Source: Parvularcula sp. BBD 1991-13
GTDB lineage: Bacteria > Pseudomonadota > Alphaproteobacteria > Caulobacterales > Parvularculaceae
Direction of reading: 5' to 3'
DNA length: 64,000 bases
Assembly: GCA_001657385.1 (NCBI GenBank)
Contig: LYSZ01000001.1
Coordinates: 62,001 to 126,000 of the forward strand
A program made the position numbers and the translations under genes. Below the pieces are notes generated by a model that was given only the letters and a program-made list of their open reading frames with translations, did no database searches and was not told where the DNA came from. Positions 1 to 64,000 of this stretch are shown here, in pieces. Position 1 is the stretch's first letter. Every line of letters begins with the position of its first letter.

Positions 1-505
1 CCTGGGCGAGCCCCTGCGCTTCCAGGGCCGTGTTGCGCGCCTGGATCGACACCTCGCGCTGTTGCAGCCACTGACGGTAGTATTTCAGTGCATGGTAACA
101 GATCGCCCATGACGCGAAGACGATCAACGAGCCGAAGATCCACCCGCCCCAGTCCTCGGAGCCGATGATTTCGCCGGTCATGGCGCTGAAAAGGCCGAGC
201 CGCAGGGCCGTCCAGCTAAGCGATGCGGCGAGAACCGCGGCGCCGTTGATGATCGCGCGCGGCGCCAGCGCCTTGTCCCATGTGGCGCGGGCGACCCATC
301 GCAGCGGGTGGCTGACGAAGATGCCCATGACCGACTGCGCGAACGTATGCAGCACCGGGATGATTTCGCCCGGATTGTACCAGATGTTGAGGCTGAGATA
401 GCTCAACCCCGCGAAAGCGAGCCAGCCGGCCGTTTGCAGGGTCCAGTAGCCGGGCAGGTCTCCTGGCGGCGCAACATCGGCCCCTGAGGCGGAATTCTTG
501 AGCAT
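1..505 (-). CDS. LytS/AlgZ-type sensor histidine kinase, N-terminal part (cut by window edge)
   Basis: The reading frame opens at an ATG at 503-505 and stays open to base 1, giving 168 residues of a longer protein. About four hydrophobic segments are visible (roughly residues 22-42, 51-66, 84-106 and 122-143). A polar helical stretch (YYRQWLQQREVSIQARN) follows, of the kind that links a membrane sensor to a His_kinase domain. The catalytic domain lies outside the window. It is divergent from the LytTR response regulator at 609, with about 100 bp between the starts. That arrangement is typical of LytS/LytT-like pairs and is the main support for the kinase call; the part seen here has no catalytic motif. 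Confidence 0.7.
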   Translation of the reverse strand, partial: MLKNSASGADVAPPGDLPGYWTLQTAGWLAFAGLSYLSLNIWYNPGEIIPVLHTFAQSVMGIFVSHPLRWVARATWDKALAPRAIINGAAVLAASLSWTALRLGLFSAMTGEIIGSEDWGGWIFGSLIVFASWAICYHALKYYRQWLQQREVSIQARNTALEAQGLAQ

Positions 506-608
506 TGGCGGCCCATCTGACGCAAGGGCTCGCCATGATAAGGAAATTGGCGTTCAATACCAGCGGCGCCGTCAAAAGGATACAAAAAGCGATAAGGGAG
601 GCGCAGCC

Positions 609-1397
609 ATGGATCAGGAAAAAGCCGTCGGACCGAGCGCCGCCAAGCTGACAACCGTTGTCTGCGACGACGAGGCGCCGGCGCTGGAGTTGATGTCGGA
701 TTTGCTGACCGAGACCGGCGCCGTCTCTATCGCCGCGTCCTGCCGGTCGGTTCGCGATTCGCTGGAGATCATCAACAAGGGCGGCGTCGATCTCGTGGTT
801 TACGATATCGAGATGCCGGGGTTGAGCGGCGTCGAAGCCTATGAGCGGATCACGGCGAGCCCGCGTCCGCTCGTCGTCTTCGCAACGGCGCACCCGCAAT
901 ATGCAGTCGACGCCTTCGACGTCGATGCGATCGATTACATCCTGAAGCCGGTCAATCTGGAGCGCGTTCGGCGCGCGGTCGAAAAGGCGATCCGCCTGCG
1001 CCGGCTCATCCATGAGCGCGAGCGCGGCGCGCCGATCGCCGCGCCGGAAACCGCGCCCGCGGACATGTCCGGCGTGCTCAGGATCAGGGACGCCGGCAAA
1101 TACTACTTTATTCCTCATAAAGACATTATCTGGGTGGAGGCGGCGGGGGATTACTCGCTCCTGCACATGACGGACCGGGAGTTGACGGTCCGCCTTCCCC
1201 TGAAGGCGCTGGAGGCGGACCTGCCGCGGCTGCTTTTCGTCCGCGTTCACCGCTCCGCCATCGTTTCCAGGGCGCATATAAGGGAGATCAGGCTCCTGCC
1301 CAAGGGCGAGGCCCTGATCAGCGTCGAGCGCAACGTGTCGGTGCGAACGAGCCGTTCCTATCGCGACGTGGTGCAGGCGCTCGCCAATGAACGTTGA
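609..1397 (+). CDS. LytTR-family response regulator
   Basis: 262 residues. The N-terminal receiver domain (about 14-130) shows the acidic pair D20/D21, the phospho-acceptor D66 in VVYDIEMPG and the conserved K113 in YILKPV. The C-terminal LytTR DNA-binding domain (about 160-260) includes IIWVEAAGDYS and FVRVHRSAIV. The start at 609 is preferred over an upstream in-frame codon because a strong AGGGAGG ribosome site lies just before it and the receiver domain begins soon after. It probably receives phosphate from the membrane kinase encoded divergently at 1-505. Its targets are unknown; the adjacent beta-glucan genes are candidates by position only. Confidence 0.9.
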   Translation: MDQEKAVGPSAAKLTTVVCDDEAPALELMSDLLTETGAVSIAASCRSVRDSLEIINKGGVDLVVYDIEMPGLSGVEAYERITASPRPLVVFATAHPQYAVDAFDVDAIDYILKPVNLERVRRAVEKAIRLRRLIHERERGAPIAAPETAPADMSGVLRIRDAGKYYFIPHKDIIWVEAAGDYSLLHMTDRELTVRLPLKALEADLPRLLFVRVHRSAIVSRAHIREIRLLPKGEALISVERNVSVRTSRSYRDVVQALANER

Positions 1398-1451
1398 GAC
1401 GGAGGCGATGCGTCCTGCGTCGCCGGGCTTCCCGTCCGCCGCACGGATCGG

Positions 1452-1487
1452 ACGACTCGCCGCACGATCCGGCGGACGATCCTCCGG
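1452..1487. repeat. 12-bp tandem repeat, three copies, upstream of the GH3 gene
   Basis: Three imperfect units (ACGACTCGCCGC, ACGATCCGGCGG, ACGATCCTCCGG) follow each other exactly in the 170-bp gap between the LytTR gene and the GH3 beta-glucosidase gene. I see no other defined element in this gap. It may be a regulator site or simple slippage expansion, like several other short arrays in the window. Confidence 0.5.
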
Positions 1488-1566
1488 GCGTTGTAAAAAT
1501 CGCCTATCATGAGACGAGGCCGCGACAGACGGCTGAAGCAAACCATGGATTACGGGAGAGTGTGTT

Positions 1567-3909
1567 GTGGCGAGATCCATCAGGGTCATGATGTCGGCGT
1601 TATGGTCGACGATGTTCTCGGTTGCCATGCTGCCGGGGGCCATGTTGTCCGGGGCCATGCTGTCGGGGACCGCCGGCGCGGCGCTTGCGCGGGCGCCCGC
1701 CGCGCCGTTGGCGGACGCGCCGTTGGCGGGCGCGTCGACGGAGGAGAAGATCGACGCGCTGCTCGGCCGGATGACGCTGGAGGAAAAGGCCGGACAATTG
1801 TCGCAGTTTTCCGATCCCGGCGACGTGACCGGACCGAAGCCCGATAACGAGCGCGCCCGCCTGATCCGCGAGCTGATCGAGGAGGGCGTCGTCGGCTCGA
1901 CCCTCAATGTCATCGGCGCCGACAGGGTCCGCGCGTTGCAGGACATAGCGGTGGAGCGGTCCCGTCTCGGCATTCCCATGATGTTCGCCTATGACGTCGT
2001 TCACGGGCACAAGACGATTTTTCCCATTCCCCTCGCCGAGGCCGCGAGTTGGAACATGGACCTGATCGAGCGGAGCGCGCGCGTCGCCGCCGTGGAAGCC
2101 TCCGCGCAGGGCCTGAACTGGACCTTCGCGCCCATGGTGGACGTCTCCCGCGACGCCCGCTGGGGTCGCGTCATGGAGGGCGCGGGCGAGGACCCTTTCC
2201 TGGGCGCCGAAATCGCGGTCGCGCGGGTGCAAGGCTTCCAGGGCGACGACCTCGCCGCGTCGGACACCGTCGCGGCGACGCTGAAGCATTTCGCCGCCTA
2301 CGGATTTGCGGAAGCCGGCAAGGACTACAATGCGGCCGATGTGGGAACGGTCACCCTGTACAATGTCATCATGCCGCCTTTCATCGCGGGACTCGAACGC
2401 GCCGGCGCGCGCACGGTGATGAATTCCTTCAACACGCTGAACGGCGTGCCCGCCACGGGCGACGCCTATCTGCAACGCGACGTCCTGAAAGGCGCATGGG
2501 GGTTCGACGGGCTCGTCGTCTCCGACTGGGGCTCGGCCATCGAGATGATCGAGCATGGCTTCGCAAAAGACGCGCGGGACGCGGCTCGCCTTGCGATGCT
2601 CGCCGGCTCCGACATGGACATGGAAAGCTTCGTATACGCCCGGCATCTTCCCGGTCTCGTCAGGCGGGGCGTCGTCGACGAAGCGCTTGTCGACGACGCG
2701 GTGCGCCGGGTCCTGCGGGTCAAGTTCGAACTCGGCCTGTTTGACGATCCCTATCGCTACATCGATCCGGCGCGGGAGCGATCCCTGCTGTTCACGCCCG
2801 AACACCGCGCCGTCGCCCGCAAGGTCGCGGAAGAGTCGATCGTCCTGCTGAAGAACGAGAACGCCGTGCTGCCCATCGCGCCGGGCGACAAGATCGCGCT
2901 GATCGGCGCGCTCGCCGCGGACAAGGACACGCCCCTCGGCAACTGGCGCGCCCGGGGCGAGCCCGGCAGCGCGGTGTCGGTGCGGGAGGCGTTCGAGGCG
3001 GCGGAGCTCGATTTCGAATACGCGCTGGGCGCCGCCGTCGAGATCGGCGAGGCGAGTTTCGCGACCGAAGTCCTCGTCAACGAAACCGACGCAAGCGGCT
3101 TCGACGAGGCGGTCGCCGCGGCCCGGCGCGCCGACAAGGTCGTGCTGGTTCTCGGCGAGGACGCCTACCAGTCGGGCGAGGGGCGCAGCCGCGCGGATAT
3201 CGGTCTGCCCGGCGTGCAGCAGGATCTGCTGGAGGCGGTGGCGGGCGCCAACCCTGACACGATCCTGGTGGTGATGAGCGGGCGCCCGCTCGCCCTTGCG
3301 TGGGCGGACGACCATGTTCCCGCAATTGTCCAGGCCTGGCATCTGGGCCATGAAGCCGGGCATGCGATCGCCGACGTGCTCACCGGCGCGGCAAACCCCA
3401 GCGGGAAACTGCCGATGACGTTTCCCCGCTCGGTCGGCCAGGTTCCCATCTATTACAACCATCTCAACACCGGGCGCCCCGGCCCGCGCGACGAGGTTTT
3501 CTGGTCCCATTACATCGACGAGACCAATGCGCCGCTTTATCCGTTCGGACACGGATTGAGTTATGCGCGGTTCGAGTATTCGCGGCTGCGGGTTCGCGAA
3601 ACCGCGGACGGCGTGGAGGCGAGCGTGCGCGTCAGGAATGTCGGGGACCGGGACGGCAAGGAGGTCGTGCAGCTTTACATCCATGACCGTGTCGCCAGCG
3701 TGAGCCGTCCGGAGCGGGCGCTGAAAGGCTTTCGAAAAATCGCTCTTGGCGCCGGCGAAAGCGAAACCGTCACCTTCCGCCTGACAGGGAAGGAACTCGG
3801 GTTTTACAACGCCCGCGGCGAATTCACGGTCGAGCCCGGCGTGTTCGATATCTTTGTCGGCGGCTCGTCGGCGGCGGCCCTGACCGCCAGCATCGACACC
3901 GCCGACTAG
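1567..3909 (+). CDS. GH3 beta-glucosidase, exported (BglX-like)
   Basis: 780 residues, starting at GTG with GGGAGAG six bases upstream. The N-terminus is a signal-like hydrophobic stretch, then the GH3 N-terminal domain begins near residue 58 (EEKIDALLGRMTLEEKAGQ). The catalytic nucleophile is D320 in VVSDWGS, and E538 in YQSGEGRSR is the likely acid/base. A fibronectin-III-like C-terminal domain is present (about 680-770). It should release glucose from beta-linked oligosaccharides in the periplasm. The signal region contains three 15-bp repeats at 1627-1671 (MLPGA/MLSGA/MLSGT) and two more at 1704-1733, so this leader has expanded by tandem duplication. The neighbouring GH16 enzyme suggests laminarin-type beta-1,3-glucan as substrate; that is inference. 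Confidence 0.92.
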   Translation: MARSIRVMMSALWSTMFSVAMLPGAMLSGAMLSGTAGAALARAPAAPLADAPLAGASTEEKIDALLGRMTLEEKAGQLSQFSDPGDVTGPKPDNERARLIRELIEEGVVGSTLNVIGADRVRALQDIAVERSRLGIPMMFAYDVVHGHKTIFPIPLAEAASWNMDLIERSARVAAVEASAQGLNWTFAPMVDVSRDARWGRVMEGAGEDPFLGAEIAVARVQGFQGDDLAASDTVAATLKHFAAYGFAEAGKDYNAADVGTVTLYNVIMPPFIAGLERAGARTVMNSFNTLNGVPATGDAYLQRDVLKGAWGFDGLVVSDWGSAIEMIEHGFAKDARDAARLAMLAGSDMDMESFVYARHLPGLVRRGVVDEALVDDAVRRVLRVKFELGLFDDPYRYIDPARERSLLFTPEHRAVARKVAEESIVLLKNENAVLPIAPGDKIALIGALAADKDTPLGNWRARGEPGSAVSVREAFEAAELDFEYALGAAVEIGEASFATEVLVNETDASGFDEAVAAARRADKVVLVLGEDAYQSGEGRSRADIGLPGVQQDLLEAVAGANPDTILVVMSGRPLALAWADDHVPAIVQAWHLGHEAGHAIADVLTGAANPSGKLPMTFPRSVGQVPIYYNHLNTGRPGPRDEVFWSHYIDETNAPLYPFGHGLSYARFEYSRLRVRETADGVEASVRVRNVGDRDGKEVVQLYIHDRVASVSRPERALKGFRKIALGAGESETVTFRLTGKELGFYNARGEFTVEPGVFDIFVGGSSAAALTASIDTAD

Positions 3910-4068
3910 CTGTGTTGCGCGCGCGAAAAAATCCGGTCCGCGATTAAGAACTCGATTGAGAGTGCGGGCGGAAGAACGCCGTTCCGGTTCGATTCGCCCG
4001 TCGCCGCGCGCCCTGCGCTGGCGTTCTGGGCTGGCGTCCTGGGCGGGCCGCGGCGCCGCGTTGCGTCA

Positions 4069-4104
4069 TTCCCATTCGCCGCATCCTTGTTCCCATTCGC
4101 CGCA
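4069..4104. promoter_or_regulatory. Perfect 15-bp direct repeat, 21-bp period, upstream of GH16/TBDR operon
   Basis: TTCCCATTCGCCGCA occurs at 4069-4083 and again without mismatch at 4090-4104. The 21-bp period (two helical turns) places both copies on the same DNA face, as expected for a cooperatively bound regulator site. It sits about 70 bp before the GH16 start in the 265-bp gap after the GH3 gene, where the promoter of the whole glucan-uptake operon is expected. No clear -35/-10 pair was found. Confidence 0.55.
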
Positions 4105-4175
4105 CGGCAATTGTTCCGCGCCGTTTGGCAATCAAGGATAATTGAAAAAAACTATAAGCAATCCTGAGGAGGACC

Positions 4176-5243
4176 GTGCTTCGATTTGCGATCGTCGTGA
4201 CGTTCTTGATGCGCCTTGGCCCCGCCATGGCGGCTGACGCCGATGCGGGTGAAACCGCCGCCGGCGCGCCGTCGGCGGATCAGGCCCGCTGGGCGGTCGT
4301 GTGGTTCGACGGTTTCGACGGCGATGCGCTCGACCCCGCCCGCTGGAAAGCCGAAGCGTCCTGCTGGGGCGGCGGCAATAACGAACGACAGTGTTACACG
4401 GCGCGGCCCGAAAATGTTCGCGTCGACGGCGGCGTCCTGCGGCTGACCGCTCGGCCGGAAACCTTCTCCGGACCGCGATACCCCGCCCATTACGACCAGT
4501 TTGACGGCGAACGGGGGGAAGATCAGCACCGGAACTATACGTCCGGCAAGGTGGTGACTCATGGTCTCGGCGCGTGGACCTATGGGCGCGTCTCCGCGCG
4601 GATGAAGCTGCCCGCGGGAAAGGGGGCGTGGCCGGCCTTCTGGATGCTGCCGGTGGAGGACGCTTATGGCGACTGGCCCCTGTCCGGCGAAATCGACGTC
4701 ATGGAGGCGGTCAATCTCGAAACCCCTTGCGCGGACTGCGCCGGCGGCGTCGACCGCCGCGTTTCCGGCGCGCTGCATTTCGGATCGGCGCCGCCGGACA
4801 ATGAATATCTGTTCGCGAGGACGGGAAACGCCATCGCGCTCGATCCCACTCGGGAATGGCATGTTTATACGGTGGAGTGGGCGGAAGGCGTGATCCAGTG
4901 GTTCGTCGACGGCCGGATGTTCATGCGCCTTGAGGCGGGCGACTGGCATACCGGCGCGGTCGCCGCCGACAAAAATCCCCTCGCGCCCTTCGACAGGGCG
5001 TTTTATCTCAACATCAACCTGGCCGTGGGCGGCGACATGCCTGAACGCGCCGTAGGCGGAGGGTTCGATCCGTCCGCGTTTCCGGCCGAGCTTCTGGTCG
5101 ACTGGGTGCGTGTCGAACAGTGCGCCGGCGACCTTGAAACCGGCCTGGCGTGTCTGTCTCCGCGGACATGGCGCGGCGCCCCGATGGGGCCGGAAGACGG
5201 CACGGTCAACGGCAAGCGCCGCGACGGTGCGGAACTGAACTGA
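4176..5243 (+). CDS. GH16 endo-beta-glucanase (laminarinase-like), exported
   Basis: 355 residues from a GTG start with a strong AGGAGG site three bases upstream. A signal peptide (about residues 1-19, ending MAA) precedes a GH16 jelly-roll domain. The family active-site motif is seen as GEIDVMEAV, with E172 as nucleophile, D174, and E177 as acid/base. Upstream aromatic residues (CWGGGNNERQCYT) are also typical of laminarinases. It should cut beta-1,3 or mixed-linkage glucans outside or in the periplasm to give oligosaccharides for the receptor encoded next. Only 38 bp separate it from the TBDR, so the two are probably co-transcribed. Confidence 0.9.
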   Translation: MLRFAIVVTFLMRLGPAMAADADAGETAAGAPSADQARWAVVWFDGFDGDALDPARWKAEASCWGGGNNERQCYTARPENVRVDGGVLRLTARPETFSGPRYPAHYDQFDGERGEDQHRNYTSGKVVTHGLGAWTYGRVSARMKLPAGKGAWPAFWMLPVEDAYGDWPLSGEIDVMEAVNLETPCADCAGGVDRRVSGALHFGSAPPDNEYLFARTGNAIALDPTREWHVYTVEWAEGVIQWFVDGRMFMRLEAGDWHTGAVAADKNPLAPFDRAFYLNINLAVGGDMPERAVGGGFDPSAFPAELLVDWVRVEQCAGDLETGLACLSPRTWRGAPMGPEDGTVNGKRRDGAELN

Positions 5244-5281
5244 AACCGAACAAAACAAATACCGGAACGGGAGGGCGTACA

Positions 5282-8278
5282 ATGAAGATCAAGACCAGGA
5301 CCAGAGAGTTGAGACTGTCCATGCTGCTGCTCGGCGGCGCCTCGGCGCTGGCGCTGACGCCGCCGGCGGCGGCGCAGGTTGCGGTGACGGCGGACGAAAC
5401 CGATGACGGCGACATCATCATCGTCAAGGGCACGCGCGCCAGTCTCCAGGCTTCCTCGGAAGTCAAACGCAACGCGCGCGGCGTCGTCGACGCGATCACC
5501 GCCGAAGACATCGGCAAGTTTCCGGACACGAACCTTGCCGAATCCCTTCAGCGGATCACGGGCGTTTCCATCGACCGCGATCTCGGCGAGGGCTCGACGG
5601 TGACGGTCCGCGGCTTCGGGCCGGATTTCAACCTTGTCCTCTTGAACGGCCGCCAGATGCCGAGCGCTTTCCTGGAAGGCGGCGCGCCGTCGTCGCGCAG
5701 TTTCGACTTCGGCGACATCGCCGCGGAAGGCATCGCCGGCGTCACCGTCTACAAAACCGGCCGCGCCTCCCTTCTCACCGGCGGGATCGGCTCCACCCTG
5801 AACATCCTCACCGCGCGCCCGCTCGACGCGCCGGGCATGAAATTTTCCGTGGGCGCCAAGGCGCTCCTCGACAACTCCACGACGACGCTCGACGACCGGA
5901 CGGTGACGCCGGAAATATCCGGTTTTTATTCAAACACCTTCGCCGATGACAAGATCGGCGTCGCGCTGTCGGGCAGTTATCAGGACCGTGAGGGCGGCGT
6001 CGCCCAGTTCGGGACCACGAGCGGCTGGCGCGGCGCGTATCTGGGGTCGGAAAACAACTGGGGGACCCTGCCGCAACCGCCGGCCGATACGCAGGTGACC
6101 AACCGTCCTGGTCCTGACGACCTTTACTCGACGCCGCAAAACATCAACTATGCGCTGACAAGCTTCGACCGCGAGCGGATCAACGGGGCGGTGACCCTGC
6201 AATACCGTCCGGTGGAAAGCCTGACCGCGACCTTCGACTTTTTCTACTCCCAACGCACGGTCGACACCCGCCGCAGCGACCTGTCGGTCTGGTACAACCA
6301 CGGCAACACGACAAGCGCATGGACCGACGGTCCGGTGGCGAGCCCGATTTTCTATAACGAGGATTTCGGCGACGCCGGCTCCGACCTCTCCATGGGCGCG
6401 GCGGTGGAGGGCAGCCGCCGGGAAAACGTCTCCTTCGCGGGCAACGTGGCCTGGGATGCGACGGACCGGTTGTCCTTCATGGTCGACTTTCATTCGTCCC
6501 GAGCCGAGTCCGGGGAAAACAGCCCCTTCGGCACCAGCGCCACGGTTTCCACCGCCGACTTCCAGTTGCGCAGCCAGGCGACGAATTTCGAAAACGAACT
6601 TCCCGTTCTCGCGCTCGGTTTCCAGTCGCCGTTCACCGAAATCGACCCCGCCCGCATGGTGGCGACGGGCTCGACCTTCCAGAACAGCTTTATCCGTACC
6701 GATATCGACCAGGCCCAGCTCTTCGGACGCTACGCGTTCGACGACACGATCGTCTCCAGCGTCGATTTCGGCGCAAGCTACACCAGGAACAAGGTGCGCT
6801 CGGCTTTCGCCAACAACCAGGCCGACACCTGGGGCGGGGTCGGAACCGCCGAAGACCTGCCCGACGACATCTTCACCCGCACGGACCTGGCGAGCAATTT
6901 CGACGCGTTCTCCGGTCACGAACTGACGCAGCAGGACTTCCTTGTTTTCTCCGCCGAGGACTGGGTCGAGGTCGTCAACGCGATCGACGGGCGTTGCGGG
7001 GACGACGGCCTGTGCCGCTCCGACGTCTTCGAGGTGGACCGCCGGCTGGAGGAGGAAAGCTGGGCCGGGTTCGTCGAGGTTACGTCCGATTTCGAAATCG
7101 GGTCCATGCCGGCGCAGATCATCGCCGGCGTTCGCTATGAACGCACGGATCTGACGTCGCCCTCGCAGACGCCGACCCCTGTCGGCCTGCAATGGGTCGC
7201 GGAGAACGAGTTCACGCTGATCCCGAGTTCCGACCCCAGCGACATCCTGGTGGAAAGCGGCGAGTACGATTACTGGCTGCCTTCGGTGGATTTCCAGATC
7301 GATCCGATCGAAAACGTGAAGTTCCGCGCATCCTACAGCCACACATTCACCCGCCCGAATTACGACGCCATCGCCGGTGGGCGGGTGCCGGACCAGTTGG
7401 CCCGCGTTGACGGCGGCGCCGCGAATCTCGGCGTGCCGAGCCTGCGGCCGGTCCTGTCGCGCAATGTCGACGTTTCAGCGGAGTGGTATTACGACGCGGG
7501 TTCTTATGTCTCGGTCGGGTTTTTCTTCAAGGACGTGAAAGACTTCAACGGCCTGACCACGATCACCGAAACCCCTTACGACGTCTTCACGCCTGTCGGG
7601 GGCGCGCGGTGGAACGCCGCTGTCGCGGCGATCGGGTCCGAAGATCTCAACGGTATCCGGCAGTGGATTTTCGCCAACGCCGACCCTTCCACCTTCGAGA
7701 TTACGGGAACCGACGTCAACGGCAATCCGACCGGGAACATTTTCGCCGTGCCGGGCGAAGACCCGGTGCTCGAATTCAGGACGACCATCGCGGTCAACCA
7801 GGAAAGCGCGCAGGTCCACGGCTGGGAGTTTGCGCTGCAACATATCTTCGGCGAAACCGGCTTCGGCTTCATCGGCAACTACACCATCGTCGACGGCGAC
7901 GTCACCTTCGACAACCTGCAGCCGCCCTCCGTCGGCGATCCGCAATTCGCCCTGCTGGGGCTCAGCGATTCCTTCAACCTGGTCGGCTTCTACGACAAGG
8001 ACGGGCTTCAGGCGCGCGTCGCCTATAACCGGCGCGGGCAGTTCCTGACCTCCACCGTCGGCGTCAGCGGCGCACCCAACAACCCGCAATATGTGGAGCC
8101 GTTCGGGCAGCTCGACTTCACCACCAGCTACGAAGTGCGGCCGGGCGTGACCCTGTTCGTCGAGGGCATCAACGTCCTCAACGCGACCCGCCGCGTGGTC
8201 GGGCGCACCTCGTCCTATGTGAACTTCGCCACGCAGACGGGGTCGCGATATCTGTTCGGCGCGCGCTACAATTTCTAG
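5282..8278 (+). CDS. TonB-dependent outer-membrane receptor (Caulobacter type) for oligoglucan
   Basis: 998 residues. The start at 5282 has GGGAGGG just upstream and opens directly into a signal peptide ending in AAAQ; a longer in-frame extension overlaps the GH16 gene and is rejected. A TonB-box-like DIIIVKGTR and a plug domain (FPDTNLAESLQRITGV, TVRGFGPDFNLVLLNGR) are followed by a large beta-barrel ending in aromatic F (ARYNF). It would import oligosaccharides using TonB energy. Substrate assignment to beta-glucan rests on the GH16, GH3 and SGLT neighbours. The halogenase/SapC/cupin genes after it form the accessory set usually found beside this receptor type. Confidence 0.92.
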   Translation: MKIKTRTRELRLSMLLLGGASALALTPPAAAQVAVTADETDDGDIIIVKGTRASLQASSEVKRNARGVVDAITAEDIGKFPDTNLAESLQRITGVSIDRDLGEGSTVTVRGFGPDFNLVLLNGRQMPSAFLEGGAPSSRSFDFGDIAAEGIAGVTVYKTGRASLLTGGIGSTLNILTARPLDAPGMKFSVGAKALLDNSTTTLDDRTVTPEISGFYSNTFADDKIGVALSGSYQDREGGVAQFGTTSGWRGAYLGSENNWGTLPQPPADTQVTNRPGPDDLYSTPQNINYALTSFDRERINGAVTLQYRPVESLTATFDFFYSQRTVDTRRSDLSVWYNHGNTTSAWTDGPVASPIFYNEDFGDAGSDLSMGAAVEGSRRENVSFAGNVAWDATDRLSFMVDFHSSRAESGENSPFGTSATVSTADFQLRSQATNFENELPVLALGFQSPFTEIDPARMVATGSTFQNSFIRTDIDQAQLFGRYAFDDTIVSSVDFGASYTRNKVRSAFANNQADTWGGVGTAEDLPDDIFTRTDLASNFDAFSGHELTQQDFLVFSAEDWVEVVNAIDGRCGDDGLCRSDVFEVDRRLEEESWAGFVEVTSDFEIGSMPAQIIAGVRYERTDLTSPSQTPTPVGLQWVAENEFTLIPSSDPSDILVESGEYDYWLPSVDFQIDPIENVKFRASYSHTFTRPNYDAIAGGRVPDQLARVDGGAANLGVPSLRPVLSRNVDVSAEWYYDAGSYVSVGFFFKDVKDFNGLTTITETPYDVFTPVGGARWNAAVAAIGSEDLNGIRQWIFANADPSTFEITGTDVNGNPTGNIFAVPGEDPVLEFRTTIAVNQESAQVHGWEFALQHIFGETGFGFIGNYTIVDGDVTFDNLQPPSVGDPQFALLGLSDSFNLVGFYDKDGLQARVAYNRRGQFLTSTVGVSGAPNNPQYVEPFGQLDFTTSYEVRPGVTLFVEGINVLNATRRVVGRTSSYVNFATQTGSRYLFGARYNF

Positions 8279-8461
8279 CCCGCCTGCGCGAGGGAAGGGC
8301 GCCGCGCTTCTCCCTCCGGCGTTTTCCGGCTACACAAGGCGGCCGGTGGCGCAGTGGGAACGGCGCGGCGCCGCGGCGCCCGCGCTACGCCCGATCCCTG
8401 CGGGCCGGCGCGCGAAGGTGTCGAGAATCAGGCTTCGAGAATCAGGGTGCGGGAGCGAGCA

Positions 8462-10033
8462 TTGTCGAACGTGATGGCCGATGATCCGGTAAGGCGCGTC
8501 GTCATCGTCGGCGGCGGGACGGCGGGATGGCTGACCGCCGGGATCATCGCCGCCGATCACCGGGCCGCCCATGAAGACGGCGTGCGCGTCACCCTTGTCG
8601 AATCCCCCACCGTGCCCATCCTCGGCGTCGGCGAGGGGACCTGGCCGAGCCTGCGCGACACCCTGCGGCGCATCGGCGTCAGCGAGACCGCGTTCATTCG
8701 CCGGTGCAACGCCAGCTTCAAACAGGGCTCGCGGTTCGACGGCTGGAAGACCGGCGCGGCGGACGACTTTTATTACCATCCCTTCGAGGCGCCGCCCGAC
8801 GCGGACGCGGTCGACGTGCTTGCGCTCTGGCGCGCCGCGCCGCCCGGCACGCCGTTCGGGGAAGCCGTGAGCTGTCAGGCCGGGCTTTGCCTTGAAGGCC
8901 GGGCGCCGAAACAGGCGGTCACGCCGGAATACGCCGCCGTGGCCAACTACGCCTATCACCTGGACGCGCCGGCCTTCGCCGCCCTGTTGCAGGAACACTG
9001 CATGGACAATCTGGGCGTTCGCCATGTCCGCGACGATGTCGTCGGGGCGCTGCGGGACGATGCGGGGGGCGTTGCCGCAGTGGCGACCCGCGAGGCCGGC
9101 GCGGTCGAGGGCGATCTTTTTATCGATTGCACCGGGTCGAAAGCGGTCCTGCTTGGCGAGACGCTCGGCATACGGACGAAAAGCGCGTCGGACGTCCTGT
9201 TCAACGACCGCGCGCTCGCGGTTCAGGCGCCGTACGCCGGCGACGCCGAGCCGATTGCGTCGCAGACGACCGGCACGGCGCTCGGCGCCGGGTGGGTCTG
9301 GGACATCGCGCTGCAAACCCGCCGCGGCGTCGGCTACGTGTTTTCCTCGCGCCATCGCGGAGAGGCGGAGGCGCGTTCGGAGCTGAGCGCCTATCTGCGC
9401 CGGGCGGCGCCGCACAGCGGCGTCTCGGGCGAGGATGCGCGCCTCATCAGGTTTCAGTCCGCCTATCGCGAGACCCCGTGGACGGAAAACGCCGTCGCCG
9501 TCGGCATGGCGCAGGGGTTTGTCGAGCCGCTGGAGGCGTCGGCGATCGTCATGATCGAGCTGTCCGCGACGATGATCAGCGACACGCTGCCGCCCCGCCG
9601 CGGCATGATGGCCGGCGCCGCGCGGCGTTTCAACGAACGCTTTTCCTATCGCTGGGGCCGGATCGTCGATTTCCTGAAGCTCCACTATATCCTCAGCCAG
9701 CGGCCCGAAGCGTACTGGGCCGACCATCGCGACAAAGCAACGTGGCCGGACCGGCTGGCGCGCCTTGTCGAACAGTGGCGGTACGAGCCGCCCTCGCGCG
9801 AGGACTTCGCCGAGACGCTGGAGATCTTCCCGGCCGCCAGTTACGCCTATGTGCTTTACGGCATGGGTTTCGCCACCGAGTCCCGCATGACGCGGCGCCG
9901 CAAGGACGCGCCTGAAAACGCGGCCTTGCATGTCGGCGACGTCTCGTCAAAGCTGAAGAAATTCCTTGGCGGCCTGCCGACGAACCGGGAACTGCTGTCC
10001 CATATCCGGTCGCGCGGGCTGAGCCGGATCTAG
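8462..10033 (+). CDS. Tryptophan-halogenase-family flavoprotein 1
   Basis: 523 residues from a TTG start at 8462, chosen because GGGAG lies six bases before it and the FAD motif follows at once (VVIVGGGTAGW). Family features are GVGEGTWP, a lysine in ASFKQGS matching the position of the catalytic lysine in flavin halogenases, a W-x-W-x-I type motif (GWVWDIAL, proline absent) and GFVEPLEAS. Known family members use FADH2 to make hypohalous acid. In TBDR-linked clusters like this the true reaction and substrate are unknown. It is 18 bp ahead of the SapC gene, so almost certainly in one operon. Confidence 0.88.
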   Translation: MSNVMADDPVRRVVIVGGGTAGWLTAGIIAADHRAAHEDGVRVTLVESPTVPILGVGEGTWPSLRDTLRRIGVSETAFIRRCNASFKQGSRFDGWKTGAADDFYYHPFEAPPDADAVDVLALWRAAPPGTPFGEAVSCQAGLCLEGRAPKQAVTPEYAAVANYAYHLDAPAFAALLQEHCMDNLGVRHVRDDVVGALRDDAGGVAAVATREAGAVEGDLFIDCTGSKAVLLGETLGIRTKSASDVLFNDRALAVQAPYAGDAEPIASQTTGTALGAGWVWDIALQTRRGVGYVFSSRHRGEAEARSELSAYLRRAAPHSGVSGEDARLIRFQSAYRETPWTENAVAVGMAQGFVEPLEASAIVMIELSATMISDTLPPRRGMMAGAARRFNERFSYRWGRIVDFLKLHYILSQRPEAYWADHRDKATWPDRLARLVEQWRYEPPSREDFAETLEIFPAASYAYVLYGMGFATESRMTRRRKDAPENAALHVGDVSSKLKKFLGGLPTNRELLSHIRSRGLSRI

Positions 10034-10051
10034 GAAGGCGAGGGCGGACCG

Positions 10052-10774
10052 ATGGCCAATCATGCGCAGCTCAACAATATCGATCACGCCGATCTGCGCG
10101 TGCGGACCGGCCATAGCGCCGACCTTGGCGATGCGGTGATGGCGTGCCCGGTGTTCCCTTACGAGTTCCGCAGTCTGCAACCGCATTACCCGGTCGTCTT
10201 TTCAAAGGACGCAAAGGGCGGTTTCAGGCCGCTGGCCCTGTTCGGATTCGAGGAGGGGGAAAACCTGTTTCTCGCGGCGCCGGAACGATGGGATGCTGAT
10301 TATGTTCCGCTCGCCATGCGAATGAAGCCGTTCCTGATCGGCGTCGCCGGCGACGGCGCGGGCGGCCGGCGCCTGGAGGCGCATGTGGACCTCGACCATC
10401 CGCGCGTCAGCCGCACGGACGGCGAGCCGCTGTTTCTGGAGCACGGAGGCCATGCGCCGCTGCTGCAGGAGGCGACGACAACCCTCGGCGAGGTTCATGA
10501 CGGCGAGCAGACCATCCCCGTCTTTTCCGCCATGCTGGAGGAACTGGATCTGCTGGAGCCGTTCACGCTCGACGTCGAGCTTGACGACGGCGCGAAGGGA
10601 CGGCTCGCGGGGTACTATGTCATCGCCGAGGAAAGGCTTTACACCCTCGACGGGACCGCGCTCGGCCGGCTCCAGACCGCCGGTTTCCTCCAGCCTGTCT
10701 ATATGGCGGTCGCCGCGCTCTCCCAGTTCAAAAGCCTTGTCGACCGCCGCAATGCGGCCATCGCCCGGGGCTGA
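10052..10774 (+). CDS. SapC family protein
   Basis: 240 residues, with a GA-rich ribosome site upstream. The sequence (PVFPYEFRSLQPHYPVVF, RPLALFGFEEGENLF, RMKPFLIGV) matches the SapC family, named after a Campylobacter S-layer-associated protein. No signal peptide or membrane segment is visible, so it is probably cytoplasmic. Its role is not established. It is regularly encoded beside TonB receptors, cupin-8 proteins and halogenase-like proteins in Caulobacter-like and Alteromonas-like bacteria. Only 3 bp separate it from the next gene. Confidence 0.85.
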   Translation: MANHAQLNNIDHADLRVRTGHSADLGDAVMACPVFPYEFRSLQPHYPVVFSKDAKGGFRPLALFGFEEGENLFLAAPERWDADYVPLAMRMKPFLIGVAGDGAGGRRLEAHVDLDHPRVSRTDGEPLFLEHGGHAPLLQEATTTLGEVHDGEQTIPVFSAMLEELDLLEPFTLDVELDDGAKGRLAGYYVIAEERLYTLDGTALGRLQTAGFLQPVYMAVAALSQFKSLVDRRNAAIARG

Positions 10775-10777
10775 CGG

Positions 10778-11833
10778 ATGCAGCCGCGCGAGCACAGCCA
10801 TGCGCGACTTCCGGCGGGACGGACCGTGCGGGAGGTTCGCGCCGATCACGCGGCGTTTTCCATTGAGGAGCTGGAGCGCCTGGCCGAGCCGCTGGTCCTG
10901 CGCGGTTTTGTCGGGGGCTGGCCCGCAGTCAGGGCGGCGAAGCGTTCGAACGATGATCTGCTTGCGTATCTTTCAGGCTTCGACGCCGGCGCGGTCGTTC
11001 CCGTTTCGGCCGGACCGCCGTCCTTGGACGGACGGATTTTCTATAACGACCGGTTCGACGGCATGAACTGCGAGCGCGGCAACGCCAGGTTCGGGGAGGT
11101 TCTGGCCCGCGTGCGCCGGTGCGGCGGCGAAACGCCGACGCCGCTGATCTATCTCGCCTCGGCCGATGTCGATGCGTGCATGCCGGGATTTCGCGGCGAG
11201 AACGATGTGGATTTCGTCGGGCGCGCGCCGGTGGTCAGCGTCTGGATCGGGACGAAAACACGCGTCGCCGCCCATAACGACCTGCCGCTGAACGTCGCCT
11301 GTAACGTGGCGGGAAAACGCCGGTTCACCCTGTTTCCTCCAGACCAGGTCGACAATCTTTATGTCGGCCCGTTCGAACTGACGCCGGCGGGACGGCCCGT
11401 CAGCCTTGTCGACGTCGCGGCGCCGGACCTGGAGCGTTTTCCCCGGTTCGCGGATGCCATGGATGCGGCGGGCGTCGCCGAGCTTGAGGCGGGAGACGCG
11501 CTGTTCATTCCGTCGATGTGGTGGCACGGCGTCGAGGCCTCCGGTCCCGAGGCGGCTGGCGGCTTCAACGTGCTGGTCAATTACTGGTGGCGCACCGTTC
11601 CAAGCTATTTCGGCGCGCCCCAGGACGCGCTGAGCCACGCCATGCTGGCCGTGCGCGACCTGCCGCCGGCGCAGAAAGCGGCGTGGCGGGCGATGTTCGA
11701 CCATTATGTTTTTGATTTCGACCCGGAGGATCACCGGCACGTTCCGGAGACCGCGCGGGGAATGTTGTCGCCCATGACGCAGGACAACGCCCGGCGCATC
11801 CGCGCGACGTTACTGAACCGGTTGAACAGGTGA
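10778..11833 (+). CDS. JmjC/cupin-8 family Fe(II)/2-oxoglutarate-type protein
   Basis: 351 residues. The N-terminal half resembles cupin-8 proteins (ELERLAEPLVLRGFVGGWP). The metal site is readable as H-x-D in VAAHNDLPLN and a distal histidine in FIPSMWWHGVEASG, with KRRFTLFPP between them. Such folds hydroxylate amino-acid side chains using Fe(II) and 2-oxoglutarate, but the substrate here is unknown. Translational coupling to SapC upstream (3-bp gap) and to the second halogenase gene downstream (7-bp gap) places it inside the TBDR accessory operon. Confidence 0.85.
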   Translation: MQPREHSHARLPAGRTVREVRADHAAFSIEELERLAEPLVLRGFVGGWPAVRAAKRSNDDLLAYLSGFDAGAVVPVSAGPPSLDGRIFYNDRFDGMNCERGNARFGEVLARVRRCGGETPTPLIYLASADVDACMPGFRGENDVDFVGRAPVVSVWIGTKTRVAAHNDLPLNVACNVAGKRRFTLFPPDQVDNLYVGPFELTPAGRPVSLVDVAAPDLERFPRFADAMDAAGVAELEAGDALFIPSMWWHGVEASGPEAAGGFNVLVNYWWRTVPSYFGAPQDALSHAMLAVRDLPPAQKAAWRAMFDHYVFDFDPEDHRHVPETARGMLSPMTQDNARRIRATLLNRLNR

Positions 11834-11840
11834 GGCGCAT

Positions 11841-13334
11841 ATGACCGAGACCGGCCGACGCAGAAAAGTGATCATCGCCGGCGGCGGGACCGCGGGCTGG
11901 ATGACCGCTGCGGCGATGGGAAAAGTCCTCAGGGACGTCGTCGACGTGACCCTGGTCGAATCGGAAATGCTGGGCACGGTGGGCGTCGGCGAGGCGACCA
12001 TTCCGACGCTCGTCACCTATAACCGCCTGTTGAGGATCGACGAGGCAGAGTTCATGAAAGCGGTCCGGGGCACCTTCAAGCTCGGCATTGCCTTTGAAAA
12101 CTGGACCGATATCGGTCATCGCTACATTCACTCCTTCGGCGTGACGGGAAAGGATCACTGGACGGCGGGATTTCAGCATTTCTGGCGGCGCGGCCGCGAA
12201 ATGGGCGTCGCCAAGGATTTCGGCGAGTATTGCCTTGAACTGGTCGCCGCGGAACGCGAGCGCTTCGCGCACCTGCCCGACTTCGGACTGAACTATGCGT
12301 TTCACATCGACTCCGCGGCCTATGCGGCGTTCCTTCGCAAGATCGCCGAAGCCCACGGCGTGAAGCGCAAGGAAGGGATCATCAAGGATGTTCAGCTTAC
12401 CGACGACGGGGATTTGAAAAGCCTGGAGATCGACGACGGGAGCCGCCTTGACGGCGATTTCTTCGTCGACTGCACCGGCTTTCGCGCCTTGCTGATCGGC
12501 GAGGCGCTGGGCGTGGGCTATGACGACTGGACCCACTGGCTGCCTTGCGACCGCGCCATCGCCGTGCAGACGCAATCGGTGCGTGCGCCGGTCCCCTATA
12601 CGCGTTCGATCGCGCATGGCGCGGGCTGGCGCTGGCAGATCCCGCTACAGCATCGCACCGGCAACGGGATTGTCTTTTCCAGCCGCCACCTGTCCGAAGA
12701 GGAGGGCAAGGATCTTCTCTTGTCCAGCATCGACGGCGATGTCCTGACCGAGCCGCGGGTCATTCGTTTCCGCACCGGCGCCCGGCGCGCCCAGTGGCGG
12801 CGCAACTGCGTCGCCGTGGGACTGTCCAGCGGGTTCATCGAGCCGCTCGAATCGACAAGCATCCACCTCATTCAGCGCTCGGTCATGCGGATGATGCAGA
12901 TGTTCCCGCCCGGCGGCGTCAAGCAGGCTGATATCGACGAGTTCAACGCGCAGACCTTCTACGAGCTTGAACATATCCGCGATTTCATCATCCTGCACTA
13001 TCACCTGACGAATCGCACCGACACCGCGTTCTGGCGCAGCTGCCGCAACATGGACATTCCCGACACGCTGAAGCACCGCCTGGCGTTGTTCGGGCAAACG
13101 GGGCGCGTCTTCCGCGCCAACGACCAGTTGTTCGCGGAGAATTCGTGGACCCAGGTCATGCTGGGTCAGGGGCTGACGCCGAAAGCCCATCACCCTGTCG
13201 CCGACGTCATGTCGGCGGACGAAATCGCTTCGTTCCTCGATCATATCGACGACAATGTGCAGCGTACGGTCGCCGGCCTGCCGTCGCACGAAACCTACCT
13301 CAACACCTATTGTCCCTATACGGCGAGCGCATAG
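11841..13334 (+). CDS. Tryptophan-halogenase-family flavoprotein 2
   Basis: 497 residues, GAGG ribosome site upstream. It carries the FAD motif VIIAGGGTAGWMT, GVGEATIPT, the lysine in GTFKLGIAFENW, a complete W-x-W-x-I-P motif (GWRWQIPLQ) and GFIEPLESTSI. All hallmark positions of flavin-dependent halogenases are therefore present, more fully than in the paralogue at 8462. The two are clearly divergent, so they probably have distinct partners or substrates rather than being a recent duplication. It lies between the cupin gene and the sodium symporter and is likely part of the same operon. Confidence 0.9.
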   Translation: MTETGRRRKVIIAGGGTAGWMTAAAMGKVLRDVVDVTLVESEMLGTVGVGEATIPTLVTYNRLLRIDEAEFMKAVRGTFKLGIAFENWTDIGHRYIHSFGVTGKDHWTAGFQHFWRRGREMGVAKDFGEYCLELVAAERERFAHLPDFGLNYAFHIDSAAYAAFLRKIAEAHGVKRKEGIIKDVQLTDDGDLKSLEIDDGSRLDGDFFVDCTGFRALLIGEALGVGYDDWTHWLPCDRAIAVQTQSVRAPVPYTRSIAHGAGWRWQIPLQHRTGNGIVFSSRHLSEEEGKDLLLSSIDGDVLTEPRVIRFRTGARRAQWRRNCVAVGLSSGFIEPLESTSIHLIQRSVMRMMQMFPPGGVKQADIDEFNAQTFYELEHIRDFIILHYHLTNRTDTAFWRSCRNMDIPDTLKHRLALFGQTGRVFRANDQLFAENSWTQVMLGQGLTPKAHHPVADVMSADEIASFLDHIDDNVQRTVAGLPSHETYLNTYCPYTASA

Positions 13335-13367
13335 CGCCGGCCCTTTTCGCACAAGTGGAGTTCAAGA

Positions 13368-14954
13368 ATGGCGCTTTCTGGTCTTGATCTGTTGATTGTC
13401 GGCGTTTACGCAGCCGCGCTGCTGGCGGTGGCGCTGTGGGTCTCGCGCGAGCCGAAGGGCGAAACGAAAGACACGGAGGATTACTTCCTCGCCGGGCGCG
13501 CGCTGCCCTGGTGGGCGATCGGCGCATCGCTAATCGCGTCCAACATATCCGCCGAGCAGATCATCGGACAGTCGGGGCAGGGCTTCGCGGTCGGCCTTGC
13601 GATCGCCGCCTATGAGTGGCAGGCGGCGATCGTCCTGATCATCGTCGCCAAATGGTTTCTTCCGATATTCCTGAAGCGCGGCATCTATACGATGCCCCAG
13701 TTTCTCGACCAGCGCTACGGCCACGGGGTCAAGTCGCTGATGTCTGTTTACTGGGTCGTTCTGTATACGGCGGTGAATCTGACCACGGTGCTGTGGCTGG
13801 GCGGGCTCGCAATGAATTCGCTGACGGGCTGGCCGGTCGTCCTCTGCATGGCGGCCCTCGGCGCCTTCGCCGCGCTTTACTCCCTTTACGGAGGGCTGAA
13901 GGCTGTCGCGCTGACCGACATCATCCAGGTCGTGATCCTGATTGGCGGCGGTCTCGCCATTACGTGGATCGCGCTCGACCGGATCGGCGACGCGGACGGC
14001 GCGATCGGCGGGCTGTCGCGGCTATATAACGAAATGCCCGGCCACTTCAAGATGATCCTGGCCAGCGACCACCCGGCCTATGGCGACCTGCCCGGCGTGT
14101 GGACGCTCTTGGGCGGGTTGTGGGTGCTGCATTTTTCCTATTGGGGCTTCAACCAGTACATCATCCAGCGCGCGCTTGGCGCTGAAAGCCTCGCCGAGGC
14201 GCAGAAAGGTCTCGCCTTCGCCGCTTTCCTGAAACTCTTCATACCCCTGATTGTCGTCATCCCCGGTATTGCGGCGGTGATGCTCGCCTCGCAGGGAGCG
14301 GTGGACGCCGGCGCCCTTGGCGAAAAATCCGACCGCACCTACGGAGAGTTGATGAAGCTGGCGCCGACGGGGTTGCGCGGTCTTGTTTTCGCCGCGTTGA
14401 TCGCAGCGGTCGTCTCCTCTCTGGCGTCGATGATGAACTCGATCTCAACGATCTTCACCATGGACCTTTACCGGTCTGTGGTCCCGGGACGCGCCGAACG
14501 CCATTACGTCGCTGTCGGCCGTATGGTCGCTTTCGCCGCCATGGGCGCCGCGCTCGTCCTGGCGCAGCCCTTTATCGGCGGGTTCGAAAGCGGCTTTCAG
14601 ACGGTTCAGGAATATTCCGGGTTTATCGCGCCCGGCGTCGTCGCCGTTTTTCTGCTCGGGTTCTTTTCGAAACGCACGAACGCCGCGGGGGCTTTCACGG
14701 CCCTGTTCGGCTCCATCGCCGTCAATGTGGCGCTGAAATTCGGCGCGCCCGAGATCCCCTTCATCATCCGTATATGGATCGTCTTCATGGCTTGTGTCGC
14801 CGGCGCCGTCGTCATGTCCCGGCTGACGCCGTCGCCGTCGGCGGACAAGCCCGTCGCGCTCAACGACATTTCCTTTTCAACGCGGTTCCTGTTCAATGCT
14901 TCGGCGGTCGCGGTCGTCGCCATTCTCGCCGCTTTTTACGTCTATCTCTGGTAA
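13368..14954 (+). CDS. Sodium/solute symporter (SSS family, SGLT-like sugar transporter)
   Basis: 528 residues with about 14 hydrophobic segments. Typical SSS/SGLT signatures are DYFLAGRALPWWAIGASLIASNISAEQ near the N-terminus and ALYSLYGGLKAVALTD in the middle. It should carry a monosaccharide (probably glucose) across the inner membrane with Na+. It closes the glucan operon, starting 33 bp after the halogenase gene with GTGGAG upstream, and is followed by a convergent terminator-like hairpin. Its position after GH16, GH3 and a TBDR gives a full outer-to-inner membrane path. Confidence 0.9.
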   Translation: MALSGLDLLIVGVYAAALLAVALWVSREPKGETKDTEDYFLAGRALPWWAIGASLIASNISAEQIIGQSGQGFAVGLAIAAYEWQAAIVLIIVAKWFLPIFLKRGIYTMPQFLDQRYGHGVKSLMSVYWVVLYTAVNLTTVLWLGGLAMNSLTGWPVVLCMAALGAFAALYSLYGGLKAVALTDIIQVVILIGGGLAITWIALDRIGDADGAIGGLSRLYNEMPGHFKMILASDHPAYGDLPGVWTLLGGLWVLHFSYWGFNQYIIQRALGAESLAEAQKGLAFAAFLKLFIPLIVVIPGIAAVMLASQGAVDAGALGEKSDRTYGELMKLAPTGLRGLVFAALIAAVVSSLASMMNSISTIFTMDLYRSVVPGRAERHYVAVGRMVAFAAMGAALVLAQPFIGGFESGFQTVQEYSGFIAPGVVAVFLLGFFSKRTNAAGAFTALFGSIAVNVALKFGAPEIPFIIRIWIVFMACVAGAVVMSRLTPSPSADKPVALNDISFSTRFLFNASAVAVVAILAAFYVYLW

Positions 14955-14958
14955 GCGT

Positions 14959-14990
14959 CGCCCCACGGCCCGCGCGTGGTCCGTGGGGCG
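14959..14990. terminator. GC-rich hairpin between convergent genes
   Basis: CGCCCCACGG at 14959-14968 pairs with CCGTGGGGCG at 14981-14990 around a 12-nt loop. There is no good T-run on either side. It lies in the 57-bp gap between the symporter and the convergent alcohol dehydrogenase gene and could serve both. Confidence 0.6.
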
Positions 14991-15011
14991 GTCCAGTTTC
15001 GCGAACGCGCC

Positions 15012-16040
15012 TCAGCCGGCCATGTCGAGGACGATCCGGCCCTCGATATCGCCCTTGTGCATGCGGCCGAAGATATCGTTGATATCGTCGAGTTTCGCCG
15101 TCGCCGTGGTGGCGTGCACCACGCCCTCGCCGGCGAAGGCGAGCGCCTCGGCGAGATCGAGCCGCGTACCGACGATGGAGCCGCGAACGGTGATGCCGCG
15201 CAGGACCATGTCGAAAATCGGCAGGGGAAAGTCCCCCGGCGGCAGGCCGTTGAGGGCGATCGTGCCGCCGCGGCGCACCGTGCCCAGCGCCTGCTCGAAC
15301 GCCTTGGGCGAGACCGCCGTGACGAGCGCGCCATGGGCGCCGCCGATTTCCCGCTGGAGAAATTCGGCCGGGTCCGTCGTTTTCGCGTTCACCGTCGCTT
15401 GCGCGCCGAGGCGCTCGGCCAGCGCCAGCTTGTCGTCGTCGATGTCGACGGCGGCGACATGCAGGCCCATGGCCCTGGCGTATTGCACGGCCATGTGGCC
15501 GAGGCCGCCGATCCCGGAAATCACGACCCAGTCGCCGGGCTTGGTGTCGGTGGTTTTCAGGCCCTTGTAGACCGTGACCCCCGCGCACAGGACGGGCGCG
15601 ATTTCGACGAAACCCACATTCTTCGGCAGGTGGCCGACATAATCGGGATCGGCGAGGGCGTATTCGGCGAATCCGCCGTTGACGGAATACCCCGCGTTCT
15701 GCTGGCTTTCGCACAGGGTTTCCCAGCCGCCCATGCAGTGCTCACAATGGCCGCAGGCGGAGTAAAGCCACGGAATGCCGACGCGGTCGCCTTCCTTGAC
15801 ATGGGTGACGCCCTTACCGACGCCGGAAACATGGCCGACGCCTTCATGGCCAGGAATAAAGGGCGGTTCGGGCTTGACCGGCCAGTCCCCTTCTGCGGCG
15901 TGGAGGTCCGTGTGGCAGACGCCGCACGCCTCGATCTTGACCTGGATCTGGCCCTCGCCGGGCTCCGGCACGGGCGCGTCTTCAATTCTCAGCGGGTCGC
16001 CGAACTTGCGGACGACGGCGGCTTTCATCATCTTGGTCAT
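15012..16040 (-). CDS. adhP: Zinc-dependent alcohol dehydrogenase (AdhP/AdhA-like)
   Basis: 342 residues from ATG at 16040 (AAGGAAG eight bases upstream; a TTG two codons earlier is less well placed). Catalytic zinc ligands are readable as C42 in CGVCHTD, the H of GHEGVGH and the C of VLCAGVTVY. The structural zinc site is [15 protein letters not shown]. The NAD-binding turn is [13 protein letters not shown]. It should interconvert short primary alcohols and aldehydes with NAD in the cytoplasm. The aldehyde dehydrogenase gene lies 60 bp upstream on the same strand, so alcohol to aldehyde to acid oxidation is implied. Confidence 0.92.
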
Positions 16041-16100
16041 GGTCAACGCTTCCTTGTCTCAATTAGTTGTTCCGTATAGGCATAAATTTTGCGCCGCTGC

Positions 16101-17621
<1,521 letters not shown>

Positions 17622-17747
17622 GAGAGCTTCCTCCTTTGTTGATATTGATGCGCTCCGGCGGCGCGCCGCGCGGAGGCTGTCATGGAACCGAGTATGGAAA
17701 CGCGCGCGCGCCTCGTCACGCAGGGGGCGCGCGCCGGCGCCGGCGGG

Positions 17748-17765
17748 TGTCTCAATCCTGAGACA
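17748..17765. promoter_or_regulatory. Palindromic operator upstream of aldehyde dehydrogenase
   Basis: TGTCTCA-ATCC-TGAGACA is a perfect 7-bp inverted repeat about 130 bp upstream of the aldehyde dehydrogenase start and just beyond the end of the regulator gene. Its distance suits an activator-binding site (UAS). The neighbouring Fis-type regulator is the obvious candidate ligand; that is inference. Confidence 0.6.
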
Positions 17766-17819
17766 GGCGGCGGGCGGTTTCGTCCGGCGTCGTTCGGGGG
17801 CGCTCATTCGCTGCGTGCG

Positions 17820-18791
17820 CTAGCGCCTGAGGCCGAGCCGGGCCATGCGCCGGTAAAGCGTTGCGCGGCTGACGCCGAGGCCGCGCGCCGCGGCGCTGGC
17901 GTTGCCGCCGGACCGGGCGAGGGCGCGGCGGATTTCCGCCCGCTCCGCGTCCGCGAGGTTGCTTTTGTCGCCGGGGCCGTCAAGCACGTCGCCGAGCGGG
18001 GACGGCGCGCGGAAGTCTTCGTCGCCAAGCCCCAGGCGCCGCCGCGCCTTTCGGGTGGCGCCGACAAGGAGATCGTCGCGGTCGACCGCCAACAGCGCGG
18101 CGCCGCCGCGACCGTGGCCTTCCGCCACGACAATGCGGCAATCGGGAAACGCCGCCTGGAAGGCGTCGGCCTCGATGCGCCGCGCGGCGTCGGCGACGGC
18201 GTATGCGGTCAGTCGCGCGACGCTCTGGGTCACGTCGCTGCGGCAGGATGAGACGTCGAGCACGCCGGCCAGTTTTCCGCGCTGGTCGAAAATCGGCGCG
18301 CCCATGCAGCTCATCGACACATTGCGGCTGTGATAATGGTCGTCGCGGTAGACGATGACCGGGCGCTCTTCGACGAGGCAGGTGCCGACGCCGTTGGTGC
18401 CTTCCGCGCGTTCGCTCCAGTCGAACCCGGTCCACAGGCCGTAGCCTGCAAACGCGTCGTCGTCGCCGGGCGCGCCCCGGCGGTCGAGGATGACGCCGTC
18501 GGCGTTGCTGAGCACCACGCTGCATCCCGCCTCGCCGACGGCGGCGAACAGGCGGTCCATGGCGCCGGCCGCGATCGTCAGCATACGGCCCAGCCGCTCG
18601 CGCGCCTCGCGCATGCCGCGCTGGTCGAGGGGATCGCGCCGGTCGATGTTGTCCGGGGACAGGCCGTGATAATGTAACGATCGGCTCCAGGACGCAGCGA
18701 GGGATGATCCGGCGGCCGCGGATCCCGACTGGACGGCGCGCAAAACGCGGTCGGCGTGCGCAGCGCGCCCGAGCGGGCGCTTTGAACCCAT
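17820..18791 (-). CDS. Short AcoR-like regulator: GAF domain plus Fis-type HTH, no AAA+ domain
   Basis: 323 residues from ATG at 18791 with GGAGG upstream. The N-terminal half resembles the sensory part of AcoR-type activators (ASWSRSLHYHGLSPD, a GAF-like segment with EGTNGVGTCLVE and SMSCMGAPIFD). The C-terminus is a Fis HTH (NASAAARGLGVSRATLYRRMARLG). The sigma-54-interacting AAA+ domain that makes AcoR about 650 residues long is absent: there is no GESGTGKE or GAFTGA motif. It therefore cannot act as a classical sigma-54 enhancer-binding protein. It probably controls the adjacent aldehyde and alcohol dehydrogenase genes through the palindrome at 17748. Confidence 0.85.
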   Translation of the reverse strand: MGSKRPLGRAAHADRVLRAVQSGSAAAGSSLAASWSRSLHYHGLSPDNIDRRDPLDQRGMREARERLGRMLTIAAGAMDRLFAAVGEAGCSVVLSNADGVILDRRGAPGDDDAFAGYGLWTGFDWSERAEGTNGVGTCLVEERPVIVYRDDHYHSRNVSMSCMGAPIFDQRGKLAGVLDVSSCRSDVTQSVARLTAYAVADAARRIEADAFQAAFPDCRIVVAEGHGRGGAALLAVDRDDLLVGATRKARRRLGLGDEDFRAPSPLGDVLDGPGDKSNLADAERAEIRRALARSGGNASAAARGLGVSRATLYRRMARLGLRR

Positions 18792-18948
18792 TATCGTTTC
18801 CTCCGCCGCGAAGGGTAGCACAGCCAAGGGGCCCTTACAAAACAACGTCCTCTCGGGATCGGCGCGAATGTAATAGGATTTTCCGAAACGCCCCGACTCG
18901 GCCGGCTCGCCTGAGGATGCCCCGAGGCGCCTTCGGCGCGGCGGACTT

Positions 18949-20229
18949 TCACGGGCCTTGCGTTTCCTTTTCGCGTTCCTGCGCCGGCGCCGGCGCTGCT
19001 GCGGCCGGCTGCGTGCGCGGATCGAGATCGAAAACCGCCGGGGTCGATCTCGGCACCGCGGCGAAGTCTTCCCTGTCCTCGGGGGCGGGCGCCCCGCGCT
19101 GAACAATCCGCACGATGGAAAAGCCGGTCAGGGCGGCGTACACGACAGCGATGTGTAGAAACAAAAACGGCGCGCCGCCCAGGGTGACGGCGAGCGATCC
19201 AAGCGCCGGCCCCATGACCGCCCCGGAACCGAACAGAAAAAGAAGCGTCGCGTTCAGGCTGACATACTCCTTGCGCTCCGCCCGGTCATTGCCGTGGGCG
19301 ATGGCGAGGCCGTAAACCGGCAAGGCGAACACCCCGAAGCCGACGCCGCCGGCGACCAGCATCCATAGCGGCGCCGTGGCGAGCTGCGTCATGAACAGGC
19401 TGGTCAGCGCGCAGGCCGCGGCGGTCGCCGCCAGGACGATCCGCCGGTCGAGGCGGTCCGACGCCAGGCCGACCGGCCATTGCGACAGCGCGCCGCCGAT
19501 GATCACCGCGCTCATGAACCCGGCCACGGCGGCAATCTCGAAACCAAGCCGCTGCGCGTAGACCGGCCCGAGCGCCCAGAAGGCGCTGTTGGCGAGCCCG
19601 GCGGCGAAACAGCCGGCGGCGGCCACCGGCGAAGTCCGGAACAAATTGCTGAAGTCGAGGTCGACGGCGTCGATCGGTTTCGGCGCGATCGCCGTGGTGA
19701 GCGCCACGGGTACGAGCGCGAACGATATGATAATTGAGACGACGGCGAACAGTGCAAAGGATTGCGGGTCGCCGACGGCCAGCAGCGCCTGGCCGGCGGT
19801 GAGCGCCGTCAGGTCGATAATTCTGTAAACGGACAGAACCCGTCCGCGCGTCTGGTTGGAGACGGTCTCGTTGATCCAGCTTTCGATGATCATGTAAAGG
19901 CCGGCGAGCGCAAACCCGGAAACCACGCGCAGAAAGATCCAGAACACCGCCTCCACGGCGAGCGCATGGGCGAGGGCGGCGGCAGAGGCGACCGAGGCGA
20001 GCGCTGTAAAGGCGCGGATATGCCCCACCCGGCGCACGATCACCGGCGCGACGCGGCAGCCGACGATGAAGCCGACATAATAGGCGGACATGAAAAAGCC
20101 GATCAGGGCGACCGGGAACTGCTCCAGTTCGCCGCGCACGGACAGCAGGGTCGCCTGAAGTCCGTTGCCGCTGATCAATAGCGCCGCGGACAAGAGCAGC
20201 GCCGACAGCGCCCGGAACGTCTGGCTCAT
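18949..20229 (-). CDS. MFS transporter (YcaD-like)
   Basis: 426 residues with about 12 membrane segments (LLLSAALLISGNGLQATLL at the start, then SAYYVGFIVGCRVAPVIVRRVGH with the MFS loop 2-3 pattern). The second half has the family pattern GALSQWPVGLASDRLDRR. It resembles the YcaD branch of the major facilitator superfamily, whose substrates are mostly unknown. The C-terminal tail is proline/alanine/glutamate-rich and soluble. It stands alone between the Fis regulator and the RimK cluster. No strong ribosome site precedes 20229, so the exact start is uncertain. Confidence 0.85.
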   Translation of the reverse strand: MSQTFRALSALLLSAALLISGNGLQATLLSVRGELEQFPVALIGFFMSAYYVGFIVGCRVAPVIVRRVGHIRAFTALASVASAAALAHALAVEAVFWIFLRVVSGFALAGLYMIIESWINETVSNQTRGRVLSVYRIIDLTALTAGQALLAVGDPQSFALFAVVSIIISFALVPVALTTAIAPKPIDAVDLDFSNLFRTSPVAAAGCFAAGLANSAFWALGPVYAQRLGFEIAAVAGFMSAVIIGGALSQWPVGLASDRLDRRIVLAATAAACALTSLFMTQLATAPLWMLVAGGVGFGVFALPVYGLAIAHGNDRAERKEYVSLNATLLFLFGSGAVMGPALGSLAVTLGGAPFLFLHIAVVYAALTGFSIVRIVQRGAPAPEDREDFAAVPRSTPAVFDLDPRTQPAAAAPAPAQEREKETQGP

Positions 20230-20423
20230 GGCCGGCGCCCGCCGAGAAGAGGCGCGTTGAACGCCGCCGCCCGCCGCGATTCGCCGAGCGGCGACCCAAT
20301 TGATGCGACGGCGGCTTTTTCCGCCGCGCTCGGGCGATCGGCATGGTCGGTCATGGGCTTTTCTGTTTCGTTTTCACGCAGCCGGGGCGGCGCGGCCGCC
20401 ATTCATACGGCCTATGACATGAA

Positions 20424-20443
20424 TTTATTTAAGGGTAAATAAA
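20424..20443. promoter_or_regulatory. AT-rich inverted repeat in the promoter region of the RimK cluster
   Basis: TTTATTTA at 20424-20431 and TAAATAAA at 20436-20443 form a perfect 8-bp inverted repeat around AGGG. It lies in an AT-rich island within otherwise GC-rich DNA, 45 bp before the gene at 20489. It could be an operator or part of the promoter. Confidence 0.45.
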
Positions 20444-20453
20444 AATTTCTATG

Positions 20454-20470
20454 GACAAAATATTTTTGTC
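20454..20470. promoter_or_regulatory. Palindrome GACAAAA-TAT-TTTTGTC upstream of the RimK cluster
   Basis: A perfect 7-bp inverted repeat around TAT ends 18 bp before the start codon at 20489. The position would let a bound protein block transcription of the following three genes. The remainder of the 259-bp gap (20230-20488) shows no gene. Confidence 0.55.
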
Positions 20471-20488
20471 TGATTAAGGCCGGGAACC

Positions 20489-20770
20489 ATGACCGACACG
20501 CACCTCTCCATCGCCGCCGCGGCCGACCGCCTGGCTGCGCTTTATGAAAAACCCTTCGGCGGCAAACCGAAGGGGCGTTACCGCGTGCCGGAGAAAATCG
20601 TCCGCGAGCTTATGGGACGGCGGCGAATCTACGAGGACGATGTGCGCGCGCTTGCCCGCGCCATGATCGAACGCGGCTTCGTCCTTATCGATATGGACAG
20701 TTTTTTCGTGGTGATGAGCGCCAACGCCTTCGTCAATTACCGCCGCGCCAACGAAGAGGCGGTCGCGTGA
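20489..20770 (+). CDS. Conserved-looking hypothetical protein, first gene of RimK cluster
   Basis: 93 residues with no motif I recognise. The sequence is mixed-charge and soluble with a helical start (HLSIAAAADRLAALYEKPF) and no signal peptide. Its stop overlaps the GTG start of the protease-like gene by four bases (GTGA). Translational coupling to a retropepsin-like protease and to RimK is the best evidence that it is real and that it works in the same process. Function unknown. Confidence 0.75.
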   Translation: MTDTHLSIAAAADRLAALYEKPFGGKPKGRYRVPEKIVRELMGRRRIYEDDVRALARAMIERGFVLIDMDSFFVVMSANAFVNYRRANEEAVA

Positions 20771-21243
20771 GCGTCCGGCACGGTCCCGCCAAGACGTTGG
20801 AGATCGGCTGGCGCGAGGAGGTCGGCCTGCCCGATCTCGGCGTCGACGCCATCAAGGCCAAGGTCGACACCGGCGCGCGCACCTCCGCGCTGCACGCCGT
20901 CATCGAACGCGACTACGACCGCGACGGCGCGCGCTGGGTTGACTTCCTCGCGCCGTCGCCGACGATGAAAACCATGCGGCGTCATTCGCTGCCGCTGGTC
21001 GACATGCGGGATGTGAAAAACACCAGCGGCGTGCCGGAATTGCGCTGCGTCATCAAGACGACCCTTGTGATCGGCCGTCGTCACTGGCATATCGAAGTGA
21101 CGCTGACCGACCGTGAGAAAATGACGTTCGACCTTATTCTCGGGCGCACGGCCATCAGGGACCACCGGATCTGCGTCAATCCCGGCAGATCCTTTCTGGC
21201 GGGCAAGCCGCGCGTCATCGCGCCGCGATCCCTTCGTTCCTGA
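20767..21243 (+). CDS. RimK-associated retropepsin-like protease (ATP-dependent zinc protease family, RimB-like)
   Basis: 158 residues from a GTG start overlapping the previous stop. The aspartic-protease-like signature is [15 protein letters not shown] near residue 35, followed by [19 protein letters not shown] near the C-terminus. Proteins of this family (often annotated as ATP-dependent zinc protease) are encoded next to RimK. In pseudomonads RimB trims the glutamate tails that RimK adds to ribosomal protein S6. RimK follows after 35 bp. No partner RimA-type cyclic-di-GMP protein is seen here. Confidence 0.85.
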
Positions 21244-21278
21244 CCTTCAAGAACGACCTCAACAGAAAGACGTCTCCC

Positions 21279-22184
21279 ATGAAAATTGCTATGCTGGCGC
21301 GGAACGCCAATCTGTATACTCACAAGCGCATCAAGGAAGCCGCCGAGGCGCGGGGGCATGAACTCGACATCATCGATACCTTGCGTTGCTATATGAACAT
21401 CGCGTCGCGGCGGCCGACGATCTATTACAACGACAACAAGCTGCCCCGGTACGACGCCGTCATCCCGCGCATCGGCGCCTCGATCACGTTTTACGGCCTT
21501 GCGGTGTTGCGTCAGTTCGAGATGATGGGAACCTTTCCCCTGAACGAGTCCGTCGCCATCGGCCGGTCGCGCGACAAGCTGCGCTCGATGCAGATCCTGG
21601 CGCGCGACGGTCTCGGCCTGCCGGTCACGACCTTCGCTCACGATCCCAAGCAGTCGGAAAAGGTCGTGTCCCTGTCCGGGGGCGCGCCGCTGGTCATCAA
21701 ACTGCTGGAAGGCACGCAAGGCATCGGCGTCGTTCTGGCGGACACGGACCGATCGGCGAAGTCGGTGATTGAAGCGTTCCGCGGCGCGGGCGTGAACATT
21801 CTCGTGCAGGAGTTCATCAAGGAAGCGGGCGGGTCCGACATCCGCGCGCTCGTGGTGGGCGACAAGGTGGTGGCGTCCATGAGGCGTCAGGGCGCTGAGG
21901 GCGAATTCCGCTCAAACCTTCATCGCGGGGGCTCGGCGCATACGGTCAAGATCACCCCGGAAGAGCGCGCAACGGCGATCCGTGCCGCGAAAAAGATCGG
22001 TCTCAATGTCTGCGGGGTCGACATGCTGCGCTCCAATCACGGTCCGGTGGTGATGGAAGTCAACTCCTCGCCGGGCATCGAGGGCGTCGAAAAGGCGACC
22101 GGCATCGACGTCGCGGGCAAGATTATCGAGCTTCTGGAAAAGCGCGCCGTTACCGGCAGCACCAAGACCAAAGGCAAGGGGTAG
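21279..22184 (+). CDS. rimK: RimK, ATP-grasp glutamate ligase for ribosomal protein S6
   Basis: 301 residues, the normal RimK length. It opens with [18 protein letters not shown] and shows the ATP-grasp features [15 protein letters not shown], the central [19 protein letters not shown] and the metal-binding end [20 protein letters not shown]. It adds glutamate residues to the C-terminus of ribosomal protein S6 and may synthesise poly-glutamate. It is the last gene of the three-gene cluster and ends before a strong hairpin. The call is firm from the motifs. Confidence 0.93.
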
Positions 22185-22198
22185 CCGCCGCCTCGTTC

Positions 22199-22242
22199 CT
22201 TCTCAGGGCGAAGCCGCGCGCGTGCGGCTTAGCCCTGAGAAG
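22199..22242. terminator. Long hairpin between convergent rimK and M24 peptidase genes
   Basis: CTTCTCAGGGC (22199-22209) pairs with GCCCTGAGAAG (22232-22242). An inner AAGCCGC/GCGGCTT stem continues it, giving roughly 18 bp of pairing. No T-run is present, but the position between converging genes fits a bidirectional terminator. Confidence 0.65.
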
Positions 22243-22279
22243 CGCGGCGCCAGGCGGCGCCGGGCAGGGTCGGTCGGCG

Positions 22280-23638
22280 TCAGTCGGCGTCGATCAGGTG
22301 GAATTGCGTCTGGCGGCCGTCGAGGTAACGGACCGTTTCGCCGTCGAAAAACGCATCCTCCTCGGTCTTGAAGTCGACCCGTTGACCGCCCCATTCGGGA
22401 ACCGCCACGGTCGCCTTCAACTCGATCGACCACGCCGTGTTCGGATGAACCGGATATTCGCCGCGCGGGCTCGGTCCCTGATTGTCCCAGAAGCCGATGG
22501 ATGTTCCCGCCCCGTGGCCGTGATAGCCGATCGGGTGCGAATAGATCGACGGCTCCAGGCCCTGCTCAACCGCCGTCGCGCGGGCGCGGGCCAGCACCTC
22601 GTTGCCGCTGTCCCCGGCGCGGTAGGCGTCGGTCAGCGCGTCCTGCACCGCGTTGGCGGCGCGCAGGCCCGCTTGCAGGCCCTCGGGGGCTTGCGTTTCA
22701 TCGTCCCTCAGCACGTAGCCGAGATGCTGCGTGTCGGTGTTGAGCCCGAGATAGACGATGCCGAAATCCGTCCACAGAAGGTCGCCTTTCTCGATCACGG
22801 TGTCGCCGCGCAGATCGCCGTCGACCCCTTCGCGGTAGATCGCCACGGACGGGTGGAACCAGGCGACGAGCCCGAGTTCGGCGATGCGTTGGCGGAACCA
22901 CCAGACGACGTCATCGACCGTCGTGACGCCGGGCTCGATCACGTCGGCCGAAAATCCTTCCCCGATAATCGCGTGCGCGGTGCGCACAACATGCTCGTAA
23001 AGCTCGACCTCCTCCGGAATGCGGGTTTCCAGCCAGCCGATCGCAAGCGGGTAGCCCGGAACGATCCGGTTGCGGTATTTCCGCGGTAAGGCGTCGACCA
23101 GGTCATTGTACTGACTGTATGTCATGCCGTCCGCGAAAGCGGTGAGCGAGGACGTGTTGAGCGCGATCCTGTCCGGGTCCCGTTCGGCGATGATCTCGGC
23201 GAGCCGCGCCCACTGGTCCGGCTCTTCTTCGGGGATCCAGGAGGATTTGAAGAAGTTTTTAAGGTCGTAGCGGCTGACCGTCAGCCGTTCCAGGTCCTGT
23301 CCCTCGCCCGGATCGAAAAAGACGAGGATGGTGCGCCGGCGCGCGCGCAGGCTGGTGGCGTTCAGCATGGTCGAGACGACCGGATCCTCCAGATATTCGC
23401 GCGCCACCATGACCCACATGTCGATATCGTGCTTGCGCATCAGCGCGGGAACGACGGTGTCAAGCCGCTTGCCGAGCCAGGCGTCGCGGATTTCCGCCTG
23501 TTCGCGCGGCGTATAAATCCGCGGCAGGTCCGGGCTCGTCATCGCCTCGCCCTGAGCGGGACTTGTTTGCGCCGACGCCGGCGAAAAAGCGAGGGCGCAG
23601 GCCGCCGCCAGCGCAGCGCGGGAAAATGATGACTTCAT
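22280..23638 (-). CDS. Exported M24 metallopeptidase (Xaa-Pro peptidase type), paralogue A
   Basis: 452 residues from ATG at 23638 with AAGGAA seven bases upstream. A signal peptide (MKSSFSRAALAAACALAFSP, ending ASAQ) is followed by an N-terminal creatinase-like domain and a pita-bread M24 domain. All five metal ligands are visible: D in LWTDFGIVYLG, D in LNTDTQHLGY, H in SHPIGYHGHGAG, E in WSIELKATV and E in FKTEEDAFF. M24 enzymes typically act on bonds next to proline, so a periplasmic Xaa-Pro activity is likely. A close paralogue lies at 33319. It ends a four-gene minus-strand run with another M24, an M20 and an esterase-like gene. Confidence 0.9.
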   Translation of the reverse strand: MKSSFSRAALAAACALAFSPASAQTSPAQGEAMTSPDLPRIYTPREQAEIRDAWLGKRLDTVVPALMRKHDIDMWVMVAREYLEDPVVSTMLNATSLRARRRTILVFFDPGEGQDLERLTVSRYDLKNFFKSSWIPEEEPDQWARLAEIIAERDPDRIALNTSSLTAFADGMTYSQYNDLVDALPRKYRNRIVPGYPLAIGWLETRIPEEVELYEHVVRTAHAIIGEGFSADVIEPGVTTVDDVVWWFRQRIAELGLVAWFHPSVAIYREGVDGDLRGDTVIEKGDLLWTDFGIVYLGLNTDTQHLGYVLRDDETQAPEGLQAGLRAANAVQDALTDAYRAGDSGNEVLARARATAVEQGLEPSIYSHPIGYHGHGAGTSIGFWDNQGPSPRGEYPVHPNTAWSIELKATVAVPEWGGQRVDFKTEEDAFFDGETVRYLDGRQTQFHLIDAD

Positions 23639-23670
23639 GGTGCGTTCCTTGTACGGTTTTTTGATGCAGG

Positions 23671-24960
23671 TTACGCGAAAGGCGCGTCGAGGGAGCGCGG
23701 CGGCGTCGAGAAATACGCCGGGCCGTCTTCGGTCATGTAAAAACAGTCCTCGATCCTGACGCCGAAACTGCCCGGGATGTAGATCCCCGGTTCGTTCGAG
23801 AAGCACATGCCGGCGCGAAGCGGCGTCGTCTCCCCATGAACCAGGTTAATCGGTTCGTGGACGTCCATTCCGATGCCGTGACCGGTGCGGTGGGGCAGGC
23901 CCGGCGTCGCATAGCCCGGCCCGTAGCCCAGTTCCTCGACATAATAAGCGCGGACCCTGTCGTCGACGCTGCCGGCGGGCGCGCCGGGCTGCGCCGCTTC
24001 CATGGCGATGTCCTGGCCCCGGCGCACCTCGGCGAAAACCCGCCGCTGCATTTTCGACGGTTCGCCGAAAACGAAGGTGCGTGAAATATCCGAGCGGTAT
24101 CCGTCGGCGCCGCAGCCGCAATCCATCAGGACGGTTGATCCCTCACGGATGATCTGGCGCTCCTTGGAGCCGTGGGGCAGGGCGCTGCCCTCGTTGATCT
24201 GAACGCCGCCCGACGGCGCCTCGCCGCCCAGCGCCTGCATCTCGGCGCGCATCATGGCGAACACGTCGGCGCCGTCCATGCCCGCCTCGATGCGTCCTTC
24301 CAGCCTGCGGTAGGCCGCGATAGTGATGTCGGCGGCTTTTTGCATCAGCGCGAGTTCGGTCGGGCTCTTGTACATGCGGCAGCCGTCCACCACCGGCGCG
24401 CCCGAGACCAGCGTTGCGTCCGGCGCCGCTTTCCGTACGCCGAGCGTGCCGAAATAGCGCACCGTTTCGTCAACCGCGAGACGCCCGTCGGCGATGCCGT
24501 TTTCATCGAGCCAGCCGCGGATGAGCGCGAAGGGGCTTTGATGTTCGTTCCAGATGCGGACATCGTCGCCGACCTTCAGCATCTCGCGGATCGACGGCTC
24601 CTCGAACTCCGGCGTAACGATCATGAGATCGCCTTCGGCGGGGATGAGCGCGGCCGTCAACCGCTCGCTGCGCCACCATTTGACGCCGGTGAAATATTGC
24701 AGGGTTGAGCCCGCTTCGACGAACAGCGCCGACAGGCCCAGATCCTGCAACAGGGACTGAGCCTTTTCGATCCGTGCACGGCGCTCCGCCGTAGCGATCG
24801 GCGCCGCGTCGCGTATGGCCGGCGCGCCTGCCGGCTGGGCGCCCGCGCCCATTGCCGGGCCGAGGGTGAGCGCGGCGGTCGACGCGGCGAGAAAACGGCG
24901 CCGGTCCAGCGCCGGCGGCGCCATGCGGAAGAGGGCTCGCGTGGAGTTGATTTTATGCAT
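23671..24960 (-). CDS. Tat-exported M24 metallopeptidase (Xaa-Pro aminopeptidase/prolidase-like)
   Basis: 429 residues. A twin-arginine signal (LDRRRFLAASTAALTLGPAMG) indicates folded export, which suits a metal-loaded enzyme. The M24 ligands read as D in LMDCGCGADGYRSDISR (both Asp), H in LPHRTGHGIGMDVHEP, E in FSNEPGIYI and E in FGVRIEDCFY, the classical prolidase/aminopeptidase-P pattern. It should cleave Xaa-Pro bonds in the periplasm. The start overlaps the end of the upstream M20 gene by 8 bp, so the two are translationally coupled. It is only distantly related to the M24 gene downstream at 22280. Confidence 0.9.
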   Translation of the reverse strand: MHKINSTRALFRMAPPALDRRRFLAASTAALTLGPAMGAGAQPAGAPAIRDAAPIATAERRARIEKAQSLLQDLGLSALFVEAGSTLQYFTGVKWWRSERLTAALIPAEGDLMIVTPEFEEPSIREMLKVGDDVRIWNEHQSPFALIRGWLDENGIADGRLAVDETVRYFGTLGVRKAAPDATLVSGAPVVDGCRMYKSPTELALMQKAADITIAAYRRLEGRIEAGMDGADVFAMMRAEMQALGGEAPSGGVQINEGSALPHGSKERQIIREGSTVLMDCGCGADGYRSDISRTFVFGEPSKMQRRVFAEVRRGQDIAMEAAQPGAPAGSVDDRVRAYYVEELGYGPGYATPGLPHRTGHGIGMDVHEPINLVHGETTPLRAGMCFSNEPGIYIPGSFGVRIEDCFYMTEDGPAYFSTPPRSLDAPFA

Positions 24961-26392
24961 CGCCTGCAATGTCCTTGAACAGCGTTTCCCAGAAGACCAG
25001 TTGGTTCTTGTACGTCTCAAGCGGCGCCCGCTCGTCGATGCCGTGCGCGCGGAAGTCCGTGGGCCGGATCAGCGTGATGCTGCCCGCGCCATAGGTCGGA
25101 ATGCCGGCGCGGCGGAATTCGCGCCCGTCGGTGCCGCCCGAAGACATGGTGGGCTGAATTTTCGCATCCGGATGATGAATTTTCACTGCCGCCTCGATGG
25201 AGGCGAACAGGTCCTCGCGCACCGGCGAGACCGGGCTTTCCACTGGTTCGCCGTTCAGTTCGATGTCGATGGCGTCGTTGTTGATCGTCCGTTCCAGGAC
25301 TTCCTGCACCGCCGCCGGCGATGTGCCGGGCATGATGCGGCAATTGACCGTCAGCATCGCCCGCTGGGGCAGGGCGTTCTCGGCCGACCCGGCGCTGAGC
25401 ATGGTCGGCGCGCAGGTGGTAGACAGGAAGTGCGCGCGCGCGTCGCTTTGTTCGACCACCAGCCGCGCCTCGGCGTCGTCCGGCGTCTCGAGCAGGGTCA
25501 AAAGCGCGTCCCTCACTGCGGGCTCCTGCGTCTCGGCGAGGTTGCGGGTCATCGACCGGGTGATGTCGTTGAACTCGACCGGGAAGCGCAACGCCTCGAT
25601 CGCCTTGATCGCGCCGGCGATGTCGAAAAGCGCGTTGTCGGGGCGCGGCGCCGAGCTGTGCCCGCCTGTGTTGCGCGCGGTAACGAAATAGGTGGCGTAG
25701 GTTTTTTCCGCGGACTGAATGGAAAATGTCGGGTCCGACCCGTCCGGCGCGACGGAGCCCGTGCCGGCGTCGGAGTTGAGCGCAAATTCAGCGTCGCGCA
25801 CCCACTCGTGCTGCGTCAGCATGCGGGTCGTCTGCATCCCCGTTTCCTCATCGGCGGAGAATGCGATGACGAGATCCCGGTCCGGCGTCCAGCCTTCGCG
25901 CTTCAGGCGCATGAAAGTGGTGATCAGCGCGCCGATGCCGGCCTTGTTGTCGACCGCGCCGCGTCCATAGAGATAACCGTCCTTGACCGTCGGGGTGAAA
26001 GGCTCCGTACCCCATGTATCGGGATTGGCGTCGACCACGTCCATATGCGCCAGCAGCGCGATGGGCGCTTCGTCTCCGTCGCCTTTGTAACGGACGACGA
26101 GCGCGGAGACCTGTTCCCCGTCAATTTCCATGGACGGCATGTCGATGTCGTCGTCGGAAAAGCCCGCCGACTTCAGCCGGGCGGCGAGGGCCTCCGCCAT
26201 CGCCGGCGTTTGACCGTAGCCTTTGGCCGTGCGAAGGGCGACAGTCTCTTTGAGAATGTCGACCGCAAGATCCGCGTCCGGTTGGGACGGGGACGGCGCA
26301 TCGGCGGCGCATCCTGCCGGAATAAGCGCCAGCGTGCTTGCCGCGCCCAGGGCGCCCGCGGCCCAGAGACTCATCATCGCCCGCTTCATCAT
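24953..26392 (-). CDS. M20 metallopeptidase, predicted lipoprotein
   Basis: 479 residues from ATG at 26392 (AAGGAGAAG upstream). A lipobox-like ALIPAGCAAD near residue 28 suggests a membrane-anchored periplasmic enzyme. M20 zinc ligands are intact: H and D in LLAHMDVVD, D in GRGAVDNKAG, E-E in SADEETGM, D in ALNSDAGTG and the distal H in FRAHGIDERAPLE. A dimerisation domain (TGGHSSAPRPDNAL) is inserted in the middle. Such enzymes split dipeptides or short peptides, including carnosinase-type and Xaa-Pro substrates. It is coupled to the M24 gene that follows. Confidence 0.9.
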   Translation of the reverse strand: MMKRAMMSLWAAGALGAASTLALIPAGCAADAPSPSQPDADLAVDILKETVALRTAKGYGQTPAMAEALAARLKSAGFSDDDIDMPSMEIDGEQVSALVVRYKGDGDEAPIALLAHMDVVDANPDTWGTEPFTPTVKDGYLYGRGAVDNKAGIGALITTFMRLKREGWTPDRDLVIAFSADEETGMQTTRMLTQHEWVRDAEFALNSDAGTGSVAPDGSDPTFSIQSAEKTYATYFVTARNTGGHSSAPRPDNALFDIAGAIKAIEALRFPVEFNDITRSMTRNLAETQEPAVRDALLTLLETPDDAEARLVVEQSDARAHFLSTTCAPTMLSAGSAENALPQRAMLTVNCRIMPGTSPAAVQEVLERTINNDAIDIELNGEPVESPVSPVREDLFASIEAAVKIHHPDAKIQPTMSSGGTDGREFRRAGIPTYGAGSITLIRPTDFRAHGIDERAPLETYKNQLVFWETLFKDIAGDA

Positions 26393-26505
26393 AGTCTTCT
26401 CCTTCGGAGTCTGTTTGAAATTCTTTACCACATAAATTTCCGGGAAATCCCGCAAGGCATGTCGGCGCCGCCCGGGAAGATCCGGCGGGCCGGAGAACGG
26501 TAACG

Positions 26506-26534
26506 CCCGCCCCGCCGGATTTCGGCGGGGCGGG
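26506..26534 (-). terminator. Strong GC hairpin between esterase-like and M20 genes
   Basis: CCCGCCCCGCCG (26506-26517) and CGGCGGGGCGGG (26523-26534) form a perfect 12-bp stem with a 5-nt loop, immediately after the stop of the minus-strand gene at 26557. It lacks a T-run. It may stop transcripts or only reduce expression of the downstream M20/M24 genes. Confidence 0.6.
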
Positions 26535-26556
26535 ATCTCCGGGCGCCGCACGCGGA

Positions 26557-28290
<1,734 letters not shown>

Positions 28291-28616
28291 GAATAAACCC
28301 CTTCCCACTATAATGGCCCGTATACGGCGCTTTACACTCGCCCCATACGGCTGATTAAGTCAACTCTCACAGGCGAAACACTCGCTCTGTGATCCTATAA
28401 ACGGATTCCGCAAATCGATCCGTACAAGATTAATTGCCGCGTGACGCAGCGCCTCCTCAAAGGCCCTGCGCGAAGGGGTGGTCCGTTAGACTGGTGCGGA
28501 GCGCTTGTGTTGCAGGGCCTGGCCGCGATCCGCTTGATCTGTACGGTGAGTGAATGCCCCTGTATCAGGGCGGCGCCTCCTCAGGTGTTGCAAATTTATG
28601 TCACCCACAATTAAAT

Positions 28617-28634
28617 CGAACAAGTGTTCGCATG
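28617..28634. promoter_or_regulatory. Operator-like site A (GAAC-N4-GTTC-G), single copy
   Basis: CGAACAAGTGTTCG is a perfect inverted repeat with a 2-bp centre; reading GAAC-AAGT-GTTC it is the same pattern as the tandem sites at 58368. It is followed by GCATG, as in the site at 52081. It lies between the divergent esterase-like and TBDR operons. Confidence 0.55.
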
Positions 28635-28703
28635 CAACAACAAATCGATGTGCGAAAAAAGTTATTTAAAAACAAATAGATAAGGTTTTTCAGGATAAAA
28701 TTT

Positions 28704-28716
28704 AGCATAATATGCT
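28704..28716. promoter_or_regulatory. 13-bp palindrome upstream of TBDR
   Basis: AGCATA-A-TATGCT is perfectly symmetric and sits just before a TTGACA hexamer, about 200 bp upstream of the TBDR start. It could be an operator. No similar sequence was noticed elsewhere in the window. Confidence 0.4.
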
Positions 28717-28913
28717 GCGTTGACATGTTAAAGGCAATAAATCTAGCGTTAACTCATGCGGGGTTTTCCGCGGTCGGATGGGGCGCAACGCCGCCTCAAC
28801 GGCGGCCAGCCGGGCGAAACGCGCCCCGCGGGAAGGGGCGTGCGGCGGCCTGTTTCGCGACAGTCTCCGCACGAAGTGCATAGACCAAATAGAACTGTGA
28901 AGGGCGATATATT

Positions 28914-31856
28914 ATGAAAAACTTATGCGAACGCCGCAATTTGCGGCGTCGGCTTTTGCTGGGCACGACCGGGGTTGCGGCGCTGGTCTGCACTGCGGCC
29001 AACGCACAAGAGAGTGACGCTGACGATACGATCATCGTCACCGGCAGCCGTATCGTGGAGGGCAACCTGGTTTCACCGAGCCCGGTCACGTCAATCGGCG
29101 CTGAGGAGTTCGACGCGCGCGGCGTTTTGCGCGTCGAGGATCTTCTGAACACCTTGCCGCAAGTGTCGCCCTCCGAAGGCGCCGGCCGCGCGAACGAAGC
29201 GACCGGCACCGCGACGGTCGATCTTCGCGGCCTCGGGCCCGAGCGCACGCTTGTTCTGGTGAACGGCCGCCGCCTGCCGTTCGGCTCGCCGACCTTTGCG
29301 CCGCCGGACATCAACCAGATCCCGTCCCAGCTTGTCGAGCGCGTTGACGTGCTGACGGGCGGCGCCTCCGCCGTCTACGGCGCGGACGCGGTCGCCGGCG
29401 TCGTCAACTTCATCATGCAGGACGACTTCGAAGGCCTGGAAATCGACATTCAGGGCAGCGCCTTTCAAACCGCGAACAGCGACGACAATCTCGAGCGGGT
29501 GCTGAACGATTTCGACCAGCCGGTGCCCGGCTCCACATTCGACGGCGAATCCGTCAACCTCAACGTCATCTTCGGCCTCAACTCTCCCGACGGCCGCGGC
29601 AACCTGACGAGCTATTTCAACTATCGTCGTCAGTCGGAAGTGCTGCAAGGCGACCGCATCACCAGCGCCTGCGCGCTCGGCACGCGGGACGGCGGCAACG
29701 ATTTCGCCTGCGTCGGTTCGGGTACGACGTTCCCGACTCACTTCGTCGAAGGCACGGCGCTTGACGTCATTATCGACGAGACCACAGGCGACCTGCGCCA
29801 GTTCCAGAGCCCGGAAGACACGTTCAACTTCGCGCCGCTGAACCACCTGCTGCGTCCGGACGAACGGTACAATTTCGGCGCCTACGGCCGTTACGAAATC
29901 AACGATAGCGCCGAGTTCTATGTCGATGCGTCGTACTCCGACGTGACCACCACGGCCCAGATCGCGCCGTCGGGCAATTTCGGCCAACGCACCTTCAACT
30001 GCGACAGCCCGTTCCTGAACGACAGCCTGTTACAGACGCTCTGCCTCGACCGCGGCGTCGACCCGGCGGCGGCCGATCCGGCCGATCGCCTGACAACGCT
30101 GACGATCCAGCGGCGCAACGTCGAAGGCGGCGGGCGTCAGAACCGTATTCAGCACACGACGTTCCGGATCAATGGCGGCTTCCGCGGCGACATCAACGAA
30201 ACCTGGTCCTACGACGTCTTCGGACAATATGGCCAAGTGACGTATAGCGACGTTTCCGCAAATTTCATCAACGGCAACAACGTCGCCAATGCGCTGATCG
30301 TGCGCGAAGACCCGGAAACGGGCGAGCCGGTCTGCCAGAGCGTGCTCGACGGCACCGACCCGAACTGCGTGCCGTGGAACATTTTCGAGCTTGGCGGCGT
30401 CACCCAGGGCGCGCTCGACTATATCCAGGCGCCGGGCTTCCGCACCGGCGACGCGGATCAGATGATCTTCGGCGGTTACGTAAACGGCGATCTCGGCGAC
30501 TACGGACTGAAGTTCCCGTGGGCCGAAACGGGCGTTCAGGCGGTCTTCGGCGCCGAGTATCGCGACGAGTACCTGGTTCAGGAAAACGACTTCCTGACCG
30601 AGAGCGGCGCCCTCGGCAGCGCACGTCCGGACATCGCGGGCGGCATCAAGGTATATGAGTTCTACACCGAGATGCAGATCCCCATCGTCCAGGGCGCTCC
30701 GTTCGCCGACGATCTGTCGATCACCGGCGCCTACCGGTTCTCCGATTTCTACGAGACCACGGGCACGCAAAGCACCTATGCCGGCGGCATTTCCTGGGCG
30801 CCGACGCCGAGCTACCGCATTCGCGCGCAGTATCAGCGCGCCACGCGGTCGCCGAACCCGTTCGAATTGTTCGCCACGCAGGACCAGTTCGAATTCGAAC
30901 TGCCGACCCTGCCGAACGGCAACTCCGACCCCTGCGCGGGAACGACGCCGTTCGCTTCTTTCGAGCAGTGCGCCAATACCGGCGTCACGGCGGCGCAGTA
31001 CGGCAATATCGCCAACAACCCGGCGAACCAGTACACCAACCTGTCGGGCGGCAACGAAGACCTGGAAGTGGAGAAATCCGACACCTTCACGGTCGGCCTG
31101 GTCGCGACGCCGGACTTCATCCCGGGGCTGACCTTCTCGGTGGACTATTTCAACATCGAGGTTGAAGACTTCATCGCGACGGTGCCGGAAGCGCTCACCA
31201 TCAATAACTGCCTTGAGACCGGCGACGAGTTCTTCTGCTCGCTCATCAACCGCGACCCGAGCACCGGTTCGCTGTTCCTTGGCAATGACGGCTTCGTCGT
31301 TGCGACGACGGTGAACACCGGCTCGCTGAAAACGACCGGCATCGACTTCTCGGCGAGCTATCGCTTCGAAGTCGGCGGCTTCGGCGACGTGCGCGTGGAT
31401 TATCTGTCCACCTATCTCCGCAGCGTCGAGAAAGTGCCGCTGCCGGGCGAGGAAGCGTTCGATTGCGCCGGCAAGTATTCCTCCACCAACGCCGAATGCG
31501 GCGTGGCGCAGCCGGTTTACCGCCATCGCCTGCCGGTCACCTGGTCGGCCGCCAATGCGGACATCTCGGCGACGCTGACCTGGCGCTACTTCGGCAGCGC
31601 CGATCTTCTCTCCGACAACCCGGCGCCGGTCGCCGCCACGCTCGATTCCGTCAACTACATTGACCTGTCGGTGCGCGGAGCGATTTCGGAAAATGTCGAA
31701 ATGCGCGCCGGCGTGAACAACCTGTTCGACGTGACCGCGCCGGTCAGCAGCTCGATCGGCGGTTCGGGCGGCAGCTTCGGCAACGGGAACGTGTTCCCGT
31801 CCGCCTACGACGCGCTCGGCCGCTTCCTGTTCGTCGGCGCGACGTTCAGGCTCTAG
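28914..31856 (+). CDS. TonB-dependent receptor, peptide-cluster copy 1
   Basis: 980 residues with signal peptide (ending ANAQ), TonB-box-like DTIIVTGSR, a plug domain (SPSPVTSIGAEEF, VDLRGLGPERTLVLVNGRRLP, DVLTGGASAVYGADAVAGVVNF) and a beta-barrel ending FVGATFRL. This is the receptor subtype common in sphingomonads and Caulobacter for uptake of large or plant-derived substrates, and it differs clearly from the glucan receptor at 5282. Neighbouring M20 and M24 peptidases downstream and the divergent peptidase operon suggest import of peptides. AAGGG precedes the ATG. Confidence 0.92.
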   Translation: MKNLCERRNLRRRLLLGTTGVAALVCTAANAQESDADDTIIVTGSRIVEGNLVSPSPVTSIGAEEFDARGVLRVEDLLNTLPQVSPSEGAGRANEATGTATVDLRGLGPERTLVLVNGRRLPFGSPTFAPPDINQIPSQLVERVDVLTGGASAVYGADAVAGVVNFIMQDDFEGLEIDIQGSAFQTANSDDNLERVLNDFDQPVPGSTFDGESVNLNVIFGLNSPDGRGNLTSYFNYRRQSEVLQGDRITSACALGTRDGGNDFACVGSGTTFPTHFVEGTALDVIIDETTGDLRQFQSPEDTFNFAPLNHLLRPDERYNFGAYGRYEINDSAEFYVDASYSDVTTTAQIAPSGNFGQRTFNCDSPFLNDSLLQTLCLDRGVDPAAADPADRLTTLTIQRRNVEGGGRQNRIQHTTFRINGGFRGDINETWSYDVFGQYGQVTYSDVSANFINGNNVANALIVREDPETGEPVCQSVLDGTDPNCVPWNIFELGGVTQGALDYIQAPGFRTGDADQMIFGGYVNGDLGDYGLKFPWAETGVQAVFGAEYRDEYLVQENDFLTESGALGSARPDIAGGIKVYEFYTEMQIPIVQGAPFADDLSITGAYRFSDFYETTGTQSTYAGGISWAPTPSYRIRAQYQRATRSPNPFELFATQDQFEFELPTLPNGNSDPCAGTTPFASFEQCANTGVTAAQYGNIANNPANQYTNLSGGNEDLEVEKSDTFTVGLVATPDFIPGLTFSVDYFNIEVEDFIATVPEALTINNCLETGDEFFCSLINRDPSTGSLFLGNDGFVVATTVNTGSLKTTGIDFSASYRFEVGGFGDVRVDYLSTYLRSVEKVPLPGEEAFDCAGKYSSTNAECGVAQPVYRHRLPVTWSAANADISATLTWRYFGSADLLSDNPAPVAATLDSVNYIDLSVRGAISENVEMRAGVNNLFDVTAPVSSSIGGSGGSFGNGNVFPSAYDALGRFLFVGATFRL

Positions 31857-31981
31857 GGCGATCATGCGCCGGCCGGTCGACGCTTGCGCCTGGCAAGCCG
31901 TCGCCCGGCCGGCGCCGAACCCTCACGATCGATTCCGGCGGAGAGGCGATGCGCGTCTCCGCCGCCATCCCGGGGAACATC

Positions 31982-33268
31982 ATGAAGAGAGACTTTCGAC
32001 GCTGCGCCATTGCGGCGCTGTTTGCGTTTTCGGCGGCGCTGCCCGCGGGCGCGGCGACGTCGGCGCAACCGCCGCGCGCCCTGCAATCCGATTCCGTTCG
32101 GGACGTTGAGCAGCGCCTCGATGCGGCGCGCGATATCGCCGCCGAACGGCTCATCGCCATCGGCGGGATCGTCTCGCCGTCGGGCGAGGAGGCGGCGCGC
32201 GCGGACGCCGTGGCGGCCATCATGCGCGACATCGGCCTCAAGGACGTCGCCGTCACCGAGGCGACGAACGCTGTCGGGCGCATCCCCGGCCGGTCGGGCC
32301 GCGCGGTCGTTTTCGTGTCCACCCTGGACGATCTGAAAACCGTCGCCGAACATCAGCGAGCGCGGGGAAAACCGCCGGCGCGCCGCGGGACGCGGATCGA
32401 AGGTCCAGGTACGAACACCTCGTCCACCACGGTCGCCATGCTCACCGCCGCCGAAGCGCTGATCGATGCCGGCTTCAGTCCAGAGCACGACCTTGTCTTC
32501 GCGGCGGTCGCCCAGGAGGAGACCGGGCTTGTCGGCATGCGCGCTCTTTACGAGGAAACGAAGGACGACGCCGTCGCCTATATCGACATTCTCGGCGACG
32601 GACGCCGGATCAGTTATGGCGCGCTGGGCATTCACTGGTGGAAAATCACCGCGGAGGGCCCGCCGGGCCATACGCTGCGGGGCGGTCTTCCCAACGTCAA
32701 TCGCGGCATCGCCCGCGCCGTCGACCGTATCCTCGGCCTGCCGCACCCGGAGGAATTCGGCGACCGCATGACCCGCGCGAACGTCGCCATTCTGCGCAGC
32801 GGCGCGGTGTTCAATCACAAGCCGGAAGACGGCTGGTTCTCGCTCGATCTGCGCTCCCTTGATGCGGACGTCATTGCGTCCATGGAGGAAGGAACCCGCG
32901 CGATCCTGAAAGAGGTGAGCGAGGAGACGCAGATCAGTTTCCGCATGGAGCCGGAAAACCTCGTCCCTGGCGGGCAGATCGCGGGCGCGCTCGACAGCGA
33001 CCTCGTCCGCTGGTCGATCGCGATTGCCGAGCATATGGGCTTCGACCCGGCGTTGAGCAACGCCGGCTCGGCCAATCTGAATATCGCCATCGCCGGCGGC
33101 TCGCCGGCGATCGGCCTCGGCGGAGAGCGCGGCGGCCGGCGCGGGTTCCCGGACGAATGGGCCGATCTCGACGCGATGATGCGCACGAGCCGGCATGCGG
33201 CGCTTCTGGCGCTCACGCTCGGCGCCGGCCAGCCTTATTCAACAGGCGCCCATTCCGTCAACGAATGA
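31982..33268 (+). CDS. M20-family peptidase homologue with substituted metal ligands, exported
   Basis: 428 residues from ATG at 31982, where a signal peptide (MKRDFRRCAIAALFAFSAAL) begins; an in-frame ATG at 31949 also has a ribosome-site-like sequence. The fold resembles M20: VSTLDDL at the HxD position, QEETGLVGM and GGHT-like lid residues (PPGHTLRGGLPN) are present. Compared with the intact M20 at 24953, the first zinc His is T114 (D116 kept) and the metal-bridging Asp is T146. It may therefore be inactive, bind one metal or have another role. It follows the TBDR by about 125 bp and precedes an M24 gene. Confidence 0.8.
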   Translation: MKRDFRRCAIAALFAFSAALPAGAATSAQPPRALQSDSVRDVEQRLDAARDIAAERLIAIGGIVSPSGEEAARADAVAAIMRDIGLKDVAVTEATNAVGRIPGRSGRAVVFVSTLDDLKTVAEHQRARGKPPARRGTRIEGPGTNTSSTTVAMLTAAEALIDAGFSPEHDLVFAAVAQEETGLVGMRALYEETKDDAVAYIDILGDGRRISYGALGIHWWKITAEGPPGHTLRGGLPNVNRGIARAVDRILGLPHPEEFGDRMTRANVAILRSGAVFNHKPEDGWFSLDLRSLDADVIASMEEGTRAILKEVSEETQISFRMEPENLVPGGQIAGALDSDLVRWSIAIAEHMGFDPALSNAGSANLNIAIAGGSPAIGLGGERGGRRGFPDEWADLDAMMRTSRHAALLALTLGAGQPYSTGAHSVNE

Positions 33269-33318
33269 AACGGCGCTTCCCGCCTGCGCCTGAACCCCCC
33301 ACCATTGTAGGACCGTCC

Positions 33319-34689
33319 ATGAAAAACCTTTACCGTATCGTCTCCGTTCTGATCATCGCCTGTCTGTCTTCCGCGCGGGCGGAAGTTCCCGAAGCCATGG
33401 ACCCGCGCATGCCGCATATCCTGTCGCTGGAGGAGCGCGCCGCCGTCACCGACGCATGGCTCAAGGAGCGTCTCGACGCCATCGTCGGGCCGCTGATGCG
33501 CCGCGAGGGCGCGCAGATGTGGATCCTCGTGGCGGGGGAATACAACGAAGACCCGGTCGCCAAGACGATGCTGCCGGCGACATGGCTTTCGGCGCGGCGC
33601 ACGACCGTCCTGGTCTTTTTCCACGACCGCGAAAACGACACGGTCGAGCGGCTCGCGGTCGCGCGTTATCCGGTGGCGGATATCTTTCCGTCCGCCTGGG
33701 ACCCTGAAACGCAGCCGGACCAGTGGAAACGCCTTGGCGAGATCGTCGCCGAACGCGACCCGGAGACGATCGCGGTGAACGTCTCCAAAACCTTTCCGCT
33801 TGCCGACGGTCTCAGCGCGGCGATGGAGCGCGAGGTTCGCGGCGCCCTTGGGGACTACGCCGACCGGCTGATCGAACGGCCGGGGCTCGCCCTGGGATGG
33901 CTTGAAACGCGCATTCCGGCGGAAATGGAAGCCTATCCGACCGTCGTGCGGATCGCCCACGCCATCATTGCGGAGACGTTCTCGGAAAGCTCGATGACGC
34001 CTGGCGTGACCACGACCAACGATCTGCGCTGGCGCCTGCGCCAGCGGGTCGCCGATCTCGGGCTGGATGTCTGGTTTCATCCGAGCGTGCACATTCAGCG
34101 CCGCAAGGACGAAGCGTTCTCCATACAGAACATGGGGCTTGACGAAGGCGAGGTCATTCGCCCGGGCGATTTCCTCCATCTTGATTTCGGCATCACCTAT
34201 CTGCGCCTCAACACCGACACCCAGCATCACGCTTATGTGCTGCGGCCGGGCGAAACGCAGGCGCCGAAGGGCCTGCGCGACGGTCTCGCCGCCGCGAACA
34301 AGGTGCAGGACGCGCTGACGCGGGAATTCGCCGTCGGTCTTACCGGCAACGAGCTTCTTACGCGCGCGCGCCGCCGCGCCCTTCGCAGCGTGAAAAAGCC
34401 GTCGATCTACAGCCATCCCATCGGGTATCACGGCCACGGCGCCGGCCCGTGGGTCGGCATGTGGGACAACCAGGAGACCGCCGGCGCGCGCGGCGACCGG
34501 CCGGTTTATCCGAACACGGCCTGGTCGATCGAACTGAACGCAGAGGCCGACGTGCCCGAGTGGGACGGTCAATCGGTTCGGTTCATGACCGAGGAAGACG
34601 CCTATTTCGACGGAGAAACCGTACGCTATCTCGACGGCCGGCAAACCGAGATCACCCTGATCCCCCGTTTGGACGCCTTGCGCCGGTAA
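33319..34689 (+). CDS. Exported M24 metallopeptidase, paralogue B
   Basis: 456 residues from ATG at 33319 (TAGGA upstream) with a short signal peptide ending ARAE. It is a clear paralogue of the protein at 22280: both share SHPIGYHGHGAG, TAWSIEL, TEEDA.FDGETVRYLDGRQT and long stretches between. Metal ligands D (HLDFGITYL), D (LNTDTQHHAY), H, E and E are intact. Periplasmic cleavage at proline-containing bonds is likely. Two copies on either side of one receptor gene, in opposite operons, point to duplication with shared regulation. It is the last gene of the TBDR/M20/M24 run. Confidence 0.9.
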   Translation: MKNLYRIVSVLIIACLSSARAEVPEAMDPRMPHILSLEERAAVTDAWLKERLDAIVGPLMRREGAQMWILVAGEYNEDPVAKTMLPATWLSARRTTVLVFFHDRENDTVERLAVARYPVADIFPSAWDPETQPDQWKRLGEIVAERDPETIAVNVSKTFPLADGLSAAMEREVRGALGDYADRLIERPGLALGWLETRIPAEMEAYPTVVRIAHAIIAETFSESSMTPGVTTTNDLRWRLRQRVADLGLDVWFHPSVHIQRRKDEAFSIQNMGLDEGEVIRPGDFLHLDFGITYLRLNTDTQHHAYVLRPGETQAPKGLRDGLAAANKVQDALTREFAVGLTGNELLTRARRRALRSVKKPSIYSHPIGYHGHGAGPWVGMWDNQETAGARGDRPVYPNTAWSIELNAEADVPEWDGQSVRFMTEEDAYFDGETVRYLDGRQTEITLIPRLDALRR

Positions 34690-34925
34690 GGCGCGGGGAG
34701 GGGAACCGCCTCAAGCGTGCGGGAACGATTGAGGCGGCGTTCCCCGACATGCGCGGCGCGCATGCCGGGAAAGCCCGGTTTGTCTGTTTAAGGATAAATA
34801 CTGACGAATGGCGGCTGGCGGACACTTTCGAGCAGTTCATGGCGCAGGCGGCGAAATCCGGCGCGGCGCGGATAGCCTGAACAAGGCTGAAAAAACCGAA
34901 GCGATATTGACGGAAAAGGTGAACG

Positions 34926-35825
34926 ATGGGCGCATGGCGCGAAGACCCATGGAACGCGGATGAAAGCGAATGGCGCGGCCTTATCGGGCGGGTGCGTGCG
35001 GGACGGGCGCTGAAGCCCGCCTCCTGGCCCGGCGGCGCGCGCTGCGCCGTGGCGCTTTCCTTCGACTGCGACCACGAGACCTTTGAACTCGGCGCCGGCG
35101 CAAAGGCCGTCGGCCGCCTTGCCTGGGGCGAGTTCGGCCGCCGGGTCGGCGCGCCGCGCGTGCTGGAGACGTTACGCCGCCATGACGTGCGGGCGAGTTT
35201 TTTCATGCCCGCCGTTTGTGCGCTGATCGATCCGGACGAGACTCGCGCAATCGTCGACGCCGGGCACGAAATCGGCCTGCACGGCTACATTCACGAGAAC
35301 AATTCCCTCCTTGACGCCGAAACAGAACGCGGCCTGATGCTGCGCGCGCGGGATGTGCTGGAAAAAGCCGCGGGTTCGGCGCCGCTGGGTTTCCGCTCCG
35401 CCAACTGGGACCTCAGCGCGCACACCATTCCCCTCGTGAAGGAACTGGGCTGCGAGTATGACAGCTCGCTGATGGCGGACGAGAGCTGCTACGAACTCCT
35501 GGTCGACGGCGAGGCGACCGGCGTTGTCGAGGTGCCGGTCGAGTGGCTTCGCGACGACGCTGTTTACATGATGTTCAATCGCCAGCCGGCGACCCGGCCC
35601 TGGGCGACGCCGGAAGACGTGTACGGCATATTCAGGCGCGAGCTTGACGCCGCGTGGGAGGAGGGCGGCCTGTTCCAGCTCGTTATGCACCCTTTTGTCA
35701 TCGGCTATCGCTCGCGCATCTGGATCCTGGAACAGCTTATCAGGGACGCGCGCGACAAGGGCGGCGTCTGGTTCGGCACGCATCTGGAAGTCGCGCGCTG
35801 GGCGCGGGACAACGCGGCGGCGTAA
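34926..35825 (+). CDS. Polysaccharide deacetylase-family (NodB/CE4) protein
   Basis: 299 residues, no signal peptide, AAAAGGTG ribosome site upstream. CE4 motif 1 is ALSFDCDHET (the two Asp), motif 2 the H-x3-H of IGLHGYIHEN. GFRSANWDLS and QLVMHPFVIGYRSR match later motifs of the cytosolic branch that includes PuuE-like allantoinase-type hydrolases and peptidoglycan deacetylase PgdA of Helicobacter. It hydrolyses an N-acyl or amide group, substrate unknown. It is convergent with the DUF885 gene at 35860, and the 236-bp gap before it (34690-34925) shows no other gene. Membership of the peptide regulon is uncertain. Confidence 0.82.
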   Translation: MGAWREDPWNADESEWRGLIGRVRAGRALKPASWPGGARCAVALSFDCDHETFELGAGAKAVGRLAWGEFGRRVGAPRVLETLRRHDVRASFFMPAVCALIDPDETRAIVDAGHEIGLHGYIHENNSLLDAETERGLMLRARDVLEKAAGSAPLGFRSANWDLSAHTIPLVKELGCEYDSSLMADESCYELLVDGEATGVVEVPVEWLRDDAVYMMFNRQPATRPWATPEDVYGIFRRELDAAWEEGGLFQLVMHPFVIGYRSRIWILEQLIRDARDKGGVWFGTHLEVARWARDNAAA

Positions 35826-35859
35826 TCCGCAACGTCGCCCGCGCGCGGCGCATTTGCGT

Positions 35860-37527
35860 TTACTCGCCGGTCATCGCCCGGATTACGCTGTCGTCGCCGG
35901 TCAGTTGCCAGCGGATCAGCGACATGGGGATGACGCCCGCCTCGTCCAGTTCCTCGAAAAACTGCGACAGGGTGTAGTCCTCGCCCTGTTCCTCAAGGAC
36001 CTGCCGGGCGCGATCTGCAAGCAGTTTCTCGACGAGGTGCTTGCCCACGACATAGCTTGTGCCGTAACCGGGCTGACGCAGGTAGAGCTGCTGTTCGAAG
36101 CCGAGGAGTTGAAGGTCCGGGCTCATCCACCCGCGAGGCGTCCATTTCACATGGAAATCGGATGCGTCTTTCATGGTGAATTCGTTGGCGTGCGCATAAA
36201 GGGAGGCGAGACCCCGCGCGGCGCGTTGCGCCTGCATGATCCAGACGATCTCGCGCACGCGCGGATTGTCGTCGTACAATCCCGCATGCATCATCATTTC
36301 CTCCATCCCCGTGGCCATGCCTTCGGCGCGGCTGTCAAAGATGTTGTAGAGCAGAGGGCCGCGCCGGATCAGGCTTTCATGGGGTTCGTTCTCCATGCGG
36401 GCGAGGTCCCACCAGTGATAGAAATGCGTCCACAGGGTCATGGGCTCGCGGTGCATCGCCTGCTGGAAGAAGTTGCGGTTTTCCTCCGGGGCGAAAGAGC
36501 CGATGCGCTCCACAAGGGCGGGTTTCAGGTAATCCTTAATCGGAAGGATATCGTTCTCTTCAAGATAGGCCATGTAGCGGTCGACGGAATCGAGCGCCTG
36601 GGCTTCGTATTCTTCCGGGCTCGACGCCACGGGAAGCGGCGGCAGCGCGCGGTTGCGGTGTTCTTCCAGCCGGAGCGAGGCGTGGGCGCGCTTCAGCTCC
36701 CGCTTCAGGAGCATCACTTCGTCCTCCCAGGCGAGGGGTATCAGGTGCACGTTCTTCGAGCGCCAGGTGTAGTTCTCCTTGCCGATGCCGGACGGGCCGG
36801 TCTTGTTCGGCGCTTCCTCTTTCAGCCATGCGACAAAATCCTGCGTCGCCGTCAGCGCGTCGTTGACCGCTCGCGACAGGACCGCGTTCCCGGCGCCGAC
36901 GGTCTCGTTGAGCGCGCGCAGGTCCTCCGCCTGAAGCTCCATCGTGTGAATGCCGGCCATCCACAGATCGCGGGCGTTGCCGTCGAGATTGTCGCGGGCG
37001 GCGCGCAGGAGCGGCGGCACGGTGTTCAACCCCGCGATCAGCTTGTCCGCCTGGTCGTCTGACAGCGGAAAGTCATAGGTCCAAAGCTCGATCAGCGCGT
37101 GATTGGTCGGTCCCTCATGAGCTGGCGTGTCGCTCTGATATGTCCAGACCTGCTGGTAAAAAGCCGGATCGCGCGACCAGGGCTTGAGGACGCGAATGTT
37201 GAAGTCGAGGCCGTTCATTTCCGCCCGGACGATGTGATGGTCGACCTGCTGCTCGATCGGCCATCCGCTCGGGTCGATGGCGGCGAGGCGGCGTTGCAGC
37301 GCCTTCAGATCGCGATGCTTCTTTTTCATGGCGCTTTTCGAATAGTCGGGCGCGCCGTCGACCCGCGCGGGCTCCTCAAAGGCGCGCCATTCCTGAAACA
37401 GCGCCGTCAACTCGTCGTAACCGTCGGCGGCCTCGGCCTGGGGGAGCCATATCATCGCCGCCATGAACATGAAAACGGCGGGCCATGCGCCGGGCCTATC
37501 GTGCGGTGTATGTCGTCTATGCATCAT
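35860..37527 (-). CDS. DUF885-family exported protein, motif-degenerate paralogue
   Basis: 555 residues from ATG at 37527 (CAGGAG eight bases upstream), signal peptide ending AEAADG. It aligns along its whole length with the DUF885 proteins at 38493 and 44207. Two motifs that those keep are altered here: PGH of the central motif is YHW (HFYHWWDLAR) and EGWAxYLEE is EGMATGMEE. The C-terminal YLRQPGYGTSYVVGK and PMSLIRWQLTGDD are kept. DUF885 proteins are poorly characterised putative metallopeptidases. This copy may have lost or changed activity. Its start overlaps the methyltransferase gene by 11 bp, so it is translated from the same message. Confidence 0.85.
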   Translation of the reverse strand: MMHRRHTPHDRPGAWPAVFMFMAAMIWLPQAEAADGYDELTALFQEWRAFEEPARVDGAPDYSKSAMKKKHRDLKALQRRLAAIDPSGWPIEQQVDHHIVRAEMNGLDFNIRVLKPWSRDPAFYQQVWTYQSDTPAHEGPTNHALIELWTYDFPLSDDQADKLIAGLNTVPPLLRAARDNLDGNARDLWMAGIHTMELQAEDLRALNETVGAGNAVLSRAVNDALTATQDFVAWLKEEAPNKTGPSGIGKENYTWRSKNVHLIPLAWEDEVMLLKRELKRAHASLRLEEHRNRALPPLPVASSPEEYEAQALDSVDRYMAYLEENDILPIKDYLKPALVERIGSFAPEENRNFFQQAMHREPMTLWTHFYHWWDLARMENEPHESLIRRGPLLYNIFDSRAEGMATGMEEMMMHAGLYDDNPRVREIVWIMQAQRAARGLASLYAHANEFTMKDASDFHVKWTPRGWMSPDLQLLGFEQQLYLRQPGYGTSYVVGKHLVEKLLADRARQVLEEQGEDYTLSQFFEELDEAGVIPMSLIRWQLTGDDSVIRAMTGE

Positions 37528-38473
37528 GCGTCTTGCTCCTGTTTTCGGGGTGATCGCCGCCCTGTCGCGCGGCGCAGATCCAGCGTCCCGTCAACGCGCC
37601 GCTTTGCGGCGCGCGGACCTCGTGTAGGCCGTATTGCGAAAAACCGCCATCGCGGATGCGGCCGAGCGCGCGTTCGCAATCGCCCGGGCCCAGCGCGGCG
37701 TCCGCGAGCGCGGCCATGCGCGCGGCGTGATTGCGCATGCGCGCCTCCATCGCTTGCGCGGCCTCCAGCGCGGCGGCGGCGCCGTGGCGCGCCGCGATGG
37801 CGTGCAGTTGCAGCGCCCCTTGCATGATCGCGTCGAGAAGGCGGGGATTGTCCGTCCGCGTGCGCTGCTTGTCGATCATGTCCAGCGCCGCCTTGACTGT
37901 CGCGGTGATCTTTCCGGACGACGCGCGAAAGGCCCGCGCCTGTTTTTCGAACAGGCGCAGCGTGTCCAGCACCCACTCGATCTGCGCCGCTTCGCCCGCG
38001 TTCTGCGCCACGACGATCCCGTCCGACGCGTGCACGAGCAGGAGGAGGCGTCCCGCGCATACGCGCATCGCCTCGGACAGGGCGCGGTCGAAATCGGCGT
38101 ATTCAAGGCCGAACTGGCTGGCGACCAGGGCGAAGGCGCGGTCGGGGAAAGGCAGGGCGGCGGCGTCGACATCGCCGAGGATGCGAAACCCGGCGGCGGT
38201 CTCGTTCGCCGGCGCAACCGATGAGGCCGGCGCGCTGTCGACGCCGGTAAGCGTCAGGTCGCCCCTGCACGAGGCGGCGAGGGCGAGCACGGCGCCGCGG
38301 CCGGCGGCGATGTCGAGCACGCTCGCGCCATGATCGAGCGCCTCGACCGCGTTTCGCCAGACCGCGTCGATCGCGCGGCGCGCATCCTCCGGCAACAGCG
38401 CGGTGCAGCTTTCCGGCGGCGCGTCCGCCCAGTAATCCGCCCACAGATGGCCGGCGCCATGCGCGCGCCCCAT
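37517..38473 (-). CDS. Class I SAM-dependent methyltransferase
   Basis: 318 residues, GGAG eight bases before the ATG at 38473. The SAM-binding motif is SVLDIAAGRGAVLALA (about residues 50-65), followed by TLTGVDSAP and ALPFPDRAFALVASQFGLEY, the usual class I order. No signal peptide, so it is cytoplasmic. The substrate cannot be inferred. It lies between two exported DUF885 genes, 19 bp after one and overlapping the other by 11 bp, an unusual place for a cytoplasmic enzyme. It may modify an amino acid or metabolite from the imported substrate. Confidence 0.82.
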   Translation of the reverse strand: MGRAHGAGHLWADYWADAPPESCTALLPEDARRAIDAVWRNAVEALDHGASVLDIAAGRGAVLALAASCRGDLTLTGVDSAPASSVAPANETAAGFRILGDVDAAALPFPDRAFALVASQFGLEYADFDRALSEAMRVCAGRLLLLVHASDGIVVAQNAGEAAQIEWVLDTLRLFEKQARAFRASSGKITATVKAALDMIDKQRTRTDNPRLLDAIMQGALQLHAIAARHGAAAALEAAQAMEARMRNHAARMAALADAALGPGDCERALGRIRDGGFSQYGLHEVRAPQSGALTGRWICAARQGGDHPENRSKTHDA

Positions 38474-38492
38474 CAGGCGTCTCCGCCGGTTT

Positions 38493-40226
38493 TCATCGCA
38501 TGTCCTCGATCACGCCGCCGTCGCCGGTCATTTCCCAGCGGATGAGCGATATCGGGATCAGTCCCTTCGAATGGAACTCGTCGTGAAAGGCCTTGAGGTC
38601 GAAGTCCCGGCCGAGGGCGTGGGCGCGTTCGGCGAACAGGGCTTCCAGTTCCACCTTGCCCATATAATAGCCGATGCCGTAGGCCGGCTGGCGCAGGTAG
38701 AGTTCGAGGTCGAACAGCGCGATGGCGTCGCGCGGCTCCATCCAGTAAGGCGTCCGGCCGGTGAGGGAGGCGAGCGCTTCCTCGAAGGTCCACTCATTCG
38801 CGTGCAGCATCAACTCCGGCAGGATGCGCGCCGCGCGCTTGGCCTGGAGGATGTAAGTGATCTCGCGCGCCTTCGGCATGTCGTCGAGCAGGCCCGCCTG
38901 GAGGATCATTTCCTCAAGATAGAACGCCCAGCCCTCAATGCGCGCGCCGTCGATGAAATAAAGCCGGTCGGTCCCGCGGATCGGCCGCGTATCGCGGCGG
39001 CCCATCTGCGAATCGAACAGGTGGCCGGGCAGGTTGTGCGCGCGCAGGGCGTGCGGGTTCCGGTCCTCCGCCTGGCGGAAGAAATGCCGCGCGATGGGCG
39101 GATCGAAGGGGCCGCCCTTTTCCGGATCGCGATCCCCTGGCAGCACGTAAGGCCCTTCGGGCGGCGGCGATTTGAGCCAGTCCGGCACGGTCATGATCTC
39201 CTCTTCCTTCAGGAAACGGAGCAGGTCCGCGTCGGCTTGCGCGCGCAGCGCCTCGAACCCGGCGAGGGTGTCCACCGGGTCGAGCATCGGCAGGTCGCGG
39301 TGCTCGTTCTCTTCCAGTTTCAGAAAGGTCAGGGAACGCTCATATTCGCGCTGGCCGAGAATTTTCATCTCCTCCCAGCTATAGGGAAACAGGAGCACGT
39401 GTTTCAGATACCAGTCGTAATCCTCGCGTCCGACCCCGCCATGGGGCGGCAGGCCGGCGTGGATCTCTTCAAGCCAGTCGAGAAAGGACTGCGCCGCGTC
39501 GCGCGCGCCGAGGGCGGCGTCGACCATCTCCGGATGATGGGTCTCAAGATCTTTCGCAAGCTGATGATAGACGTTGCGTTCGATGCGTTTCTGGGCGATG
39601 GCGAGGCGGGCGAGATCCCCGCGCGGGTCCGTCAGGTTGGCGCGCGCCGCCGCCAGGATGCGCGGCACGGCCTCCAGTTTTTTCCTGAACGCCGCCTGGT
39701 CCGCCCGTGCGATGGGGAGCGCCGGCATGGCGATGGGATCGTGCATTTTCGGCCCGAAGCCGAGATTGGTGGTGCTGTAAAAGGCCGGGTCGCGCGCCCA
39801 GGGCCGCATGACGCGGTGCTGGAAATCGAGCCCGCGCATCTCCGCAAGAACGAGCATGTAATCGACGCGGTAAGGAACCGGCCAGTCGCTGTCGTCGATC
39901 CGGGCAAGGCGCTTCAGGAAGTCCTTCGCCTCGCGCGCCTGTCGTTTCATGGCTTTGGCCGAGTAATCCGGAACGCCGTCGACGACCGCCGGCGGCACGG
40001 CGGCCCTGAATTCCTCGAACAGGGAGACGAGGTCGGCGTAGCCTTGGGGCGCCGCGGGCTGGGCCGCCGCCATGTCTTCTGGTTCCGATATCGCCTGCGC
40101 GGATGCGGGGGCAAGATGCAACGCCGACGCGGCGGCGAACGCCGCCGTCGCCCGCCGCAGCATGACCGCTGCTGTTTGAAGGCCGGGACGCGGCTGCGCC
40201 GGCGGGGCGTGCGTTGTTGAAGGCAT
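38493..40226 (-). CDS. DUF885-family exported putative peptidase, first of operon
   Basis: 577 residues from ATG at 40226; AAGGGAGGGG seven bases upstream fixes this start over a longer reading frame. Signal region ends PASAQA. Motifs typical of DUF885 are complete: LPGHLFDSQ, EGWAFYLEEMILQAG, LHANEWTF and YLRQPAYGIGYYMGK near the C-terminus, ending LISLIRWEMTGD-like (PISLIRWEMTGDG). The family is thought to act on peptides in the periplasm, but direct biochemical evidence is scarce. It heads the minus-strand DUF885/methyltransferase/DUF885 operon and is divergent from the TBDR at 41208. Confidence 0.88.
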   Translation of the reverse strand: MPSTTHAPPAQPRPGLQTAAVMLRRATAAFAAASALHLAPASAQAISEPEDMAAAQPAAPQGYADLVSLFEEFRAAVPPAVVDGVPDYSAKAMKRQAREAKDFLKRLARIDDSDWPVPYRVDYMLVLAEMRGLDFQHRVMRPWARDPAFYSTTNLGFGPKMHDPIAMPALPIARADQAAFRKKLEAVPRILAAARANLTDPRGDLARLAIAQKRIERNVYHQLAKDLETHHPEMVDAALGARDAAQSFLDWLEEIHAGLPPHGGVGREDYDWYLKHVLLFPYSWEEMKILGQREYERSLTFLKLEENEHRDLPMLDPVDTLAGFEALRAQADADLLRFLKEEEIMTVPDWLKSPPPEGPYVLPGDRDPEKGGPFDPPIARHFFRQAEDRNPHALRAHNLPGHLFDSQMGRRDTRPIRGTDRLYFIDGARIEGWAFYLEEMILQAGLLDDMPKAREITYILQAKRAARILPELMLHANEWTFEEALASLTGRTPYWMEPRDAIALFDLELYLRQPAYGIGYYMGKVELEALFAERAHALGRDFDLKAFHDEFHSKGLIPISLIRWEMTGDGGVIEDMR

Positions 40227-40986
40227 GAGCGGACCCCTCCCTTTCGTTTTTCTTTCCGCGCTGATCGCGGCGGCGCCGAGATGCCGAAGACGGGCTTGGG
40301 CGCCACTGTAAGATTTTGATCGCAGAGCGAACTTTTGTACAGTAAATTGCGTTTTCGAAAATGCAAACGACAAATCCCGAGCCGGCTTGAAGCCAAGCGC
40401 CCGGCTTTACGCCAGGCGGGAGGGCCTGCGTGTTTGCCTGGCTATTTTACACGGCCATATCGCGGATCTTGCCTCACCTTGCGAGCGCATCGCTGCGTGG
40501 CGACTGGCATTCTCCTCCAAGGGGGCTGGCCGGGCGAAAGCCGACGGCCGGGCGCCCCCGCTCCAGGGCCAGCGCATGTCGCGCCGACGAAAACGACCGG
40601 CCGGCGCTGCAAGAATGGGCTTTCTGCGCGCGTTTCTCAGTCGGCCTCTCGAAGCGTGTCCCGCGAATCGCTTCGTTCTGCGTACAAATGTTTGAGCGCC
40701 TGTTCCATCGTCGCTGGCGTCGTCGGGCGGAAACACCGCGCCTGCGGGTTTTGCCCGCCATCCGCTTTTGCGGCGGCATGAGGCGCGCCTTGTCGTTCGC
40801 AACAGCCTTACCCGCCTTACCCGCATGGCCGCGCCGGAGAGCGGCGCTGATTCTCCGCGGCGGCGTCCGCTTGCGGCCGATATCGCCCCGATTCCCGTTG
40901 CGCGTGGCCGTATATGGCCGCGCCGCCGCGGCAGGGCCCTGTAACGCGGCCTTTTGGCGTCATCATTTTGCAACAGGGCAAAAAAT

Positions 40987-41021
40987 ATGTTCGATCAGCG
41001 CAATAATGTTCGCTAAGCGCA
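40987..41021. promoter_or_regulatory. Operator-like site B: two 16-bp direct repeats 19 bp apart
   Basis: ATGTTCGATCAGCGCA (40987-41002) and ATGTTCGCTAAGCGCA (41006-41021) differ at two positions. Each contains GTTCG-N5-CGCA. The 19-bp period matches the tandem sites at 55726, 58368 and 62927. The second copy abuts the -35 region at 41026, as in the site at 47311. Confidence 0.65.
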
Positions 41022-41025
41022 CAAA

Positions 41026-41054
41026 TTGACTTGACACTTGGCGGACGCTACATC
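41026..41054 (+). promoter_or_regulatory. Putative promoter of TBDR/DUF885 operon
   Basis: TTGACT at 41026-41031 and TACATC at 41049-41054 are spaced by 17 bp. The operator-like repeat ends five bases before the -35. The layout CGCACAAA then TTGACTTG is shared with the promoter at 47341. Confidence 0.45.
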
Positions 41055-41207
41055 ACCGTGCGGGGTGAAATCGGCTAAATTTATATTTTTCAAAGCTGAT
41101 TTGTTGCGGCTTGGCGGGCGTCTTCTTCGGATTTGCGCTCGCAAGACGTTGGGAGGGGCCCGGCCGGCCGGGCGAGTTGTGCAAACCGCAGATCAAGGAG
41201 ATGACAC

Positions 41208-44138
41208 GTGACTGCAAGCATTAAGAGCGCGCGACGCTCGCGCGGCGGCAAGACGGCCCGCTTGTTGATGGCTTCCGCGCTATCGCCCGTGGTGTTGGGG
41301 GGCGCAGGCGTCGTCGGCGTTGCGCAGGCGCAGGAAAGCGCCGATGACGATGTGATTTTCGTGACCGGCTCGCGCCTTGTGCGACGCGACCTTGTCGCGC
41401 CGAGCCCGATCACGTCCATCGACTCAGAGCAGCTTCAGACGTCGGGCAACGTCACCCTGGAAGACACGCTGAACGAGTTTCCCCAGCTCGCCCCGGATAC
41501 GACGAGTTCCACCAACCAGAGCGGCGGCGCGGGCGTCCTGTCGGCGAATCTGCGCGGGCTGGGCGCGGTCAGGACGCTGGTGCTGGTCGACGACCGCCGC
41601 TTCATGCCGGCTGACGAAACCGGCCTGACCGACCTTGCGACCATCCCGACCATCCTTCTGGAGCGCGTCGAAATCATCACCGGCGGCGCTTCAGCCGTAT
41701 ACGGATCGGACGCCATCGCCGGCGCGGTGAACTTCATTCTCCGCGACGACATCGAGGGCGTGGAGACGCGCTACCAGTACGGTCAGTCCATGGAAGGCGA
41801 CGGCAACACGCATAATGTGGACCTGGTGTTCGGGTCGTCCATCGCCGACGGCCGCGGCAATGTCGTCGCGCATGCGTCCTACACCAAGCGCGATCCGATC
41901 TTCATGGGCGACCGCGCCTTCTCGGCGCAGCCCCTGCTCGCCGACAGCAACGGCGTGTTGCAGAATTTCGGCTCCGGCAACATTCCCGGCGGCCTGATCG
42001 GCGTCAACTCCGCGCTGTTCGATCAGATCAACGGCGTCGATCTCGGCGGCGCGGATTGCCCGGGCCCGGTCCAGGGCGTGCGCTTCGGCTCCAACGGCGA
42101 GCCGCTGCCATTCTGTCGGCCTACGGATCAGTTCAATTATGCCGACGTCAACTATCTCCTGCGCCCGCTGGAGCGCTGGCAGGTGTCGTCCCTCGGCAGC
42201 TATGAAATCACCGACAACGTGGAGGCCTACGGACAGTTCTTCTACACCAAGAAGGAAAACGCCTTCCAGCAGGCGCCGGAAGCGGTGCAGCCGCGCAGCA
42301 CCGGACAGGAAGCCGGTACGCTGCTCATTCCGAACGCCGACACGAACCCGCTCTTCCCCGAGCCGCTAAGGGATTTCTTCGCCGCGAACACGGCGTTTTT
42401 CGATCCCGACAATGACGGCGTTTACACGGTCAGAAATGTCGGGCGCCGTTTCGAGGAATTCGGCCCGCGCAACACGAGCTACACCGCCGATTCGCTCAGC
42501 ATGACCGCCGGGTTCCGCGGCGCGCTCGACATCATGGGCGCGCCCTGGCAGTGGGATACGTTCTATCAGTATCAGCGCTCCGACGTGGATTCCTTCCAGA
42601 CCGGCAGGCTGTCGGTGTCGCGCACCACGCTCGGTCTCGACGTGGAGGTCGTCGACGGCGAGCCGCAATGCCGCGTCGATCTTCTCAACTGCGTTCCGGT
42701 CAACCTCTTCGGCACCGAGACCCTGACGCCGGAGATGGCGGACTTCCTCAGCGTCGGCACCGGCACGCGGAACAAGTTCACCCGCCAGGTGGCGGGCGGT
42801 TCGCTCGCCGGCGAGCTGTTCGAATTGCCGGCCGGTCCGGTGTCGAGCGCGTTCGGCGTCGAATACCGCAAGGAGACGTTTGAGACGAGCCCCGACGAAG
42901 TGGCGTTGTCGGGCGATCTCACCGATGTCGCGCCGATCTTCAACCGCGGCGAATACGATCTCTACGAGTTCTTCGGCGAGACGCGCGTGCCGATCATCAG
43001 CGACGCGCCGCTCGTGGAAAGCTTCGCCATCGAGGGCGCGGTGCGCTACTCCGACTATTCGACCATCGGCGGCGTCGTGACCTGGAAGGTCGGCGGCGAC
43101 TGGGTCGTCAACGAGTGGCTGCGCGCGCGCGCTTCTTATAACCGCGCGATCCGCGCGCCGAACCTGAACGAGCTGTTCGGCGCTCCGGCGCTGGGCTTTA
43201 CCGGCGGCATCGATCCGTGCGTCGCGGACAACAACCCGAGCGAGGCGCAGAAGGATCTTTGCGTATCGCAGGGCGTGCCGGCTGCGTTGCGCGATTCGCT
43301 TGAGGTGGGCGCCAGCCAGGGCTTCAACGTCCTGTCCGGCGGCAATCAGGATCTTGAGGAAGAGCGCTCGAAAACCCTCAGCTTCGGCGTCGTCTTTTCG
43401 GTGCCGTTTATCGAGGGGCTCGATATCACCGCCGACTATTACAAGATCGAGGTCGACGGCGCGGTATCGCAGGTCGACGCGCAGACGCTGGTCGATTCCT
43501 GCTTCCAGACCCTCGATGCGGGCAGCCCGGCGTGTCAGTCCATCACGCGGCTTTCCGACGGCAACATCGACATCGTCGAGGCGCCGTTGCTGAACCTTGC
43601 GAGCCTTGAAGTCAGCGGCGTCGACGTGCAGGCGAGCTACGGCGTCGACCTGCCGAGCGCCATGGCGCTGCCGAACGAAGCGGCGAGCCTCGACTTCCGC
43701 CTCGTCTCCTCGTGGCAGTTCGACGAAACCACGGTGCCGCTCGCGGGCGAGGCCGCCATCGAATGCGCGGGCTTCTTCGGCGGACCGTGCTCCAGCGACA
43801 GCATTCGCCTGACGCCGGACTTCCGCGCCTTCTTCACCGCCGCTTATGAGAGCGGCCCGGTGTCGCTGCGCACGGAAGTTCAGTATATCGGCGATTTCGA
43901 GTTGTCGCCCCTGGCGTTCCAGCTTGAGGACGACCGGCTCGAACCGGAGGTCTATGTCGACCTGATCGGCGCTTATCGCGTGCGGGAAAATGTCGAGATC
44001 TTCGCCGGCATCAACAACCTGCTCGACAACGATCCCCCGGTGATCGGTTTCCGCGCCGGCGGCGACTCCAACACCAACCCGCAGCTTTACGACGTGGTGG
44101 GGCGGCGTTTCTTTGTCGGCGGCGCGTTGAAATTCTAG
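41208..44138 (+). CDS. TonB-dependent receptor, peptide-cluster copy 2
   Basis: 976 residues from a GTG start (AAGGAG seven bases upstream). Signal peptide ends VAQAQ; TonB-box-like DVIFVTGSR; plug signatures SPSPITSIDSEQL-like (APSPITSIDS), LRGLGAVRTLVLVDDRR and EIITGGASAVYGSDAIAGAVNF; barrel ending FVGGALKF. It is the same receptor subtype as the one at 28914 and probably a divergent paralogue with a different ligand. DUF885 genes lie on both sides, one divergent and one directly downstream, suggesting peptide import. The operator B upstream ties it to the amino-acid catabolic genes. Confidence 0.92.
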   Translation: MTASIKSARRSRGGKTARLLMASALSPVVLGGAGVVGVAQAQESADDDVIFVTGSRLVRRDLVAPSPITSIDSEQLQTSGNVTLEDTLNEFPQLAPDTTSSTNQSGGAGVLSANLRGLGAVRTLVLVDDRRFMPADETGLTDLATIPTILLERVEIITGGASAVYGSDAIAGAVNFILRDDIEGVETRYQYGQSMEGDGNTHNVDLVFGSSIADGRGNVVAHASYTKRDPIFMGDRAFSAQPLLADSNGVLQNFGSGNIPGGLIGVNSALFDQINGVDLGGADCPGPVQGVRFGSNGEPLPFCRPTDQFNYADVNYLLRPLERWQVSSLGSYEITDNVEAYGQFFYTKKENAFQQAPEAVQPRSTGQEAGTLLIPNADTNPLFPEPLRDFFAANTAFFDPDNDGVYTVRNVGRRFEEFGPRNTSYTADSLSMTAGFRGALDIMGAPWQWDTFYQYQRSDVDSFQTGRLSVSRTTLGLDVEVVDGEPQCRVDLLNCVPVNLFGTETLTPEMADFLSVGTGTRNKFTRQVAGGSLAGELFELPAGPVSSAFGVEYRKETFETSPDEVALSGDLTDVAPIFNRGEYDLYEFFGETRVPIISDAPLVESFAIEGAVRYSDYSTIGGVVTWKVGGDWVVNEWLRARASYNRAIRAPNLNELFGAPALGFTGGIDPCVADNNPSEAQKDLCVSQGVPAALRDSLEVGASQGFNVLSGGNQDLEEERSKTLSFGVVFSVPFIEGLDITADYYKIEVDGAVSQVDAQTLVDSCFQTLDAGSPACQSITRLSDGNIDIVEAPLLNLASLEVSGVDVQASYGVDLPSAMALPNEAASLDFRLVSSWQFDETTVPLAGEAAIECAGFFGGPCSSDSIRLTPDFRAFFTAAYESGPVSLRTEVQYIGDFELSPLAFQLEDDRLEPEVYVDLIGAYRVRENVEIFAGINNLLDNDPPVIGFRAGGDSNTNPQLYDVVGRRFFVGGALKF

Positions 44139-44152
44139 ACGGGATCGCCTTT

Positions 44153-44188
44153 CCGGCCGCATCATGGGATGCGGCCGGATCTTTTTTT
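44153..44188 (+). terminator. Intrinsic terminator between TBDR and downstream DUF885 gene
   Basis: CCGGCCGCATC (44153-44163), loop ATGG, GATGCGGCCGG (44168-44178), then ATCTTTTTTT. The 11-bp stem and seven T residues make it the most canonical rho-independent terminator in the window. The next gene begins only 18 bp later, so that gene depends on read-through or a promoter I cannot see. Confidence 0.85.
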
Positions 44189-44206
44189 GCATAAGGAGAA
44201 AACCTG

Positions 44207-45901
44207 GTGACGAAACGGATACTGCTCTCGGGTCTCTTGGGCGCATTCGCGGTCTTTTCCGTCGTGACGGGCGCGACGCCCGCGCAGGCCGGACCGCCGG
44301 CGGGCGAGAGAGCCTATAGCGATCTTGTGACGCTGTATGATGATTTTCTGGAATGGAAGGCCAACCCGCCGGATGTGGGCGAGTTGAACCATACCGAGAC
44401 TTGGGGCGGCGTTGAGGATTACAGCACCCGGGCGGTGCGCGAGCGCCGGCGCCGGATCGACGAGTTTCTGGACGCGCTTGAGGACATGAACGTGGCCGCC
44501 TGGCCGCGCGCGCAGCAGTCGGAATATCTCGCCGTGCGCGCCAAGGTCCAGGAGGAAAACTTCCGCCTCAACATTTCAAAGCCGTGGCAGCGCGACCCCG
44601 GCTATTATGTCGACCAGATGCTGTTCGTCACCTTTGTCGACCTCCCGGTCGCTGGCGAGGGTCTGGCCGTTGCGCGCGAACAGCTCAAGGCGATCCCTGT
44701 GCTGGTCGCGGAGGCGAAGAAAAACCTCACCGACGTCGCCGCCGATTACCTCAAGCTCGCCCTGCACAATCTTCGCAACGCCGACGGCGTCGGCCACGGC
44801 CATCCGTACCGGGAGGTTCCCCCGGCGGGCGTGATCGGCTGGTATGACGACCTACTCGCGCGCGTGCGGGACGCCCAGCCGGACCTTCTGCCGGAAGCGG
44901 AAGCGGCGAAAGCCGCCGTCGTCGAATATGAGCGCTGGCTGAAAGCCAATTCGGCCAAGATGACCGGCAAGGCCGGCGTCGGCGAGGAAGCGCTCGACTG
45001 GTATATCAAGAACGTCAAGCTGATGCCGTACACCTCGGACGAGATCGTCGTTCTTGGCCAGCGCGAAATCGACCGTCTGTGGGCGCTCTACGCTTTGGAG
45101 CTTCACCGCAATCGCGACCTGCCGCCCCTGGAGCCGGCCGGGTCCGAGGAAGAATATGTCGCGCTGATCGAGAAGACGGATAAACAGATCCGCGAGTTCC
45201 TCGTCGAGGACGACATCATCACGATCCCGGACTATATCGGCTATCTGCGCGCGAACGTGCCGTGGATCGTGCGCCCGCAGGGGCGCAATTTCTGGGAGGA
45301 GGTCCAGTACAGAAACCCGAGCCCGGATCATTTTCACGCGGTCATTCCCGGCCATCGTTTCGACGGCGTCGTCGAGGACATGAACGATCACCCGATCCGC
45401 GGGCGGATCACCGACGGGGTGCGCAACGAGGGGTGGGCGATGTATCTCGAAGAGGGCATGCTGCACGCCGGTTTTTATGCGGATTATGATCTGCCGCGGG
45501 TGCGCGAGCTGATCTACATCTTCGGCATCTTCCGCGCCGCGCGCGTGCCCGCCGACGTCTGGCTCCAGCGCAACGAAATGACGGTGAGCGAGGTCGTCGA
45601 CTACTGGCGGGCGCTGACCCCCTATCTCGACCCGGACGTCGCCCGGGTCGACGCGGAAATCTATCTGCGCCGCCCGCCGGGCTATGGCCTCGGCTACGCC
45701 ATGGGCATGCTGCAGATGCAGCGGCTGCTCGCTGATGTACGCCGGGTCGAGGGCGAGGACTTCACGCTCAAAGCCTTCCATGACGAGTTCATGAGCCTTG
45801 GCCGTCTGCCGCTCTCGCTCATCCGGTGGGAGATGACCGGTCTCGACAACGAGATCGAAGAGTTCTGGGAAAGCGAGTCGTTACCGAAACCGAGGCGGTA
45901 A
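44207..45901 (+). CDS. DUF885-family exported putative peptidase
   Basis: 564 residues from GTG at 44207 with ATAAGGAG upstream. Signal peptide ends AQAG. Motifs match the paralogue at 38493: IPGHRFDGV, NEGWAMYLEEGMLHAG, LQRNEMTV, YLRRPPGYGLGYAMGML and LSLIRWEMTG. It probably trims imported peptides in the periplasm. The gene follows the TBDR after a strong terminator whose T-run ends a few bases before its ribosome site, so its expression is likely a reduced fraction of the receptor message. A terminator follows its stop. Confidence 0.88.
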   Translation: MTKRILLSGLLGAFAVFSVVTGATPAQAGPPAGERAYSDLVTLYDDFLEWKANPPDVGELNHTETWGGVEDYSTRAVRERRRRIDEFLDALEDMNVAAWPRAQQSEYLAVRAKVQEENFRLNISKPWQRDPGYYVDQMLFVTFVDLPVAGEGLAVAREQLKAIPVLVAEAKKNLTDVAADYLKLALHNLRNADGVGHGHPYREVPPAGVIGWYDDLLARVRDAQPDLLPEAEAAKAAVVEYERWLKANSAKMTGKAGVGEEALDWYIKNVKLMPYTSDEIVVLGQREIDRLWALYALELHRNRDLPPLEPAGSEEEYVALIEKTDKQIREFLVEDDIITIPDYIGYLRANVPWIVRPQGRNFWEEVQYRNPSPDHFHAVIPGHRFDGVVEDMNDHPIRGRITDGVRNEGWAMYLEEGMLHAGFYADYDLPRVRELIYIFGIFRAARVPADVWLQRNEMTVSEVVDYWRALTPYLDPDVARVDAEIYLRRPPGYGLGYAMGMLQMQRLLADVRRVEGEDFTLKAFHDEFMSLGRLPLSLIRWEMTGLDNEIEEFWESESLPKPRR

Positions 45902-45971
45902 CGCTCGCCCCGGCGGGACGCCGCCGGAACCGTGCGAAGCCGCGGCCCTTGCGCCGCGGCTGATCCGGTCG

Positions 45972-46005
45972 CTCCCGGTCGCCGCTTGGCGGCCGGGAGT
46001 TTTTT
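45972..46005 (+). terminator. Intrinsic terminator after DUF885 gene
   Basis: CTCCCGG (45972-45978) pairs with CCGGGAG (45993-45999), with partial pairing inside, followed by six T residues (46000-46005). The T-run overlaps the stop codon of the converging gene at 46004. Confidence 0.75.
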
Positions 46006-47179
46006 AATGCGCCGCAAGCTGAGCGTCGGGATCGACGATCCGGAACATCATGCGCCGTTTCGGCGCGGTGATGACGCGAATGTATCCCGACAGGGCGGCG
46101 TTGAGCGCCGCGTCGCCGGTGTCCACGAACAGCGCCCCGGTCTCCAGCGTGAGGAGTTTCTCCGCCGCCGCGGCGACGATGACGTTCCGCGCGCCGACGG
46201 TGTTGATGACGTCGGCGTCGATCTGCTGGTTGCCGCGCCCGAACAGAAAACCCTGCCCGCCGGTTGGGCTGACCAGAATGCAGGCCGGGCCCGCGACGGC
46301 GACGGCCATGAGCGCGGCGCTGTCCGCGTCGCGGACGATCAGGCGCCCGTTCTTGAAAACATCCACGCCCAGCAGCGTTCCCGGATCGCCGAGGCGGCGC
46401 TTGACGGCCTGCATCGCCGCGCCCGGCCCGATAATAAGCGCCTCGCCGCGGCGCGCGCGGTCCTTCAGCGCCAAGCTGGCGCCGTCGACCGCATCGTCCG
46501 CGTCAAAACGGCCCGCCGCTTTCGGCGGCGCGGTGGCGAGGGGCGCGCAGGGCGCGCGCATGGCGCCGTAGACGCGCGGTTCGCTGTAGCCGCCATTTTC
46601 CGTTTCTGGACGGTCGACGATATCGACGGCGCGCAGCATGGCCTGGCGGCCTGTCGCGGTCAGGAACCGGCGCGCGAGGGCGCCGGCGGTCCGAGGGCTG
46701 ACCGCGAAGACGCCGGAGTGCATTTTCACCCCCGCCGGCGCGCCCAGCACCGGTGGGCCGTCCCGCGCCTCCCGGCCCGGCGTCTCGCGCGTCCAGGCCG
46801 TAAGCATGTCCCGCGCCGTCCCGTCGCCGCCGACAAACAGGACGAGGTCGGCGCCCGCTTTTCGGATCGCCGCCGCCGCCGCGCGGGTGTCGCGCCGCGA
46901 CGTTGCGCCCACGCCTCGCGGCGCGGCGTCCCGGCCCAGGGCGACGGTTGTGAACCCCATGGCCTCGGCGAGCGCCGCGCCCATGGCGCCCGGCGCGGCA
47001 AGCACCGTCAGGCGGTCTTTCAGGGCAAGAAGCTCCCCCAGCGCCTCACGCGCTTTCGCCGGGGCGAGGGGGACCGCGCCCTTCGTCACGGCCAGCGACA
47101 GCGCGTCGCCGTCCGTGCCTTTCAGACCGACCTTGCCGCCCATGCCGGCGACCGGGTTGATGATGAAACCGAGACGCAT
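46004..47179 (-). CDS. ATP-NAD kinase-like protein (AcoX type)
   Basis: 391 residues from ATG at 47179; a TTG ten codons earlier is an alternative. N-terminal LGFIINPVAGMGGKVGLKG and the kinase loop LVLFVGGDGTARD mark the NAD kinase/diacylglycerol kinase superfamily. GAPAGVKMHSGVFAVSPR and SPTGGQGFLFGRGNQQID match the AcoX-type branch encoded in catabolic operons. The true substrate of this branch is unclear; NAD or a sugar-like polyol are possibilities. It is divergent from the GcvPA-like gene and shares the 216-bp control region with its two operator-like sites. Confidence 0.82.
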   Translation of the reverse strand: MRLGFIINPVAGMGGKVGLKGTDGDALSLAVTKGAVPLAPAKAREALGELLALKDRLTVLAAPGAMGAALAEAMGFTTVALGRDAAPRGVGATSRRDTRAAAAAIRKAGADLVLFVGGDGTARDMLTAWTRETPGREARDGPPVLGAPAGVKMHSGVFAVSPRTAGALARRFLTATGRQAMLRAVDIVDRPETENGGYSEPRVYGAMRAPCAPLATAPPKAAGRFDADDAVDGASLALKDRARRGEALIIGPGAAMQAVKRRLGDPGTLLGVDVFKNGRLIVRDADSAALMAVAVAGPACILVSPTGGQGFLFGRGNQQIDADVINTVGARNVIVAAAAEKLLTLETGALFVDTGDAALNAALSGYIRVITAPKRRMMFRIVDPDAQLAAH

Positions 47180-47203
47180 CCGTGCGAGGCCCCTAAGATC
47201 AAC

Positions 47204-47220
47204 GGACAAACGTTCGTTGA
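47204..47220. promoter_or_regulatory. Operator-like site C2 (GGAC-N4-GTTC-G)
   Basis: GGACAAACGTTCGTTGA at 47204-47220 repeats the right half of the site at 47311 (GAACATACGTTCGTTGA), with differences only in the left arm and spacer. It is 25 bp upstream of the NAD-kinase-like start, on the side facing that gene. Confidence 0.5.
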
Positions 47221-47310
47221 ATATAGGGCGCGCCTTGACCCGACGGCCAGATAATTCGTCAGGGCGTCAAAGCGTTACATGGCGGTTTTGAAAACGATCC
47301 GTAAAATAAT

Positions 47311-47333
47311 GAACATACGTTCGTTGATCGCAC
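47311..47333. promoter_or_regulatory. Operator-like site C upstream of GcvPA-like gene
   Basis: GAAC-ATAC-GTTC at 47311-47322 is followed by G, TTGAT and CGCAC, so the right part reads GTTCG-N5-CGCAC. This resembles the 15-bp box I remember for PcaR (GTTCG-ATAAT-CGCAC). It ends seven bases before a TTGACT -35 hexamer. Confidence 0.6.
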
Positions 47334-47340
47334 AAAAAAT

Positions 47341-47370
47341 TTGACTTGTCGGCGACCAATTCCGCACTAT
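47341..47370 (+). promoter_or_regulatory. Putative promoter of GcvPA/GcvPB-like operon
   Basis: TTGACT at 47341-47346 and CACTAT at 47365-47370, spacing 18 bp, 26 bp before the start codon at 47396. Same operator/-35 arrangement as at 41026. The -10 match is weak. Confidence 0.4.
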
Positions 47371-47395
47371 GGCGCAAAGACTTGAGGGAGATCTG

Positions 47396-48802
47396 ATGGC
47401 AAACGCATCGCATCGCGCGCATCCTTTCATGCCCAATTCCACCGAGGCGGCGCGCGCCGACCTGCTGGCGGAAATCGGCGCGGCGTCGGTCGAGGAACTG
47501 TTCGAGCAGATCCCGCAGGATCACCGCCTTCTCGGCGGGCTTGGCCTGCCGCCGGCGCTGACCGGCGAGGCGGCGCTGCGGCGCCATCTTCACGAAACCC
47601 TGTCGAAGAACGTCTCGTGCGAGGACGCGCTCAGTTTTCTCGGCGGCGGCGTCTGGCGCCATCACGTGCCCGCGGTGTGCGACGAGATTGTCCGGCGCAG
47701 CGAGTTCCTGACCCCGGTATGGGGCACGCCATCTTCCGACCACGGACGCAACCAGGTGTGGTTCGAGTTCCAGAGCCAGCTCGGCTATCTCGTGGAAATG
47801 GATCTGGTCGCCCTTCCGGTCTACAGCTGGGGCTGCGCCATCGGGCATGCGCTGCGCATGGCGGCCCGCATGACCGGGCGGCGCAAGGTGGTGATCCCGC
47901 GCGTCATCTCTCCGGAGCGGCGCGCCGTTATCGCCAGCTACTGCGAAACGCCGGAAACGCCGTCCCATCTCGAAATCGTCGAGGTCGGCGTCGACGCGGC
48001 GGGCCGTTTCGACGTCGCCGCGCTGAACGATCTCCTGACGGAGGATGTCGCGGCCGTTTACATCGAGAACCCTGCCTTCAACGGGCAGATCGAGGCGGGC
48101 GCCGCCGCCATCGGCGAGGCCGCCCGGCGCGTCGGCGCGGAATTCATCGTCGGCGTCGACCCGATCAGCCTCGGCGTGATGGCCCCGCCTTTGGCCTATG
48201 GCGCGGATATCGTGGTCGGTTCGATCCAGCCCCTCGGCGTGCGGATGTATTGCGGCGGCGGCCTCGGCGGTTTCATCGCTTCGCGCGACGAGGAGCGCTA
48301 TGCGCGGGAATATCCCACGCTCCAGGTCAGCATCGCCGAGACGGCGCGCGGCGAATACGGCTTCGCCATGAGCCTGATGCACCAGTCCTCCTACGGCTCG
48401 CGGGAAGAGGGGAACGACTGGACCGGCAACTCGACCTATCTCTGGGCCGTCGCCGCCGCGGTTTACATGGCGCTGATGGGACCGGACGGCTTTCGCGAGG
48501 CGGGCGAGGGGATCGTCCGGCGCGCGGCGTTCGCCGCATCCCTGATCGGCGCGGTTCCGGGCGTCAGGGTCGTCCATCAAGACGGCTTCTTCAAGGAGTT
48601 CGTCGTCAATTTCGACGGCGCCGGGAAAACCGTGCGGGAAGTCAACAAAGCCCTGCTCGACCAGGGAATCTTCGGCGGCCTCGATCTCTCCGGCGATTTC
48701 CCCGACTACGGACAATCGGCGCTTTACTGCGTCACCGAGCTGCATGACGAGGCGGATCTGCGCCGTCTCGCCGCCGCCCTTGAAGGAGCATGCGCGCAAT
48801 GA
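47396..48802 (+). CDS. Divergent glycine-decarboxylase GcvPA-like PLP-fold subunit
   Basis: 468 residues from ATG at 47396 (GAGGGAG five bases upstream). The N-terminus resembles GcvPA: PNSTEAARADLLAEIGAASVEELFEQIP and a SFLGGGVWRHHVPAVCDEIVRRSEF segment. The next conserved stretch departs from true GcvPA, with PSSDHGRNQVWFEFQSQLG where the canonical enzyme has an EISQG-type motif. GcvPA has no PLP lysine, which fits here. It forms a pair with the next gene by a four-base ATGA overlap. No gcvT, gcvH or lpd gene is nearby, so a role in the ordinary glycine cleavage system is doubtful. Confidence 0.85.
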   Translation: MANASHRAHPFMPNSTEAARADLLAEIGAASVEELFEQIPQDHRLLGGLGLPPALTGEAALRRHLHETLSKNVSCEDALSFLGGGVWRHHVPAVCDEIVRRSEFLTPVWGTPSSDHGRNQVWFEFQSQLGYLVEMDLVALPVYSWGCAIGHALRMAARMTGRRKVVIPRVISPERRAVIASYCETPETPSHLEIVEVGVDAAGRFDVAALNDLLTEDVAAVYIENPAFNGQIEAGAAAIGEAARRVGAEFIVGVDPISLGVMAPPLAYGADIVVGSIQPLGVRMYCGGGLGGFIASRDEERYAREYPTLQVSIAETARGEYGFAMSLMHQSSYGSREEGNDWTGNSTYLWAVAAAVYMALMGPDGFREAGEGIVRRAAFAASLIGAVPGVRVVHQDGFFKEFVVNFDGAGKTVREVNKALLDQGIFGGLDLSGDFPDYGQSALYCVTELHDEADLRRLAAALEGACAQ

Positions 48803-50352
48803 CACGCCCGACCCATCCGAAATCCGCCATCCGCCCGTATCACGCGCCGGTCTGGAGCGAGCCGCTGATCATGGAGATGGGCGCGCCAGGGCGGCGCGGC
48901 GCCTGGCTTCCCGCCTTCGACGGCGGCGACGGCGCGGCCGACGCCGTCTCCCTCGTTCCCGAGACGATGCGCCGGAAATCGGCGCCGGCCCTGCCGGAAA
49001 ACTCCGAACCCGACGTTCTGCACCATTATCTGCGTCTGTCGCAGCAGACCATGGGCATGATCGGCGTCAGCCTGTTCGGCACCTGCACCATGAAATACAA
49101 CCCCCGCCTGAACGAGGAGATGGCCGCGCGGCCCTACATGGCGGAGCTTCATCCGGATCAGGACGAAAGCACGTTGCAGGGCGCGTTCGAGATCATTGAC
49201 GGCATGAACAAGATCCTGTGCCGGCTCTCGGGCATGGATCAGTTCACGTTCCAGGCGGCGGGCGGCGCCGACGCTGCCTATCTTCACGCCTGCCTGACGC
49301 GCGCCTATCACGCCGCGCGCGGGGAGGGGGAGCAGCGCCGCGAAGTCATCACCAGCATCCAGTCGCACCCGTGCAACCCGGCGACGGCGGACGCGGCGGG
49401 CTATGAGGTGATCACGCTGCCGCTCGGGGAGAACGGCTATCCGAGCCTCGATGCGCTCAAGGCGGCGGTCTCCGAGCGCACGGCGGCGCTGATGATCAAC
49501 AATCCGGACGACATGGGGATCTACAACCCCGAGATAAAGGAATGGGTGCGGACGGTTCACGAAGCGGGCGGTTTGTGTTTTTACGACCACGCCAATTTCA
49601 ACGGCGTGATGAGCAAGATCCGCGCCGCCGATCTCGGTTTCGACGCCTGCATGTTCATGCTGCACAAGACCTTCGGCGTGCCGAAGGGCGGGGGCGGTCC
49701 GGCGGTGGGCGCCTATGGCTGCCGCGAGGCGCTGCGCCCGTTCCTGCCGGGGCCGCTCGTCGTCGAGGAGGGCGGCGCCTATCGGCTGGAAAGCCCCGGC
49801 GAGACGAGCCTCGGACGGGTGCGGGAATATCTCGGCAACGTGCAGCAGGTGATGAAAGCCTACGCCTGGTCGCGGGCCATGGGCGAGGCGGGAATCTGCG
49901 AAGCCTCCGACATGTCGGTGCTGCTGAACAATTACATGGAGAAAAAGCTGCTGCAGATAAAGGGCGTGACCCGTTCGCACCCGGACATTGACGGCTGGCG
50001 GCTGGAGATGACGCGCTACAGCCTCGGCGCGCTGTTCGAGGATACGGGCGTGACGGTGATGGAGGTGCAAAACCGCATGACCGATTTCGGCGTCGACGCC
50101 TTCTGGCTCAGCCACGAGCCCTGGATCGTGCCCCACCCCTTCACGCCGGAAGCGGGCGAGATGTGGTCGCGGGAGGATGTGGATTACTGGATCGCCGTTC
50201 TCGCCCATGTCTGTAATGAGGCGTACACGGATCCGGAGATCGTCAAGACCGCGCCGCACAATCAGGCGATCGGCCAGCTTGACGCGAGCGACATCGACAG
50301 TCCCGACCGCCGGGCGATGACCTGGCGCGCCTATCGGCGCAAACGGACCTGA
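48799..50352 (+). CDS. Divergent glycine-decarboxylase GcvPB-like PLP subunit
   Basis: 517 residues. The start at 48799 (AAGGAG ten bases upstream, ATGA overlap with the previous stop) is preferred to an ATG three codons earlier that touches the ribosome site. PLP-binding lysine is K290 in MLHKTFGVPKGGGG. FGTCTMKYNPRLNE and HPDQDESTLQGAFEI correspond to GcvPB signatures, with replacements such as DQDES for the usual QPEET. Together with its partner it should decarboxylate or otherwise act at the alpha carbon of an amino acid. The substrate may differ from glycine. Regulatory sites link it to the hydroxyproline-type genes. Confidence 0.85.
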   Translation: MTRPTHPKSAIRPYHAPVWSEPLIMEMGAPGRRGAWLPAFDGGDGAADAVSLVPETMRRKSAPALPENSEPDVLHHYLRLSQQTMGMIGVSLFGTCTMKYNPRLNEEMAARPYMAELHPDQDESTLQGAFEIIDGMNKILCRLSGMDQFTFQAAGGADAAYLHACLTRAYHAARGEGEQRREVITSIQSHPCNPATADAAGYEVITLPLGENGYPSLDALKAAVSERTAALMINNPDDMGIYNPEIKEWVRTVHEAGGLCFYDHANFNGVMSKIRAADLGFDACMFMLHKTFGVPKGGGGPAVGAYGCREALRPFLPGPLVVEEGGAYRLESPGETSLGRVREYLGNVQQVMKAYAWSRAMGEAGICEASDMSVLLNNYMEKKLLQIKGVTRSHPDIDGWRLEMTRYSLGALFEDTGVTVMEVQNRMTDFGVDAFWLSHEPWIVPHPFTPEAGEMWSREDVDYWIAVLAHVCNEAYTDPEIVKTAPHNQAIGQLDASDIDSPDRRAMTWRAYRRKRT

Positions 50353-50430
50353 TCCCGGCAGGGACGGGCGGCTTTGCGGGGCGCCGCGATCCGCCCCTCC
50401 TGCCTGTGTAAGCCGTCGCCGGGCCTTGCT

Positions 50431-50502
50431 TCGGCTGAACGCCTTGTTTCGACCGAACGCCTTTCCTCGGCGGAAAGCCTGTCTCAGCCGAACGCGACGC
50501 CC
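50431..50502. repeat. 18-bp tandem repeat, about four copies, at the end of the aminotransferase gene
   Basis: Units begin TCGGCTGAACGCC, TCGACCGAACGCC, TCGGCGGAAAGCC and CAGCCGAACGC at exact 18-bp steps (50431, 50449, 50467, 50485). The array covers the last codons of the minus-strand aminotransferase and the convergent gap after the GcvPB-like gene. No terminator hairpin was seen in this gap. Confidence 0.55.
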
Positions 50503-51917
50503 TCGGCTTTGAGCGCGCCGGCGACTTCGTCGGCCGCGTCTCTCGCCGCCGTCGCCATCTCGTCGATCTCGGCCTCGCTGACGATGAAAGGCGGGGAAAA
50601 AGCGATCGTATCGCTCGACGGCAGGGCCCGGGAAATGACGCCGCGCGCCAGCATCGCCTTGACGATGCGGGGCGCGACTTTCAGCGCCGGGTCGAAGGCT
50701 TCCGGCGGGTCGCGCCGCGCGACGAACTCGACCCCCGCAATCAGGCTCTGGCCGCGGATCTCGCCGACCAGCGGGTGATCGCCCAGCGCCGCCCGGAGAC
50801 GCGCATGCAGATGGGCGCCGCGCGCGGCCGCCTGGTCGACAAGGCTTTCCGCCTCGATGATGTCGAGATTGGCGAGCGCCGCCGCCGCCGCGACGGGATG
50901 GGCCGTATACGTATAGCCGTGGCCGAAAGCGCCGAGCGTTGCGCCCGCCTCGACGAGAGTCCGCCAGACCTTTTCCGAAACCAGACAGGCCGACAGCGGA
51001 ACATAAGCGGAGGTGATCCCCTTGGCGAGGGTCATCAGGTCCGGTTTCATGCCCAGCACTTCCGCCCCGAACATGGCGCCGAGCCGGCCAAAGCCGCAGA
51101 CCACCTCGTCGGCGATCAGCAGGATGTCATGTCGGTCGAGAACCTCCTGCAACGCCTGGTAATAGCCGTCGGGCGGAACGATGACGCCGCCCGCGCCCAT
51201 GATCGGCTCGGCGATCATGGCGCCGATCGTGTCCGCCCCTTCCTTCGCGATCAACGCTTCCAGGTCATCCATCAGCAGGGAGACGAAATCGGCGTCGGAA
51301 AGGCCGCAGCCTTCCCACAGGCGGTGCGGCGCCTTGACGTGCTTCACGAAGGGCAGGGGCAGGTCGAAACCGGCGTGAAGGCCTGGCAGGCCGGTCATCC
51401 CCGCCGACATGATGGTGACGCCGTGATAGCCGCGCCGGCGCGCGATGATCTTTTTCTTCTGCGGTTTGCCGCGGGCGTTGTTGTAATACCAGACGAGCTT
51501 GACCTGCGTGTCGTTGGCGTCGGACCCGGAATTGCCGAAAAAGACTTTCGACATGTCCGCCTGCGGAATGCTTTCGCGCGCCATGCCGATCAGGCGGTCG
51601 GCCAGCACGATCGGCGCTTCGCTGGCGTTGGAGGTGAAGGCGTGAAAGTAGCACAGCTTGCGCGCCTGATCGGCCAGGGCCTCGGCCATCGCCTCGCGCC
51701 CATAGCCGATGTTCACGCACCACAAGCCGGCCATGGCGTCGATATAGCGCTTTCCGTCCGCATCGGTGAGGCGAACGCCCTCGCCCGAGCGGACGATCAT
51801 CGGCGGGCCGTCGCGTTCGTGATCGCCAAGCGCCGTAAAGGGATGAAACAGCGCCCGACGGTCCATCGCGGACAAATCGTCATGGGTGAGCGGCGTGCGG
51901 TTGGGAATGGCGGACAC
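50484..51917 (-). CDS. Class III (omega) aminotransferase, SpuC/beta-alanine:pyruvate type
   Basis: 477 residues from GTG at 51917 with GAGGAT about ten bases upstream; an ATG at 51866 is an alternative. Class III landmarks are [15 protein letters not shown], the PLP Asp in [15 protein letters not shown] and the Schiff-base lysine K299 in [24 protein letters not shown] at the start is typical of polyamine/beta-amino-acid:pyruvate transaminases. It would move an amino group from an amine or omega-amino acid to pyruvate. The product aldehyde could be taken by the semialdehyde dehydrogenase encoded divergently at 52279. The two share a control region with two operator-like sites. Confidence 0.88.
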
Positions 51918-52080
51918 GGAGCGTATGATCCTCGTTTGGGCCCTGTGGGGATGGAAGGCCGTAAGATATGGCGAACCCCCTTGCGCCAGAGCGCAAGAGG
52001 CGGCGGAATGCGGCGCTGGCGAGGGCCGCTCCCCGGCGGGAAGCGGCGCCCATGTCGATGACAAATCAGCGATTAAAATC

Positions 52081-52100
52081 GTACATTTGTACGCATGTCG
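52081..52100. promoter_or_regulatory. Operator-like site D (GTAC-N4-GTAC-GCATG)
   Basis: GTAC-ATTT-GTAC at 52081-52092 followed by GCATG mirrors site A (GAAC-AAGT-GTTC then GCATG). It is about 165 bp upstream of the aminotransferase start and 180 bp from the dehydrogenase start. The 362-bp gap 51918-52278 contains no gene that I can support. Confidence 0.45.
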
Positions 52101-52236
52101 TCGTCAAGAACGCTGAATCTGGGTTTTCTGCATCCGAAACCTATGGCAATTTATTGAAATTGCTTAAAAAATCGCATCGACGATTCTGCTTGAGCAACAT
52201 CAAGCGCATTTGTATTGCGGTCATAAATCCGCTATG

Positions 52237-52250
52237 CGAACAATAATTCG
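52237..52250. promoter_or_regulatory. Operator-like site E upstream of semialdehyde dehydrogenase
   Basis: CGAACAATAATTCG on the plus strand reads, on the minus strand, GAAT-TATT-GTTC followed by GCATAGCG, the usual right flank of these sites. It ends 28 bp before the start codon at 52279, within reach of the promoter. Confidence 0.5.
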
Positions 52251-52278
52251 AAAATTTCTCTGGAAAACGGTTGTACCC

Positions 52279-53742
52279 ATGATTGACGATCTTGCCGATC
52301 CCCGGCTTTTGCGGACCGACCTTTACATCGACGGCGCCTGGACGGCGGCGCAAAGCGGCGCGCGCTCGCCCGTGCGCGACCCGGCGACGGGCGCGGCCAT
52401 CGCCGAATGCGCCCGGGGCGGGACGGCGGACGCCGAGCGCGCGGTGCAGGCCGCCAAGGCTGCGATGCGCGACTGGTCGGCCCTGGCGGCGAAGGAAAGA
52501 AGCGCCGTCCTGCGCCGCTGGCACGATCTGGTGGTGGAGAACGCCGACGACCTTGCGCGCATTCTCACCGCCGAGCAGGGCAAGCCGCTGGCCGAGGCGC
52601 GCGGCGAGATTTTGTATGGCGCGGCGTTTTTCGAGTGGTATGCGGAAGAAGCCAAGCGCGTATACGGAGAAACCATTCCGGCGCCGAAGCCGGACCAGCG
52701 CATGATGGTGCTGCGCCAGCCGATCGGCGTGTGCGCGGCGATCACGCCGTGGAACTTCCCGATGGCGATGATCCCGCGCAAGGCCGCGCCGGCCCTGGCG
52801 GCGGGCTGCGCCATGGTGCTCAAACCCGCCAGCGCGACCCCGTTTTCCGCGCTGGCGCTCGCCGAACTCGCCGACCGCGCGGGCGTGCCGGCGGGCGTTT
52901 TCAGCGTCGTGCCGGGCTCGGCGGTCGATGTCGGCGAATATCTCGTGCGGCACGAAGACGTTCGCAAGGTCACCTTCACGGGCTCCACGGAAATCGGGCG
53001 GCGGCTGATGGCGCTTGCCGCGCCCACTATCAAGAAGCTTTCGCTGGAACTCGGCGGCAACGCGCCGGTGCTGGTCTTCGACGACGCCGACCTCGACGTC
53101 GCGGTCGCGGGCGCGCTCGCCTCGAAGTTTCGCAACGCCGGGCAGACCTGTGTTTGCGCCAACCGCATCTACGTGCAGAGCGGGATTTACGACGCCTTCG
53201 CCGAGAAATTCGGCGCAGCCGTCAGTGCCCTGACGGTTGGGGACGGGCGCGAGGCGGGCGTGGAAATCGGTCCGCTGATCGATGAGGACGCCGTGCAGAA
53301 GGTGGAGGCGCATATCGCCGATGCGCTGGAGCGGGGCGGGCGGCTCGTGGCCGGGGGCGCGCGCCATGAACGCGGCGGGCGCTTTTTCCAGCCGACGGTC
53401 GTCGCGGAGGCGGATGCGGGCATGGCCGTCGCCCGGGAGGAGACGTTCGGCCCGCTGGCGCCGCTGTTTCGTTTTGAGACCGAAAAGGAAGCCGTGGCCG
53501 CCGCGAACGACACCGAATACGGCCTCGCCGCGTATCTTTTCGCCCGCGACAACGCCCGGATCTGGCGCGTCAGCGAGGCCCTGGAATTCGGCATCGTCGG
53601 CGTCAACGCCGGCATCACCTCCTATGAGGGCGCGCCGTTCGGCGGGGTGAAGGCGTCCGGGCTTGGCCGCGAAGGCTCGCATCTCGGCATTGACGAGTTT
53701 CTGGAGACTAAGTACGTCTGTATTGGCGAAGTTCATGCATAG
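52279..53742 (+). CDS. NAD(P)-dependent semialdehyde dehydrogenase (GabD / ketoglutarate-semialdehyde type)
   Basis: 487 residues from ATG at 52279, a length usual for GabD. Catalytic C291 lies in GQTCVCANRIYV; the general base is in KKLSLELGGNAPV; cofactor region ITPWNFPMAMIPRKAAPALAAG. The second Cys two residues after the catalytic one is typical of succinate-semialdehyde dehydrogenase. In a hydroxyproline setting the same family supplies alpha-ketoglutarate semialdehyde dehydrogenase, the last step to 2-oxoglutarate. In an amine pathway it would oxidise the aminotransferase product. Both uses are compatible with the neighbours; sequence alone does not decide. Confidence 0.9.
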   Translation: MIDDLADPRLLRTDLYIDGAWTAAQSGARSPVRDPATGAAIAECARGGTADAERAVQAAKAAMRDWSALAAKERSAVLRRWHDLVVENADDLARILTAEQGKPLAEARGEILYGAAFFEWYAEEAKRVYGETIPAPKPDQRMMVLRQPIGVCAAITPWNFPMAMIPRKAAPALAAGCAMVLKPASATPFSALALAELADRAGVPAGVFSVVPGSAVDVGEYLVRHEDVRKVTFTGSTEIGRRLMALAAPTIKKLSLELGGNAPVLVFDDADLDVAVAGALASKFRNAGQTCVCANRIYVQSGIYDAFAEKFGAAVSALTVGDGREAGVEIGPLIDEDAVQKVEAHIADALERGGRLVAGGARHERGGRFFQPTVVAEADAGMAVAREETFGPLAPLFRFETEKEAVAAANDTEYGLAAYLFARDNARIWRVSEALEFGIVGVNAGITSYEGAPFGGVKASGLGREGSHLGIDEFLETKYVCIGEVHA

Positions 53743-53821
53743 GCGAACGCCTGTGCGATTGTCGCGAATGTTGACGTCGCCTGGCCGAATTCCGATCCGA
53801 AGCCGAAAAAAGACATAAAGA

Positions 53822-54607
53822 ATGGCTGAAACCCTGACTGTAGAAGACATCGGCGACCGCGATTACGTGAATTCCTTCGCGCGCGGTCTGGAAGTCATTC
53901 GCGTCTTTTCGCGCACCAAGCCGAAAATGACCCTGAGCGAGGTCGCCCGCTCCACGGACATGACCCGCGCCACCGTGCGGCGGTTCCTCCTGACACTGGT
54001 GCGCGAGGGATATGTCTATACGGACGGCAAGTATTTCAGCCTCAAGCCCAAGGTGCTCGAACTCGGTTATTCCGCGCTCTCCTCCATGAGCGTATGGGAA
54101 GTGGCCCAGCCGCTGATGAGCGACTTGGCGGCGACCCTTCAGGAATCGTGTTTCGCCGCCGTGCTGGAAGGCGATTCGGTGATCTACACCGCCCGCGCCA
54201 CCTCCAAGCGTTTCGTCAATGTGGGCATCAGCGTGGGCAGCCGCGTGCCCGCCCATTGCGTTTCGTCGGGACGGGTCCTGCTGGCGGCGCTGCCCGAGGA
54301 AGCGTTCCTGAAATATCTCGACGCGGCCGAACTGACCAAGTTCACCCCGAACACGATCACGTCCAAGGTCAAGCTCAGAAGCGAAATCGAGGATGTGCGG
54401 ATCCAGGGCTGGTCGATCGTCGATCAGGAGCTGGAGATCGGCCTGCGGTCGATTTCCGTACCGATCAAGGACGCCGCCGGCGAGGTCGTCGCCGCGCTGA
54501 ACGTGCCCTGTCCAAGCTCGCGGATCACCTATGAGCAGATGCGCACCCGCGTCCTGACCGAGCTGATGACCGCCTCCAACCGCATCACCGCGGGACTTTT
54601 GAAATAA
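53822..54607 (+). CDS. IclR-family regulator, PcaR/PcaU/PobR-like
   Basis: 261 residues. The winged HTH occupies about residues 14-75 and matches the PcaR subgroup closely: DYVNSFARGLEVIRVF, then MTLSEVARSTDMTRATVRRFLLTLVREGYV. The effector domain follows with the subgroup pattern VGSRVPAHCVSSGRVLLAALPEE and a GWSIVDQELEIGLRSISVPI stretch. No protocatechuate (pca) genes are present, so its ligand is probably an amino-acid catabolite. It sits among the genes carrying GTTCG-N5-CGCAC-type sites, which is the kind of sequence bound by PcaR as I remember it. It is therefore the leading candidate to bind them. The ribosome site is weak (AAAGA). Confidence 0.9.
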   Translation: MAETLTVEDIGDRDYVNSFARGLEVIRVFSRTKPKMTLSEVARSTDMTRATVRRFLLTLVREGYVYTDGKYFSLKPKVLELGYSALSSMSVWEVAQPLMSDLAATLQESCFAAVLEGDSVIYTARATSKRFVNVGISVGSRVPAHCVSSGRVLLAALPEEAFLKYLDAAELTKFTPNTITSKVKLRSEIEDVRIQGWSIVDQELEIGLRSISVPIKDAAGEVVAALNVPCPSSRITYEQMRTRVLTELMTASNRITAGLLK

Positions 54608-54609
54608 GC

Positions 54610-55734
54610 CTAATCCCGACTGGCCGACCGCTTGGCGCGAAAGGCGGCGAGGGCGGCAAGCTCGCGGTCGCGCCAGGCGACGCGCGCTTCCCAGTCGTCG
54701 AGCGGCAACAGGCGCCGGCGTTCCGCGGCCACCTTCTCGACCAAATCTTCAGTCCACGGATCGCTTTGGCTGCGTTCGGCGCCCATCGCCTCATAGGCGG
54801 GGCCGAGCTTTTCTGCGTGCGCCTTGACGCCGCCGCGGGTGTTGAGATCGACGGTCTCGAAAGGGCCGACCACGGACCAGCGAAAGCCGAGCGCGTCGCG
54901 CACCAGCCGGTCGAGGTCGCCGACGCCGACAACCCCGTCCCGCACCAGGCAATAGGCTTCGCGCAGCACCGCGCCCTGGAGACGGTTGTAGACGAAGCCG
55001 GCGATCTCGCGACGGACGGTCACGGCGTCATACCCGGCCGAAGCGAACAGCGCGCGCGCCCGCGCCAGGCTGTCAGGGTCGGTGAAGGGCGCCGGGACAA
55101 GCTCGATCATGCGGATCACGTGCGGCGGGTTGATCGGATGCGCGACGAGGCACCGCTCGCGCCCGGGCAGATCGGCGGCGAATTGCGAGGCGGTGAGGGC
55201 CGAGGACGCGCTCGCCAGCGCCGCGTCCGGCGGCGCCGCGGCGTCGAGCCGGGTGAAAATCTCCCGTTTCAGGTCCAGTTTTTCCGGCGCGGCCTCCAGC
55301 ACCATCGCCACGTCGCCGACCGCCTCGGCCAGGTCGCCGGTGCATGACAGGCGTGCGGCCCAGTCCCCGCGGTCCCGGTCATGGTCCTCCCGATCGGCGC
55401 TCGCCTGATCCGGAGCCGCCGGCGCCCCTGAAAGCCCGTCATGAAGCCCGTCATGAAGCTCGCAAGCAAGCCCGCCAGGCAGTCCTGCGGGGAGCCCCGC
55501 CGCCGCGAGATCGCCGGCCGCGGTCTCGATCTCCCCAGGGGCGGCGGCGCGGCGCGCTTCATCGGGGTCGCATAGCGAAACCCGGAAGCCGCCGAGCAGG
55601 AAGGCGGTCGCCAGCCGGACGCCGATGCTGCCGGCGCCGATGACGGCGATGGCGGTCGCGTCCGGCCGGGGCGTGCGCGCGCCTGCGCCGGTTTGTCCCT
55701 GGGGCCGGTCGGAGAGATGATTTGCGTTCGCCAT
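54610..55734 (-). CDS. 3-hydroxyacyl-CoA-dehydrogenase-like NAD oxidoreductase (lambda-crystallin / carnitine dehydrogenase type)
   Basis: 374 residues. NAD-binding turn IAVIGAGSIGVRLATAFLLGG near residue 30; AHPINPPHVIRMIELVPAP and FVYNRLQGAVLREAYCLV mark the 3-hydroxyacyl-CoA dehydrogenase superfamily; FETVDLNTRGGV is typical of its lambda-crystallin/gulonate and L-carnitine dehydrogenase branch. It oxidises a secondary hydroxyl on a small acid or amino-acid derivative. Residues about 75-120 are a low-complexity insert (PAGLPGGLACELHDGLHDGL and a D/R-rich stretch) carrying 12-bp repeats near 55440. The start codon at 55734 lies inside the operator-like site H and has no clear ribosome site. 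The 3-bp gap to the IclR stop means the two genes converge tail to tail. Confidence 0.82.
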   Translation of the reverse strand: MANANHLSDRPQGQTGAGARTPRPDATAIAVIGAGSIGVRLATAFLLGGFRVSLCDPDEARRAAAPGEIETAAGDLAAAGLPAGLPGGLACELHDGLHDGLSGAPAAPDQASADREDHDRDRGDWAARLSCTGDLAEAVGDVAMVLEAAPEKLDLKREIFTRLDAAAPPDAALASASSALTASQFAADLPGRERCLVAHPINPPHVIRMIELVPAPFTDPDSLARARALFASAGYDAVTVRREIAGFVYNRLQGAVLREAYCLVRDGVVGVGDLDRLVRDALGFRWSVVGPFETVDLNTRGGVKAHAEKLGPAYEAMGAERSQSDPWTEDLVEKVAAERRRLLPLDDWEARVAWRDRELAALAAFRAKRSASRD

Positions 55735-55758
55735 GCGAATTTATGTACACTTTTGTCC
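55726..55758. promoter_or_regulatory. Operator-like site H overlapping the start of the minus-strand gene
   Basis: GTTC at 55726-55729 and GTAC at 55745-55748 are exactly 19 bp apart. The second is preceded by GAAT and four bases, as in GAAC-N4-GTTC. The spacer begins GCCATG, as in site G. A further ACAC-TTTT-GTCC lies at 55747-55758. The ATG of the dehydrogenase gene falls within the site, so binding would block its initiation region. Confidence 0.5.
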
Positions 55759-55873
55759 GTAAAAGGAAAGCAGTTAAACCGGATCGCCGCCGCCGGGCAA
55801 TGACGGGTTCGGCAATCTTCATCGCCGGCGATCCATGGCAGCCTATGGCAATCTGCGGAAAGGACGAAACACC

Positions 55874-56641
55874 ATGAGCGATCTCGCCGGCAAGACCATC
55901 CTCGTGACAGGCGCCTCCAAGGGCATCGGCGCGGCGATCGCCGCGTCTCTCGGCAGGGACGGCGCGTCGGTGATCGCCCATTACGGCGGCGACGAGGCGG
56001 GCGCGCGGGCGGCCGTCGCCGACATTCCCGAAGACCGGAAAACCCTTCTGCAGGCGGATCTTTCCGCGCTCGGCAACGCCGACGCCCTGTGGGAGGAGGC
56101 GCTCGCCTGGAAAGGGCGGATCGACGTGGTCGTCAACAACGCGGCGATCATGCTGTTCAGCGAGGGGATCGATGCGCCCCTCGACGAGTGGGACGAGGTC
56201 TGGGCGCGCACCTTGCAGGTCAACGTGCTGGCGCCGGCGCGGCTCCTGCGCGCGGCGACGAAAACTTTTCTGGCGCAAGGGGGCGGATCGATCATCACGA
56301 TTTCAAGCTGGGCGGCGCAGCGCGGCGTCACCAATCCGGGCACCATGGCCTATGGCGCGTCGAAGGCGGCGATCCGCAACATGACGCAGACGCTGGCTCG
56401 CGCCTACGCCAGGGACGGCGTGCTCGCCTATGTGATCGCGCCCGGCGTCGTCAATACGCGCCTGTCGCGGGAGTTCGCCGAAACGCAAGGCGGCGTCGAC
56501 AAGGTGAGCGCGGGGCTCGCCATGGGCGAATGGGTGCAGCCGGAAGACATCGCCGAAACGGTGGCGTTCCTCGCCGCGGGCAAGGCGCGCCATCTGACCG
56601 GCGCAACCATCGACATCAACGGCGCAAGCTATGTCCGGTAA
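55874..56641 (+). CDS. Short-chain dehydrogenase/reductase (SDR)
   Basis: 255 residues from ATG at 55874 (AAAGGA about nine bases upstream). Classical SDR features are VTGASKGIGAAIA (cofactor), VVNNAAIML, the catalytic Ser in TISSWAAQRG, Y-x3-K in AYGASKAAIRN and PGVVNTRLSREF after it. It should oxidise or reduce a hydroxyl/keto group with NAD(P). Its last 11 bases overlap the start of the Fe-S/FAD oxidoreductase gene, so both are probably made from the same message and act in one pathway. The substrate is unknown. Confidence 0.88.
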   Translation: MSDLAGKTILVTGASKGIGAAIAASLGRDGASVIAHYGGDEAGARAAVADIPEDRKTLLQADLSALGNADALWEEALAWKGRIDVVVNNAAIMLFSEGIDAPLDEWDEVWARTLQVNVLAPARLLRAATKTFLAQGGGSIITISSWAAQRGVTNPGTMAYGASKAAIRNMTQTLARAYARDGVLAYVIAPGVVNTRLSREFAETQGGVDKVSAGLAMGEWVQPEDIAETVAFLAAGKARHLTGATIDINGASYVR

Positions 56642-58361
56642 TGGGGCGCGCGTCGAGTTGCGCGGCGCCCGGCGGCAGGGCCCCGCCTTCCAGTTCGACT
56701 TCGGCGGGCGCGTCATCGACGCCTATCAAGGCGAGACCATCGCCGCGGCGCTGATCGCCGCCGGGGAGTGGACCTTTCGCAGAACGCGCGACGGCGAAGG
56801 GCGCGGGCCGTTCTGCGGCATGGGCGTATGCGGAGAATGTCTGGTGGAGGTGGACGGCGCGCCGCGCCGCGCCTGTTTCGAAAAGGCGGCGCCGAACCTC
56901 AGGGTGTCGCCGGCTCAGGCGCAGGCGGCCTACGCCCCCCGCGCGCAAAAGACGGCCGCGGCGGTCCGCACGCTCACGCCGGAGGTGCTGATCGTCGGCG
57001 CCGGTCCGGCCTCGCTGGCGGCGGCGAGCGAGGCGGCGGCGGCCGGTCTCGACGTTCTCGTGATCGACGAACGCGCCAAGGCGGGGGGACAGTATTTCAA
57101 GCAGCCCGCGGACGGGTTCGCCATTGCGGAAAACCGTCTTGATGCGCAGTTTCGCGAAGGCGCGGCGCTTTACGACAAAGCGCGCGCCGCCGGCGCGTCT
57201 TTCCTGTTCAGGACGACGGCCTGGGCCGGCGCCGCGGACCCCCTCGAAATCCTTGCGGTGTCGCCCGACGCGCCGCTGCGCATCAGGCCGAGGCTCGTGT
57301 TCCTGGCGCAGGGCGCCTATGAGCGCAATATCGCCGTGCCGGGCTGGACCACGCCCGGCGTCATGACCACCGGCGCGGCGCAGACCTTCCTGCGCGCCTA
57401 TCTGACGACGCCGGGCAAGCGCGTGCTGATCGCCGGCAACGGCCCGTTGAACCTGCAACTGGCGCGGGAACTGACGGACGCCGGCGCGCGCGTGGTCGCC
57501 GTCGCCGAGGCCGCCCCCGCGCCGGGGCCGTCCAGCGTCCTTGACGCCGCCGCAATGACGCTCGCCGCGCCCGGACTGATGCTGGAAGGGGCGAGCCACC
57601 TCTTGACGCTGGCGCGCCGGCGGACCCCGGTGCTGTACGGAACGGCGCTGTCGGCGGTGTACGGGCAGGGGCGGGTCGAAGCCGCGAGCCTGCGCCGTCT
57701 CGGAGCGGACGGGACCTTTCTCGACGCGCCCGAGCGCCGCTTCGAGGCGGACGCGGTATGCATCGGCTACGGGTTCGCGCCCCAGAGCGAGCTTGCCCGC
57801 GCGCTCGGCTGTGCGTTCGAGTTCTCCGCCGCGCGCGGCGTTCTGGAAGCGGTGCGGGCCGAGGACGGGCGGTCGTCCCTTGAGAATGTTTACATCGTCG
57901 GCGATGGCGGCGGTCTTGGCGGCGCGCGGGCGGCCCTCGCCCAGGGCGCCCTCGCCGGGCAGAGCGCGGCCTCGGTTCTCGGACGCGGGGGCGACGCGGC
58001 GCGCGCGGCCCGCCTGCGTCGGGAGTTGCGGCGGGCGCAGCGGTTCCAGCGGGCGCTCTGGCGGCTGTTCGAAGCGCCGCTGATCACATCCCAGTTCGCC
58101 GACGCAGAGACTGTCATCTGTCGCTGCGAATCGGTGCGCAAGGGGACCCTTGCGGGGCTTTGCGAAGACGGCTGGCGCTCCGTGGGCAGCGCCAAGCGCG
58201 CCACCCGCGCCGGCATGGGGCGCTGTCAGGGGCGGTATTGCGCCAGCATGGCGGCCGCGATGATGGGGCCGGCGCCGCTTGGCGAAACCAGCCTGTTCGC
58301 GCCGCGCGCGCCAGGCAAGCCCGTGCGGCTGGCCGACATCGCCGCCTATGCGGAGGATTGA
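56631..58361 (+). CDS. Fused [2Fe-2S] ferredoxin / FAD oxidoreductase / BFD-like subunit (D-hydroxyproline dehydrogenase alpha+gamma type)
   Basis: 576 residues in three parts. A small ferredoxin domain (1-105) has C62, C67, C70 and C82 (CGMGVCGEC...C). An FAD/NAD(P)-type oxidoreductase follows (118-470: VLIVGAGPASLAAASEAAAAG and a second VLIAGNGPLNLQLA). The C-terminal BFD-like Fe-S site uses C497, C499, C532 and C537 (CRC, CQGRYC). In hydrogen cyanide synthase, opine oxidase and the Pseudomonas cis-4-hydroxy-D-proline dehydrogenase these parts are separate small gamma and alpha subunits. The partner beta subunit resembles the DAO-like protein at 61752. An electron-transfer role in that complex is likely. 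Confidence 0.88.
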   Translation: MSGNGARVELRGARRQGPAFQFDFGGRVIDAYQGETIAAALIAAGEWTFRRTRDGEGRGPFCGMGVCGECLVEVDGAPRRACFEKAAPNLRVSPAQAQAAYAPRAQKTAAAVRTLTPEVLIVGAGPASLAAASEAAAAGLDVLVIDERAKAGGQYFKQPADGFAIAENRLDAQFREGAALYDKARAAGASFLFRTTAWAGAADPLEILAVSPDAPLRIRPRLVFLAQGAYERNIAVPGWTTPGVMTTGAAQTFLRAYLTTPGKRVLIAGNGPLNLQLARELTDAGARVVAVAEAAPAPGPSSVLDAAAMTLAAPGLMLEGASHLLTLARRRTPVLYGTALSAVYGQGRVEAASLRRLGADGTFLDAPERRFEADAVCIGYGFAPQSELARALGCAFEFSAARGVLEAVRAEDGRSSLENVYIVGDGGGLGGARAALAQGALAGQSAASVLGRGGDAARAARLRRELRRAQRFQRALWRLFEAPLITSQFADAETVICRCESVRKGTLAGLCEDGWRSVGSAKRATRAGMGRCQGRYCASMAAAMMGPAPLGETSLFAPRAPGKPVRLADIAAYAED

Positions 58362-58367
58362 AATAAA

Positions 58368-58398
58368 GAACAGAAGTTCGCTGTGAGAACTTTTGTTC
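58368..58398. promoter_or_regulatory. Operator-like site F: two perfect GAAC-N4-GTTC palindromes 19 bp apart
   Basis: GAAC-AGAA-GTTC (58368-58379) and GAAC-TTTT-GTTC (58387-58398) are both perfect in their arms, with a 7-bp spacer. The second abuts TTGACT (58399-58404), a plausible -35, placing the operator directly on the promoter of the ABC transporter operon. This is the best copy of the motif in the window and defines it. Confidence 0.7.
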
Positions 58399-58479
58399 TT
58401 GACTGACGTAGCCACCCGTCCCATCGTGTCGCGCGTTATTCGCCGCAGCCGCGGCGGTGTTCCACCAGGGAGGGGAATG

Positions 58480-59328
58480 ATGATGGCCCGCTTGCCGAGA
58501 CTTGTCTTGCTGCCGCTCATGCTCGCCATGACGGCGCTCGCCGCGTGCGGCGGCGGGCGGGACGATGCAGGGGCGGGCGCGCGCATTTCGTCGCTGGAGG
58601 CGATCCGCGAGGCCGGGGTGTTGCGGGCGGGGGTTAATCCGAACTTTCCGCCGATGAGCGTTTACGGCCCCACCAACCAGCTTGAAGGGTTCGACGTCGA
58701 CGTCGCCCGGCGCATCGGCGAGGAGCTTGGCGTCGCGGTGGAGCTGGTGCCGACCGAGGCCGCCCAGCGGGTGCCGTTTTTAAGCTCCAACCGCATCGAC
58801 ATCGCCCTTGGCGCGCTGACGATGACGCCGGAACGCGCCAACATCATCGACTTCACGGTTCCTCTGCATACGGAATCCATGAACGTGCTGACGACGGACA
58901 AGGTCGACGCGCAAAGCTGGAAAGATCTCAACTCCAGCGACATCACGCTGGTCAACATGCGCGGCAACCGGTCTGTCTCGCTTCTCGACGAAGAACTCCC
59001 CGAGGCCAGGAAGCTGCTGGTCGACGGCAACGCCGACACGGTGCGCGCCATCGCGCAGGGGCGCGCCGACGCGATGGTGGAGAACATCGATTTTTTCATC
59101 GGCTTCACGAAAAACTATCCGCAGGTCAACTGGCGGCTGATTGAAGATCCGATTTTCGTCGCCCATTGCGGGATCGGCGTTCCCAAGGGGGAGGACGCGT
59201 TGCGCGAAGCGCTCGACGACATCCTGGTCAAGCTCCATGAAACGGGTTTTATCGAGGAGCGCTGGACGCACTGGTACGGCGCGCCCATGTCGGCGCCGGT
59301 GGACCTCGACCGGGGCGGGGATATCTAG
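58480..59328 (+). CDS. Polar amino-acid ABC transporter, substrate-binding lipoprotein
   Basis: 282 residues from ATG at 58480; three successive ATG codons follow a GGGAGGGG site, and this one has the best spacing with the next. A lipobox (MTALAACGGG) gives a membrane-anchored periplasmic protein. SBP family 3 features: GVLRAGVNPNFPPMS, LEGFDVDVARRIGEELGV, RIDIALGALTMTPERANIIDF. It delivers an amino acid to the two permeases and ATPase encoded next. A hydroxyproline or proline-like ligand is inferred from context only. Confidence 0.88.
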   Translation: MMARLPRLVLLPLMLAMTALAACGGGRDDAGAGARISSLEAIREAGVLRAGVNPNFPPMSVYGPTNQLEGFDVDVARRIGEELGVAVELVPTEAAQRVPFLSSNRIDIALGALTMTPERANIIDFTVPLHTESMNVLTTDKVDAQSWKDLNSSDITLVNMRGNRSVSLLDEELPEARKLLVDGNADTVRAIAQGRADAMVENIDFFIGFTKNYPQVNWRLIEDPIFVAHCGIGVPKGEDALREALDDILVKLHETGFIEERWTHWYGAPMSAPVDLDRGGDI

Positions 59329-59367
59329 AGCCGTTTTCAAGGTCACATGATTTATACAAACGGCTCT
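59327..59367 (+). other. Long-loop hairpin after the binding-protein gene
   Basis: AGAGCCGTTT (59327-59336) and AAACGGCTCT (59358-59367) form a perfect 10-bp stem around 21 nt, beginning in the stop codon. Without a T-run it is more likely an mRNA-stabilising or attenuating structure that gives more binding protein than permease. Confidence 0.55.
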
Positions 59368-59418
59368 GAAGTCTTATCCGGGCGCGCCGCGGAGGCGAAA
59401 CCGCGAAGCGCTCTCGCT

Positions 59419-59463
59419 GCAACGCGCTTCGGCGCAACACGCTTTGACGCCACACGTTTCGAC
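59419..59463. repeat. 15-bp tandem repeat, three copies, between binding protein and permease
   Basis: GCAACGCGCTTCGGC, GCAACACGCTTTGAC and GCCACACGTTTCGAC follow without gaps, then a partial fourth unit (GCCATGACG). Together with the hairpin at 59327 this fills the 200-bp gap. No gene is supported here. Confidence 0.6.
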
Positions 59464-59528
59464 GCCATGACGCGAGGACCGGCGCACGAACCCAACGTCG
59501 CGGCTATTCAAGACGCAAGATACGGGCG

Positions 59529-60203
59529 ATGAACTATACTTTCGACTACGGGGAGGTGCTGGACCATCTGCCCTATCTTCTCGGCGGCGCCGCGCTGACC
59601 TTGCAGATCGCTTTCATCTCCTTCTGGGGCGGGGCGGTGATCGGCCTCGGCGGCGCCATCGGCAAGGTCTATGGCGGACGCCTCAGCCGCTGGTCGATCC
59701 AGGCCTATGTGGTCTTCTTCACCAATACGCCCGCGCTGGTGCAGATCTTTTTCCTGTTTTACGCCCTGCCGGAAGCGGGGATCCTGCTCGACCCGCTGCC
59801 CGCCGTCCTGATCGGGCTCGTCCTCAACGCCGGGGCGTATCTCACCGATATTCTGCGCGCGGGGGTTATTTCCGTGCGCAAGGCTGAGATCGAGGCCGGT
59901 CTGACCCTCGGCATGTCGCGGCTGCAAATCGTGCGGCACGTGATGCTGCCGCATATCGCCAAGACGATTTACGCGCCGCTCTCGAACTTCTTCGTATGGC
60001 TCGTTCTCGGCAGCTCCATCGCCGCGCTGTTCGCGGTGGAGGAACTGACCGGCCGCGCCATCAATATCAGCACCGCCAATCTGCGTACGATCGAAACCTT
60101 CACCATCATCGCCGGCGTCTATGTGGCGCTGACCTTCGCTGCCAGCATCACGCTGGCGCTGATCGGACGCTATGTCTTCCGCGTCAAGGCGAGGATTTTC
60201 TGA
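59529..60203 (+). CDS. Amino-acid ABC transporter permease 1 (HisM/GlnP type)
   Basis: 224 residues with about five membrane segments. The cytoplasmic EAA loop is EIEAGLTLGMSRLQIVRHVMLP, the ATPase contact, and FFTNTPALVQIFFLFYALPE is the usual PAAT permease segment. It pairs with the next permease, whose start overlaps its stop by one base. It forms half of the inner-membrane channel for the amino acid bound by the lipoprotein upstream. Confidence 0.9.
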   Translation: MNYTFDYGEVLDHLPYLLGGAALTLQIAFISFWGGAVIGLGGAIGKVYGGRLSRWSIQAYVVFFTNTPALVQIFFLFYALPEAGILLDPLPAVLIGLVLNAGAYLTDILRAGVISVRKAEIEAGLTLGMSRLQIVRHVMLPHIAKTIYAPLSNFFVWLVLGSSIAALFAVEELTGRAINISTANLRTIETFTIIAGVYVALTFAASITLALIGRYVFRVKARIF

Positions 60204-60889
60204 TGGAACGCATTCTCGCCGAGGCGCCGGCGTTCTTCAATCACTACAATGTCGTTTTCATCCTTCAGGCGATGGGCCGCACCCTGCTGATGACGGTCTT
60301 CGGGTGCGCGGTCGGATTCGGCTTCGGGTTGCTGCTGGCGGTCGCGCGTCAGGGGCGCACAGCCGCCGCCATGCCCGTGCGCATCCTGGCGACGCTCTAT
60401 GTGGAGACGTTCCGGCGCATCCCCTTCCTCGTCGTGCTGTTCATCGTGTTGTACATGATCCAGCCGATATGGCCGACAATCTCGCTTCTCGGCATCGCGA
60501 TCGTTGCGGTCTGCCTTCTGTCGACGGCGTTCCTGTCCGAAATCATCCGGGCCGGGATCGAATCCGTGCCGCCGGCGCAGGTGGAAAGCGCGCGCGTTCT
60601 GAACTTCAATCCGGCGCAGACCCTGTTCTGGGTGATCCTGCCCCAGGCCTGGAAAGTCATCATCCCGCCGGCCATCGCCTTCGCGGTGATGTTCGTGAAA
60701 GACACCTCGCTCGCCTCGCAGCTCGGCGTGGTGGAGCTGACCTTCGCCGGCAAGGTGCTGGTCAATCGCGGCTTTTCCCCGGTCCTCGGTTTCGGCGCGA
60801 TCCTCGTATGCTATTTCCTGTTGTCCTATCCCTTGAGCCTCTTCGGCGCCTATCTGGAGAAACGACTTGCCGCATCTCGCAATCAATGA
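60203..60889 (+). CDS. Amino-acid ABC transporter permease 2 (HisQ/GlnP type)
   Basis: 228 residues from ATG at 60203, overlapping the previous stop by one base. Membrane segments surround YVETFRRIPFLVVLFIVLY and the EAA-type loop QVESARVLNFNPAQTLFWVILPQA. It is the second half of the channel. The ATPase gene begins inside its last codons (23-bp overlap), so the stoichiometry is kept by coupled translation. Confidence 0.9.
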   Translation: MERILAEAPAFFNHYNVVFILQAMGRTLLMTVFGCAVGFGFGLLLAVARQGRTAAAMPVRILATLYVETFRRIPFLVVLFIVLYMIQPIWPTISLLGIAIVAVCLLSTAFLSEIIRAGIESVPPAQVESARVLNFNPAQTLFWVILPQAWKVIIPPAIAFAVMFVKDTSLASQLGVVELTFAGKVLVNRGFSPVLGFGAILVCYFLLSYPLSLFGAYLEKRLAASRNQ

Positions 60890-61604
60890 TCTGCATTGCG
60901 CTTATGGCGATGTGAAAGTGCTGAACGGCGTCTCGCTCGACGCGGACCGTGGCGAGGTGCTGAGCCTGATCGGCCCGTCCGGGTCGGGCAAGAGCACGCT
61001 CCTGCGCGCCCTGATCGGCCTCAGCCCGCCGGCGGCGGGCGCGGTCTCGGTCGGCGGCGCGCCGGTCGACTACCGCGATCGCAAAAGCCTCAGGGCCCTG
61101 CGCGAGCGCATGGCGATCGTGTTTCAGCAGTATAATCTTTTTCAGAACATGACCGTCATGGGCAACGTCACCGTGGCGCCGCTCAAGATCCAGAAGCGCC
61201 CCCGCGAAGAGGTTGAACGCGAGGCGGCCGCGCTGCTCGACAAGGTCGGCATGGGCGCCAAGCGCGACGCTTACCCGGACGCCCTGTCCGGCGGCCAGCA
61301 GCAGCGGGTGGCGATCGCGCGCGCGCTGGCGCTGAAGCCCGAGATCCTGCTCCTCGACGAGGTGACATCCGCCCTCGATCCGGAACGGGTGGGCGAGGTG
61401 CTTGAGGTCATCCGCAATCTGGTCGAGGAAAAGATCACGATGCTGATCGTTTCCCACGAAATGTCCTTCGTGCGCGAAGTGTCCACGAAAGTCGCCATGC
61501 TCGACGGCGGCAAGGTGGTCGAGGTCGGGTCGCCCGAGCGGATCTTCACCGATCCGGCCGAGGCGCGCACCCGCAGTTTCGTCAACTCCATCCTGCGGCA
61601 CTGA
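60867..61604 (+). CDS. Amino-acid ABC transporter ATPase (GlnQ/HisP type)
   Basis: 245 residues from TTG at 60867 (GGAGA upstream, overlapping the permease). Walker A GPSGSGKST at 36-44, Q-loop VFQQYNLFQNMTVMGNV, signature LSGGQQQRVAIARAL, Walker B EILLLDEVTSALDP and switch H in LIVSHEMSF. These are the standard polar amino-acid uptake ATPase motifs. It ends the four-gene transporter operon and is convergent with the DAO-like gene. Confidence 0.93.
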   Translation: MPHLAINDLHCAYGDVKVLNGVSLDADRGEVLSLIGPSGSGKSTLLRALIGLSPPAAGAVSVGGAPVDYRDRKSLRALRERMAIVFQQYNLFQNMTVMGNVTVAPLKIQKRPREEVEREAAALLDKVGMGAKRDAYPDALSGGQQQRVAIARALALKPEILLLDEVTSALDPERVGEVLEVIRNLVEEKITMLIVSHEMSFVREVSTKVAMLDGGKVVEVGSPERIFTDPAEARTRSFVNSILRH

Positions 61605-61605
61605 A

Positions 61606-61637
61606 GCCAATTGCGTGCAACGCAATTTGCAATTGGC
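61606..61637. terminator. Hairpin between convergent ATPase and DAO-like genes
   Basis: GCCAATTGC (61606-61614) pairs with GCAATTGGC (61629-61637). A nested TTGCGT/ACGCAA can compete with it. No T-run. It starts right after the ATPase stop. The rest of the 147-bp convergent gap shows nothing else. Confidence 0.55.
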
Positions 61638-61751
61638 GCGAGCCGCAATCGGCGCTGGATTGTTGTGCGGCGCGCGCCGGCGATCCGCAAAACCGGCGAT
61701 CCGCTTTTGCCGCAACACCCTTGAGGCGCCGGGGCGACAGCGGGCGGGGTC

Positions 61752-62882
61752 CTATCGCGGCGCGAAGCATGACAGGTCCGCTCGCGTTTGCGGCGTTTTG
61801 CCCTGGGCGAGGTCGGCGACGATCGAGGCGGTCGCAAGACTCGCGGTGAAGCCGATCCAGGGCGCGTAGGCCATGAAGAAGCCCGGCGCGCCCGGCGCCT
61901 CGCCGATAATCGGCCGCCAGTCCGCATTGCCGTTCACGAATGCGGCCCATGTCCGCAAGAGCTCGACATCTGCAAGACCGGGAACCGTGTCCACGGCGAG
62001 CTTGACGTTGCGCGCCAGCGCTTTGGGGTCGACCACCGGCCTGCCGGCGGCGTCGAGCCGGGCGGGCCAGCCGCCGCCGATGATGATCGATCCGGCGCGG
62101 GTCTGTTTCAGCGTCAGTTTCTCCGCCGCCGCGTATACAAGGTGCGAGACCAGCGGCGCCGCGGGTGCGGTCACCGAGAGCTGGATCGGGAACGCCTCGA
62201 TGTCCATGCGCATCCCCGCCATCTGCGCGATCCGGCCGGAGGCGGCGCCGGCGGCGTTGACGATCCGGCGCGCCTTCACCAGGCCCTGCGAGGTCGTCAG
62301 TTCGAACCCCTCGCGGCCGCGCTCGATCGCCGCGACCTCGCAGCCGGACAGAAGCGAGGCGCCTAGCCGATTTGCTGCTTTTGCGAACGCGGGTGCGCAA
62401 AGAAGGGGGTTCGCCTTTCCTTCCGTGGGGCAATAGGCGCCGCCCGTCAGCCGTCCGGAAAGGTAGGGCGCGCGGTCCTTCAACGCACTCGCCGAAAGGA
62501 GCTCGACGGTCACGCCCGCCGCCCGCTCGATGGCGGCCTTGCGCTCGATCTGGCGCATTTCCGCCTCGCTCGCCGCCACCAGCAGCCCGCCGGTCATGGA
62601 GACTTCCAGGTCGGTCCCGAGACGGGACTCGACCTCTCGCCAAAGGTCAATGGAATCAAGGAGTAAGGGGAGCGTCTGCGAGAACGCGGCGGCCCAGTCC
62701 GGGCCCAGCCGGACAAACGGATCGTGCGGAATCTGAACATGCAAACTGCCCGCATTGGCCCCCGAGGCGGCGCTGTTGATCTCGTCGCGCTCCAGGAGAA
62801 TCACCTTCGCCCCGTCTTCGGCCAGACGCCATGCGGTTGCGCAGCCGGTCAGGCCGCCGCCGATAATTGCTGTATCGTACAT
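61752..62882 (-). CDS. DAO-like FAD amino-acid oxidoreductase (D-hydroxyproline dehydrogenase beta-subunit type)
   Basis: 376 residues from ATG at 62882; no strong ribosome site. FAD motif TAIIGGGLTGCATAWRLAEDGAKVILLE at the N-terminus, SGANAGSLHVQIPHDPF after it and a C-terminal FAD contact GFFMAYAPWIGFTASLATA. It belongs to the glycine/D-amino-acid oxidase family, near the beta subunits of opine oxidase, hydrogen cyanide synthase and cis-4-hydroxy-D-proline dehydrogenase. It probably works with the fused Fe-S/FAD protein at 56631 to oxidise a cyclic D-imino acid. It is divergent from the DHDPS-family gene, with a tandem operator-like site between them. Confidence 0.87.
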   Translation of the reverse strand: MYDTAIIGGGLTGCATAWRLAEDGAKVILLERDEINSAASGANAGSLHVQIPHDPFVRLGPDWAAAFSQTLPLLLDSIDLWREVESRLGTDLEVSMTGGLLVAASEAEMRQIERKAAIERAAGVTVELLSASALKDRAPYLSGRLTGGAYCPTEGKANPLLCAPAFAKAANRLGASLLSGCEVAAIERGREGFELTTSQGLVKARRIVNAAGAASGRIAQMAGMRMDIEAFPIQLSVTAPAAPLVSHLVYAAAEKLTLKQTRAGSIIIGGGWPARLDAAGRPVVDPKALARNVKLAVDTVPGLADVELLRTWAAFVNGNADWRPIIGEAPGAPGFFMAYAPWIGFTASLATASIVADLAQGKTPQTRADLSCFAPR

Positions 62883-62926
62883 AATTCGGGATATAATCGT
62901 CTCCAAAGCCGCCGAAAGTTGTTTAC

Positions 62927-62960
62927 ACCGTTTTGTTCGCCATGGTAACAACTGTACGCA
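62927..62960. promoter_or_regulatory. Operator-like site G: two copies 19 bp apart
   Basis: The right arms GTTC (62935-62938) and GTAC (62954-62957) are 19 bp apart; the second has the full TAAC-AACT-GTAC form followed by GCAA, the first a degraded left arm (ACCG). The spacer begins GCCATG as in site H. It serves the divergent DAO-like and DHDPS-family genes. Confidence 0.55.
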
Positions 62961-63077
62961 ATACAGAAGGGGCCCGCACCGGATTTTTCTCCGCACGGGC
63001 GGTTATCATTAACACGTCTGATCGCGGTTGATTCGTCCACTATTCAGCCGAGCGGCAGAGAAGCTGACAGAGGCGCA

Positions 63078-64000
63078 ATGTCTGAAAAAGCATTCCTTGG
63101 CAGTTATACAGTTACTGTTACGCCGTTTACGGAAAACGGGGAAGCCGTCGACTTTCCGGCCTTCAAGAAATTCCTCGACTGGCAGCTCGAGGCCGGGGTT
63201 CCGGGGGTCATCATTCTCGGCACGACCGGGGAGTTTCTCGCCATCGGCGAGGCGGAGCGCGAGGAGATCGTCGAAACCGCGGTCAAGCATATCGCCGGCA
63301 GGGCGCCGGTGCTGGTCGGCGCCACCGACGCGCATACGCCGACGGCGGTGCGCTACAGCCGCCAGGCGGCGGAACTGGGGGCGGACGGGCTGATGATCGC
63401 GCCGCCCTATTACTACACGCCGACCCATGACGAGATTTTCAGGCATTATCAGGCGATCGCCGAAGCGGTGTCGCTGCCGATCATGCTCTATAACAATCCG
63501 TTCACCACCAATGTCGACATGCCCGCCTCCCTGGTCGGCAGGCTCACCCGCGCTTTCGAGACGGTCCGTTACATCAAGGAAGCCAGCATGGACGTCGCGC
63601 GCGTCTATGACATCGTGGAGGAAACCGAGGGCGTGATGAACGTCTTCGCCGGCGAGCGCATCGTCGAGAGCTATCTCCTGGGCGCGGTCGGTTATGTCAA
63701 TCCCTATGGAAACTATCTCCCTTATGCGACCTCGCGCATCTGGGATTTCCTGGTTCAGGGCCGCATCGACAGCGCCAAGGCGATCGAGCGTCTCGTCAAC
63801 AAGCTCGATCACATCATCGCCGAGGGCCATCCCACCTACGGCCATCAGTGCTATTCCAAGGCGCTGGCGGCGGCGGTCGGCATGCCGGTCGGCGACGTGC
63901 GCCCGCCGCTGACAACCTTCGCCGAACTGGGCGAGGAGGGCGAGCGCCGCCGCGAGAAGATCGTCAAGATCATCGCCGAAATCGACGCCCTGATGGAAAA
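63078..64000 (+). CDS. DHDPS/NAL-family lyase, likely pyrroline-4-hydroxy-2-carboxylate deaminase (3' end at window edge)
   Basis: Frame opens at ATG 63078 (AGAGG upstream) and continues past the window end; 307 codons are visible, so it is nearly complete for this family of about 300 residues. DHDPS-family features are VTPFTENGEAVD, LGTTGEFLAIGEAER, Y138 in MLYNNPFTTN and Schiff-base K167 in YIKEAS. In hydroxyproline operons this family deaminates pyrroline-4-hydroxy-2-carboxylate to ketoglutarate semialdehyde; DapA itself is less likely beside a DAO-like oxidase. Hydroxyproline epimerase is not in the window and could lie just beyond it. Confidence 0.87.
   Translation, partial: MSEKAFLGSYTVTVTPFTENGEAVDFPAFKKFLDWQLEAGVPGVIILGTTGEFLAIGEAEREEIVETAVKHIAGRAPVLVGATDAHTPTAVRYSRQAAELGADGLMIAPPYYYTPTHDEIFRHYQAIAEAVSLPIMLYNNPFTTNVDMPASLVGRLTRAFETVRYIKEASMDVARVYDIVEETEGVMNVFAGERIVESYLLGAVGYVNPYGNYLPYATSRIWDFLVQGRIDSAKAIERLVNKLDHIIAEGHPTYGHQCYSKALAAAVGMPVGDVRPPLTTFAELGEEGERRREKIVKIIAEIDALME

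Follow-up and report, generated by a model that had tools for sequence, protein, structure and literature searches.

Short sequence boxes recur between the genes of a large catabolic cluster in the window (the whole stretch of DNA that was analyzed, 64 kb), and they are very probably operators at which an IclR-family protein of the PcaR/PcaU/PobR sequence subfamily (positions 53822-54607; hereafter the 53822 protein) binds to control a single local regulon. The sites match the IclR-family type and the only member of this family that was found in the genome is encoded among these very genes, which are therefore most likely co-controlled. A sequence-only reading of the same DNA had proposed one regulon joining peptide import to amino-acid catabolism. 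The single regulon is supported by the geometry of the sites, their conservation, the single IclR_C gene, and the occurrence of the motif next to PcaR-like genes at other loci of the class; the metabolic part is a reasonable way to read the gene list, which points to a substrate that may be peptide-derived.

Table 1. Genes of the cluster and predicted operator sites, with positions in the window.
Feature	Position	Strand	Remarks
Candidate operon: esterase-like protein, M20 peptidase, two M24 peptidases	22280..28254	-	One M24 peptidase resembles Xaa-Pro dipeptidases; gene order shared by Henriciella/Hyphomonas
Operator, 3 boxes, steps 9 and 11	28616..28642	+	Gap between esterase-like gene (-) and TonB receptor 1 (+)
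TonB receptor 1, M20/M28 peptidase, M24 peptidase, polysaccharide-deacetylase-family protein	28914..35825	+
Operator, 3 boxes, steps 10 and 9	40317..40342	-	Faces DUF885 gene (-); absent from the sequence-only reading
Operator-like, 3 weaker boxes, steps 10 and 9	40670..40695	-	Absent from the sequence-only reading
Operator, 4 alternating boxes, steps 10, 9, 10	40988..41023	+	2 nt upstream of TTGAC -35-like element of TonB receptor 2; homologous promoter in G535
TonB receptor 2, DUF885 protein	41208..45901	+
NAD-kinase-like protein	46004..47179	-
Two-box site	47202..47217	-	About 20 bp ahead of NAD-kinase-like gene (-); counterpart in G535
Operator, 3 boxes, steps 9 and 10	47309..47334	+	6 nt ahead of TTGAC; upstream of gcvPA; counterpart in G535
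Glycine dehydrogenase subunit GcvPA, class-V-aminotransferase-family partner	47396..50352	+	GcvPA passes the NCBIfam cut-off; partner taken as GcvPB
Class III aminotransferase	50484..51917	-
Two-box site, GTAC-N4-GTAC	52079..52094	-	Upstream of class III aminotransferase gene (-); counterpart in G535
Operator, 4 boxes, steps 9, 10, 9	52217..52251	+	Upstream of SSADH-type aldehyde dehydrogenase gene; counterpart in G535
Aldehyde dehydrogenase, succinate-semialdehyde type	52279..53742	+	TIGR01780 cut-off passed
IclR-family regulator, PcaR/PcaU/PobR sequence subfamily	53822..54607	+	Putative binder of the sites; TIGR02431 cut-off passed
3-Hydroxyacyl-CoA-dehydrogenase/lambda-crystallin-like protein (HCDH)	54610..55734	-
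Operator, 3 boxes, steps 10 and 9	55725..55750	-	Over start codon of HCDH gene (-), SDR gene diverging; counterpart in G535
2Fe-2S/FAD oxidoreductase, amino-acid-type ABC transporter (SBP, 2 permeases, ATPase)	56631..61604	+
Operator, 4 boxes, steps 9, 10, 9	58366..58400	+	Last box overlaps TTGAC; ahead of ABC transporter; counterpart in G535
DAO-type FAD oxidoreductase	61752..62882	-
Operator, 3 boxes, steps 10 and 9	62934..62959	.	Gap between DAO-type gene (-) and DHDPS-family gene (+); DAO counterpart in G535
DHDPS-family enzyme	63078..63998	+

Alternating boxes form intergenic arrays

The unit of the sites is a 7-bp box, TGTTCGC, that alternates in orientation with steps of 9 and 10 bp between the box centres; the 19-bp step noticed in the sequence-only reading arises because these two steps add up. 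The window contains eight box triples with this 9/10 spacing, which make up six arrays and are all (8/8) intergenic, whereas 80 alternative step pairs gave a mean of 0.85 triples and 0.14 intergenic triples. No such triple was present in 100 kb of flanking DNA, and the full array is hence confined to the cluster within the 164 kb scanned. When 80 kb of the related genome G535 were scanned, six 9/10 triples (four arrays) were detected, six of six in intergenic DNA, with a mean of 0.1 intergenic triples for other geometries. The promoters differ in the number of boxes (two to four) and in box quality. Palindrome centres in the four-box arrays at 40988, 52217, and 58366 lie 19 nt apart, within the range of 18-22 nt of tandem IclR sites, and the window arrays fit the published IclR three-box consensus, in which GTNCG-N5-6-CGNAC and TGRAACA-N1-2-TGTTYCA pairs alternate in direction.

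The sequence-only reading had described this signal as a GAAC-N4-GTTC operator recurring in nearly every promoter region. Its recurrence is real, but the bare string is not the unit. Exact copies occur four times in the window (28618, 47311, 58368, and 58387), each between called genes, and those at 58368 and 58387 are as perfect as had been claimed; allowing up to one mismatch, 39 matches compare with 26.9 +/- 4.8 in shuffled sequences. Throughout the genome there are 70 exact copies versus 89 of the reversed control, and since the string is thus not enriched and could not by itself carry the claim, we rejected it as the unit. The repeat at 40987/41006 and the pairs at 55726/55745 and 62935/62954 are present as described; of the supposed single copies, those at 28618 and 47311 are exact, but those at 47204 (GGAC-N4-GTTC), 52081 (GTAC-N4-GTAC), and 52238 (GAAC-N4-ATTC) are degenerate. 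From 28 to 63 kb, every one of the six divergent regions has a site, as does the promoter of the ABC transporter; these make up 7 of the 15 intergenic stretches of at least 60 bp beyond 28 kb. The remaining eight are same-strand or convergent gaps, among them the gap upstream of iclR, which has a weak site only (score 5.8). Rarity elsewhere holds for the full array within the 164 kb scanned, but not for the bare string, which is as frequent as its control.

Matrix and pattern scans

Because window sites went into the making or the selection of the scan pattern and the weight matrices, the results of the window matrix, the pattern, and the two-genome matrix are partly circular. The best 20 hits in the 64 kb of a 26-bp matrix built from 13 window sites are all intergenic and all located between 28 and 63 kb, a ranking that is circular because the matrix stems from the same sites. 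In leave-one-out scans, seven strong sites were outranked by just 5 to 14 window hits each; the numbers of better hits were higher for the weaker sites at 52081 (26), 28618 (27), 47204 (47), and 62946 (80), and reached 252 and 408 for the sites as first registered at 62927 and 58387, respectively. A matrix derived from 16 sites of two other genomes placed its 17 best window hits, several of which share one array, in intergenic DNA of the cluster.

Genome-wide, the pattern had 29 matches, 15 of them in the window (1.5% of the genome), while its reversed control had more (41); at up to two mismatches, nine of ten matches fell into the window and the tenth into an ORF. A site within an ORF on contig C32 was judged to be due to chance. 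The 31-bp double pattern was found in 12 places versus 4 for its control, and its sole perfect occurrence is in the window. A looser three-box pattern with three mismatches proved too permissive and was discarded, as it showed no genome-wide enrichment (929/914 versus 1110/1075). Outside the cluster, contig C10 carries a site at a score of 20.0, and L044 a stretch at 17.2. The matches of the genome-wide pattern are partly concentrated in two other genomes, with 8 of 21 in the cluster region of G535 and 2 of 14 in the corresponding module of G517; in G518, G528, and G044 they are unconcentrated and fewer than those of the control.

The 53822 protein

The description of the 53822 protein as a PcaR-like regulator and the only one of the IclR type was borne out. 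It scores 313.5 bits against TIGR02431, the NCBIfam model of the PcaR/PcaU/PobR family (cut-off 284.75), and combines an N-terminal IclR winged helix-turn-helix domain (PF09339, 60.0 bits) with a C-terminal IclR_C effector domain (PF01614, 144.9 bits); its gene is the sole IclR_C gene found in the genome, which is 98% complete. Among solved structures, PcaR of Pseudomonas putida (8eju) is its second-best match (213.8 bits). Three of the five residues reported to contact succinate in that protein are kept (Y122, S210, and N227), and two are changed (V147 and P229). The noted likeness of the sites to the PcaR box is likewise sound: GTNCG-N5-6-CGNAC is the group that the main text of PMC8222616 assigns to PcaR, PcaU, PobR, CatR, and others. 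No beta-ketoadipate or 4-hydroxybenzoate genes were recognized among the families of the window proteins scanned, and we do not claim that the 53822 protein acts as a PcaR/PcaU/PobR-type controller of aromatic-acid catabolism.

Gene content of the cluster

With its receptors, peptidases, and glycine and semialdehyde enzymes, the content of the regulon is unusual. The cluster also includes DUF885 proteins and a conserved hydrolase without a Pfam family above the cut-off; an OYE-type flavin enzyme is encoded immediately beyond the window, after the DHDPS-family gene, as is a beta-keto acid cleavage enzyme. The predicted fold of the esterase-like protein (mean pLDDT 83) matches alpha/beta hydrolases, both feruloyl-esterase and dipeptidyl-peptidase types, with sequence identities of 9-16%, and would fit the cleavage of either an ester or a peptide; given its feruloyl-esterase-like fold, an aromatic ester is a possible substrate. 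We considered the catabolism of hydroxyproline (collagen) because DHDPS, DAO, aldehyde dehydrogenase, and prolidase-like genes co-occur, but did not adopt it: the aldehyde dehydrogenase scores 689 bits on TIGR01780 versus 377.8 bits for the alpha-ketoglutarate-semialdehyde type, and a proline racemase/epimerase was not met among the genes scanned. A carnitine-like route via HCDH and the beta-keto acid cleavage enzyme is a further possibility; HCDH scores far under the carnitine dehydrogenase cut-offs.

Conservation of the sites

In G535, whose IclR protein is 75% identical to the 53822 protein, all six promoter regions with a clear homologue carry sites, so that the motif is conserved in homologous promoters, as the proposal of one regulon had implied. 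Between the two genomes the short boxes are conserved and the sequence between them is not; the position relative to the TTGAC -35-like element is kept in both at the promoters of TonB receptor 2, gcvPA, and the ABC transporter. In G517 (IclR 67% identical), both the region ahead of iclR and the receptor|esterase gap contain sites. Loci of relatives with this gap were located with an esterase alignment as the scan query; a search of the named genomes with the IclR protein as the query gave no match. In six of the eight genomes with an IclR homologue, the window included, the best site of the gap was reached by 0 of 100 shuffles, and by 3 and 8 of 100 in L188 and L191, respectively. In Henriciella/Hyphomonas the motif has diverged (best score in L191, 12.7).

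At the level of the class, 11 of 29 PcaR-like loci (106 kb) possess a site scoring at least 20, in every case no more than 300 bp from the regulator gene, and 18 do not. There was no site of this score in 98 control loci (284 kb), which were fetched by motif-like patterns, overlap in part, and include six from the clusters (centres masked); IclR-less named loci (433 kb) contained two. Ten proteins were scanned as neighbours at nine of the 11 motif-bearing loci: the aromatic ones are those of L141 and L145, and six are without a family.

Alternative explanations

GAAC-N4-GTTC is the type of SOS box bound by LexA in Bacillus and mycobacteria. A LexA-like repressor, or another regulator outside the IclR family, might own the sites, with the iclR gene nearby by chance; the core of the motif fits such a box, and binding of the 53822 protein is a prediction. 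A good site is also present at the IclR-less locus L214 of Sphingomonas flavalba (23.3 bits, 153 bp after the esterase gene), which lies on a short contig, so that a distant iclR gene is possible. The conserved unit with its alternating boxes at 9/10 bp is, however, longer than an SOS box, and the cluster genes are catabolic, none being recognized as a DNA-repair gene. Moreover, the motif adjoins PcaR-like genes elsewhere in the class and accompanies the IclR homologue in homologous receptor|esterase gaps, whereas the gap of L218, where these divergent genes are likewise present but the 21.7 kb lack an IclR homologue, is at chance level (76 of 100 shuffles). We thus regard a non-IclR owner of the sites as very unlikely.

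The differences in box number and quality between promoters, and a metabolism that looks composite, would also suit overlapping regulons in which several IclR-type or unrelated regulators share the sites. We give this little credence, in view of the single IclR_C gene in a nearly complete genome and of Pfam having recognized no other regulator family among the genes from 28 to 63 kb. Palindromic repeats that recur between genes are reminiscent of dispersed mobile or structural (REP-like) elements, intergenic by chance; the flank devoid of box triples, the conservation of the boxes but not of the spacers, and their fixed placement relative to three -35-like elements in two genomes leave this explanation with hardly any probability.

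Proposed regulation and its significance

Each operator through which the 53822 protein would act comprises two to four TGTTCGC boxes, which alternate in direction and have their centres spaced by 9 and 10 bp. The 9 + 10 unit would set successive palindromes 19 bp, about two turns of DNA, apart on the same DNA face, an arrangement that a dimer or tetramer would fit. Arrays that reach, or stop shortly before, a TTGAC -35-like element (TonB receptor 2, gcvPA, and the ABC transporter) have the layout expected of an activator; sites over or abutting a start codon (HCDH and the NAD-kinase-like gene) may serve repression or be read from a leaderless transcript. The ligand is likely to be a small carboxylate derived from the substrate.

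Somewhat short of an even chance, in our estimation, is a broader scenario in which a regulator of a subfamily named for aromatic-acid degradation was rewired in Henriciella/Hyphomonas-related bacteria into a local master switch for a peptide-like substrate. It would have started from a small receptor|hydrolase-peptidase module and, by operator gain, extended to seven intergenic regions that cover import across the outer and inner membranes, peptidases, and degradation in the direction of glycine and succinate; the inducer would be a carboxylate end product. The minimal module (Henriciella and Hyphomonas, at loci L188, L190, and L205, and G517) and the expanded gene set (window genome and G535) would then exemplify regulon growth by operator gain, and a PcaR-type regulator would act outside aromatic acids. 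The predicted regulator-operator pair offers a testable entry to a large uncharacterized catabolic cluster; shared control would tie the unassigned hydrolase and the DUF885 proteins to peptide/amino-acid use and hence hints at what to assay.

Comparison with known systems

By title and abstract, no IclR regulator of peptide or glycine use was found in searches of one open-access library, and the stem "peptid" is absent from the main text of PMC8222616, which describes IclR regulogs as mainly concerned with aromatic or sugar metabolism. The orthologous group of the 53822 protein could be listed in the supplementary regulog tables of that study. In a phenanthrene context, deletion of an IclR regulator raises TonB receptors, according to a passage of PMC13273656.

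The alternating and tandem box architecture itself is already known for IclR regulators. The main text of Suvorova and Gelfand 2021 (PMC8222616) predicts alternating three-box sites for 32 orthologous groups and, for 94, tandem sites whose centres are separated by 18-22 nt, the same architecture as in the window arrays. PcaU of Acinetobacter baylyi, listed there for 4-hydroxybenzoate/protocatechuate use, is reported to need the third box for binding; its operator and that of PobR resemble ours in pairing a TTTGTTCGATWATCGMACAMA-like box pair with an external third box. Here, in contrast, an array can have as many as four boxes, arrays are spread over seven intergenic regions, and the genes encode receptors, peptidases, an amino-acid-type transporter, and glycine/semialdehyde enzymes. 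With PcaR of Corynebacterium glutamicum (GTTCGC-N3-GCGAAC) and P. putida (GTTCGATAATCGCAC), the window shares the inner palindrome and the N5 spacing of the GTTCG/CGNAC core; it differs in that no beta-ketoadipate gene was recognized among the window proteins scanned and in two of the five ligand-contact residues. From the same class come the PcaR-like loci L141 and L145, where the same motif adjoins regulators 48% and 46% identical to the 53822 protein, but a neighbour is catechol-dioxygenase-like (L141) or PcaD-like (L145), both under the NCBIfam cut-offs.

Alternating Box Arrays in the Divergent Promoters of the Cluster

The sequence-only reading had proposed that a GAAC-N4-GTTC operator, often tandem at a 19-bp step, recurs in most promoter regions between 28 and 63 kb. 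The exact string is present four times in the window, always in intergenic DNA, but is weak evidence when taken alone since the 4.24-Mb genome contains 70 copies of it compared to 89 of the reversed control. Alignment of the sites yielded a longer consensus, roughly CGAACAWWTGTTCGCWNANCGAACAA, which breaks down to the 7-bp box TGTTCGC in alternating orientation with centre spacings of 9 and 10 bp; the 19-bp step is one such 9+10 bp unit. With boxes called at four or more of seven matches and steps of 8-9 and 10-11 bp permitted, nine of the 11 sites possess three or four boxes and two possess two; a single step measures 11 bp. As a control for this geometry, we compared the 9/10 steps with the other 80 step pairs between 7 and 15 bp (minimum of 4 matches per box and 16 of 21 overall). 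The 9/10 steps gave eight triples in six arrays in the window, all of them intergenic, compared to a mean of 0.85 triples (0.14 intergenic) for the other pairs. In G535, a genome encoding a close IclR orthologue, 80 kb contain six triples in four arrays, again all intergenic (control mean, 0.1 intergenic), and none were found in 100 kb of flanking DNA.

Sites occupy all six divergent intergenic regions beyond 28 kb (esterase/receptor 1, DUF885/receptor 2, NAD-kinase-like/gcvPA, aminotransferase/SSADH-type dehydrogenase, HCDH/SDR and DAO/DHDPS) and the ABC transporter promoter. The eight remaining stretches of at least 60 bp, same-strand or convergent gaps that include the one before iclR, scored low, and the proposed distribution holds to this extent. 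A matrix built from 16 sites of G535 and G517 only, the latter being the second genome with an IclR orthologue, placed its top 17 window matches in intergenic DNA of the cluster; 7 of 15 cluster stretches reached a score of 10, compared to 2 of the 54 stretches in the rest of the window and in the flanks (Fisher p = 1.7e-4; Mann-Whitney p = 0.003), a cross-validation short of full independence as the training sites were chosen with the window matrix. In leave-one-out analysis of the first 13-site matrix, strong sites stayed near the top of the window while the weakest dropped out. Genome-wide, a degenerate pattern with up to three mismatches gave 29 matches, of which 15, several sharing one array, fall in the window (1.5% of the genome); 11 of the 14 outside lie within called genes and three do not. 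At up to two mismatches, nine of ten matches are in the window, and the tenth is within an ORF. Since the reversed control has 41 matches in total, the signal resides in the concentration in the window and not in the match count.

Positions of the regulator gene and of individual features observed alongside the arrays (window coordinates unless a locus is named)
Feature	Position	Observation
Separate cluster	1612-14954	GH3 and GH16 glycosidases, TonB receptor, two tryptophan-halogenase-like proteins, SapC, cupin, sodium:solute symporter; resembles a locus for polysaccharide use and lacks the operator
Esterase-like hydrolase	26557-28254	Unassigned at the Pfam cut-offs; identity 78-82% to the Henriciella, Hyphomonas and G517 homologues and ~46-73% to those of Caulobacter, sphingomonads, Gammaproteobacteria and Flavobacteriaceae; predicted structure similar to alpha/beta hydrolases of the feruloyl-esterase and DPP types
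Probable third DUF885-type protein	35860-37470	No Pfam hit; assigned because a 60% identical G517 homologue matches DUF885
Intergenic region	40164-41288	Unusually long (~1 kb) and holding three operator sites; may contain an unannotated small gene or RNA
iclR	53822-54607 (+)	
HCDH-like start codon	55734	Covered by the operator; gene possibly leaderless, or start codon possibly misplaced
Intergenic place outside cluster	G000 contig C10:24260 (L113)	Motif-like; 20.0 on window matrix; may be a remote regulon member or a chance match
Intergenic place outside cluster	L044:1977-2252	Motif-like; 17.2 on ortholog matrix; between two genes on the minus strand, behind a B12/radical-SAM gene; may be a remote regulon member or a chance match
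Operator-like site, Sphingomonas flavalba	L214:1137	Score 23.3; 153 bp past the esterase gene

Conservation and Linkage to PcaR-Like Regulators

Among 299 genomes of the order, IclR orthologues were found in G535 (75% identity) and G517 (67%). All six G535 promoter regions with a clear homologue carry sites (receptor 2, NAD-kinase-like/gcvPA, aminotransferase/SSADH, HCDH, ABC transporter and DAO), and further sites precede a different DUF885 gene and accompany the DHDPS and SDR genes; other matches scoring at least 13.5 in its 80 kb comprise three within genes and two intergenic ones outside the cluster. In G517 the module is smaller, with iclR, a DAO-like gene, peptidases and receptor 1 followed by the divergent genes esterase-M20-M24-M24; its sites lie in the receptor/esterase gap and upstream of iclR. 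Over whole relatives the degenerate pattern gave a mixed result: 8 of 21 matches fall in the G535 cluster region and 2 of 14 in the G517 module, and the genomes G518, G528 and G044 showed no concentration.

A scan of named genomes for the esterase gave 31 loci, in six of which (Henriciella, Hyphomonas and an alphaproteobacterial bin) iclR adjoins receptor 1. Together with the window and G517, these provide eight receptor/esterase gaps accompanied by an IclR homologue; the best site was reached by none of 100 shuffles in six genomes, by 3 in L188 and by 8 in L191. L218 shares the divergent gap and has no IclR homologue within reach; its best site is no better than chance (76 of 100 shuffles), and the same holds for 15 stretches taken from ten loci without IclR (20 to 92 of 100). 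The 25 named loci without IclR (433 kb) together hold two sites scoring at least 20, on L206 and L214. The latter counts against a strict link between motif and IclR, as no IclR homologue was found on its 11-kb piece, unless S. flavalba carries iclR elsewhere.

Across 385 genomes of the class, we obtained 37 further IclR matches (E of 1e-40 or better) and DNA for 29. Of these 29 loci (106 kb), 11 have a site scoring at least 20, in each case no more than 300 bp from the regulator gene, and no such site was present at a greater distance; such sites are absent from all 98 control loci (284 kb, centres masked), which were fetched by motif-like patterns, overlap in part and include six from the clusters. 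This comparison indicates that the motif type travels with PcaR-like proteins. Scanning ten neighbour proteins at nine of the 11 loci turned up one resembling catechol dioxygenases and one resembling PcaD, neither of which reached the cut-off; two more were assigned to families with no aromatic name, and the other six to no family. Other PcaR-like regulators (37-40% identical) in L051-L054 (G032, G025, G022, G004) lie near a variant, CGAACTTGACTTCGATCTACGAAG-like array with TTCG-N5-CGAA cores, possibly a sister regulon with altered boxes.

Regulator, Promoter Layout and Predicted Substrate

The iclR product passes TIGR02431, the PcaR/PcaU/PobR family, in line with the PcaR-type regulon guessed from the sequence; this membership is by sequence and is no claim of a functional PcaR. 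A search of the genome (98% complete) found no other IclR_C protein, and Pfam recognised no other regulator among the genes at 28-63 kb. Of the five residues described as succinate contacts of P. putida PcaR (PMC12455658), three are retained (Y122, S210, N227) and two positions are altered (V147, P229); hence, a related carboxylate as ligand would be a guess.

Inspection by eye of both the window and G535 placed a TTGAC element 2-7 nt beyond the array end, or overlapping it in one case, for receptor 2, gcvPA and the ABC transporter; the remaining promoters inspected showed none immediately following the site. An array at or just before TTGAC would represent the layout of an activator touching RNA polymerase. 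The sites of the HCDH and NAD-kinase-like genes reach into the start codon or end shortly before it, an arrangement that would permit repression or a leaderless transcript.

The cluster encodes TonB receptors, an amino-acid-type ABC transporter, DUF885 proteins and peptidases of the M20 and M24 families. Also encoded are GcvPA with its partner, a DHDPS-family enzyme, a class III aminotransferase, a dehydrogenase of the SSADH type and an FAD/2Fe-2S and DAO pair. Some peptidases possess export-like N-termini, and one is close to Xaa-Pro dipeptidases of known structure. Just outside the window are an OYE-type enzyme and a beta-keto acid cleavage enzyme, the latter with a 73% identical homologue in the same cluster of G535. 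Peptide-derived amino compounds are the likeliest substrate; given the feruloyl-esterase-like fold of the modelled esterase, it may instead be an aromatic ester.

Comparison With Known IclR Systems

Taken together, the data support well a real local IclR regulon with predicted binding. Its operator architecture is already known for the IclR family: PMC8222616 describes two box arrangements as well as three-box sites, reported for 32 orthologous groups, and tandem sites spaced by 18-22 nt, reported for 94, and gives the C. glutamicum PcaR site as GTTCGC-N3-GCGAAC. Regulon content of this kind was not met in the literature searched, the supplementary tables of that paper apart. What sets this regulon apart appears to be its gene set.
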